Below, piece by piece: positions 1 to 33,955 of a DNA stretch of 33,955 nucleotides. Numbering within the stretch: the first letter of the stretch is position 1; every line of letters starts with the position of its first letter. The stretch is taken from NCBI GenBank assembly GCA_017458585.1, contig JAFTAJ010000021.1:1-33955 (forward strand), in the 5' to 3' direction. The stretch is from Bacteroidaceae bacterium (GTDB lineage Bacteria; Bacteroidota; Bacteroidia; Bacteroidales; Bacteroidaceae). Below the pieces are notes generated by a model. The model was not told the origin of the DNA. It made no database searches and saw nothing but the letters and a program-made list of their open reading frames with translations. The position numbers and the translations under genes are program-made.

Positions 1-395
1 ACATGCTGGCCAATCCAGACATCATTGCCCACAACGGTATCACCCTTCAGAGGCAATTCATCTTTCACTGGAGCAATGGCACTTCCCCAGTCGCCACCAA
101 TGACATAAAACGGATAGGTTGTCACACCGTCCATCCTATGATTGGCTCCATTCATGACAAACTCCACACCCTTGGCAATAGCGCAGAATTTGCCGATAAT
201 CAGCCGGTCGCCTATGAAGTCGTAGAAATGAGTGACATGCTTCTCGAACTGGTCAGCACCATCCACATCATCGTAGTAGGTATAGTCGCCGATGATGATA
301 CGCGGGTTCTTCACCACGTTCTTGATGAAGCAGAGGCTTGGAATCTTAGGATTCGGAAAAACCTCATTCGGATTGGGTCTATTATTGATTTCCAT
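1..395 (-). CDS. Vat/CatB-type hexapeptide-repeat acetyltransferase, 3' end outside window
   Basis: I translated this on the minus strand from the ATG at 395-393; 131 codons are visible and no stop is reached before the window edge. The start reads MEINNRPNPNEVFPNPKIP. It is followed by IIIGDYTYYDD, then GDRLIIGKFCAIAKGVEFVMNGANH and later GDWGSAIAP and GDTVVGNDVWIGQH. This is the N-terminal half of the xenobiotic O-acetyltransferase family (streptogramin A acetyltransferase Vat, CatB chloramphenicol acetyltransferase), a trimeric left-handed beta-helix enzyme that uses acetyl-CoA; the visible NGANHRMD and WIGQH motifs contribute to its active site. The substrate cannot be told from sequence, and many chromosomal homologues are not resistance genes. 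It starts 26 nt after the Fic gene on the same strand, so the two are probably co-transcribed. Confidence 0.82.
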   Translation of the reverse strand, partial: MEINNRPNPNEVFPNPKIPSLCFIKNVVKNPRIIIGDYTYYDDVDGADQFEKHVTHFYDFIGDRLIIGKFCAIAKGVEFVMNGANHRMDGVTTYPFYVIGGDWGSAIAPVKDELPLKGDTVVGNDVWIGQH

Positions 396-421
396 AAATT
401 CCGATTTATCTGTTTATTGAA

Positions 422-1717
422 CTATTCTCTATTACTTGCAACGATATACGAGCAATATTTACTGAGTAGATTGGACAAAGGCAAATCTCCTTTCTGGTAG
501 CGATCTGCATCGAGTTTTAGTATTCTTTCGCAAATCTGCTTCTTTCCCTTATATAAAGCATTGAGATACGGAATGCCATTCTCTTCCATGATACTTACGT
601 CAGTAAAGAACTGCGAAAGGTCTTCTGCATCATAGACAATGGAGTAACTTGGTCGCTTTGCCCCAGGTATATCTTCTATAAGGATATTTTTCGCAACTAA
701 GTCCTGTATGTCGCGTATGGCGGTATCCTTTGAGCATTTCGCAAGAGTAGCCCATGTCTTGGATGTTATCTTTGCCTCGTAACCGTCAAGAAACAGATTA
801 AGCATCTGAGTTTGCCTTTCTGTCATAGGCACAACCGAAGCTTTCTGCCAGAAGAAACTCTTGTTCAAGATGGTAGTGACAATGGTGTCTGCCTCGTCGA
901 GCGCATTCACCAATTTCTGCAGATACCACGTCAACCACTCTGTGATGTCACCATCGCCGTGCTGCATCCGCTCCAAGATGTCGTAATAGTGATTCTTGTC
1001 TTTGTTGATCTGCGATGATACATTGTAGAAGCGGAACTCACTCTTTTCGCCTCGTGCCAGAAGCATGTCGGAAAGGATGCGAGCCAAACGACCATTACCA
1101 TCCTCGAATGGATGAATGCTCACAAACCAGAAATGTGCAATGGCTGATCGGATCACGCTGCTTACAGGCTCATCCTTGTCGAACCATGTGAGAAACTTTT
1201 GCATCTCTTTTTCCACACGGTCGGGTGATGGCGCAATATAATGAATTTTCTCACGTCCGAACATTCCGCTGACAATATGCTCTTCGTTGGTACGGTACTG
1301 GCCTATCTCTATCTGGCTTCCTTCGCTATATCCTGAAGGAAAGAAAGCGGATTGCCAGGCGCACAACTTTTCTTTGCTGAGAGGCTGATTATAATTTTGT
1401 ACAGCTTCCAGCATAACACCCACAACAGAATCAATATAGTGAGAAGGAGCACTATATTTCACGTTCTCAATGCCCAGCCTTCTGGCAATGGAAGAACGTA
1501 CCTGATCCACGTTTAGTTGGATGCCTTCAATCTCTGAAGAGTATACTATGTCATAAGTCAGATTCTCTGCCATTGCACGCAGTTTACTGTCAAAGCCAAG
1601 CGAGCTTAGTCTGCCATAAAGCAGTCCTTGTTTACGGAAAACTTTTTCCTGAAGGAGCGATACCTGTGAATCGTCCCAACGGAAGTCTGTCCAATTTTTT
1701 CTTTCGTGTATATACAT
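422..1717 (-). CDS. Fic family protein (AMPylator-like, N-terminal self-inhibiting type)
   Basis: A 431-residue cytoplasmic protein. Residues 202-213 read HPFEDGNGRLAR, an intact Fic motif (HPFx[D/E]GNGRxxR) with the catalytic His202. Residues 60-65 (SSEIEG) match the inhibitory helix motif [S/T]xxxE[G/N], placing it among Fic proteins that carry their own N-terminal inhibitor, so it is probably kept inactive until that helix moves. The N-terminal ~100 residues resemble the Fic N-terminal domain (DUF4172-like). Residues ~299-346 look like a winged-helix DNA-binding segment, common in such Fic proteins and compatible with autoregulation. Known members transfer AMP to Tyr/Ser/Thr; the target here is unknown. 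The start has a good promoter and two palindromes upstream. The coding sequence looks more AT-rich than neighbouring ppdK, suggesting an accessory gene. Confidence 0.9.
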   Translation of the reverse strand: MYIHERKNWTDFRWDDSQVSLLQEKVFRKQGLLYGRLSSLGFDSKLRAMAENLTYDIVYSSEIEGIQLNVDQVRSSIARRLGIENVKYSAPSHYIDSVVGVMLEAVQNYNQPLSKEKLCAWQSAFFPSGYSEGSQIEIGQYRTNEEHIVSGMFGREKIHYIAPSPDRVEKEMQKFLTWFDKDEPVSSVIRSAIAHFWFVSIHPFEDGNGRLARILSDMLLARGEKSEFRFYNVSSQINKDKNHYYDILERMQHGDGDITEWLTWYLQKLVNALDEADTIVTTILNKSFFWQKASVVPMTERQTQMLNLFLDGYEAKITSKTWATLAKCSKDTAIRDIQDLVAKNILIEDIPGAKRPSYSIVYDAEDLSQFFTDVSIMEENGIPYLNALYKGKKQICERILKLDADRYQKGDLPLSNLLSKYCSYIVASNRE

Positions 1718-1729
1718 AACGTATTCGTT

Positions 1730-1775
1730 CTTTGTACGACAAAGTTTCGTTTATAATGTCGCTAATTCTGCGACA
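1730..1775. promoter_or_regulatory. Two short palindromes in the Fic leader (possible operators)
   Basis: TGTCGC-N7-GCGACA lies at 1757-1775 and touches the -7 element and the expected start site. CTTTGT-acg-ACAAAG lies at 1730-1744 in the leader. Their position suits repressor binding, perhaps autoregulation by the winged-helix end of the Fic protein; this is inference. Confidence 0.35.
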
Positions 1776-1805
1776 AAAATACTAATTATTTGCCGAATTT
1801 CCAAA
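1774..1805 (-). promoter_or_regulatory. Bacteroidetes-type promoter of the Fic gene
   Basis: On the minus strand TTTG (1805-1802), a 20-nt spacer and TATTTTTG (1781-1774) match the -33/-7 consensus TTTG-N19/20-TAnnTTTG of the Bacteroidetes primary sigma factor. The expected start of transcription is near 1767, about 50 nt before the Fic ATG. Confidence 0.6.
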
Positions 1806-1875
1806 AACAATCGCAAAATAACGCATATTTTGCAACGAATTTTCATAAATATCGCCAGAAGACCAAGTATAAATG

Positions 1876-1911
1876 CAAAAAGAGACCTGCCCAAAGCGGA
1901 CAGGCCTCTTT
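1876..1911 (-). terminator. Rho-independent terminator of ppdK
   Basis: On the minus strand arms AAAGAGGCCTGTCC and GGGCAGGTCTCTTT pair along 14 positions (two G-U pairs) around a short loop. A T-run follows. It begins about 20 nt after the ppdK stop. Confidence 0.8.
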
Positions 1912-1932
1912 ACTATTTATGTCAGAGTTGGT

Positions 1933-4653
1933 TTATTCCTCTACTGCTGCCTGTGCGGCTGCGAGGCGTGCGATGGGCACGCGGAAGGGTGAGCAGCTAG
2001 CGTAGTTGAGGCCAATCTTGGCGCAGAACTTCACGGAGCTGGGCTCGCCACCGTGCTCACCGCAGATACCGGTGCGCAGGTTGGGACGTACCTCGCGGCC
2101 CTTCTCCACTGCATACTGCACGAGCTTGCCAACGCCATTCTGGTCGAGCACCTGGAACGGGTCAACCTTCAGAATCTTCTTCTCCAGATATACGGGCAGG
2201 AAGCTGGCGATATCGTCGCGGCTGTAGCCGAAGGTCATCTGGGTGAGGTCGTTGGTGCCGAAGGAGAAGTACTCTGCCTCAGTGGCAATGCGGCCAGCGG
2301 TGAGGGCAGCGCGAGGAATCTCAATCATAGTACCAATCTCGAACTCTATCTCCACACCTTCCTCGGCGAATACCTCGGCGGCAGTCTTCTTGATAATCTC
2401 CTTCTGCTGCTTGAGCTCATAGAGGATACCGATGAGCGGCACCATAATCTCAGGCTTGGGATCGAAGCCTTCCTTCTTCAGCTGGCAGGCGGCGCCGAGG
2501 ATGGCGCGGGTCTGCATGGCGGTGATTTCGGGGAAGGTGATACCGAGGCGGCAACCGCGGTGACCGAGCATCGGGTTGTTCTCTGCCAGGCTCTCCACGC
2601 GGCGCTCGATGGTCTGGAGGCTTACACCCATCTCGTCAGCCATCTTCTGCTGTCCGGCGATATCGTGGGGAACGAACTCATGGAGTGGCGGGTCAAGCAG
2701 GCGGATGTTCACTGGCAGTCCGTCCATAGCTTTGAGGATGCCGTAGAAGTCAGCCTTCTGGTAGGGCAGTAGCTTGGCGAGAGCCTTCTCGCGGCCTTCC
2801 ACTGTGTCGCTCAGAATCATCTCGCGCATGGCAATAATCTTCTGGTCCTCGAAGAACATGTGCTCTGTACGAGTCAGACCGATACCCTTGGCGCCAAAGG
2901 CGCGTGCCACCTGTGCATCGTGCGGTGTGTCGGCATTGGTGCGCACCTCCATCTTGGTGTATTTGTCGCAGAGGTCCATGAGGGCCTTGAAGTCACCGCT
3001 GAGCTCTGCAGCCTTGGTGGGGATTTCGCCTGCGAACACCTGACCGGTGGTACCATTGAGGGAGATATAGTCGCCTTCCTTATATACTACGCCTTCTATC
3101 TCTACGGTCTTAGCCTTGTAGTCAACATTGATGGCACCGGCGCCGCTGACGCAGCACTTACCCATACCGCGAGCCACCACAGCAGCGTGGCTGGTCATAC
3201 CGCCACGAGCGGTGAGGATACCCTCGGCGCTTGCCATACCGGCGAGGTCTTCGGGGCTGGTCTCGATACGTACCATAACCACCTTGTGACCGTTGGCTGC
3301 CCACTCCTGAGCGTCGTCAGCGTGGAACACAATCTGTCCGCATGCTGCGCCCGGGCTGGCGGGGAGACCCTGAGTGATGACCTTAGCCTTCTTCAGAGCG
3401 TCCTTATCGAATACGGGGTGGAGCAGCTCGTCCAGCTTCTGCGGCTCGCAGCGCAGGATGGCGGTCTTCTCGTCGATTAGGCCTTCGCGGAGCAGGTCCA
3501 TGGCAATCTTAACCATGGCAGTACCTGTGCGCTTGCCGTTGCGGGTCTGGAGGAACCACAGCTTGCCTTCCTGTACGGTGAACTCCATATCCTGCATATC
3601 GTGGTAGTGATGCTCCAGCTTATCCTGAAGTGCGTTTAGCTCGGCGTAGATCTCGGGCATAGCCTCCTCCATGGAGGGGAACTTGGCAGCGCGCTCCTGC
3701 TCGCTGATGCCGGCACGCTCAGCCCAGCGCTGGCTACCTATCTTGGTAATCTGCTGCGGGGTGCGGATACCTGCTACCACATCTTCGCCCTGAGCGTTGA
3801 TGAGGTACTCGCCGTTGAAGAGGTTCTCGCCGTTACCGGCGTCGCGGCTGAAGCAAACACCCGTTGCACTGGTGTCGCCCATGTTACCAAACACCATAGC
3901 CATCACGCTGACGGCGGTACCCCACTCGTCGGGTATGCCTTCCATCTTGCGGTAGAGGATGGCGCGCTCGTTCATCCAGCTGCGGAATACGGCGCAGATG
4001 GCGCCCCACAGCTGCTCCATCGGGTCGGTGGGGAAGTCCTGTCCGGTCTGCTCCTTGATGGCAGCCTTGAAGAGGGCCACGAGCTTCTTGAGGTTGTCAA
4101 CGCTGAGGTCTTTGTCGAGGGTTACGCCCTGCTCTTCCTTCACCTTCTCGATGATGGCCTCGAAGGGGTCGATGTCCTCCTTGTTGACGGGCTTCATGCC
4201 GAGCACTACGTCGCCGTACATCTGTACGAAGCGGCGGTAGCTGTCATATACGAAGTGAGCGTTCTGGGTCTTGCGTACCATACCCTCGGCCACCTCATCG
4301 TTAAGACCGAGGTTGAGGATGGTGTCCATCATGCCGGGCATGGATGCACGGGCACCGGAGCGTACGCTGACAAGCAGCGGGTTCTCCACGGAGCCGAACT
4401 TGCAGCCCATGAGTTTCTCCACGTGAGCCACGGCGGCGTTGACATCGTCCTGCAGCAGCTCTACGATTTTCTCCTGCCCTACAGCATAGTATTCGTTACA
4501 AGTGTCGGTAGTGATGGTGAATCCCGGGGGCACGGGTACACCGATCAGGTTCATCTCGGCGAGGTTAGCACCCTTTCCGCCGAGAGCCTCGCGCATTTGC
4601 GCATTACCTTCAGCCTTACCGTTGCCGAAGGTGTAAACTCTTTTTGTTGCCAT
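1933..4653 (-). CDS. ppdK: Pyruvate, phosphate dikinase
   Basis: This 906-residue protein has the full length of bacterial PPDK. It interconverts pyruvate + ATP + Pi and phosphoenolpyruvate + AMP + PPi in the cytoplasm. The N-terminal nucleotide-binding domain shows GGKGANLAEM (26-35) and SVRSGARASMPGMMDT (96-111). The swivelling phosphohistidine domain has GGMTSHAAVVARGMGK with catalytic His489 and the adjacent Thr487 that is the regulatory phosphorylation site in other PPDKs. The C-terminal PEP/pyruvate barrel contains FGTNDLTQMTFGYSRDD and GICGEHGGEP, with the active-site Cys at about 864. MATKRVYTFGNGKAEGNAQM is the usual PPDK start. The gene stands alone between its own promoter and a strong terminator. 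No heptamer cassette occurs inside it, unlike several neighbours. Confidence 0.98.
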   Translation of the reverse strand: MATKRVYTFGNGKAEGNAQMREALGGKGANLAEMNLIGVPVPPGFTITTDTCNEYYAVGQEKIVELLQDDVNAAVAHVEKLMGCKFGSVENPLLVSVRSGARASMPGMMDTILNLGLNDEVAEGMVRKTQNAHFVYDSYRRFVQMYGDVVLGMKPVNKEDIDPFEAIIEKVKEEQGVTLDKDLSVDNLKKLVALFKAAIKEQTGQDFPTDPMEQLWGAICAVFRSWMNERAILYRKMEGIPDEWGTAVSVMAMVFGNMGDTSATGVCFSRDAGNGENLFNGEYLINAQGEDVVAGIRTPQQITKIGSQRWAERAGISEQERAAKFPSMEEAMPEIYAELNALQDKLEHHYHDMQDMEFTVQEGKLWFLQTRNGKRTGTAMVKIAMDLLREGLIDEKTAILRCEPQKLDELLHPVFDKDALKKAKVITQGLPASPGAACGQIVFHADDAQEWAANGHKVVMVRIETSPEDLAGMASAEGILTARGGMTSHAAVVARGMGKCCVSGAGAINVDYKAKTVEIEGVVYKEGDYISLNGTTGQVFAGEIPTKAAELSGDFKALMDLCDKYTKMEVRTNADTPHDAQVARAFGAKGIGLTRTEHMFFEDQKIIAMREMILSDTVEGREKALAKLLPYQKADFYGILKAMDGLPVNIRLLDPPLHEFVPHDIAGQQKMADEMGVSLQTIERRVESLAENNPMLGHRGCRLGITFPEITAMQTRAILGAACQLKKEGFDPKPEIMVPLIGILYELKQQKEIIKKTAAEVFAEEGVEIEFEIGTMIEIPRAALTAGRIATEAEYFSFGTNDLTQMTFGYSRDDIASFLPVYLEKKILKVDPFQVLDQNGVGKLVQYAVEKGREVRPNLRTGICGEHGGEPSSVKFCAKIGLNYASCSPFRVPIARLAAAQAAVEE

Positions 4654-4669
4654 AAAAATTTAGTTTATG

Positions 4670-4714
4670 TTTGGTCATTTAGTTGTTTGGTTGTTTGGTC
4701 GTTTAGTTGTTCAG
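4670..4714. repeat. Octamer-like array (TTTGGTTG/TTTAGTTG) in the ppdK leader
   Basis: About five degenerate 8-bp units of the type GTTTGGTT/GTTTAGTT follow one another just upstream of the ppdK start. The same family in reverse complement (CCAAACGA/CCAAACAA) occurs at 6956-7023, with single traces near 12553 and 16907. Confidence 0.75.
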
Positions 4715-4746
4715 CTCCTTCAAGTAGCGCGCTATTTTGTTTAACG

Positions 4747-4819
4747 TTCAATTTTCAATTTTTCTGCCCCTAAGTTAGGGGAAGTCCCCGTAAGGGGGAT
4801 GGGGTGTGTCAATTTTCAA
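4747..4819. repeat. Composite cassette: CAATTTT heptamers around a double GC-rich hairpin
   Basis: Heptamers of the TCAATTT type flank a palindromic core with CCCCTAA-g-TTAGGGG at 4767-4781 and CCCC-gtaa-GGGG at 4786-4797, ending in GTGTGTCAATTTTC. The reverse complement of this core is recognisable at 21758-21815. It lies in the gap between divergent ppdK and trmN6 (4654-4935), which otherwise holds only promoters. Confidence 0.75.
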
Positions 4820-4827
4820 AGCGGCCG

Positions 4828-4835
4828 CAAAGATA
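4828..4835 (-). promoter_or_regulatory. Possible -7 element of the ppdK promoter
   Basis: The minus strand reads TATCTTTG, a match to TAnnTTTG, followed by GC-rich sequence. I see no convincing TTTG 19-20 nt upstream. The predicted leader of ~165 nt would contain the repeat arrays at 4670-4819. Confidence 0.4.
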
Positions 4836-4919
4836 ACAAAAAAATCTCATACGCGTGCATATTCATATATAAAAAATATAATTATCAGGCACAATTCGCG
4901 TTTTTAGAGAAAAAACGAG

Positions 4920-4927
4920 TAACTTCG
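4920..4927 (+). promoter_or_regulatory. Possible -7 element for the trmN6 gene
   Basis: TAACTTCG differs from TAnnTTTG at one base. The predicted transcription start (~4933) would lie only a few bases before the ATG at 4936, which favours the second ATG at 4945 as the real start. Confidence 0.3.
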
Positions 4928-4935
4928 CCAACGCG

Positions 4936-5787
4936 ATGCAGAGTATGTTTCATTTCAAGCAATTCAGTGTGCGCCAAGATCGTTGCGCCATGAAGGTAGG
5001 CACCGACGGGGTGCTGCTCGGGGCGTTGGCGTTAGGAATAGAGAATAGAGAACAGAGAATAGAGAATAATGTTCAATCTTCAATGTTCAATGTTCAATCT
5101 TCAATGTTCAACGTTCTCGACATCGGCACTGGTACGGGGGTGGTGGCTCTGATGCTGGCGCAGCGCTATCCTGAGGCTCGGATAGTGGGGGTGGAGATTG
5201 ACCCTGAGGCTGCTGCTCAGGCGGCGGAGAATTTTGCGGCCTCGCCGTGGGGAGACCGCCTCACCGCTGTGTGCGCAGACGCGAGGGAGTTAGGAGTTAG
5301 GAGTGAGGAGTTAGGAGTGAGGAGTGATAAATCTCAATTTTCAATTCCTCTCCCCATAGAGGGGGAGTCGGAGGGGGTCTGTCAATTTTCAATTCTCGTT
5401 TGCAACCCGCCCTACTATGCCCACAGCCCTGCGTCATCGTCTCAGGCTCGCGATGCTGCACGCCGCGCCGACACCCTCACTTTTGAGGAGCTTGCCGATA
5501 CAGCCTCCCGACTGCTGTGCGATGATGGCATCTTTGAGGTTATCATCCCATTCTCTGCAGCCGACGACTTCATCCACACCTGTTGGCTCCACGACCTCCA
5601 TCTGATGCGACGCATCGACATACGCACCAAGCCCGACAAGCCATTCAAGCGCAGCGTGCTCGCTTTTACCAACGCCAACCACAACTCCTCACTCCTCGCT
5701 CCTCACTCCTCACTCCTCACCCTCTTTAATGCCGACGGCACTCCCACTGACGAATACCGCGCAATCACTGCCGATTTTTTATATTGA
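4936..5787 (+). CDS. trmN6: tRNA1(Val) (adenine37-N6)-methyltransferase TrmN6/YfiC-like, with three inserted repeat cassettes
   Basis: This SAM-dependent methyltransferase carries FHFKQFSVRQDRCAMKVGTD at the N terminus, the SAM-binding motif VLDIGTGTGVVAL (about 60-72), an acidic ribose-binding end in GVEIDPEA, and the adenine N6-methylase motif NPPYY at 157-161. This is the TrmN6 (YfiC) layout; members methylate A37 of tRNA1(Val). At 283 residues it is longer than the ~235-250 usual for the family, and the excess lies in three low-complexity insertions: residues 35-59 (between the N-terminal arm and motif I), 118-153 (just before NPPYY) and 250-262 (near the C-terminal strand). All keep the frame and fall between conserved blocks, so activity may be retained. 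The start could be Met4 (4945). It overlaps nothing and is followed after 6 nt by the symporter gene, probably as an operon. Confidence 0.88.
   Translation: MQSMFHFKQFSVRQDRCAMKVGTDGVLLGALALGIENREQRIENNVQSSMFNVQSSMFNVLDIGTGTGVVALMLAQRYPEARIVGVEIDPEAAAQAAENFAASPWGDRLTAVCADARELGVRSEELGVRSDKSQFSIPLPIEGESEGVCQFSILVCNPPYYAHSPASSSQARDAARRADTLTFEELADTASRLLCDDGIFEVIIPFSAADDFIHTCWLHDLHLMRRIDIRTKPDKPFKRSVLAFTNANHNSSLLAPHSSLLTLFNADGTPTDEYRAITADFLY
5038..5112 (+). repeat. In-frame cassette 1 in trmN6 (AGAGAAT and CAATGTT/CAATCTT heptamers)
   Basis: Four AGAGAAT-type heptamers are followed by about five CAATGTT/CAATCTT heptamers, translated as IENREQRIENNVQSSMFN and onward. In the AGAGAAT part the second unit ends in C instead of T, which turns an in-frame TAG into CAG. 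The block separates GALALG from the SAM motif LDIGTGTG. Confidence 0.85.
5286..5395 (+). repeat. In-frame cassette 2 in trmN6 (GGAGTTA/GGAGTGA heptamers plus GC-rich palindrome)
   Basis: Six heptamers occupy 5286-5327. They are followed by AAATCTCAATTTTCAATTCC, a CCCC-ATAGA-GGGG palindrome, GGAGGGGGTCTGTCAA and another CAATTTT copy. The translation is ELGVRSEELGVRSDKSQFS then IPLPIEGESEGVCQFSI. The first half recurs in RuvA and the second in PntB. Confidence 0.88.
5683..5721 (+). repeat. In-frame cassette 3 in trmN6 (CTCCTCA heptamers)
   Basis: This is the GGAGTGA family in opposite orientation, translated as NSSLLAPHSSLLT. This orientation contains no stop codon in any frame. Confidence 0.8.
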
Positions 5788-5793
5788 CAACCA

Positions 5794-6951
5794 ATGAAAA
5801 GAATACCACTCCTTATCAAAGTCATCGCCGCCATATTGGCAGGTGTTTTGCTCGGACATATAATGCCCGATTTCGCTGTGAGGACTATGACCACCCTGTG
5901 CGGCTTGTTTGACCAGCTGCTGCGCTTCCTCATCCCCATCATCATAGTGGGACTGGTTACTCCCGCCATAGCCGAGATAGGCGGCAGGGCGGGGAAGATG
6001 CTTCTCTTCACCGTGGCTCTGGCATATGCGTTCACCGTGGGGAGTGGCCTGTTTGCCTATGCTTTCAGTACGGGGCTGTTTCCTTTTACATTGCCATCGG
6101 GAACCGCTGCGCTAATCGATGCCCAGAGCACGGCGCTGCCCCCTTATTTCACCATCACCATCCCTCCGCTGATGGATGTGATGACAGCTCTTGTCTTCTC
6201 GTTTATGATGGGTCTCGGCATAGCGGTGTTTGGCGGCGCGTCCTTGCAGCGTGGCTTCAGTGAGTTTAAGACTATTGTCAGCAAGACTATCGAGTTTGTC
6301 ATCATCCCCTTGCTGCCGTTTTATATCTTCGGCATTTTTCTCAGCATGACGGCTGAAGGGCAGGTGGCCGGTGTGCTCGAGGCTTTCGTGGCCATCGTGG
6401 CGATAATCTTCGCCATGACCATTCTGCTGCTGCTGTTGCAATATGCGTTGGCCGGCATTGTCACGCGCCGCAACCCTCTCAAGCTGCTGCGCACCATGCT
6501 ACCCGCCTATTTCACTGCCCTCGGCACAGCCTCCTCGGCGGCCACCATACCCGTCACCCTGCGGCAGGCACTCAGGAACCATGTGTCCGAGCCAGTGGCA
6601 GGCTTCGTGATACCCCTGTGCGCAACCATCCATCTCAGCGGCTCGACGCTCAAGATTACCTCCTGCGCCATAGCCTTGATGCTTATGCAGGGCATCGCCT
6701 TTGACTTCCCCACCATGCTTGCCTTCGTGATGATGCTCGGTGTGACAATGGTGGCAGCCCCGGGAGTGCCGGGCGGAGCTATCATGGCCGCCCTCGGAGT
6801 GCTGGAGAGTATGCTTGGCTTCGATTCCACGCAGCAGACTATGATGATAACCCTCTACATTGCCATGGACTCCTTCGGCACCGCCTGCAACGTCACCGGC
6901 GACGGGGCCATCGCCCTCATCGTTGATAGAGTTGGAAAGTTTGAAGTTTAA
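5794..6951 (+). CDS. Dicarboxylate/amino acid:cation symporter (DAACS/SDF family)
   Basis: A 385-residue inner-membrane protein of the GltP/DctA fold. Hallmarks are the serine-rich re-entrant motif ALGTASSAATIP (242-253, HP1), the HP2 region with APGVPGGA (322-329), and MDSFGTACNVTGDGAIALIVD (358-378), the substrate- and Na+-binding helix. The usual eight helices and two hairpins can be followed by eye from KVIAAILAGVLLGHIMP onward. It takes up acidic amino acids or C4-dicarboxylates with Na+ or H+; which cannot be said. The ATG lies 6 nt after the trmN6 stop, suggesting co-transcription. The last codons (GKFEV) run straight into an octamer array, so the extreme C terminus may have been reshaped by the repeat. 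Confidence 0.92.
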   Translation: MKRIPLLIKVIAAILAGVLLGHIMPDFAVRTMTTLCGLFDQLLRFLIPIIIVGLVTPAIAEIGGRAGKMLLFTVALAYAFTVGSGLFAYAFSTGLFPFTLPSGTAALIDAQSTALPPYFTITIPPLMDVMTALVFSFMMGLGIAVFGGASLQRGFSEFKTIVSKTIEFVIIPLLPFYIFGIFLSMTAEGQVAGVLEAFVAIVAIIFAMTILLLLLQYALAGIVTRRNPLKLLRTMLPAYFTALGTASSAATIPVTLRQALRNHVSEPVAGFVIPLCATIHLSGSTLKITSCAIALMLMQGIAFDFPTMLAFVMMLGVTMVAAPGVPGGAIMAALGVLESMLGFDSTQQTMMITLYIAMDSFGTACNVTGDGAIALIVDRVGKFEV

Positions 6952-6955
6952 CTCC

Positions 6956-7023
6956 CAAACTCCCAAACTCCCAAACGACCAAACAACCAAACGACCAAAC
7001 AACTAAACAACCAAACGACCAAA
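6956..7023. repeat. Octamer array (ACTCCCAA then CCAAACGA/CCAAACAA)
   Basis: About eight 8-bp units begin right after the symporter stop. The first are ACTCCCAA-type and the rest CCAAACGA/CCAAACAA. It is the reverse complement of the family at 4670-4714. Only non-coding copies of this 8-bp class are seen here, unlike the 7-bp classes. Confidence 0.8.
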
Positions 7024-7080
7024 TCTCAAATAAAACATATAAATTTTTCCCAAAATCTGACCTTAATTAAAATAATAATG

Positions 7081-7088
7081 TAGATTTG
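7081..7088 (+). promoter_or_regulatory. Probable -7 element of the pnt operon promoter
   Basis: TAGATTTG matches TAnnTTTG exactly; the -33 position holds only a weak TCTG. Transcription would begin near 7095 and give a leader of about 135 nt containing a long hairpin. Confidence 0.5.
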
Positions 7089-7102
7089 CAGCCGAAAACG
7101 AA

Positions 7103-7222
7103 AACATTAAACATTGCCGCTTCGCTCTCGCGGCTCTTTAATGTCGGCACCAGCTTTGCTGACAGCCGACGAGCCGCTCGCGATGTCTTCGGCATTCACA
7201 TTAAACATTCACATTAAACATT
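7103..7222. repeat. Composite repeat with GC-rich hairpin in the pntAA leader
   Basis: AACATTAAACATT and CATTCACATTAAACATT arrays flank a hairpin: GCGGCTC (7130-7136) pairs with GAGCCGC (7171-7177), GTCGGC (7143-7148) with GCCGAC (7165-7170) and CAGC with GCTG around a TTT loop. The array-hairpin-array layout is the same as in the cassettes found inside genes. In the mRNA it could affect stability or translation of pntAA. Confidence 0.6.
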
Positions 7223-7228
7223 ATAGAC

Positions 7229-8386
7229 ATGATTATCGGAATACCCAAAGAGATTATGCACGACGAGGCTCGTGTGGCAGCAACGCCCCAGACGGTGGGC
7301 GAGTTTGTGAACGAAGGGCATCAGGTGCTCGTGGAGCGCCATGCCGGTGACGGAGCGCTCTATCATGACGAGGACTACATCAAGGCGGGAGCCGAGATGG
7401 TGGACGACCCGCAGGACATCTACGACCGCGCTGAGATGATACTCAAGGTCAAGGAGCCGCTGATGAACGAGGCCAAGGGCAAGCACGAGGTTGACATGAT
7501 GCACCGCGGCCAGTACCTCATCACCTTTATCCATCCCGCCTCGCCCGTCAACCACGAGATGGTGAAGCGGCTGACGGCGCAGGGCGTCACCGCCATCACC
7601 CTCGACGGCATCCCCCGTATCTCGCGTGCCCAGAACATGGACGCGCTGACCTCCATGTCCACCTGCGCCGGCTACAAGGGCATACTGATGGCCGCCAACA
7701 TGATGACCACCTTCGTGCCGTCGATGTTCACTGCCGTCGGTCAGATAAAGCCCGCCAAGGTGATGGTCATCGGTGTGGGAGTGGCAGGCCTGCAGGCCTT
7801 GGCTACCGCCAAGCGCCTTGGTGCCATCACCTATGCCGCCGACATACGCCCCATGGCAGTAGAGAACGCAGGGTCGCTGGGTGCCAAGACCGTTGACACC
7901 ACGGTGCCTGCCGAGCTCGCCGTTGCCGAGGGCGGCTACGCCAAGCGACTGCCCGCCGATGTGCTCATTCAGGAGCAGGAGGCGCTGAAGGCCACAATCC
8001 AGGAGATGGACATAGTGTTCTGCTCCGCGCTAATCCCCGGCAAGATAGCCCCCATCATCATCACAGAGGAGATGGTCAAGGGCATGAAGAAGGGAGCCGT
8101 CATCGTTGACATCTCCATCGACCAGGGCGGCAACTGCGAGCTCACCCCCAAGGGCGGCATAGAGCAGAAGTACGGCGTCACCCTGATGGGCGTGAAGAAC
8201 ATACCCGGACTGCTGCCCACCAGCTCCACATGGATGTTCTCCAACAACCTCCACAATCTGGTGAAATATCTGGTGAAAGACGGCCAAGTGGTGCTCGACC
8301 GCGAGGACGAGATAATACGCAGCTCGCTGGTGTGCATCGACGGACAGCTCGTCCATGCGGGAGCTCGCGAAGCAATGGGGCTATAA
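7229..8386 (+). CDS. pntAA: NAD(P) transhydrogenase alpha subunit, part 1 (NAD-binding domain I)
   Basis: This 385-residue protein is the soluble domain I of proton-translocating transhydrogenase, which binds NAD(H) and passes hydride to NADP+ on domain III. It starts MIIGIPKEIMHDEARVAATP, typical of the AlaDH/PNT family. RISRAQNMDALTSM (130-143) is the signature loop and GVGVAGLQA (182-190) the Rossmann glycine motif. It ends before any membrane helix, so this is the split form in which the helices are a separate PntAB. pntAB begins about 30 nt downstream and pntB follows, so the three genes form one operon supplying NADPH from NADH and the proton gradient. The region upstream (6952-7228) contains only arrays, promoter and leader hairpin. 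Confidence 0.95.
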   Translation: MIIGIPKEIMHDEARVAATPQTVGEFVNEGHQVLVERHAGDGALYHDEDYIKAGAEMVDDPQDIYDRAEMILKVKEPLMNEAKGKHEVDMMHRGQYLITFIHPASPVNHEMVKRLTAQGVTAITLDGIPRISRAQNMDALTSMSTCAGYKGILMAANMMTTFVPSMFTAVGQIKPAKVMVIGVGVAGLQALATAKRLGAITYAADIRPMAVENAGSLGAKTVDTTVPAELAVAEGGYAKRLPADVLIQEQEALKATIQEMDIVFCSALIPGKIAPIIITEEMVKGMKKGAVIVDISIDQGGNCELTPKGGIEQKYGVTLMGVKNIPGLLPTSSTWMFSNNLHNLVKYLVKDGQVVLDREDEIIRSSLVCIDGQLVHAGAREAMGL

Positions 8387-8411
8387 GATTGAAGAATTGA
8401 AAAATTGAAAT
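8387..8411. repeat. AATTGAA heptamer array between pntAA and pntAB
   Basis: GATTGAA-GAATTGAA-AAATTGAAAT is the TCAATTT class in reverse complement. This orientation would contain TGA if translated, and it is here non-coding. Confidence 0.65.
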
Positions 8412-8415
8412 AGGG

Positions 8416-8748
8416 ATGATACATCCGTTGATACTTATCGCCGTATTCGTGGTGAGCACAGTGCTGGGCTACTTCATCATCCGTACCGTCCCCAGCCTGC
8501 TGCACACCCCCTTGATGTCGGGCATGAACGCCCTGTCGGGAGTGACCATAGTCGGCGCAATCGGTGCCACGGGCATCGCCTTCCTGAGTGGCGACGGCTG
8601 GGGGGCGCAGGTGGCAGGCATGGCCGCTATCATCTTGGCTGCCGTCAACGTGTTTGGTGGCTTTGGCGTTACTCACCGCATGCTGATGATGTTCCGGAAG
8701 AAGAAGTCAGAGAAGTTAAAGAAGTTAACGGGAGTTATCGGGAGTTAA
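8416..8748 (+). CDS. pntAB: NAD(P) transhydrogenase alpha subunit, part 2 (membrane domain II)
   Basis: A 110-residue membrane protein with three to four predicted helices (LILIAVFVVSTVLGYFII, MNALSGVTIVGAIGATGIAFL, AGMAAIILAAVNVFGGFGV). The conserved HTPLMSGMNALSGV and FGVTHRMLMMF are diagnostic for the alpha-subunit share of the proton channel. It pairs with PntB helices. The last residues (EKLKKLTGVIGS) are encoded by the first units of a 10-bp repeat array, so the C-terminal tail and stop codon come from repeat DNA. Confidence 0.92.
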   Translation: MIHPLILIAVFVVSTVLGYFIIRTVPSLLHTPLMSGMNALSGVTIVGAIGATGIAFLSGDGWGAQVAGMAAIILAAVNVFGGFGVTHRMLMMFRKKKSEKLKKLTGVIGS

Positions 8749-8847
8749 CAGGAGTTAGCGGACGATACCTGTTTTCGTTCCGGACTTGGGACATACGTCC
8801 GTTAACTTCCGCGGCTGAAAGCCGCTAACTTCCGTTAACTTCCTGAG
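8712..8847. repeat. Decamer array and inverted composite between pntAB and pntB
   Basis: Four GGAGTTAACG-type decamers are followed by a spacer and inverted copies (TCCGTTAACTTCC). GTTAGCGGACG (8754-8764) pairs with CGTCCGTTAAC (8796-8806), and GCGGCT-gaa-AGCCGC forms a hairpin at 8811-8825. The block overlaps the pntAB stop and ends about 25 nt before the pntB start. Confidence 0.75.
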
Positions 8848-8869
8848 CGAAGCGATAACTACTTTTTAT

Positions 8870-10408
8870 ATGGACTTTTATCAGATAATAATCAGTAGCG
8901 TGCTTGCAGCAACGGTGTTGCTGGGCATCTCCATGATGTCGCGCGTCAGGACAGCCGTGGCGGGCAATTTCCTGTCGGCCGTAGCCTTGCTGACGGGCAT
9001 CGGCGTCACCCTTCTGTTCGCCGGCATCATCACCGTGTGGACACTCTGGGTGGCCATAGCGACAGGAGCCCTCATCGGCAGCCTCCTTGCGCAGCGCGTC
9101 AAGATGATACAGATGCCCCAGATGGTGGCGCTGTTTAACGGTCTTGGTGGTGGCGCATCAGCTCTGGTGGGCATGATGACGCTCAAAGGGTCAATGTTGA
9201 ATGTTGAATGTTTAATGTTTAATGTGGCCGCTGCCCTTCTGGCCATCGCCGTGGGTATGGTCACCCTTGTGGGCAGCCTCGTGGCCGCCGGCAAGCTCCA
9301 CCGCGTGCTGCCCCAGCGGCCTCTGGTGTGGAAAGGCCACACAGCCGTCACCCTCCTGCTGCTGGCCGTCACCGTGGCAGGCATCGTGTTGGGCACGCTC
9401 AACGCTCAATGGCCCTCCCCCTTTAGGGGGAGTGAGGAGGGGGTCTGTCAACTCTCAATCATCATCGTTGCCGCTGCCTCGTCACTCTTCGGACTCTACT
9501 TCTCAGTCCGTGTGGGCGGTGCCGACATGCCCATCACCATCTCCCTGCTCAACTCCCTGTCGGGCGTGGCGGGCTCCATCGCCGGCATGGCCATCGGCGA
9601 CGTCTTCCTCGTGGCCGTGGGCGGCATCGTCGGAGCCTCCGGCCTGCTGCTGACCCAGATAATGTGCCGCGCCATGAACCGCTCGCTCCTGAGAATCTTG
9701 TTGCCACAGGGAGTCAACAGTTCAACAGTAAACAGTCAACAGTCAACAGTCAACAGTCAATTAGAACAACGTGTTATGGATTTGGAAAAAAGAATACAAG
9801 AATTGGAAGCCATCGTCACCAAGCTCGAAGAGAGAGTGCAGAAGTTGCAAGACAGAGAACAGAGCACTCCCCCTTTAGAGGGAGCGGGGAGGGGATCTGC
9901 TCAATCCTCCTCCTCCGTTCTCTCCTCAGCCAAGGACGTCATCATCGTGCCCGGCTACGGCATGGCCCTGGCACAGGCGCAGCATCAGGTGCGCCAGTTG
10001 GCAGACAAGTTGGAGAGTCGTGGAGCCCGTGTGCGCTTCGCCATTCACCCTGTGGCAGGTCGTATGCCCGGTCATATGAACGTGCTGCTGGCTGAGGCCG
10101 ATGTCGATTATGAGAAGCTCTACGAGATGGATGCCATCAACGACGATTTCGCCAAGACGGATGCCGTGGTGGTGGTAGGAGCCAGCGATGTGCTCAATCC
10201 TGCAGCCCGCAATGCTGAGGGCACCCCCATCTACGGCATGCCCGTGCTCAACGTTGACGAAGCCCCCGAGGTCATCATCTGCAACTACGACCTCAAGCCC
10301 GGCTATGCCGGAGTGGACAACCCCCTCTACACGCGCCCCCACGGCATCCACCTCGAGCTCGGCGACGCCAAGGAAACGCTCACGCGCCTCATCGCACAGA
10401 TAGGGTAG
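8870..10408 (+). CDS. pntB: NAD(P) transhydrogenase beta subunit with four repeat cassettes
   Basis: PntB carries most of the membrane channel (domain II) and the NADP(H)-binding domain III. Channel motifs include MPQMVALFNGLGGGASALVG (82-101), GSLVAAGKL and GADMPITISLLNSLSGVAGS (217-236). Domain III (about 355-512) shows VPGYGMALAQAQ, HPVAGRMPGHMNVLLAEA, VGASDVLNPAA and KPGYAGVDNPLY, all NADP-binding signatures. At 512 residues it exceeds the common ~460. The excess sits at 106-119 (GSMLNVECLMFNV), 178-197 (a GC-rich palindromic cassette), 281-297 (CAACAGT heptamers) and 330-346 (a second palindromic cassette). Residues 298-330 form a heptad-rich coiled coil between the last two. All insertions are in frame and fall in loops or in the flexible domain II-III linker. 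Start is ATG 8870. Confidence 0.93.
   Translation: MDFYQIIISSVLAATVLLGISMMSRVRTAVAGNFLSAVALLTGIGVTLLFAGIITVWTLWVAIATGALIGSLLAQRVKMIQMPQMVALFNGLGGGASALVGMMTLKGSMLNVECLMFNVAAALLAIAVGMVTLVGSLVAAGKLHRVLPQRPLVWKGHTAVTLLLLAVTVAGIVLGTLNAQWPSPFRGSEEGVCQLSIIIVAAASSLFGLYFSVRVGGADMPITISLLNSLSGVAGSIAGMAIGDVFLVAVGGIVGASGLLLTQIMCRAMNRSLLRILLPQGVNSSTVNSQQSTVNSQLEQRVMDLEKRIQELEAIVTKLEERVQKLQDREQSTPPLEGAGRGSAQSSSSVLSSAKDVIIVPGYGMALAQAQHQVRQLADKLESRGARVRFAIHPVAGRMPGHMNVLLAEADVDYEKLYEMDAINDDFAKTDAVVVVGASDVLNPAARNAEGTPIYGMPVLNVDEAPEVIICNYDLKPGYAGVDNPLYTRPHGIHLELGDAKETLTRLIAQIG
9190..9226 (+). repeat. In-frame cassette in pntB (ATGTTGA/ATGTTTA heptamers)
   Basis: Five units read ATG TTG A, AT GTT GA, A TGT TTA and so on. 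The third unit, whose phase would give TGA if it were ATGTTGA, is ATGTTTA instead. Translated as SMLNVECLMFNV. Confidence 0.78.
9412..9462 (+). repeat. In-frame palindromic cassette in pntB, homologous to that in trmN6
   Basis: TCCCCCTTTAGGGGGAG is followed by GAGGAGGGGGTCTGTCAA and a CAATTTT-like end. It is translated SPFRGSEEGVCQLSI against LPIEGESEGVCQFSI in TrmN6: same strand and same frame. Confidence 0.85.
9715..9760 (+). repeat. In-frame CAACAGT heptamer array in pntB
   Basis: Six to seven CAACAGT units (one with an extra T, one AAACAGT) are translated as NSSTVNSQQSTVNSQ. CAACAGT is stop-free in every frame, whereas its reverse complement would give TGA. Confidence 0.85.
9853..9905 (+). 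repeat. Second palindromic cassette in pntB (linker)
   Basis: GAGAACAGAGC followed by ACTCCCCCTTTAGAGGGAG and CGGGGAGGGGATCTGCTCAA, translated REQSTPPLEGAGRGSAQS. It belongs to the same class as 5348-5383 and 9412-9450 but is more diverged. Confidence 0.75.
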
Positions 10409-10533
10409 CAGGACACACAACTCAATACGGGAGGATTTTTTTGTTATTCCGTTAAGATTTTTTGCGGAAAATGGGGTCATTATATTAGGATAGCGCAAAG
10501 AAATGCGAATCCGTAATTCGGTTAGATGACGCG

Positions 10534-11070
10534 ATGAAAGACGTCAAGACACAACTCATGCAATTGGCAGATCTGATGCAGGCGGAGCGTAGCAATATGC
10601 TGCGCTATGCCTGCTATCGCCTTGGTGACCCTGAGGAGGCGGCCGATGTGTTGCAAGATGTCTATATCAGTGTGCATACACAGATATACAATGACGATAG
10701 CGTCAAGATACTCAATTTGAAGAGCTACCTTTTCCGTTCGCTTTCAAACCATTGTATTGACCGATTACAAAACCGGTCTAAAAGAATAGTGCTAAGTATT
10801 GACACTGTGCATGACATTGCAGATGTGTCGGAAGAATACTCCGAGGCTGACTATGTGCGTGTGACAAAGATGCTTGCTCTACTGCCGGAGGAGCAAGCTG
10901 AGGTTATACGCCTTCGCATATATGGTGGCAAATCTTTTGTTGATATCGCCGCCATACTTGCTTTGCCGCTATCTACTGTGAAATCGCGCTTCATCTATGG
11001 TCTCAACAAACTGCGAAAATATATGAATGAAGAAAGCACGGTTTCTCATATCAAACATTTACAGCCATGA
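10534..11070 (+). CDS. ECF-type RNA polymerase sigma factor
   Basis: A 178-residue group IV sigma factor. Region 2 covers about 15-90 with DPEEAADVLQDVYISVH (core binding and -10 recognition) and NLKSYLFRSLSNHCID. Region 4 covers about 115-165 with LPEEQAEVIRLRIYGGKSFVDIAAILALPLSTVKSRFIYGLNKLR, a classical helix-turn-helix for the -35 element. Its stop overlaps the start of the anti-sigma gene (ATGA at 11067-11070), the usual translational coupling of such pairs. It probably directs this locus and perhaps the outer-membrane gene downstream. The sequence looks more AT-rich than the pnt genes before it. No clear vegetative promoter is visible in 10409-10533, which fits autoregulation. Confidence 0.95.
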   Translation: MKDVKTQLMQLADLMQAERSNMLRYACYRLGDPEEAADVLQDVYISVHTQIYNDDSVKILNLKSYLFRSLSNHCIDRLQNRSKRIVLSIDTVHDIADVSEEYSEADYVRVTKMLALLPEEQAEVIRLRIYGGKSFVDIAAILALPLSTVKSRFIYGLNKLRKYMNEESTVSHIKHLQP

Positions 11071-12407
11071 CATGCAAGGTATTTAACGAAAAAATAGCCG
11101 ACCTCTTTGACGTAAATGTTAATGCGCAGGATAAGGCTGAGTTTGAGCGACACATGGAGCAATGTTCAGAGTGTCGCACCGCCTATGAGGAGCTGTGTGC
11201 GGTTTATGCCATGTTGCAGCCCTCAGCAAAGACTCAACATGAACTTGACGAGATAAGCACTAACGTTACTTTTGCCAAGTCTCCGACCAAGAAGAGGAAA
11301 ATATGGTGGGCTGTGGCTGCATCGGTGATATTCCTACTTGGTGTATTTGTCGGTTTAAACAACTTCTTCACTTCTTCGGCTACGGCGGCTTCCCAGAACT
11401 CTATTGCCCTTTTTGATAAGGCTATCACCTACGTACAGAACGTGGGCAGTTTCCAGATGGAGGTTTTTGTTCGCACCAATCCAGAGGAGAATTTCTTTGA
11501 CATTCACCCGGACAAGGATTTCATTAAGTCTCGTGTTCAGCTGATGCGTCAGGCAGACACTGTTCTCTACCGTATAGAAAGAGAGGTGGAGCACGGTCGC
11601 GTAATCGTCTGCGATGGAAAGGCGCAATACATGTTTGTAAAGAATGGTACTCGATATGTCAAGGGCAATCTGGGGTCAGATTTCCTTGGTATGTATGGTA
11701 ACTTGCTTTATCCCGACCGCTTGCTACAGATGCAGAAGTTTGCCATTGAATTGGCAGGAGATAACACCGTGCTAAGAAGCGAAACAGATTCTACTATAGT
11801 TGTAGTGGTGGAAGGCACGGAATGGGATGATAACCTGCAAGAGATATACGCCACCGGACATCGGGGGCGAAACCACGTAACGATAGAAAATGTGTTCTCT
11901 AAGCCTGATGGCTTGCTGCGCTCTGTGAAATATTGGTTGCATAAGGATGGCAATAAAATCCTCGTGCTTTACACGGGTGCGATACAATACAACCCTGCGC
12001 TGAGCAGAAAGGCCATCACAGCTTTGCCGGACGAATACTCCCATCCTGCAACGGAGGGTGGGGTATATGACATGACCAAAGTTTCAGAGATAGAGGACGA
12101 AGAACTGGCACAGTTGCAGAAGGAAAGCCCAGTGCAGACAGCCGCCCGTTTGCTTGCCGCATTCACCTCGGGACGTGCGGAAGATGTAAAGGAAAATCTT
12201 GCCGGTTATGTTGGCAATATAGATAAGATTAACAAGAGAATGAAAGGATGCAAGTTCCGTGAGCTAAGGGAACTGAAAGTGGAGGATTATGTCGGAGTGT
12301 ATATAGTCTATACTCTGGAGTACCCCGACGGTGCGACTTCTCAGATGCACCTTGCCTTGCGCAACGATAATCCCCGGCATGTATGGCTTCTTGACGGAGG
12401 ACTATAG
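11067..12407 (+). CDS. Transmembrane anti-sigma factor with zinc-type domain and large periplasmic domain
   Basis: The 446-residue protein starts with a cytoplasmic zinc-binding anti-sigma (ZAS) domain: His29-x3-Cys33-x2-Cys36 in ERHMEQCSECRTAYEEL. A single membrane helix lies at about 79-98 (KIWWAVAASVIFLLGVFVGL). The remaining ~345 residues should be periplasmic. They contain FQMEVFVRTNPEENFFDIHPDKDF, resembling lipoprotein-carrier-like beta folds, and end NPRHVWLLDGGL. It presumably holds the sigma factor until a periplasmic signal leads to release or proteolysis. The same periplasmic architecture appears without ZAS and helix in the next gene, so both may bind the same ligand or partner. 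Overlap with the sigma gene and absence of any other partner make the pairing secure; the signal is unknown. Confidence 0.85.
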   Translation: MTCKVFNEKIADLFDVNVNAQDKAEFERHMEQCSECRTAYEELCAVYAMLQPSAKTQHELDEISTNVTFAKSPTKKRKIWWAVAASVIFLLGVFVGLNNFFTSSATAASQNSIALFDKAITYVQNVGSFQMEVFVRTNPEENFFDIHPDKDFIKSRVQLMRQADTVLYRIEREVEHGRVIVCDGKAQYMFVKNGTRYVKGNLGSDFLGMYGNLLYPDRLLQMQKFAIELAGDNTVLRSETDSTIVVVVEGTEWDDNLQEIYATGHRGRNHVTIENVFSKPDGLLRSVKYWLHKDGNKILVLYTGAIQYNPALSRKAITALPDEYSHPATEGGVYDMTKVSEIEDEELAQLQKESPVQTAARLLAAFTSGRAEDVKENLAGYVGNIDKINKRMKGCKFRELRELKVEDYVGVYIVYTLEYPDGATSQMHLALRNDNPRHVWLLDGGL

Positions 12408-12438
12408 CAGGTGATGCTTGTTTTGAGTTAAGTAGTAT

Positions 12439-12470
12439 AACCGGCAGATAATTGTCTGCCGGTTGTTTTA
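12439..12470 (+). terminator. Strong hairpin terminator after the anti-sigma gene
   Basis: AACCGGCAGA-taattg-TCTGCCGGTT is a perfect 10-bp stem followed by GTTTTATA. It stands 30 nt behind the anti-sigma stop and would reduce transcription into the next two genes. Confidence 0.75.
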
Positions 12471-12566
12471 TACTTATGGCAGATAGCATTTTTAATACGA
12501 GGGTTAAAACTTTCCTGCTTTCTTGCAGTCTTTATGGTAGAAAGGGCAAACCTAAACGACTAAACA

Positions 12567-13484
12567 ATGAACAGAACTAAACGGATTTTAATGAGCGCAG
12601 CAGTGCTGGCTATTTACGGACTCGCTTGTGCGGCAGGTGGCAACAGTGTAAGAGACTTGTTTCATATCCCAAAGTCAAATCAGGGTATAGGCAATCGTAA
12701 GATGGAATTGTATGTAAGGACCACATCTCCATGCGATTTTACAGACTTGAATCCTAAGGCCGACTGGACCAAGGTGGATTTCACTAAGAGGCGCGCTGCT
12801 TTCTTTTTTCACTATAATGCATTTATTCAGGCAGAAAAGAGAGTCTATTCCACCATGAAGAAGAGGAATGTGAAGATAACAGAAACCGACTCCACCATCA
12901 TTTACGACATTTCGGGAGATATGCACGATAAGACCTTATTCGGATTGTCAGTTGTCTCTGAGGAGTTATCGGGCAGGTATAGGATGCAGAATATCATGTC
13001 CAAAGAGAATAACCTACTCCTGTCTTTCAAGCTGTGGGGCACTCAGCGTAACGGCGACAGTATTCTGTTGATATACACAGACAATATACAGTACAATGTA
13101 AAGGAAGAGACCGATGCTTATATGCCATCTGGCTACATCCGTTCTGCCATGCCAGCCATGACCAAGGAGCGTGAGGCATTCTTGCGTGAGGAGTCTGCTG
13201 CGGCTGCGGCATCGCGGATACTCTCGGCACTGACGGCAGGTGATAGTCTTGAACTGCGAGAGGCGATGCATGGCTATGATATATCCAAACATATAAGGCA
13301 GCACAAAGGAGCGCGCATAGCAAAAATCAAGATGGTGACCAGCAAGAACCAAGACATCATGCTTACCTACAAGTTGTCATGGCCCAAGAGTGAGAAAAAG
13401 AATACTGAGAGTCGCAACGGAGGTCGGATATACCTGCGTTATGACGCACGGAATAATTTATGGAGGGTCAATGGCGGTCTTTAG
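12567..13484 (+). CDS. Secreted paralogue of the anti-sigma periplasmic domain
   Basis: I know no named family. The 305-residue product begins MNRTKRILMSAAVLAIYGLACAAGG, a signal peptide; the Cys could make it a lipoprotein although the lipobox is poor. The mature part aligns by eye with the periplasmic part of the preceding anti-sigma factor: RKMELYVRTTSPCDFTDLNP against FQMEVFVRTNPEENFFDIHP, TDNIQYNV against TGAIQYNP, and the C-terminal NNLWRVNGGL against RHVWLLDGGL. It therefore looks like a duplication of the sensory part without ZAS domain or membrane helix. It lies behind a terminator hairpin and overlaps the next gene by 14 nt, so it is translationally linked to the outer-membrane protein. 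A role as soluble sensor, competitor or chaperone is inference. Confidence 0.75.
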   Translation: MNRTKRILMSAAVLAIYGLACAAGGNSVRDLFHIPKSNQGIGNRKMELYVRTTSPCDFTDLNPKADWTKVDFTKRRAAFFFHYNAFIQAEKRVYSTMKKRNVKITETDSTIIYDISGDMHDKTLFGLSVVSEELSGRYRMQNIMSKENNLLLSFKLWGTQRNGDSILLIYTDNIQYNVKEETDAYMPSGYIRSAMPAMTKEREAFLREESAAAAASRILSALTAGDSLELREAMHGYDISKHIRQHKGARIAKIKMVTSKNQDIMLTYKLSWPKSEKKNTESRNGGRIYLRYDARNNLWRVNGGL

Positions 13485-16401
13485 ATACAAAAACGTTGCC
13501 ATGCTGCTCGCAGCATTAGTGCTATGCTGCACTGCTGCCATGGCTCAGCAGAAGCAGATGCTCTTTGGTCTTGTGAGGGACAACCTCACTCGCGAGATAT
13601 TGGCAGGAGTGCATGTGTACATCTATTCAGATACCACACTGATAGATGAAGGGCTTACAGACATGCAGAACTGCATAACCGGCGATGGTGAGCACGGCCT
13701 TTGGATTGGTGAAGTGCCAGCAGAAGGTGGAACATTCCGTTTCGTATTCAAGAAGGCCGGCTATGAAACCGTTGAGCGCGTGGAAACAATTAAGCCGGGC
13801 AAGAAATCTGCCGGATGGCGGTTGGCCTTCAACACCGACATGCAGCGTGAAAGGAACGTCCATACCCTCGGTGAGGCTACAGTGAAAGCTACACAGGTAA
13901 AGTTTTACTACAGGGGTGACACTGTTGTCTATAACGCCGATGCCTTCAATCTTGCAGAGGGGTCTATGCTTGACAATCTTATCAGGCAGCTCCCTGGTGC
14001 GGAGCTTAGTGATAATGGCGAGATAACCCTTGATGGCAAACATGTGAAAGCCCTTCTTCTCAACGGCGAGGACTTCTTTAAGGGCAAGAACAAAATAATG
14101 CTTGAGAACTTGCCGGCGTACATGGTAAAGAATGTGCAGGCATACGAGAAGGTGGACGATAAAGATAAAGCCCTTGGCAAAAAGCATGGCGAGTTCATAC
14201 TTGACGTAAATCTCAAACGCCAGTACACCCTCAACGCTTTGGGAAATATAGAGGCAGGTATTGGTAGCGAGAGCCGTTATCTCGCGCGTCTTTTCGCTAT
14301 GCGTCTTACCAAGGCTTCACGCCTTACTCTATATGCCAATCTCAACAATCTCAACGATGTCCGCAAGCCTGGTGAGAACAGCAACTGGACACCAGAAAGC
14401 ATGCCCACGGGTATGCTCTCACAAAAGGCGGGAGGGTTCGACTACCTTGTCAAACCTCAGAAATCTACATTTAAATTCAACGGAAATATAGATATAAAGT
14501 ATCAGGATGCAGACAACTATACTGAAACCACACGAGAAAATTTTCTCAGTGGAGGCAATACTTTCATGCGCAGCAGCGCCAATAGCAGCAATGATAATTT
14601 GAATCTGAGTACCAGCCATAAACTCAAGTTTACAGGCAGCGATGAAATAACAGGCGTGGATATTAATTCCTCGCTTAGCTATCGACATTACAACTTACGC
14701 AGTGGCAATATTGGAGCCACATTCGCTACTGACCCATTTACATACACTGATAGCCGTTCACTCCTTGACAGTATTCAGACTATGCAAGGTGATAATTTGC
14801 GTCGCCTCATGCTAAATCGCTATTTGCAAAGCAACAAGGCAGACGGATGGAACACCAATACCAATCTGTTTATCATCCCAGCAAAGAGAATAGGCCGCGG
14901 ATTTATAGCGTTGCCCATATCTGTCTACTATTTTGCTGCTAAGGACAATACCTTCAGCCAATACGGAATCAAATATCCCAACCAGACCTCATCGCAAAGC
15001 GATGTATTCCAAAACACTTACACTCACCAGAAGCCCAACACTATGTTCCGTTACTTCATCCGCCCTTTGTTCAGTAAAAACCTTGGCGGTAGGAAAGGAA
15101 ACAGAAATTATATAAAGATATTTCCAGAGATAGGACAGAGCATAAAGCATCAGGACAACAACCGATACGACCTTGCCATCTTGCCTGAATGGGGCGACGG
15201 CACAGACTATGTTGTCGGCGAGCTGCCCTCTACCATTGATTACAAATTGCAGACACTCGACCTACAGAATAGCTATCGTCTGCATGAGTATGACAATTAT
15301 CAGGGTGTTACCACAGAATATGAATACTATTATGAGCCGGAAGAGGAAACCGATCGCCAGTGTGATATCAGCCTTTGGGCAAGTGTGAAGGCGACTCGGC
15401 ACAATTATCGTTTAGATTACTCTCGCGGTGTATATTCTGGTATAACGAGGCGCACCACTGTATTGTATAATCCACAGATTGAGGTCACGTACGCGTGGGA
15501 TGAAGGTCGAAAAAAACTGGAACTGGAGTACGAACTTGACCAAATGTCTCCAGACATGGTTAGTTTCGTAGATGTGGAGAACAATACCGACCCTCTCAAC
15601 ATCTACTATGGAAATCCTGATTTGGAAAACAAAACGACACACAATCTAAGCCTTAGCTATACCGGCAACAGCACAAAACGGCAGACGGCCTTCTCTTCTA
15701 AACTTACTTGCCATGCTTCCGTCAATGATATAGCCTACGCCTATACTTACGACCACAATACGGGTGTACGCCATTATAGACCACAGAACATAAATGGCAA
15801 CTATTGGCTTTACGGTTATGCCACTTATAGCGTTCCTCTTGACAAAACACGGAATATTATGCTATATAATTCCACCACAGCTAATTATGAGCGTGGCGTG
15901 GATATGCTCAGCGAAGATGACGCTGTGGCTCCAATACGTAGCATTGTCAACAGGTGGCGCGGCACTGAGACACTGAGACTTACCTATAAACTCGGCAAGC
16001 ATACTCTCGGGGTGAAGGGCAGTATAGACGGCAGTTATGTAACATCTTCACGTCCCGACTTCGAGTCGTTCAAGATTTTTAATTTCAACTATGGTCTCAC
16101 TGCTCTTGTGAAATTGCCATGGGCGATGGAAATATCCACCGACCTTACTATGTATAGCCGCCGCGGATATGCTACCGGTTCATCAAACGCTAACGACCTC
16201 GTGTGGAACGGACGCCTTACCAAGAGTTTTCCAAAGCTCGGCCTTACCTTCATGCTTGACGGATTCGACATCCTCAATCAACTCTCCAACGTTACCACTG
16301 TGATTAATTCGCAAGGTCGTACAGAAACTTATCGTAATTCACTGCCACGTTATATTATGCTGCACCTTATCTGCAGGCTAAGCCACAAACCGAGGCCTTA
16401 G
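13471..16401 (+). CDS. Outer-membrane beta-barrel protein, TonB-dependent-receptor-like
   Basis: I choose ATG 13471, which gives MAVFRYKNVAMLLAALVLCC and a signal peptide ending near AMAQQ; an upstream in-frame ATG at 13390 would bury the signal peptide. The mature protein (976 residues with signal) starts with a carboxypeptidase-regulatory-like domain (MLFGLVRDNLTREILAGVHV), then a plug-like domain (LIRQLPGAELSDNGEITLDG, LLNGEDFFKGKNKIMLENLP). A long beta-barrel rich in alternating aromatic strands runs to the C terminus (LPRYIMLHLICRL). This resembles the Bacteroidetes outer-membrane barrel families related to SusC/FecA. There is no FecA-type N-terminal signalling domain. It overlaps the preceding gene by 14 nt and is probably controlled by the ECF sigma factor. 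Its substrate is unknown. Confidence 0.85.
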   Translation: MAVFRYKNVAMLLAALVLCCTAAMAQQKQMLFGLVRDNLTREILAGVHVYIYSDTTLIDEGLTDMQNCITGDGEHGLWIGEVPAEGGTFRFVFKKAGYETVERVETIKPGKKSAGWRLAFNTDMQRERNVHTLGEATVKATQVKFYYRGDTVVYNADAFNLAEGSMLDNLIRQLPGAELSDNGEITLDGKHVKALLLNGEDFFKGKNKIMLENLPAYMVKNVQAYEKVDDKDKALGKKHGEFILDVNLKRQYTLNALGNIEAGIGSESRYLARLFAMRLTKASRLTLYANLNNLNDVRKPGENSNWTPESMPTGMLSQKAGGFDYLVKPQKSTFKFNGNIDIKYQDADNYTETTRENFLSGGNTFMRSSANSSNDNLNLSTSHKLKFTGSDEITGVDINSSLSYRHYNLRSGNIGATFATDPFTYTDSRSLLDSIQTMQGDNLRRLMLNRYLQSNKADGWNTNTNLFIIPAKRIGRGFIALPISVYYFAAKDNTFSQYGIKYPNQTSSQSDVFQNTYTHQKPNTMFRYFIRPLFSKNLGGRKGNRNYIKIFPEIGQSIKHQDNNRYDLAILPEWGDGTDYVVGELPSTIDYKLQTLDLQNSYRLHEYDNYQGVTTEYEYYYEPEEETDRQCDISLWASVKATRHNYRLDYSRGVYSGITRRTTVLYNPQIEVTYAWDEGRKKLELEYELDQMSPDMVSFVDVENNTDPLNIYYGNPDLENKTTHNLSLSYTGNSTKRQTAFSSKLTCHASVNDIAYAYTYDHNTGVRHYRPQNINGNYWLYGYATYSVPLDKTRNIMLYNSTTANYERGVDMLSEDDAVAPIRSIVNRWRGTETLRLTYKLGKHTLGVKGSIDGSYVTSSRPDFESFKIFNFNYGLTALVKLPWAMEISTDLTMYSRRGYATGSSNANDLVWNGRLTKSFPKLGLTFMLDGFDILNQLSNVTTVINSQGRTETYRNSLPRYIMLHLICRLSHKPRP

Positions 16402-16456
16402 AACGCCTTGCCAAAACCGTTTTGCCATATATCAGAGAAATAATGGCCCTTTGCCG

Positions 16457-16536
16457 TTCTTAGGTCGCGGTTAATTTTTCTTTGGTCGCTGTTAGTTTTT
16501 CTTAGGTCGCGATTAGTTTTTCTTAGGTCGCGATTT
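16457..16536. repeat. 21-bp direct tandem repeat, 3.8 copies
   Basis: Units start at 16457, 16478, 16499 and 16520 with consensus TTCTTAGGTCGCGATTAGTTT; the last is partial. It lies 55 nt after the barrel gene and before the palindrome-promoter cluster. Its 7 x 3 length keeps frame, but there is no start codon and no other coding sign. Confidence 0.85.
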
Positions 16537-16541
16537 CATAA

Positions 16542-16664
16542 AATTGTAACCATTTTGTACCCTTAATTTTGGGGCTGAAAATGGGGTATGTCGCTATTTT
16601 TCAAACAGTTGATGTCTGGTTACAATTTTTGAAATTGTAACCTCGCGGAGAATATGTAACTTTG
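16542..16664 (+). promoter_or_regulatory. AATTGTAACC operator-like sites with two promoter-like elements
   Basis: A perfect inverted repeat GGTTACAATT-N5-AATTGTAACC occupies 16618-16642, and a single direct copy of AATTGTAACC lies at 16542-16551. ATTG within the right arm (16634-16637) stands 19 nt before TAACTTTG (16657-16664), so the palindrome covers the -33 region of a Bacteroidetes-type promoter. A second, weaker element TAATTTTG is at 16564-16571. A regulator binding the palindrome would block or modulate this promoter. Confidence 0.5.
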
Positions 16665-16714
16665 CCGCCGCTAACGCAAGAACTGCTTAAATATCTGATA
16701 AAATTTGATGAAAA

Positions 16715-16780
16715 ATGGAAAAAGAAAAAGATAAGAAAAGTAACCAAAAGAAAATAAAAAGAAAGGGGACATATTCGTAG
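16715..16780 (+). other. Possible 21-codon Lys-rich leader peptide
   Basis: ATG 16715 opens MEKEKDKKSNQKKIKRKGTYS and stops at TAG 16778-16780, inside a hairpin. It follows the promoter at 16634-16664. The composition is low-complexity and the sequence purine-rich, so it may be chance. Confidence 0.2.
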
Positions 16781-16799
16781 AAAATCTACTCCTATGTCC
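16767..16799 (+). other. Hairpin in the long leader before the first BspA-like gene
   Basis: GGACATA-ttc-GTAGA-aaa-TCTAC-tcc-TATGTCC forms 7 + 5 base pairs with a symmetric internal loop. No T-run follows directly, so it is not a typical terminator. It may be part of a small RNA or leader. Confidence 0.45.
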
Positions 16800-16834
16800 T
16801 GAAGAAGAAAAAAAAGAATAATTTTTGTTTTTTT

Positions 16835-16865
16835 TTTGCTATTTGAAAACGATGTTGTATTTTTG
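16835..16865 (+). promoter_or_regulatory. Promoter of the first BspA-like gene
   Basis: TTTG (16835-16838), a 19-nt spacer and TATTTTTG (16858-16865) match the Bacteroidetes promoter consensus in both elements and in spacing. Transcription should start near 16872, about 50 nt before the ATG at 16925. Confidence 0.7.
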
Positions 16866-16924
16866 CACCAAAGTATTAGCATATAAGATTTGACAATTTC
16901 ACAATTTGACCAAACGACTAACAA

Positions 16925-18790
16925 ATGAAAAGATTTTTGTTCTTGGCTGCCCTCCTGTGGGGAGCAGTGTGCGCTAATGCGTATTTTGAGGTGGGCGGCC
17001 TTAGGTATGAGGTGACTTCGGAGGAGGCTAAGACCTGCCGTGTCGTAAGGCTGGGATACGGCGTATACTATCAGATGGATGAAGTGTGGATTCCTGACGA
17101 GGTATATCACGAGGGTAATTATTACCGCGTCACCAAAATTGACGACGCTGCTTTCGTGTACTGCATGTGCACTTCAATGAGGCTGCCCAGCGGATTGGAA
17201 GGGCTGGGTTATCAGGCTTGCGCCTTCTGTCAGCGGCTGGAGGAGATTGAGCTGCCCGGTTCGCTGACAGCCATCGGCACAAGGGCGTTTCAGCACTGCC
17301 AAAATCTCAGGTCTGTAAGGATTCCCTACTCCGTGAGCAGGATAGATGACTATGCTTTCCTTGACTGCTGGAAGCTGGAGTCGGTGGATTTGCCCAACGT
17401 GGAGTCTGTAGGCGAGGGCGCGTTCCAGAACTGCAACAGCCTGCGCTCGCTGCATTTCTCATATAACTTCCGCAGCTTCGGGAGGTCGGCGTTCCCATAC
17501 GAGAATATAGAGAGTATCTCTATTGATGGCGGCAATCCGAACTTTGACTGTCGCAACAACTGCAACGGGCTGGTGGAGAGTGCCACCGCCACGATGGTGA
17601 TGGCATGTAAGAACACAAAGATTCCATCGACCGTAACTAGGCTGGGCGACTGGTTGTTCCGAGGGTTTGGCTTTGAGACATACGATGTGCCCAATCATAT
17701 TACGGGGCTTGGAAAGGGAGTCTTTGATTCATGCAAAAATCTGAAGTCGGTGACGATTCCCAGCGGTGTGACCGAGTTGGACGATTACCTGTTTAACGGA
17801 TGCAGCAGTATGACTGAGTTTACTATTCCCGACCAAATCACCCGCTTAGGTGGATGGGTGTTGACGGGCACGGGCATTGAAGAGATTGTCATACCTGCCT
17901 CCACAGTGGATATAGCTAACAAGGCGTTCAGCGAGTGCCCCAAACTAAAGGCGCTGAGAGTGGATGAGGGCAACGCCAAGTATGACAGCCGTGACAACTG
18001 CAACAGCCTGATAGAAACACAGACGGATGCTCTCATTATTCTGGCTACTCCTAATTCGTTTATTCCGGAAGGGGTGAAGGTGCTGACCAGCAATTGCATA
18101 GATCGTATAACACTGGACTACCTCGAGGTGCCGGAGAGCGTGGTTGAGGTTAGGGAAGGCGCTTTTTGCAGAAGCAATATTAAAAAGATTAAAGTGCTTT
18201 GCACCAATGCACAGTGGCACGACTATTATGCCTTCGACCCGATAAACAATAATAGCACGGTTTACTCGGTGCAGCTGCCGGAGGGGATGACGGAAATCAA
18301 CTTCTCGCTGCCGAGTAGTCTGTCGGTTCTGATTATACCCTCGACGGTGGAAAAACTGAGAGCCACTCAGTTCAATCACTTGGTATCGTGTGGTTATTAT
18401 ACAAAAAATCTGCATCACATCGTTTGTCTGGCCAAAACGCCCCCCATGCCCAACTGGGAGTATGGCAATATGAGCGACCCGGGATATTATCCTTTTGACA
18501 ACTACGAAGATTGTACGCTGTATGTGCCCAAGGGCTGTGGAGAGGCATATCGCAACCATCCCTGGGAGTGGTCTAAATTTAAAGAGATAAAGGAATTGAC
18601 GGCTGGTGATGTAAATGCCGACGGCAACCGCAACACGGCCGACGTGGTGGCCATTTACAGCTATATAATCAACGGCACGGAGTCTGGCATCATCGACTAT
18701 TTTGCCGACGTGGACGAAAACCTTAAAGTCAATACTGCCGACGTGGTCAATGTGTATAAATTGATTATTGAAGGCGACGCTGGGCAATAA
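16925..18790 (+). CDS. BspA-like leucine-rich-repeat surface protein with dockerin-like C terminus
   Basis: The 621-residue protein begins MKRFLFLAALLWGAVCANA, a signal peptide. From about residue 70 to 540 it has BspA/TpLRR-type repeats of the form AFxxCxxLxxIxLPxSLxxIGxxAF, for example AFQHCQNLRSVRIPYSVSRI. Such proteins are exported, bind host or bacterial surfaces and are common in oral and gut Bacteroidales. Residues 561-621 are dockerin-like: two calcium loops, DVNADGNRNTAD and DVDENLKVNTAD, each followed by an amphipathic helix. In cellulosomes dockerins bind cohesins; outside them their partner is often unknown. There is no T9SS C-terminal domain. It is paralogous to the next BspA-like gene, with which it shares its last 186 nt almost exactly. 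It has its own promoter. Confidence 0.9.
   Translation: MKRFLFLAALLWGAVCANAYFEVGGLRYEVTSEEAKTCRVVRLGYGVYYQMDEVWIPDEVYHEGNYYRVTKIDDAAFVYCMCTSMRLPSGLEGLGYQACAFCQRLEEIELPGSLTAIGTRAFQHCQNLRSVRIPYSVSRIDDYAFLDCWKLESVDLPNVESVGEGAFQNCNSLRSLHFSYNFRSFGRSAFPYENIESISIDGGNPNFDCRNNCNGLVESATATMVMACKNTKIPSTVTRLGDWLFRGFGFETYDVPNHITGLGKGVFDSCKNLKSVTIPSGVTELDDYLFNGCSSMTEFTIPDQITRLGGWVLTGTGIEEIVIPASTVDIANKAFSECPKLKALRVDEGNAKYDSRDNCNSLIETQTDALIILATPNSFIPEGVKVLTSNCIDRITLDYLEVPESVVEVREGAFCRSNIKKIKVLCTNAQWHDYYAFDPINNNSTVYSVQLPEGMTEINFSLPSSLSVLIIPSTVEKLRATQFNHLVSCGYYTKNLHHIVCLAKTPPMPNWEYGNMSDPGYYPFDNYEDCTLYVPKGCGEAYRNHPWEWSKFKEIKELTAGDVNADGNRNTADVVAIYSYIINGTESGIIDYFADVDENLKVNTADVVNVYKLIIEGDAGQ
18605..18790 (+). repeat. 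Near-identical dockerin-coding segment, copy 1
   Basis: Comparison with 20851-21036 shows four differences in 186 nt, all silent and all in the first ~80 nt; the last ~110 nt through the stop are identical. The rest of the two genes has clearly diverged. Confidence 0.9.
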
Positions 18791-18982
18791 TTTTGCGGTT
18801 TACGCGATTCGGGGACTGAACCGCGACTATGGTATGAAAAGCACGCCATCAACGACTATGTGTATTATACCGTAACTCTCGAAGACGATGTGCCCCTTGA
18901 CGAAAATGCCCCTCTCGCCGAAAGTGTCGATTTCTATGTCAGGATTTCAAAGGTCGGCAGTTTGGGAATTCACAGGCAGTAG
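18791..18982 (+). pseudogene. Open, coding-like relic without start codon
   Basis: Immediately after the BspA stop, in the same frame, 63 codons stay open to TAG 18980-18982. They read like real protein: EKHAINDYVYYTVTLEDDVP, then LDENAPLAESVDFYVRISK. There is no ATG in the frame. It could be the tail of a gene whose 5' part was lost when the dockerin segment was copied in. I do not recognise the family. The remainder of the gap to 19086 is AT-rich and holds a weak promoter and a TCAATTT array. Confidence 0.4.
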
Positions 18983-19003
18983 TCATTTTTTTACCCCAAA
19001 TAT

Positions 19004-19034
19004 TTTATCAGTTCGCAGATATTGATTTCCTTTG
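19004..19034 (+). promoter_or_regulatory. Weak promoter candidate for the second BspA-like gene
   Basis: TTTA (19004-19007), 19 nt, then TTCCTTTG (19027-19034): one mismatch in each element against TTTG and TAnnTTTG, with correct spacing. Confidence 0.3.
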
Positions 19035-19049
19035 CAGAAAAGATTTCGT

Positions 19050-19082
19050 TTTTTCAATTTTTTCATTTTTTCAATTCTTGAA
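19050..19082. repeat. TCAATTTTT/TCATTTTTT array before the second BspA-like gene
   Basis: Three to four degenerate T-rich units of the TCAATTT class end 5 nt before the ATG at 19087. Confidence 0.6.
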
Positions 19083-19086
19083 TTCT

Positions 19087-21036
19087 ATGAGAGTTTTTCT
19101 TTTATCTATTGTCTTTTGTCTGCTGTCCGCTCTCTGCGCCGGCGCGCAGACGTTTGAGGTGGGCAATGTGAAGTATTCCGTGCTTTCCGCCGAGGAAAAG
19201 ACGGCGTGCATTGAGAGCACCCCGCGCTGGTCTTCCGATGACATCTGGATTCCCGACGAGGTCTATTATAACGGCGAATATTACACGGTGCGAAAGGCGG
19301 GCCCCAGTTCCTTTGTCTACAGCTACAGCAAAAACATCCGCCTGCCCAGCGGGCTGAGGGAGATTGCCAAAGGCGCCTTCTGGGCGTGCTGGGGTCTGCA
19401 CAGCATTGACCTGCCGTGGAGCCTTGAGGTGATAGGTGACAATGCGTTCTACAACTGCGCCCTCGAGAGCATCAATATCCCCGGGTCAGTACGCTCCATC
19501 GGCTCGAGAGCCTTTGCCGACTGCACCATCTTGGCTTCGGTGGAGCTCAACGGCGGCACGGAGAGCATCGGCTCGGGAGTCTTCGCCGGATGTAAAAAAC
19601 TGCGCAGCATCACGGTGCCATGGACGGTGAAGGAAATTGGCGCGGGGGCATTTCCCTACAATATTATTGAGAGTCTGAGCGTGGAGGCCGGCAATCCGAA
19701 GTTTGACAGCCGCAACAACTGCAACGGTATTGTGGAGAGTGCTACTGCCACATTGGTGGTGGCTTGCAAGAACACGAAGATTCCTTCCTCTGTTTCAAAG
19801 CTGGGCGACTATGTGTTCAGTGGCGCCGACTTCGCAGAGTTTGACATTCCGAAGACCATCAACAGCCTCGGTACGGGTGTGTTCCAAGGCTGCGGCAACC
19901 TGACGAGGGTAGGCATCCATAGTGGCATTACGGAGCTGCCGACTGCCACATTTGCGCAGTGCGGCTTCACGGAGTTTATTGTGCCCGAGACGGTGACGAA
20001 GATAGGCAGCGATTTGTTCTACGGCTGCACCAAACTGACTAACGTCACCCTGCACGACGGCATCACCGAGGTGCCCGACAGGATGTGCTTTGGATGTACA
20101 GAGCTGAAGGAGTTCACTTTCCCACCCACAGTTACGCGCATTGGAGCTGAGGCATTCCGCGATACGGGGCTGACCGAGGTGACCATTCCTGCGGCTACCA
20201 CAGAGGTGGCGCCCACAGCATACGCTTACTGCTCACTCAAGCACCTGACGGTGGAGGAGGGTAACACGAAGTATGACAGCCGCAACGACTGCAACAGCAT
20301 CATCGAAACAGAGACCAATACTCTGGTGCTCGGCACGCCTGCCACGGTTATCCCCGACGACGTGGAGACGTTGGCAGAAAACGCTTTTCATGGAGTCAAG
20401 ATGGACTACCTCGAGGTGCCGGAGAGCGTGACGGATATAAAGCAGAGTGCATTCAACGTAAGTGCCATTGACAAAGTAAATATCAAGGCCAATATTACGA
20501 AATTGGAGAATTACACTTTCAATAACACAGGGGTGGACGTTCTCTCGCTTCCGCCTACGCTGGTCTCTATCGGGCAATACGCCATTCCGCCGAGGGTGAA
20601 GACGCTGGTGCTGCCTGCCTCGGTGAAGACGCTGCACTACTATGTGCACAACGGTTACAATCTCAGCACGGTGGTGTGCCTCGGCACCGAGCCGCCGGGA
20701 CCGTATGACGGTTATGCGGGTGTAGCGCCGTTCCTCGACCAGCACTATGGAAGCGTTACGCTTTACGTGCCCAAGGGAAGCCTCGAAACCTACCAAAACA
20801 ATGAGTGGGTGTGGAGCCGGTTTGCGAATATCAAGGAGCTGCCGCTGCGCGGTGACGTCAATGCCGACGGCAACCGCAACACGGCCGACGTGGTGGCCAT
20901 CTACAGCTATATCATCAACGGCACGGAGTCTGGCATCATCGACTATTTTGCCGACGTGGACGAAAACCTTAAAGTCAATACTGCCGACGTGGTCAATGTG
21001 TATAAATTGATTATTGAAGGCGACGCTGGGCAATAA
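19087..21036 (+). CDS. BspA-like leucine-rich-repeat surface protein with dockerin-like C terminus (second copy)
   Basis: I start at ATG 19087 (MRVFLLSIVFCLLSALCAGAQ, a clean signal peptide) rather than at the in-frame TTG 19078, which lies in a repeat. The 649-residue protein has the same plan as its upstream paralogue: a short N-terminal domain (FEVGNVKYSVLSAEEKT), about 20 TpLRR units (AFYNCALESINIPGSVRSIG and similar) and a 61-residue dockerin-like end with two calcium loops. Shared blocks such as NCNGIVESATATLVVACKNT and KIPSSV show common descent, while most repeats differ in number and sequence. Export to the cell surface is expected. Possible functions are adhesion or binding of a cohesin-like partner; neither can be shown here. 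It uses more GC-ending codons than the paralogue. Confidence 0.9.
   Translation: MRVFLLSIVFCLLSALCAGAQTFEVGNVKYSVLSAEEKTACIESTPRWSSDDIWIPDEVYYNGEYYTVRKAGPSSFVYSYSKNIRLPSGLREIAKGAFWACWGLHSIDLPWSLEVIGDNAFYNCALESINIPGSVRSIGSRAFADCTILASVELNGGTESIGSGVFAGCKKLRSITVPWTVKEIGAGAFPYNIIESLSVEAGNPKFDSRNNCNGIVESATATLVVACKNTKIPSSVSKLGDYVFSGADFAEFDIPKTINSLGTGVFQGCGNLTRVGIHSGITELPTATFAQCGFTEFIVPETVTKIGSDLFYGCTKLTNVTLHDGITEVPDRMCFGCTELKEFTFPPTVTRIGAEAFRDTGLTEVTIPAATTEVAPTAYAYCSLKHLTVEEGNTKYDSRNDCNSIIETETNTLVLGTPATVIPDDVETLAENAFHGVKMDYLEVPESVTDIKQSAFNVSAIDKVNIKANITKLENYTFNNTGVDVLSLPPTLVSIGQYAIPPRVKTLVLPASVKTLHYYVHNGYNLSTVVCLGTEPPGPYDGYAGVAPFLDQHYGSVTLYVPKGSLETYQNNEWVWSRFANIKELPLRGDVNADGNRNTADVVAIYSYIINGTESGIIDYFADVDENLKVNTADVVNVYKLIIEGDAGQ
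20851..21036 (+). repeat. Near-identical dockerin-coding segment, copy 2
   Basis: Partner of 18605-18790, with 182 of 186 positions identical by eye. Similarity continues a few bases past the stop and then ends. Confidence 0.9.
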
Positions 21037-21084
21037 TTGTGCGTTTTCCGCGTTATTATATGTTGTAACGCACACGCACATACT

Positions 21085-21738
21085 ATGATTGACTATATAA
21101 AGGGCCAGCTGGCGGAGCTTACGCCGGCCAAGGCCGTGATAGAAGCAGCGGGTGTTGGGTATGAACTCAACATCTCGCTGAGTTCGTATGATGAGCTGAG
21201 GAGAGAGACAGACCCACCCCTAACCCCTCCCATGAAGGGAGGGGAACATAAGCTCTATGTTTACGAGGACATCCGCGAAGATGCGTGGGTGCTCTTCGGC
21301 TTTGCCACCAAGGAGGAGCGCGAGCTGTTTCTGCTGCTTATCACCGTGAGCGGGGTGGGTGGCAATACGGCGCGTACCATCCTCTCGGCGTACCCCGCCC
21401 CCGAGCTCGCAGCCATTATCGCCGACGGACGCGATGGCATGCTCAAGCGCGTGAAGGGCATCGGTGGCAAGACGGCGCAGCGCATCATCGTGGAGCTACA
21501 GGACAAGGTAAATGAGTTAGGAATTAGGAGCGAGGAGTTAGGAGTTAGGAGTGAGAAATCTCAACTTTCGAACTCTCGAACTTTCGAACTTTCTAAGGAG
21601 GGCGAGGAGGCCATCGCCGCCCTGCAGATGCTCGGCTTCTCACCGGCTCCCACCAAGAAGGTGGTGAAAGAGCTGCTGGTCAAGGAGCCTGAACTCAAGG
21701 CAGAGCAAATTATCAAGCAGGCACTGAAAGCGTTATAA
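21085..21738 (+). CDS. ruvA: Holliday junction branch migration subunit RuvA with two repeat cassettes
   Basis: RuvA binds four-way junctions as a tetramer and loads the RuvB motor. I start at ATG 21085 (MIDYIKGQLAELTPAKAVIE), the standard RuvA N terminus; the upstream in-frame ATG at 21037 follows the BspA stop directly and adds an untypical tail. Domain I is the OB fold (1-75), domain II contains two helix-hairpin-helix motifs (TVSGVGGNTARTIL and VKGIGGKTAQRII), and domain III is 172-217 (the RuvB-binding three-helix bundle). Two cassettes lie inside: residues 41-56 (ETDPPLTPPMKGGEHK) in a loop of the OB fold and 144-170 in the flexible linker between domains II and III. At 217 residues it is longer than the usual 190-205. 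ruvA upstream of sprA is a familiar Bacteroidetes order. Confidence 0.95.
   Translation: MIDYIKGQLAELTPAKAVIEAAGVGYELNISLSSYDELRRETDPPLTPPMKGGEHKLYVYEDIREDAWVLFGFATKEERELFLLLITVSGVGGNTARTILSAYPAPELAAIIADGRDGMLKRVKGIGGKTAQRIIVELQDKVNELGIRSEELGVRSEKSQLSNSRTFELSKEGEEAIAALQMLGFSPAPTKKVVKELLVKEPELKAEQIIKQALKAL
21205..21252 (+). repeat. Palindromic cassette in ruvA, shared with gmk
   Basis: CCCCTCCC-atgaa-GGGAGGGG forms the core. The translation DPPLTPPMKGGEHK matches THPLTPPMKGGEHK in Gmk (32978-33019, minus strand). The two DNA copies differ at a few bases, including one indel upstream of the core. Confidence 0.92.
21513..21594 (+). repeat. Heptamer cassette in the RuvA linker (GGAGTTA type then CGAACTT type)
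   Basis: Six GGAGTTA/GGAGTGA-type units are followed by GAAATCTCAACTTTCGAAC and further CGAACTT/CGAACTC units. Translated ELGIRSEELGVRSEKSQLS then NSRTFELSK. The first part is homologous to 5286-5345 in trmN6. Confidence 0.9.
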
Positions 21739-21850
21739 ACGAAAACGATAACGAAAACTGACACACCCCTCCGTCGCAAGCGACACCTCCCCTAGCTTAG
21801 GGGAGGAACCGGGGGAGATAACGATAACGAAAACGAAAACGAAAACGAAA
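21739..21850. repeat. ACGAAA arrays flanking a GC-rich palindromic cassette between ruvA and sprA
   Basis: Hexamers ACGAAA/ACGATA stand at 21739-21757 and 21818-21850. Between them lies a palindromic core with CTCCCCTA-GC-TTAGGGGAG and GTCGC-aa-GCGAC. The right-hand array runs directly into the signal-peptide codons of sprA (KYTRRFW). Confidence 0.8.
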
Positions 21851-21886
21851 TATACACGCAGGTTCTGGGCATGGCTCGCCGGAGTC

Positions 21887-24800
21887 GTGCTGCTGACTGG
21901 TGCCTGGCAGATAGCGCAAGGCACACGCGGTGATATGGCGGTAGGTGTGTATGAGCTGCAGGAGGTGCAGGAAGAACCAATGGTCAATGGTCAATGGTCA
22001 ATGGTCAATGGTCAATCGTCAATGGTCAATGTTCCCATGGACTCCACCCGCTACGGTGTGAAGAAGACAGCGCCTGTCAGCCAGAAGGATATCGACGACA
22101 AGATGCTCGACCTGCGCGATGCAGAGAACGCCAAGACGGAGGCCGTCTATGACGAGTACACCGGCAGCTATAAGCTCGGCACCAAAATTGGCGACAGCTA
22201 CCTCAACGCTCCCTTCCTCATGACTCGCGACGAGTATGACCGCTGGAGCCTGCGCCGCAGCATGGCTGCCTATTTCCACCGCAAGAACCAAGATGCCTTT
22301 GAGGAGGCCGGCAAGAAGAAGTTCGACTTCACCGACATGAAGTTTGACCTCGGCCCCGCCGAGAAGATTTTCGGCCCCGGCGGTGTGCAGGTCAAGGTGC
22401 AGGGGGAGGCGGAGCTTAAGATTGGCGTCAACATGAAGGACATTGACAATCCGTCGCTGCCCATCCGCAACCGTAAGACCACGGGCTTTGACTTCGACGA
22501 GAAAGTCAACGTGAGTCTGCAGGGCAAGATTGGCGACAAGATGGACATGAACCTCAACTACAACACCGAGGCTTCGTTTGACTACGACATGAAGAATCTC
22601 AAGCTGAAGTATGAGGGCAAGGAGGACGAGATTATCAAGCTGGTGGAGGCGGGCAACATCAGTTTCCCGAGCAACAACTCGCTGGTGACCGGTGCCAGCA
22701 GTCTCTTCGGACTGCGTACCGACATGCAGTTTGGCAAACTCAAGCTGCAGCTGGCCGTGAGCCAGAAGAAATCGGTGAGCAAGTCGGTGAGCGCCAGCGG
22801 AGGTAATCAGCTGACCAACTTCGAGATAGCCGGCAACGCCTACGAGTCGAACCGCCACTTCTTCCTCAGTCATTTCTTCCGCGACAACTACGACCGATGG
22901 ATGTCAACGCTGCCCGCCATAGCCAGCGGCATAGAGATAACGCGCATCGAGGTGTGGGTGACCAACAAAAACAATACCACCACCAACACCCGCAACATAG
23001 TGGCGTTTCCCGACCTGGCCGAGTATAGCCATATCAGCAATCCGCAGTGGCATGCCAGCGGCACCAGCAATCCCGCCAACGCCAGCAACGACCTCTATTC
23101 CACCATCAACACCCAATACTCCGATGCCCGACAGATAAGTCAGGTGTATGCCACCATGAGCAGCGCCGGCCTCGAGGGTGGTGTCGATTATGAGAAGGTG
23201 GAGAGTGCCCGACTGCTGAGCAGCAACGAATACACGGTCAACAGGGCGCTGGGCTTCATCTCCCTCAAGACAACGCTGCAGACCGACCAGGTGCTTGCCG
23301 TGGCGTATGAATACACCTATATGGGCACCACCTATCAGGTGGGCGAGTTCTCTACCGACCGCAACGACAACACCACCTGCCTCTACGTGAAGGCCATCAG
23401 AAATGCGGCATGCACCCCCACCATGCCCAACTGGGACCTCATGATGAAGAACGTATATAATCTGGGGGCCACATCGGTGCAGGCCGACAAGTTCAGGCTC
23501 GACATCAAATACCTCAGCGACACCACAGGCGTTTATCTCACCTACCTGCCCGAGGCTCAGTATAAGGACCGCACCCTCCTCTCCCTCCTCAACCTCGACC
23601 GACTCGACAATAAGCAGCAGCCGCACCCCAACGGCTACTTCGACTATGTGGAGGGCTACACGGTGGACCGCAGCTCAGGTCGTGTGTTCTTCCCGTCAGT
23701 GGAGCCATTTGGCAGCTATCTGGCCAAGGTGATAGGCAACGAGGCTGTGAGCGACAAGTATGTGTTCCAAGAGCTCTACGACTCTACTCTGGTGAGAGCC
23801 CGTCAGGTGGTGGAGAAAGACAAGTTTGTGCTTACCGGTCAGTTTAAGGGCTCCGGTGGCAGCAATGTCATCTCGCTCGGCTCTATGAATGTGCCGCGCG
23901 GTTCGGTGAAAGTGACTGCCGGCGGCCAGACGCTGATAGAGAACACCGACTATACCGTCAACTACACGGCTGGCGAGGTGACCATCATCAACCAGAGCAT
24001 TATCGACGCAGGCACTCAGGTCAGCGTGAGCCTTGAGAGCAACGATGGCGAGGCCTTCCAACGCAAGACGATGCTGGGTCTCAACTGGCAGTATGACGTG
24101 TCGAAGGACCTGGTGTTTGGCGGTACCATCATGCACCTCAAGGAGCAGTCGCTGACCACCAAGGTGGCTATGGGCGCCGAGCCGCTCAACAATACCATCT
24201 GGGGCTTGAACGTCAGCTGGAAGAAGCGCAGCCAGTGGCTCACCGACCTCTTCGACAAGCTGCCGCTGCTGCGCTTGGAGCAGCCCTCGCAGATCAACTT
24301 CAGCGCAGAGTTTGCCCAGCTGATTGCGGGCAAGAACGACCAGAGCCAGGCAGGCTCCTCCTACATCGACGATTTTGAGAATACCAAGTCGTCAATCAAT
24401 GTCAATATTCCCAGCGAGTGGGTGATAAGCAGCTGCCCGCTGCGATTTAGCGAGAGCAGCTATATCAACGATGTGCGTTATGGCTACAACCGCGCCCTGT
24501 TGAGTTGGTACAATATCGACCCGCTCTTCACCCGCCGTTCGTCGTCGCTCACCCCGGGCTATATCAAGAGCGATATGGAGCAGCTGAGCAACCACTATGT
24601 GAGGGAGGTGTATCGCACCGAGCTGTTCCCCAACCGCGAGCTGACCTATGGTCAGTCGTCAACGCTCGACATCCTCAACCTGGCCTACTATCCCAACCTG
24701 CGCGGTCCCTACAACCTTAACCCCGACGTTGACAGCAAGGGCCAGCTCAACAATCCTGCACAGCACTGGGGCGGTATGATGCGCTCGCTGGAGACCACCG

Positions 24801-27800
24801 ACTTTGATGCCGCCAACATAGAGTACATCGAGTTCTGGATGCTCGACCCGTTTATCTACTCGCGTCAGCAGGGCAACAACAATCCCGGCGGTGAGTTTTA
24901 TATCGACCTCGGAGATATCAGCGAGGATATCTTGAGAGACGGCAACAAATCGTATGAGAGCGGTCTTGGCCTTGAGGCCAGCTCGGCAACCTACAGCACC
25001 AACAACTGGGGCGTCTATGCCACGCAAAACGCTGTGACCTACGCCTTTACCACTAATAGCGGCTCGCGAGCCAGACAGGATATCGGTCTCGATGGCATGA
25101 ACGATGACGACGAGAGGGCGCATCCCTCCTATTCGCAGTACCTCAGCGACATACGCTCCAAGGTGACACCCGCCGTCTATGACAGTATCGCCCTCGACCC
25201 CGCCGGCGACAACTTCCACTACTTCCGCGGCTCCGATTACGACGATGCCAGGACGAGCATCCTTGACCGCTACCTGCGCATCAACAACCCGCAGGGCAAC
25301 TCCGCCGATGCCGAGACCAATGTGGAGAGCTACTCCACGGCCTACAAGACACGCCCCGATGCCGAGGATATCAACGAGGACTTCACCCTCAACGAGTACA
25401 ACAACTACTATGAGTATCGCGTGAAGATTCACCCCGACAGCATGCGCGTCGGCACCGGATATATCGTGGACCACCGCGAGGCCAGCGTGGCACTGCGCAA
25501 CGGCAACCGCGAGAATGTGGACTGGTATCTGTTCCGCATACCGCTCGACAACTACATCAAGAAAGAGGGCAACATCAGCGACTTCTCGTCAGTCAGGTTC
25601 ATGCGTATGTATATGACCAACTTCGAGAAGCCCACCATCCTGCGCTTTGGCACCTTCGAACTGGTGCGCGGCGAGTGGCGCAACTATGAGCACTCGCTCA
25701 CCGGCAGCACTACCAAGGAGCCGGAGGGACAGCTCGATGTGTCGGCCATCAGCATACAGGAAAACAACGACAAGACGCCCGTCAACTATGTGCTGCCGCC
25801 GGGCATATCGAGAGTGGTGGATCGCAACAACAGCCAGCTCACCGAAAACAATGAGCAGGCCCTCAACATCACGGTGAAAGACCTGCCCTCCGGCGAGAGC
25901 CGTGCCATCTACAAGACCAGCAACATGGACTTGCGCCAGTACAAGCATATCCAGATGTTTGTGCATGCCAACGCGCTGACCGACGATGTCAATCTCAAGG
26001 ACAACGAGGCATCCGTCTTCATACGCCTCGGCTCCGACTACCGCAACAACTACTACGAATACGAGATACCGCTCGCCCTCACCCCCAAGGGACACTACGA
26101 CACCTACACCAACGCCGACTGCAAGGCTGTGTGGCCCGAGAGCAATATGCTCGATATCGACCTCAGCAAGTTCACCGCCATCAAGAATGCCCGCAACCGC
26201 GAGAAATCGGCAGGCAATGCCTCCTTCACGGCTCCCTACTACGAGTACGACAGCGATGCGCCCAACAATAAGATAACCGTCATGGGTAATCCCACTCTGG
26301 GCGAGGTGCGCACCATGATGATTGGTGTGCGCAACAACTCTCGCGGCATGCGCAGTGCCGAGGTGTGGGTCAACGAGCTGCGCCTGCAGGACTACACCAA
26401 CGAAGGCGGCTGGGCAGCCCGCTCCAAGCTTGATGTGCAGGTATCCGACTTCGCCACCGTCTCTGCCATGGGCCATATAGAGACTGCCGGCTTCGGCGGA
26501 CTGGAGCAGGGCGTCAATGAGCGCCGCAACGACAACCTCTACGAGTACTCCCTCACCACCAATGTGCAGCTCGGCAAGTTCTTCCCCGAGAAAGCCAAGG
26601 CGAGGATACCGCTCTACTACTCCTACTCCAAGCGCAAGCTGAAGCCGAAGTATAACCCCCTCGACACCGACATGAAGCTCGACGACGCCCTCGACGCTTG
26701 CACCACCAAGTCCGAGCGCGACTCGCTGGAGAATATCGTTACCTCCACCACGGTCAACACCAACTTCTCCATCAGCAATGCCCGCTTCGACATAGCCTCC
26801 AAGCGCCATCCCATGCCTTACGACCCCGCCAACTTCTCGGTGAGCTACAGCCATAGCCACCGCCACATAGCCGGCGAGACAAAGGTCTTCGAAAACGACG
26901 ATACGTGGAAGTTTAACGTGGGCTACTCCTACAGCCCCGACTTCAAGCCGCTGGAGCCTTTCAAGAAAATAAAGGACAAGTCAAAACTTGGCTGGCTCAA
27001 GCTGCTAAGAGAGCAGAAGTTCAGCCTCTGGCCGCAGAGCATAACGCTCAACTCCGACATCACGCGTACCTATTTTGAATTGCAGGAGCGCGACATGGAC
27101 AACCTGCAAGACCACTCGCTGCAGATGACCTGGTCGCAAGACTTCCTCTGGAATCGCTCCATGGGCATCAACTGGGACCTCACCGGCGATATCCATCTCT
27201 CGCTCAAGACAGCCACCAACGCTGAGATACAGGAGCCCTATGTGCCGGTCAACAAGAGTCTCTATCCCGATGAGTACAGCATCTGGAAAGACTCCGTGAT
27301 GCACAGCATCAAGCACTTCGGTACGCCGCTGAGCTACAACCAGTCGTTCAACGCTTCGTGGAAGCTGCCACTCAATAAGTTCCCGCTCTTCAAGTGGCTC
27401 ACCGCCGATGTGGCCTACGATGCCCAGTACAGCTGGAAGCGCGGTACCACCCTCAGTAACGGCTACACCCAGGGCAACACTATCACCAACTCGCGCAATG
27501 CCAAGATTAACGGCCGTCTGCAGATGGAGGAGCTATACAACCTCGTGCCTTTCCTCAGGAACGCCAATAAGTACTATGCCTCCAATACCAGCAACCGCAG
27601 AAGCAACATGTCCAAGGCGACGGGCAACAAGGCCGCAGGCGACAAGACAGGCAAGGGGCAGAAGACCGCCACCGAAGAGAAATTCTTTGAGCAAGAGGTG
27701 CAGCTATATATGGACAGCGTGCAGACCCTGAAGCACAACCAGCGCAGCAAGAAGCTCAAGGTCACCGCCATGCGTCAGGACGGCAAGCGCTATGTGCTGC

Positions 27801-29380
27801 GCTATAAGGTGCTCAACAACAACTCTATATCCATCACCAGCAAGGACACCGCCAAGGTGAAGGTGACCATCAAGAAGGCCAAGCCCTCCGAAGACCGTCC
27901 GGTCTATAAGATAGCCCGTGCCGCCTCGCGCTTCGCCATGATGCTGCGCAATGTCGGCTTCAGCTACACCAACAGCTACAACATGTCGCTGCCAGGCTTC
28001 AGCCCCAATGTGGGCGACTTCTTCGGCCAGCGTAAGGGCAAGGGCAATCCGTTGGCGCCGGGATTGGACTTCGCCTTTGGCTTCACCGGCGAGTCGTATA
28101 TCGACAAGGCCGCCAGCCGTGGCTGGTTGCTGATGAACGATAGTGTGACACGCTCTGCTGCCATCAACAACAACGAGAACCTGCAGGTCACCGCCACCAT
28201 CGAGCCTATCCCCAACCTCAAGATAGACCTCAACGCCACGCGCGTCACCTCCAAGACCAAGAGCATACAGTATATGTACGCCGGCAGGCCTACCACGGAG
28301 AATGGTTCCTTCCAGATGACCACCATCAGCATCTCCACAGCCTTCGCCTCCACCGGTAGCGCCGGCAACGGCTACCACAGCGCAACGTTCGACAAGTTCC
28401 TGCGCAACCTCGATGTCTTCCAGCAGCGTGTGGAGAAGCGCTACGCCAACGCCGTATATCCTGCCAACACCTCGATGGCAGGCCAGCCCTTCAACCCCGC
28501 CAACGGCACCGTCAGCAAGTACTCCTCCGATGTGATGATACCTGCCTTCCTCTCTGCCTACTGCGGTGGCAACGGCATCGAGATATTCCCCAGTCTCAAG
28601 CGCATGCTGCCCAACTGGAAGATAACCTACGGCGGACTGATGCGCATACCATGGTTCCGCACCAATTTCCGCAGCTTCAACCTCGAGCACGCCTACAAGA
28701 GCCTCTACGCCGTGGGCTCCTACAACACCTACAGCAGCTTCCACCGCTACATGGACGACCTTGGCTTCATCAACGAAGCCTCCACGGGCAATCCTATCCC
28801 GTCGTCGATGTACGATATCAGCACCGTGTCTATCAATGAGTCGTTCTCGCCGCTCATTGGCTTCAGCTTCACCCTCAAGAACAGCCTCTCCGGCTCGTTG
28901 AAGTACAACCGCACCCGCGTCATCACCCTCAGCATGACATCGCAGCAGATCACCGAGGCACTCTCATCCGACTTCATCATCGGACTCGGTTATAAGATCA
29001 ACAACCTCAAGCTCTTCGGCACCTCCAAGAAGCGCAAGATAGTCAGCCGTCGCAAGAAGTCCACCGACGACGACGAGGAGGCAGCCGCTGACGCCGACCG
29101 CAACGAGGGAACCATCAACAACAGCCTTAATATGCGTGCCGATATCTCGCTGCGCGACCAGAGCGCCATCAACCGCAATATCCTCACCGACCTCTCGCAG
29201 GCCACCTCCGGCAACAAGGCCTTCAAGATATCCCTATCGGCAGAGTATCAGGTGAGCCGCTTGCTCAGCCTCTCCGCCTATTACGACCGCCAGACCACCA
29301 AGCCCTTGCTCACCTCCTCCGCATATCCCACCACCGTGCAGGACTTCGGCATCGGCATGAAGTTCTCCCTCGCCCGATAA
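21887..29380 (+). CDS. sprA: Gliding motility / type IX secretion translocon protein SprA (Sov)
   Basis: About 2,500 residues, typical for SprA, the giant outer-membrane barrel through which type IX secretion cargo leaves the cell. Supporting blocks include YGVKKTAPVSQKDIDDKM, DYDMKNLKLKYEGKEDEIIK, ISFPSNNSLVTGASSLFGLR, SYIDDFENTKSSINVNIPSEW, VWVNELRLQDY and the barrel end FGIGMKFSLAR. The coordinates use GTG 21887, but this falls inside the signal peptide: the open frame extends back to 21752 and includes KYTRRFWAWLAGVVLLTGAW, a convincing n- and h-region, with no ATG, GTG or TTG before it. The true start is therefore unclear. A CAATGGT heptamer cassette adds MVNGQWSMVNGQSSMVN shortly after the signal peptide. 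No other T9SS genes are in the window. recG follows after 40 nt. Confidence 0.95.
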   Translation: MLLTGAWQIAQGTRGDMAVGVYELQEVQEEPMVNGQWSMVNGQSSMVNVPMDSTRYGVKKTAPVSQKDIDDKMLDLRDAENAKTEAVYDEYTGSYKLGTKIGDSYLNAPFLMTRDEYDRWSLRRSMAAYFHRKNQDAFEEAGKKKFDFTDMKFDLGPAEKIFGPGGVQVKVQGEAELKIGVNMKDIDNPSLPIRNRKTTGFDFDEKVNVSLQGKIGDKMDMNLNYNTEASFDYDMKNLKLKYEGKEDEIIKLVEAGNISFPSNNSLVTGASSLFGLRTDMQFGKLKLQLAVSQKKSVSKSVSASGGNQLTNFEIAGNAYESNRHFFLSHFFRDNYDRWMSTLPAIASGIEITRIEVWVTNKNNTTTNTRNIVAFPDLAEYSHISNPQWHASGTSNPANASNDLYSTINTQYSDARQISQVYATMSSAGLEGGVDYEKVESARLLSSNEYTVNRALGFISLKTTLQTDQVLAVAYEYTYMGTTYQVGEFSTDRNDNTTCLYVKAIRNAACTPTMPNWDLMMKNVYNLGATSVQADKFRLDIKYLSDTTGVYLTYLPEAQYKDRTLLSLLNLDRLDNKQQPHPNGYFDYVEGYTVDRSSGRVFFPSVEPFGSYLAKVIGNEAVSDKYVFQELYDSTLVRARQVVEKDKFVLTGQFKGSGGSNVISLGSMNVPRGSVKVTAGGQTLIENTDYTVNYTAGEVTIINQSIIDAGTQVSVSLESNDGEAFQRKTMLGLNWQYDVSKDLVFGGTIMHLKEQSLTTKVAMGAEPLNNTIWGLNVSWKKRSQWLTDLFDKLPLLRLEQPSQINFSAEFAQLIAGKNDQSQAGSSYIDDFENTKSSINVNIPSEWVISSCPLRFSESSYINDVRYGYNRALLSWYNIDPLFTRRSSSLTPGYIKSDMEQLSNHYVREVYRTELFPNRELTYGQSSTLDILNLAYYPNLRGPYNLNPDVDSKGQLNNPAQHWGGMMRSLETTDFDAANIEYIEFWMLDPFIYSRQQGNNNPGGEFYIDLGDISEDILRDGNKSYESGLGLEASSATYSTNNWGVYATQNAVTYAFTTNSGSRARQDIGLDGMNDDDERAHPSYSQYLSDIRSKVTPAVYDSIALDPAGDNFHYFRGSDYDDARTSILDRYLRINNPQGNSADAETNVESYSTAYKTRPDAEDINEDFTLNEYNNYYEYRVKIHPDSMRVGTGYIVDHREASVALRNGNRENVDWYLFRIPLDNYIKKEGNISDFSSVRFMRMYMTNFEKPTILRFGTFELVRGEWRNYEHSLTGSTTKEPEGQLDVSAISIQENNDKTPVNYVLPPGISRVVDRNNSQLTENNEQALNITVKDLPSGESRAIYKTSNMDLRQYKHIQMFVHANALTDDVNLKDNEASVFIRLGSDYRNNYYEYEIPLALTPKGHYDTYTNADCKAVWPESNMLDIDLSKFTAIKNARNREKSAGNASFTAPYYEYDSDAPNNKITVMGNPTLGEVRTMMIGVRNNSRGMRSAEVWVNELRLQDYTNEGGWAARSKLDVQVSDFATVSAMGHIETAGFGGLEQGVNERRNDNLYEYSLTTNVQLGKFFPEKAKARIPLYYSYSKRKLKPKYNPLDTDMKLDDALDACTTKSERDSLENIVTSTTVNTNFSISNARFDIASKRHPMPYDPANFSVSYSHSHRHIAGETKVFENDDTWKFNVGYSYSPDFKPLEPFKKIKDKSKLGWLKLLREQKFSLWPQSITLNSDITRTYFELQERDMDNLQDHSLQMTWSQDFLWNRSMGINWDLTGDIHLSLKTATNAEIQEPYVPVNKSLYPDEYSIWKDSVMHSIKHFGTPLSYNQSFNASWKLPLNKFPLFKWLTADVAYDAQYSWKRGTTLSNGYTQGNTITNSRNAKINGRLQMEELYNLVPFLRNANKYYASNTSNRRSNMSKATGNKAAGDKTGKGQKTATEEKFFEQEVQLYMDSVQTLKHNQRSKKLKVTAMRQDGKRYVLRYKVLNNNSISITSKDTAKVKVTIKKAKPSEDRPVYKIARAASRFAMMLRNVGFSYTNSYNMSLPGFSPNVGDFFGQRKGKGNPLAPGLDFAFGFTGESYIDKAASRGWLLMNDSVTRSAAINNNENLQVTATIEPIPNLKIDLNATRVTSKTKSIQYMYAGRPTTENGSFQMTTISISTAFASTGSAGNGYHSATFDKFLRNLDVFQQRVEKRYANAVYPANTSMAGQPFNPANGTVSKYSSDVMIPAFLSAYCGGNGIEIFPSLKRMLPNWKITYGGLMRIPWFRTNFRSFNLEHAYKSLYAVGSYNTYSSFHRYMDDLGFINEASTGNPIPSSMYDISTVSINESFSPLIGFSFTLKNSLSGSLKYNRTRVITLSMTSQQITEALSSDFIIGLGYKINNLKLFGTSKKRKIVSRRKKSTDDDEEAAADADRNEGTINNSLNMRADISLRDQSAINRNILTDLSQATSGNKAFKISLSAEYQVSRLLSLSAYYDRQTTKPLLTSSAYPTTVQDFGIGMKFSLAR
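21978..22033 (+). repeat. CAATGGT heptamer array inside sprA, eight units
   Basis: Eight perfect or near-perfect 7-bp units (six CAATGGT, one CAATCGT, one CAATGTT) are translated as VNGQWSM repeats. The orientation is the stop-free one. Confidence 0.92.
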
Positions 29381-29382
29381 CC

Positions 29383-29414
29383 CTCCTCACTCCTAACTCC
29401 TCACTCCTCACTCC
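29383..29414. repeat. CTCCTCA heptamer array between sprA and recG
   Basis: Four to five units of CTCCTCA/CTCCTAA begin right after the sprA stop. This is the GGAGTGA/GGAGTTA class in reverse orientation, here untranslated. Confidence 0.8.
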
Positions 29415-29420
29415 AAATAA

Positions 29421-31550
29421 ATGTACCACCTCCTTGACCAGCGTTTGCAATACCTGCCGGGCGTAGGCCCCAACCGCGCACTCACCCTGGCCTCAGAGCT
29501 TGACATCCACACAGTCAAGGATTTGTTGTTTCATTTCCCTTATCGCTACATCGACCGCTCCACCATCTACACTGTCAGCCAGCTGCCTGAGCTAAGAGCC
29601 GAGGACGGCGGAGTGCCCTATGTGCAGCTCAAGGGCCGCATCAGCGACGTGTCGGAAGAGGGGGTGGGGCGCAGCCATCGCCTGGAGGCACTCTTCTCCG
29701 ACGACACCGGCTCCGTGCGCCTGGTATGGTTTGCGGGCATCAGCTACATAAAGAAGTCGTTGCGCAAGGATGCTGACTATCTGCTGCTGGGCAAGCCCGC
29801 GCTGTTTAACCTCACCTACAGCATCACCCATCCCGAGCTGGAATTAGCAAATGGTCAATCGTCAATGGTCAATGGTCAATCCTTGCGCATGCACCCCGTC
29901 TATCACACCACCGAGCGGATGAAGCGCCAAAACATCAACTCCCGCTTCATCGAGAAGCTCGTAGTCGAGGTGTTCCGCCAGCTGGGCACCGAGCGCGTGG
30001 CCGACACACTGTCCGACGAGATGCGACTGCAATACAACCTCATTCCGCTACACGACGCCTTGCGCCGAGTGCATCTGCCCGCCAATATGCAGGAGGTGCC
30101 CATGGCGCAGTATCGCCTTAAGTTTGAGGAGCTCTTCTTCCTCCAGCTCAGCATACTGTCGTTCGCCCGCAAGCGCAACGGCAAATATCGCGGCTTCATC
30201 TTCAGCAAGGTGGGCGAACTGTTCAGGCGATTCTACAGCGAGGTGCTCCCCTTCCAGCTCACCGATGCCCAGAAGCGTGTGATGCAGGAGATACGCAACG
30301 ACCTCGTCAGCGGTCAGCAGATGAACCGTCTGCTGCAGGGCGACGTGGGCAGCGGCAAGACCGTGGTGGCGCTGATGACCATGCTGCTAGCCATCGACAA
30401 TGGCTTCCAGGCGTGCATCATGGCTCCCACCGAGATACTCGCCGAGCAGCACTATGCCACCATCTCGCGTATGCTCGCCCCGCTGGGCGTCACCATCGAG
30501 CTGCTCACCGGCGTCGTCAAGGGCAAGCGGCGCACCAAGATTCTCACCGACCTCGGCAGCGGCGACCTCAAGGTGATAGTAGGCACCCATGCCCTGCTGG
30601 AGGACAACGTGCAGTTCCGCAACCTCGGATGCGCCATCATCGACGAGCAGCACCGCTTCGGCGTGGAGCAGCGCTCCAAGCTGTGGCGCAAAAACACCAA
30701 TCCCCCCCACATCCTCGTCATGACCGCCACCCCCATCCCTCGCACACTCGCCATGACCGTCTATGGCGACCTCGACGTCAGCATCATCGACCAGCTACCG
30801 CCAGGCCGCAAACCCATCAAGACAGTCCATATCTACGAGCAGCGTCAAGAGCACCTCGAGCAGCTCATACGCCGCGAGGTGGCCGACGGCCATCAGGTCT
30901 ATGTCGTATATCCGTTGATAAAAGAAAGCGAGAAGATGGACCTGCGCGACTTGGAGCAAGGTTTCTCCGAGCTCTGCGACACCTTCCCCGACCTGCGCAT
31001 AGGCAAGCTCCACGGCAAGATGCGCGACCAAGACAAAAATGAGATAATGCAGCTCTTCCTCGACCGTAAGCTCGATATCCTCGTGTCCACCACCGTCATC
31101 GAGGTGGGTGTAGATGTTCCCAACGCCTCCGTCATGGCCATCATCAATGCCGACCGCTTTGGTCTGGCCCAGCTCCATCAGCTCAGGGGCAGGGTAGGGC
31201 GCGGCGCAGAGCAGAGCTGGTGTGTGTTGGTCACCGACTATAAGCTCGCCGACACTACTCGCAAGCGAATGGAGATAATGGTCAGCACCACCGACGGCTT
31301 CGTCATTGCAGAGGAAGACCTGCGCCTGCGCGGCCCCGGCGATATTGAGGGCACCCAGCAGAGCGGCCTATTCCTCAATCTCAAGATGGCCAACCTCGTC
31401 CGCGACAATGCCATTCTGGAGACAGCCCGCGAAGCAGCCATCCATCTGCTCGACAGCGACCCCGAGCGCAGTCATCCCGACAACGCCCCCACATGGCAGC
31501 ATCTCACTCAGCTTCGCGACACCCCCGTCGATTGGTCGTCCATCAGCTGA
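29421..31550 (+). CDS. recG: ATP-dependent DNA helicase RecG with one heptamer cassette
   Basis: RecG reverses stalled replication forks and migrates branched DNA. The 709-residue protein has the N-terminal wedge/OB domain (1-~265), with LPGVGPNRALTLASELDIHT as the entry motif. The helicase core has Walker A GDVGSGKT (307-314), DEQHRFG (motif II, 408-414), TATPIPRTLA (435-444), HGKM (531-534) and the RecG-type RGRVGRG (589-595). Residues 143-154 (ANGQSSMVNGQS) are a CAATGGT heptamer insertion in a loop of the wedge domain, between THPELEL and MHPVYHTTERM. It probably leaves the fold intact. The gene follows sprA by 40 nt and is likely co-transcribed with ruvA-sprA. Confidence 0.96.
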   Translation: MYHLLDQRLQYLPGVGPNRALTLASELDIHTVKDLLFHFPYRYIDRSTIYTVSQLPELRAEDGGVPYVQLKGRISDVSEEGVGRSHRLEALFSDDTGSVRLVWFAGISYIKKSLRKDADYLLLGKPALFNLTYSITHPELELANGQSSMVNGQSLRMHPVYHTTERMKRQNINSRFIEKLVVEVFRQLGTERVADTLSDEMRLQYNLIPLHDALRRVHLPANMQEVPMAQYRLKFEELFFLQLSILSFARKRNGKYRGFIFSKVGELFRRFYSEVLPFQLTDAQKRVMQEIRNDLVSGQQMNRLLQGDVGSGKTVVALMTMLLAIDNGFQACIMAPTEILAEQHYATISRMLAPLGVTIELLTGVVKGKRRTKILTDLGSGDLKVIVGTHALLEDNVQFRNLGCAIIDEQHRFGVEQRSKLWRKNTNPPHILVMTATPIPRTLAMTVYGDLDVSIIDQLPPGRKPIKTVHIYEQRQEHLEQLIRREVADGHQVYVVYPLIKESEKMDLRDLEQGFSELCDTFPDLRIGKLHGKMRDQDKNEIMQLFLDRKLDILVSTTVIEVGVDVPNASVMAIINADRFGLAQLHQLRGRVGRGAEQSWCVLVTDYKLADTTRKRMEIMVSTTDGFVIAEEDLRLRGPGDIEGTQQSGLFLNLKMANLVRDNAILETAREAAIHLLDSDPERSHPDNAPTWQHLTQLRDTPVDWSSIS
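29849..29881 (+). repeat. CAATGGT heptamer array inside recG
   Basis: Nearly five units (AAATGGT, CAATCGT, CAATGGT, CAATGGT, CAATC). The rare CAATCGT variant is also present in the sprA array, pointing to a shared source. Translated NGQSSMVNGQS. Confidence 0.9.
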
Positions 31551-31576
31551 TTTGCACCTTGACGATAACGAATACT

Positions 31577-31604
31577 CACACAGATATCACAGATATCACA
31601 GAGA
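31577..31604. repeat. ATATCACAG nonamer array
   Basis: Three consecutive units of AGATATCAC/AGAGATT type lie 25 nt behind recG. This is another short array class of the same style but with a 9-bp period. Confidence 0.6.
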
Positions 31605-31626
31605 TTAAACAAAAACCAAAAAAACT

Positions 31627-31752
31627 CTTTTCAAGAGCTTAGCACTTTGTGCTGAGGCCGAGGCTATCGCCACGAGTCTGGCCGTAAGTGAACTTCCGTC
31701 ATCCTCCTGTCGAAGCCCCGTCACATCCTGACGGATAAAAGCTCTTGAAAAG
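31627..31752. other. Structured inverted-repeat element upstream of the GxxExxY gene
   Basis: Perfect 14-bp ends CTTTTCAAGAGCTT (31627-31640) and AAGCTCTTGAAAAG (31739-31752) enclose three hairpins: AGCAC-ttt-GTGCT (31641-31653), CGaGGC-tatc-GCCaCG (31659-31674) and CCGTCA...TGACGG (31696-31734). This is a closed multibranch fold. It could be a small RNA, a cis-acting leader or a non-autonomous mobile element. It fills most of the 228-nt gap between recG and the next gene. Confidence 0.6.
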
Positions 31753-31778
31753 CAAAAATAAAAAATATCTTATAAATT

Positions 31779-32222
31779 ATGACCTACAACGTCTCAAAGC
31801 TTGCAGACATTGATCCGGCTCTTGCGACGGAACTTAAGAACCGCTGTTATCCTATTGTTGGCCTGTGTCAACAAGTACATCGTGAAATGGGGCCTTTCCT
31901 GAACGAATACATGTATCAGGAAGCCTTGGATATATCTCTTGAAGAGAACAGCATTGAGAGAGTAAAGGAATATTATTTCTCCGTGTCATATCATGGAAGA
32001 CAGATAAAACATAAGCATTACGTAGATTTCCTCGTCAACAATGATGTGCTGATAGAATGCAAGGCTGTTGACCGACTTGGAACAGAGCAGCGTCAGCAAC
32101 TGTGGAACTATATGAGGCTGACAAATGTATGCATGGGAATATTATACAATTTTGCCCCAGTACGCGATCAGTGTGAACGCTACTACTTAGACACGAAGAC
32201 AGGAAACATGTATATGTTCTGA
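31779..32222 (+). CDS. GxxExxY protein (PDDEXK_3 family)
   Basis: The 147-residue product belongs to the GxxExxY family of unknown function, which has a PDDEXK nuclease-like core. FLNEYMYQEAL (40-50) corresponds to the family motif, with Glu43 and Tyr46 kept but Phe in place of the motif Gly. VDFLVNNDVLIECKA carries the nuclease-type triad Asp83, Glu93 and Lys95. QLWNYMRLTNVCMGILYNF is the usual following helix and strand. Family members are often multicopy accessory genes. Here the gene is AT-rich, sits alone and is bracketed by two structured inverted-repeat elements, suggesting a mobile cassette between recG and nadD. Confidence 0.85.
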   Translation: MTYNVSKLADIDPALATELKNRCYPIVGLCQQVHREMGPFLNEYMYQEALDISLEENSIERVKEYYFSVSYHGRQIKHKHYVDFLVNNDVLIECKAVDRLGTEQRQQLWNYMRLTNVCMGILYNFAPVRDQCERYYLDTKTGNMYMF

Positions 32223-32223
32223 A

Positions 32224-32247
32224 AGCGGAGACCGCAGACTTTTTTTA
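32224..32247 (+). terminator. Weak terminator-like hairpin after the GxxExxY gene
   Basis: GCGG-aga-CCGC followed by AGACTTTTTTT. The stem is only 4 bp, but the T-run and position fit. Confidence 0.4.
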
Positions 32248-32271
32248 GGTTTGAAAAGCCGATTGTTTTTG

Positions 32272-32401
32272 CCCATGACAGTATGTAGGCCTCTATAGAG
32301 GCAAAGATGTGAGGCAGAGGTTTTGTCTATAAGCTCGGTTATAGGAAAAAGCTATGCCTTACATCTGGTAAGGGCTGAAAGCACTTACATACTGGCATGG
32401 G
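32272..32401. mobile_element. MITE-like or structured element with 18-bp inverted ends at the nadD 3' end
   Basis: The ends 32272-32289 (CCCATGACAGTATGTAGG) and 32384-32401 pair over 18 positions with one mismatch and one G-T pair. Inside are GCCTCTATAGAGGC (32289-32302, perfect palindrome), AGATGTGAGGCA with TGCCTTACATCT (12 bp) and CTATAA-gctcgg-TTATAG. No clear target duplication is visible. The right end encodes the last codons and stop of nadD. Confidence 0.55.
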
Positions 32402-32912
32402 GGTTCTTTTCTGTTTTTTTCTTAGCCCTTATCTCCGTCGAGGAGATATTGTACAAGGGCATGTCCAGGAACGTCACATTGGGGGGTAGGGTGGCGACAT
32501 CGATGGGGCTGCCCTTGCGCGGATAAATAATAATAGGTGTAGAGCGCAATATCTCCTCCCCATTCTTCCATTGGTCAAAAATCAGCCAGTTGTCGCCGCC
32601 GATGAGCAGCGAGAACTCCACCTCGGGGTATGCCTCGCGCAGTCGGCGCAGCGTGATGTAAGTGTACGACGGCTTGGGCAGGTGCATCTCAAAGTCGCTC
32701 ACCTTCACCCCTTTCATCCCTTTCACCGCCTGCCTTGCCAGCTGCAGTCGCTTGCGGTCGGCCATCAGGTCAGAGTCCTTCTTGAGCGGGTTGCGCGGGC
32801 TGACCATCAGCCACACCTCGTCCACCAGACCGCTCTCCACCACGCTCTTGGCAATAGCCACATGCCCATAGTGCACAGGGTTAAACGAGCCCCCGAAAAC
32901 TGCTATTCTCAT
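32385..32912 (-). CDS. nadD: Nicotinate-nucleotide adenylyltransferase with altered, short C terminus
   Basis: NadD makes deamido-NAD from nicotinate mononucleotide and ATP. I start at ATG 32912 (MRIAVFGGSFNPVHYGHVAI), the canonical N terminus with the nucleotidyltransferase GGSFNPxHxGH motif; the in-frame ATG at 32942 overlaps the gmk end. Further signatures are MVSPRNPLKK, PSYTYITLRRL, LLIGGDNWLIFDQW and the ATP-binding ISSTEIR. After ISSTEIR most homologues have 20-25 more residues ending in a LVP-type helix. Here only AKKKTEKNPHASM remains, and the last four residues plus stop come from the inverted-repeat element at 32272-32401. It is likely truncated but keeps all catalytic motifs. It begins 4 nt after the gmk stop, in one operon. 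Confidence 0.92.
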   Translation of the reverse strand: MRIAVFGGSFNPVHYGHVAIAKSVVESGLVDEVWLMVSPRNPLKKDSDLMADRKRLQLARQAVKGMKGVKVSDFEMHLPKPSYTYITLRRLREAYPEVEFSLLIGGDNWLIFDQWKNGEEILRSTPIIIYPRKGSPIDVATLPPNVTFLDMPLYNISSTEIRAKKKTEKNPHASM

Positions 32913-32916
32913 TGCT

Positions 32917-33564
32917 TTAAGCGAATAAATCAAACAAATCAACTACCCAGTTCCAAATCTTTTTGAGAAGGGAGGGTTTATGCTCCCCTCCCTTCATGGG
33001 AGGGGTAAGGGGGTGGGTCTTCTTCTTTACCGTCTCCACCACCTCCTGCTGCGCCGTCTCGAGGTCGTCGTTGGTAATCACCACGTCAAACTGCGGAGCG
33101 AAGGTCAGCTCATAGGCAGCCTTGTCGATGCGCTGCTGTATCTTTTCGGGGCTGTCGGTGCCGCGCTTCTCCAGGCGTCGGCGCAGCTCCTCTATCGAGG
33201 GCGGCTGAATGAATATCAGCAGCGCCTTGTCGCCGTATATGCGCTTCACGCTGAGGCCGCCCTTCACATCGACGTCGAGCACCACGTTCTCGCCCTTAGC
33301 CAGCCGACCGTCAATCTCCGACTTCAGCGTGCCGTAGAATGTGCCGGCATACACCTCCTCATACTCTACGAAGGCATCCTCCGCTATCTTCTGGCGAAAC
33401 TCCTCCTCGCTCATGAAGTGATACTCCACGCCGTCCTTCTCCCCGCCGCGCGGTGCGCGCGAGGTGGCGCTGACGGAGAACGTCAGGTCGGGCATCTGAC
33501 TTATTAGATGATTAATCAATGTGGACTTGCCACTGCCGCTGGGGGCGGAAAAAACAAACAACAT
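32917..33564 (-). CDS. gmk: Guanylate kinase with inserted cassette and extended tail
   Basis: Phosphorylates GMP to GDP with ATP. The P-loop is APSGSGKST (7-15). The GMP-binding region has SVSATSRAPRGGEKDGVEYHF (30-50) and FVEYEEVYAGTFYGT (65-79). VVLDVDVKGG and IFIQPPSIEELRRRL follow, as in all guanylate kinases. The normal protein would end near 180 (VVETVK). Here residues 183-196 (THPLTPPMKGGEHK) are a palindromic cassette shared with RuvA, followed by 19 unusual residues (PSLLKKIWNWVVDLFDLFA) that could form an amphipathic helix. The tail is probably dispensable for catalysis. Start ATG 33564 has a good promoter; nadD follows. Confidence 0.96.
   Translation of the reverse strand: MLFVFSAPSGSGKSTLINHLISQMPDLTFSVSATSRAPRGGEKDGVEYHFMSEEEFRQKIAEDAFVEYEEVYAGTFYGTLKSEIDGRLAKGENVVLDVDVKGGLSVKRIYGDKALLIFIQPPSIEELRRRLEKRGTDSPEKIQQRIDKAAYELTFAPQFDVVITNDDLETAQQEVVETVKKKTHPLTPPMKGGEHKPSLLKKIWNWVVDLFDLFA
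32978..33019 (-). repeat. Palindromic cassette in gmk, shared with ruvA
   Basis: Read on the minus strand it matches 21211-21252 with a few substitutions and one extra base before the core CCCCTCCC-atgaa-GGGAGGGG. It is translated in the same frame as in RuvA. Confidence 0.92.
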
Positions 33565-33605
33565 GCGCTTATTCGACTATTTAAGTATTTAACCATTTAC
33601 AACTG

Positions 33606-33637
33606 CAAAGGTAATAAAAAATCTCGCGTCGAGCAAA
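33606..33637 (-). promoter_or_regulatory. Promoter of gmk-nadD
   Basis: On the minus strand TTTG (33637-33634), a 20-nt spacer and TACCTTTG (33613-33606) match the Bacteroidetes consensus. The leader would be about 35 nt. Confidence 0.65.
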
Positions 33638-33678
33638 ATTTTCGTCGTATGATGACTCGCAGTGCCACACCGCGTGCA

Positions 33679-33746
33679 ATTTCTGCGCCCGAGGAGACTC
33701 GTTCTGGCTGCGCAAAGCTTCTCTTTTTGTTTGAAGCTGCAGAAAT
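33679..33746. other. Small foldable element upstream of the gmk promoter
   Basis: ATTTCTGC (33679-33686) pairs with GCAGAAAT (33739-33746) and encloses CGAG-gaga-CTCG and AGCTTC-N11-GAAGCT. It could end transcripts arriving from the right. Apart from this element and the promoter I see no gene in 33565-33815. Confidence 0.35.
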
Positions 33747-33815
33747 GTTCTTACGTTTTTATGTTTTTTCGCCCGTTTTAGGATTTTTTAACGGATTATT
33801 TAGACCAAAAAGGGG

Positions 33816-33955
33816 TGTAAATAGTAATTGAAAAGTATACCACTATAATAATTGAAAAGTATACCATGTAGGTCATAGGATTTACGTTATAATAGTAGTT
33901 AATATGAGTGCTGTTTAACGTACAAAGAGAAAAGATGATCGACATGGACAAAAAA
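33816..33955 (+). mobile_element. Left end of a probable insertion sequence (IS21-like end repeats), cut by window
   Basis: TGTAAATAG is followed by two identical 18-bp direct repeats, TAATTGAAAAGTATACCA, at 33825-33842 and 33849-33866 (24-bp spacing). Multiple terminal repeats of this kind are typical of IS21-family ends. An open frame starts at ATG 33935 (MIDMDKK) and runs off the window, in the position expected for a transposase. The family assignment is inference. Confidence 0.45.
33935..33955 (+). CDS. Start of a possible transposase gene, truncated by window edge
   Basis: Only seven codons (MIDMDKK) are visible, about 120 nt inside the putative IS end. Position is the sole evidence for a transposase (IstA-like). 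Confidence 0.3.

Follow-up and report, generated by a model that had tools for sequence, protein, structure and literature searches.

In-frame heptamer arrays and GC-rich palindromes in housekeeping genes of a rumen bacterium of the Bacteroidaceae/Prevotellaceae lineage

Results and Discussion

We analyzed a window of 33,955 bp from the genome (G000, 92.5% complete) of a rumen bacterium of the Bacteroidaceae/Prevotellaceae lineage and found that six of its genes carry in-frame heptamer arrays and/or a GC-rich palindrome. The comparison with relatives supports the conclusion that these segments are lineage-specific, in frame and mostly located in loops, linkers or tails. They probably represent lineage-specific heptanucleotide simple-sequence repeats, accompanied by a separate REP-like palindrome family, that grew in 7-bp steps and were filtered by translation.

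In-frame cassettes in six genes of the window

TRF and direct reading of the sequence recovered all the cassettes listed in the preliminary description, three in trmN6, four in pntB, two in ruvA and one each in sprA, recG and gmk, and the frames of all six genes were open. The identities of pntB, ruvA, recG and gmk were backed by Pfam. For sprA the Pfam match covered the N-terminal part (SprA_N), and for trmN6 we found a Pfam methyltransferase domain and an NCBIfam TrmN match that was below cut-off. We compared trmN6 (13 aligned from 17 genomes with a match), pntB (4 of 4), ruvA (13 of 13) and gmk (13 of 14) with same-genus orthologues, and sprA and recG with six relatives found via RecG (L042-L047). 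Since L042 is the same as G013, and L044/L047 the same as G007/G016 as judged by common sequence, these loci were not counted as extra genomes; rows of loci without the gene (L050, L052 and L061) were disregarded in the ruvA and sprA alignments. The window cassettes were missing or different in all the relatives compared for all six genes, as the lineage specificity proposed earlier had predicted. The cassettes of five genes could be located by structure, PDB alignment or domain end. The earlier claim that the segments keep the frame and lie in loops, linkers or tails was thus largely borne out, but several cassettes substitute an existing loop without net insertion.

The first trmN6 cassette (5036..5116, + strand; TRF) is composed of GAATAGA-class heptamers followed by TTCAATN-class ones (AATGTTC units) and encodes the peptide ENREQRIENNVQSSMFNVQSSMFNV. 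It has 7-21 residues more than the 13 aligned orthologues, and G013 has its own stretch, QESRVASQES, at this position. The second (5286..5382, +; TRF and palindrome search) joins GGAGTKA heptamers (ELGVRSEELGVRSD) by a AAATCTCAA link to the palindrome CTCCCC/GGGGGAG, and falls between the aligned stretches 49-119 and 150-273 of the best PDB match, 7wm6_A. ACTCCTC heptamers (SSLLAPHSSLLTL), which correspond to the GGAGTKA class read from the opposite strand, form the third (5684..5724, +; TRF and alignment). The first pntB cassette (9193..9225, +; TRF and alignment) contains AATGTTG heptamers, and the second (9395..9455, +; TRF, palindrome search and alignment) an ACGCTCA doublet plus the palindrome CTCCCCCTTTAGGGGGAG with the tail GGGGGTCTGTC. 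AGTCAAC heptamers make up the third (9712..9760, +; TRF and PDB alignment), which occupies the linker to the C-terminal domain, between residues 11-278 and 345-509 that align with PDB 4o9u_B. The fourth (9865..9899, +), found by reading the sequence, is an imperfect palindrome, CTCCCCCTTTAGAGGGAG, with a tail in the same linker.

The first ruvA cassette (21190..21245, +) is the palindrome GACCCACCCCTAACCCCTCCCATGAAGGGAGGGG, read as the peptide TDPPLTPPMKGGE, at a gap of 10 relative to RuvA 1bdx_A. This loop had another filling in G007/G016, heptamers in G013, an intermediate form in G001 and a short form in nine others. The second (21514..21593, +; TRF) consists of GGAGTNA heptamers, the AAATCTCAA link and AACTTTCG octamers, and precedes the RuvA_C match, which starts at residue 174; the site holds a CAATGGT array in L042/G013, the nearest relative, over which the window has 12 bp more. 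The sprA cassette (21978..22031, +), upstream of the SprA_N match, contains CAATGGT heptamers (MVNGQWSMVNGQSSMVN) and is exactly 42 bp longer than in L042, where a single CCAATGGTCA stands. L044/L047 carry a GGAGTGA array at this site, and L043 and L045 carry none. From the array-free L043 and L045, we infer that the change was a gain in G000 rather than a loss in L042. The recG cassette (29850..29880, +; alignment), 6 bp longer than in L042, contains AATGGTC heptamers encoding NGQSSMVNGQ at residues 144-154; an AlphaFold model gave a pLDDT of <50 at 146-154, between strands 139-142 and 157-160. In gmk, the palindrome CCCCTCCCTTCATGGGAGGGG with a GGGGTGGGTC tail (32985..33020, -) encodes the C-terminal tail peptide THPLTPPMKGGE, adding 10 residues relative to G013 and G016 (87% identical). 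The Pfam Guanylate_kin match ends at residue 181 and the cassette spans ~182-194; of the PDB matches, the best one stops at 177 and two others extend to 192. The predicted cassette peptides also include ELGVRSEELGVR.

Untranslated copies between genes, likewise reported earlier, were confirmed at two places. The ruvA-sprA palindrome (21760..21815, no strand) is kept in L042 by alignment, and the sprA-recG array of GGAGTKA-class heptamers (29383..29414, no strand; TRF) is missing in L042, whose spacer differs there and is longer. Arrays of 8-bp units were present in intergenic DNA at 4668-4711 and 6950-7023.

Heptamer arrays across the genome

We extended the search, as the preliminary description had proposed, to 406,597 bases of G000 (window plus sample) by TRF and counted non-redundant arrays. 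There were 96 period-7 arrays among the 176 arrays of period 12 or less; period 8 came second with 28. No period-7 row appeared in three order-1 Markov shuffles of the same bases. The 96 arrays represented 39 unit necklaces, as against 91.6 for random genomic 7-mers, and YYRRRRR units accounted for 35 of the 96 (9.5 expected), indicating a purine bias. The density was 23.1 arrays per 100 kb as compared to 1.8 in the same-genus G008 (2 in 113,570 bases), and G000, G007, G013 and G016, each assembled separately, all had in-frame arrays.

Outside the window, 33 of the 39 scanned cassette-bearing ORFs had Pfam matches, and the hosts included spoT-, uvrA-, metH-, cydA-, aroA- and lpxB-like genes. 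Many arrays fall within one domain match, not between domains. A LysS-like protein is also among the core proteins with cassettes, and outer-membrane and LRR proteins are among the array hosts. A RecB-like helicase contains about six and about nine ELGVRSE heptapeptides that are missing from aligned orthologues. Its two arrays have a 79-bp block in common, and the 21-bp repeat GGAGTTGGGAGTTAGGAGTGA occurs in eight copies in this gene and nowhere else in the 593,232 G000 bases searched. Unrelated proteins do gain related peptides, as claimed; ELGVRSE recurs across arrays.

Arrays and reading frames

Arrays were under-represented in ORFs, with 50 of 96 inside as compared to 88 expected from an ORF coverage of 91%. 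For ORFs of at least 150 aa, the arrays inside numbered 8 of 11 when the unit was stop-free on both strands, 33 of 63 when it was stop-free on one and 5 of 22 when on neither (Fisher p = 0.008 for the first two classes pooled against the third), a count that is partly built in because stops in all frames would by themselves keep an array out of any ORF. When a one-strand stop-free unit lay in an ORF, the open strand was the sense strand in 29 of 33 cases. Coding does not seem to have shaped the units: 22 of the 96 have stops on both strands, whereas the share among genomic 7-mers is 7.5%. ELGVRSE was the reading of every one of the 18 sense GGAGTKA arrays that lie in frames of at least 180 aa; of the 23 other GGAGTKA arrays, 13 had no open frame. 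There were 10 homogeneous non-coding arrays.

Differences between species

The closest comparisons available were all between MAGs of different species. The unit repertoire of G000 differed from those of G013, G007 and G016 (0 of 2000 label shuffles each), and the repertoires of G007 and G016 differed mildly (89 of 2000), in a test that counts arrays as independent. Each species has its own heptamer units. None of the 18 arrays comparable between G000 and G013 was identical, and 4 of the 10 in-ORF ones differed by non-multiples of three (-1, -2, 14 and 20), where the gaps were bounded by local alignments. The -1 and -2 differences affect adjoining arrays of a single genuine gene, which has HU and SPOR domains; the 20 is seemingly at a start codon, and the ORF with the 14 has no family assignment. 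Two arrays differed by exactly +7 bp between G007 and G016. Whole-unit length changes were few and between species, and most of the other comparable sites showed larger replacements.

Copying of whole arrays between genes was considered but was not supported by shared unit order. GGAGTNA arrays on different stretches had a unit order of at least six units in common in 5 of 1572 pairs (shuffles: mean 2.0, maximum 7) and of at least five units in 28 pairs (mean 17.3, maximum 31), which is no excess; for TCAATNN arrays, no blocks of at least five units were common to different stretches. This holds despite exact blocks of 56, 50 and 47 bp common to arrays on different contigs. Pairs on one stretch were left out of the test, and the RecB-like helicase, in which an array appears to have been copied within one gene, is an exception.

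A model for array growth

The preliminary description had offered a repair or slippage process seeding coding DNA as one of two possibilities, and this fits best with the sprA gain, the two +7-bp arrays and the lineage-specific repertoires. We infer that seeds of a few favoured heptamers were either present or spread by a step such as short template switches. Strand slippage would then lengthen a seed where it stands, 7 bp at a time; such steps were seen between species, and slippage is their likely source. The process would ignore gene borders, and the observed pattern suggests that in ORFs only frame-keeping, stop-free outcomes survive, so that a unit free of stops on one strand is tolerated when that strand is the sense strand. 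GGAGTKA arrays, by their pattern, would survive in sense only when TTA, GTK and GAG are ordered at a 21-bp period. The added residues would be accepted mostly by loops, linkers and tails. Arrays would also decay and be replaced, which would explain why a given loop carries one cassette in one species and another elsewhere (ruvA, sprA and trmN6). Loop replacement by several cassettes is beyond one step of plain slippage.

Loss of mismatch or hairpin repair was rejected as a simple cause. MutS matches were found in 19 of 19 genus genomes (17 over cut-off, G000 included) and SbcD matches in 18 of 19, also including G000; as both are present in G000, the expansion is not accounted for by losing them. 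We also rejected the idea that a fixed polymerase preference alone set the unit repertoire, since the repertoires of sister species differ, though the purine bias means that such a preference may still contribute.

More tentatively, a seed-and-expand process might spread species-specific heptamers, amplify them anywhere and keep making in-frame loops in core enzymes, outside any transposon. The unit dialect of each species would then give it its own repeated heptapeptides (ELGVRSE, NGQWSMV and SLLTPHS), and the loops would be refilled repeatedly, providing new protein segments on a continuing basis. If our reading of the arrays is right, the genome is a catalogue of insertions accepted in core proteins (RuvA, RecG and SpoT-, UvrA-, RecB- and LysS-like), with sister species as controls, and a natural experiment in repeat DNA turning into protein sequence. 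It would allow one to measure which core-enzyme loops take new sequence, how repeats become protein and what sets the 7-nt period. ELGVRSE-type heptapeptides in rumen Bacteroidales may be repeat DNA in frame and not a protein domain.

The palindrome family

The other possibility raised earlier was a single dispersed element, and a MITE- or RPE-like cassette, with heptamers as ends and the palindrome as core, could be moved by a transposase and kept where in frame. The palindromes are indeed near-identical dispersed families of stem-loops of 17-26 bp with recurrent G-rich tails (GGGGGTGTGTC, GGGGGTCTT and GGGGTGGGTC). Of the 23 in the G000 sample, 5 had a heptamer array no more than 50 bp away, whereas random placement gave a mean of 0.9 and reached 5 in 1 of 500 trials; at 200 bp the number was 8 (2.5 at random). 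Thirteen were in called ORFs, namely four window genes, six open frames of at least 260 aa and three possibly spurious frames of 114-117 aa. A ~190-bp block of heptamers, a GC-rich palindromic block and heptamers again is present in G016 and absent from G007, and the exact blocks of up to 56 bp would also suit a moving cassette. We nevertheless consider a mobile cassette unlikely, and the single element was not supported. The other 18 palindromes had no array within 50 bp, and 96 arrays face only 23 palindromes. The CTCCCCCTNNNNTAGGGGGAG family had 37 sites in G000, 4 in G009 and none in 17 other genus genomes; G013, G007 and G016 have arrays without it, and no copy was found in G007 or G016 despite their many arrays. 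Unit order, as noted, was not shared above shuffles.

RAYT-driven spread of the palindromes was also tried and rejected. The sole Y1 transposase match of G000 is IS200/IS605-like, below the NCBIfam cut-off, and has two palindromes 1.4-2 kb to one side, not flanking it; G007 had no Y1 match. A RAYT gene may have been missed because G000 is 92.5% complete. The best reading is that the palindromes are a separate, species-restricted REP-like family, sometimes adjoining heptamers.

Function and artefact

That the arrays are kept for function, as regulatory or protein-binding repeats or as contingency loci with frame shifts, we regard as improbable. Since 7 is not a multiple of 3, one unit more or less would switch a gene off, and heptamers were proposed as translational sites in another bacterium (PMC4679880). 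Yet many hosts are housekeeping genes and not surface antigens (outer-membrane and LRR proteins are included, though), arrays are rarer in ORFs than expected, none of those comparable with G013 is identical, and placements outside ORFs looked near random (34 tandem, 7 convergent and 5 divergent). We consider it very improbable that the cassettes are just rapidly evolving loops of the usual kind or an artefact of MAG assembly. The most closely compared genomes are MAGs, and repetitive DNA is difficult to assemble, but the shuffles had no period-7 arrays, four separate assemblies had in-frame ones and G008 had a low density.

Relation to known repeats

Heptamer repeats are known, as are palindromes that lie within genes, and the earlier statement that no named description was known is right only in part; we did not find this combination, or this density in housekeeping ORFs, described. 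A search of titles and abstracts, with subscription papers mostly outside its reach, returned no description of in-frame heptamer cassettes in Bacteroidales.

Heptanucleotide LSSR were described by Mrazek et al. 2007, as cited in PMC4679880, and the arrays here likewise are runs longer than chance with heptamers as the most abundant longer unit. PMC4679880 reports TAACTGA arrays in Beggiatoaceae, Cyanobacteria and five Bacteroidetes, which resemble ours in being tandem heptamers at many loci with sporadic spread, mostly 7-nt length changes and some copies in ORFs. In contrast, about half of the arrays sampled here are in ORFs, many mid-enzyme, and belong to many unit classes, not one; TAACTGA was not one of the 39 necklaces into which the units of the G000 sample fall. 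The GGGAATC/GGGGAYT heptamers of Xanthomonas and Nostoc are dispersed, intergenic and intragenic, and, according to PMC4692102, form G-quadruplexes, are over-represented in non-coding DNA and prefer four units, whereas the common units here lack any run of at least three Gs.

Rickettsia palindromic elements (Ogata 2000, 2002, as cited in PMC10969869) are similar in placing in-frame repeats and related peptides in unrelated genes. By description, these are palindromes of ~100-150 bp coding a conserved peptide, whereas here a tailed core of ~17-26 bp is found, and heptamer arrays make up most of the cassettes. GTAG/CGTC REPs, as PMC3733652 describes them, lie inside uvrA, recB-type, tRNA-enzyme and repair genes, and a recB site was reused in two Xanthomonas species. 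Our palindromes differ in their G-rich tails, with no GTAG or CGTC tag seen by eye in the 23 printed copies, and the uvrA-like and RecB-like genes here hold heptamer arrays. In the Nostoc trnL intron, P6b is one structural site with different heptamer classes and repeated independent shifts (PMC4476775); there it is one RNA stem-loop, and here many protein loops.

Heptamer arrays in the genome and its relatives

The in-frame cassettes of heptamers and GC-rich palindromes that the preliminary description had named in trmN6, pntB, ruvA, sprA, recG and gmk were all recovered by TRF, direct reading and a palindrome search of the window. The window corresponds to contig 10 in an assembly (G000) of 2,396,073 bases in 47 contigs that is 92.5 % complete. 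Its nearest named relatives by RecG were mostly rumen MAGs: yak rumen RGIG10237 (locus L042, 90 %), water-buffalo rumen RGIG8180 (84 %), RUG13363 and RUG13781 (83 %) and HAN087 (79 %). Loci L042, L044 and L047 were equated from common sequence with the same-genus genomes G013, G007 and G016, respectively. We analyzed the window plus 20 stretches of G000 (406,597 bases). The stretches were set without prior sight of their sequence, but 16 of the 20 contigs had been selected for hits already found somewhere on them; ORFs were called by length only (at least 90 aa). TRF identified 176 non-redundant arrays with a period of 12 or less, 96 of them with period 7, 28 with period 8, 16 with period 9 and 5 with period 6, and three order-1 Markov shuffles of the window and sample gave no period-7 array. 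Fifty of the 96 lay wholly inside ORFs, 19 across an ORF edge and 27 between genes, ORF coverage of the sample being 91 %. The density in G000 was 23.1 per 100 kb, and by extrapolation the whole genome would carry some 550 arrays. Corresponding densities were 15.7 in G016, 16.2 in the relatives' loci L043-L047, 8.1 in G013, 7.6 in G007, 1.8 in the same-genus genome G008 (99 % complete, 8 contigs) and 3.8 in 74 loci from other Bacteroidales. Since period 7 also exceeded period 8 in those Bacteroidales (3.8 vs 0.7 per 100 kb), the heptamer period is not peculiar to this lineage. Three successive GGAGTNA units were present in 6 of the 41 genomes searched (135 overlapping matches in G000, 129 in G007, 89 in G016 and no more than 4 in any of the remaining three). 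Of 295 genomes from the order, 19, including G000, had four TTCAAT spaced by 7. An exact run of three GGAGTNA and GGAGT was also observed in 42 stretches of a viral collection (L122-L163), which may be either phages of such hosts or host DNA, and other Bacteroidales (e.g. L098, L099, L093, L119) had sparse heptamer arrays with different units.

Turnover of arrays between species

The ruvA loop contained TDPPLTPPMKGGE in G000, APLQGEAPSLEGRAGER in G007 and G016 and the heptamers VKSQESRVESQES in G013; among 14 of 19 genomes with a match, it was of intermediate length in G001 and short in 9 others. At the place of the sprA CAATGGT array, L042 had a single CCAATGGTCA, L044 and L047 had a long GGAGTGA array, and L043 and L045 had no array. 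The close comparisons were all between MAGs of different species, and array lengths in them may be assembly-limited. Both flanks of 18 of the 96 arrays were found in the G013 set (40 contigs, 432,280 bases, plus L042), and none of these 18 was identical in G013, which carried a shorter related run at two sites (L014:3578 and L011:3782), one unit in sprA and a different array at ruvA site 2. Ten of the 18 were inside called ORFs, with length differences between G000 and G013 of 6, 12, 24, 24, 42, 42, -1, -2, 14 and 20. Between G007 and G016, 10 of 32 and 12 of 94 arrays were comparable. In two the difference was exactly 7 bp; the first of these lay clear of long frames, and the second was close to the end of an open frame of 161 aa. 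One array that was compared in both directions had the same length, and the rest were replacements or larger indels. About 190 bp present in G016 (L260:8759-8959) and missing from G007 consisted of heptamers, a GC-rich palindromic block and heptamers, and a block looking similar lay in the sprA-recG spacer of L042. In sprA of G016/L047 (L261 about 9870-10216 vs L260), 198 bp beside the array were missing, apparently including the signal-peptide region, either by repeat-linked deletion or by misassembly.

Position of the cassettes in proteins

In an AlphaFold model of RecG built from 41 sequences (mean pLDDT 82.3), pLDDT was below 50 at 146-154 of the cassette (144-154), which was flanked by two strands. 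PDB alignments showed a gap of 10 at the RuvA palindrome; in TrmN6, cassette 2 separated the two stretches that aligned, and in PntB two of the cassettes occupied the linker preceding the C-terminal domain. The Gmk cassette followed the kinase domain, whose match ended at 181, yet two PDB alignments extended to 192. Outside the window we scanned 39 cassette-bearing ORFs against Pfam, 22 from the sample's array list (mostly the longer ORFs) and 17 hosts of the GGAGTKA class (K, G or T); 33 matched a family at 1e-5, and hosts were named from the Pfam domain. In five proteins the array separated one domain match from the next: a SpoT-like protein (598-626, between TGS 423-482 and ACT 701-776), a MetH-like protein (324-337, between 12-318 and 383-621), a UvrA-like protein (244-255, between 132-242 and 298-364), an aspartokinase-homoserine dehydrogenase (296-306, between 2-277 and 405-465) and an HU/SPOR protein (about 227-261, preceding SPOR at 261-333). 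In an ABC protein (234-243) it came shortly ahead of the second ABC domain (263-405), and a LysS-like synthetase had its array at the C-terminal end. Others lay within a single match: CydA-like (366-377 in 14-515), the RsmF N-domain (61-72 in 32-106), DegT (175-187 in 25-374), LpxB (181 and 246 in 8-359), AroA (83 and 411 in 36-465) and the substrate-binding domain of a SpoU methylase (79 in 31-131). Further hosts were FtsW/RodA, U32, a RadA-like ATPase and a TolC-like OEP protein.

Unit repertoire and a probable filter by translation

The 96 arrays represented 39 unit necklaces as compared to 91.6 for random genomic 7-mers, and YYRRRRR-type units accounted for 35 of the 96 (9.5 expected). Repertoires varied by species; among other Bacteroidales, 6 of 51 arrays used a G000 necklace (random mean 2.0, maximum 8). 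Units stop-free on two, one and no strand were in ORFs of at least 150 aa in 8 of 11, 33 of 63 and 5 of 22 arrays, and for one-strand-open units the open strand was the sense strand in 29 of 33. By rough arithmetic, blind insertion into DNA that is 91 % coding, followed by a frame filter passing one case in three and by a filter against stops, would give 77 %, 63 % and 0 % in ORFs, against the observed 73 %, 52 % and 23 %, and the last figure represents arrays rescued by mixed units. Twenty-five of the 48 perfect GGAGTKA arrays were in frames of at least 180 aa. Eighteen of these, spread over 14 ORFs, were in sense and without exception encoded ELGVRSE, a reading that requires TTA, GTK and GAG in successive units, and the 7 in antisense gave SLLTPHS/NS-type peptides; of the remaining 23, 13 had no open frame and 10 were pure GGAGTTA. 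Because this order is obligatory for any open GGAGTKA array, the result demonstrates a filter rather than a preference, and single-unit 7-bp slippage cannot yield a sense-open array of this class, which requires mixed units or steps of 21 bp. A RecB-like helicase, with its near-pure 21-bp repeats, hints at such steps. We infer that seeds are disseminated.

The RecB-like helicase

The most striking host was this helicase, for which the best NCBIfam model was NF010485 with a score under the cut-off. It carried ~6 ELGVRSE heptapeptides shortly after TFTNKATAEMKQR and ~9 after GDVKQSIYRWRNGDYRIM, and its open frame was 1178 residues in G000 as compared to 1080, 1081 and 1075 in G013, G016 and G007, whose orthologues lacked both arrays. 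The orthologues of G001 and G012 also lacked the ELGVRSE repeat, and a fragment from the same-genus genome G009 lacked the second array. The two arrays (L271:1385-1517 and 2604-2810) had a 79-bp block in common, with a 21-bp unit that occurred nowhere else in the G000 sequence examined. This suggests local array-to-array copying within the gene.

Palindromes and other repeats

The G000 sample contained 23 palindromes, of which 13 lay inside called ORFs, 8 between genes and 2 at ORF edges. They had CTCCCC-type stems in common, and their tails included GGGGGTGTGTC, GGGGGTCTT and GGGGTGGGTC. Five of the 23 were within 50 bp of heptamers as compared to 0.9 for random placements that ignored coding or intergenic context. 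One family, with 37 sites in G000, had 4 in G009 and was absent from 17 other genomes of the genus. Earlier papers describe heptamer simple repeats, which also occur in Bacteroidetes and now and then inside ORFs (PMC4679880, PMC4692102), palindromes within genes, with repair genes prominent (PMC3733652), and RPEs (PMC10969869). Our literature search found no account of heptamer arrays this dense inside housekeeping ORFs or of heptamer-palindrome cassettes for this lineage.

A second palindrome family was intergenic at L016:4737-4948, with four tandem 65-bp units containing the perfect palindrome CGGGGGTTRTACCCCCG. An intergenic inverted repeat at window 31611-31775 (TTTTCAAGAGCTT...AGCTCTTGAAAA, arms ~110 bp apart) may be a small element, either MITE-like or structured, and no second copy was found among the G000 stretches examined. 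Two 24-bp direct repeats with GAAAAGTATACCA lay at window 33821-33866, and an equal pair with equal spacing was present at L291:3744-3780, near the end of contig 25. A 21-bp repeat (TTCTTAGGTCGCGGTTAGTTT, 3.6 copies) was found at window 16457-16532; the large ORF upstream of it resembles an outer-membrane receptor. Two neighbouring leucine-rich-repeat-like secreted proteins at window 16925-21036 had a nearly identical C-terminal segment of ~50 residues, which we take to be dockerin-like.
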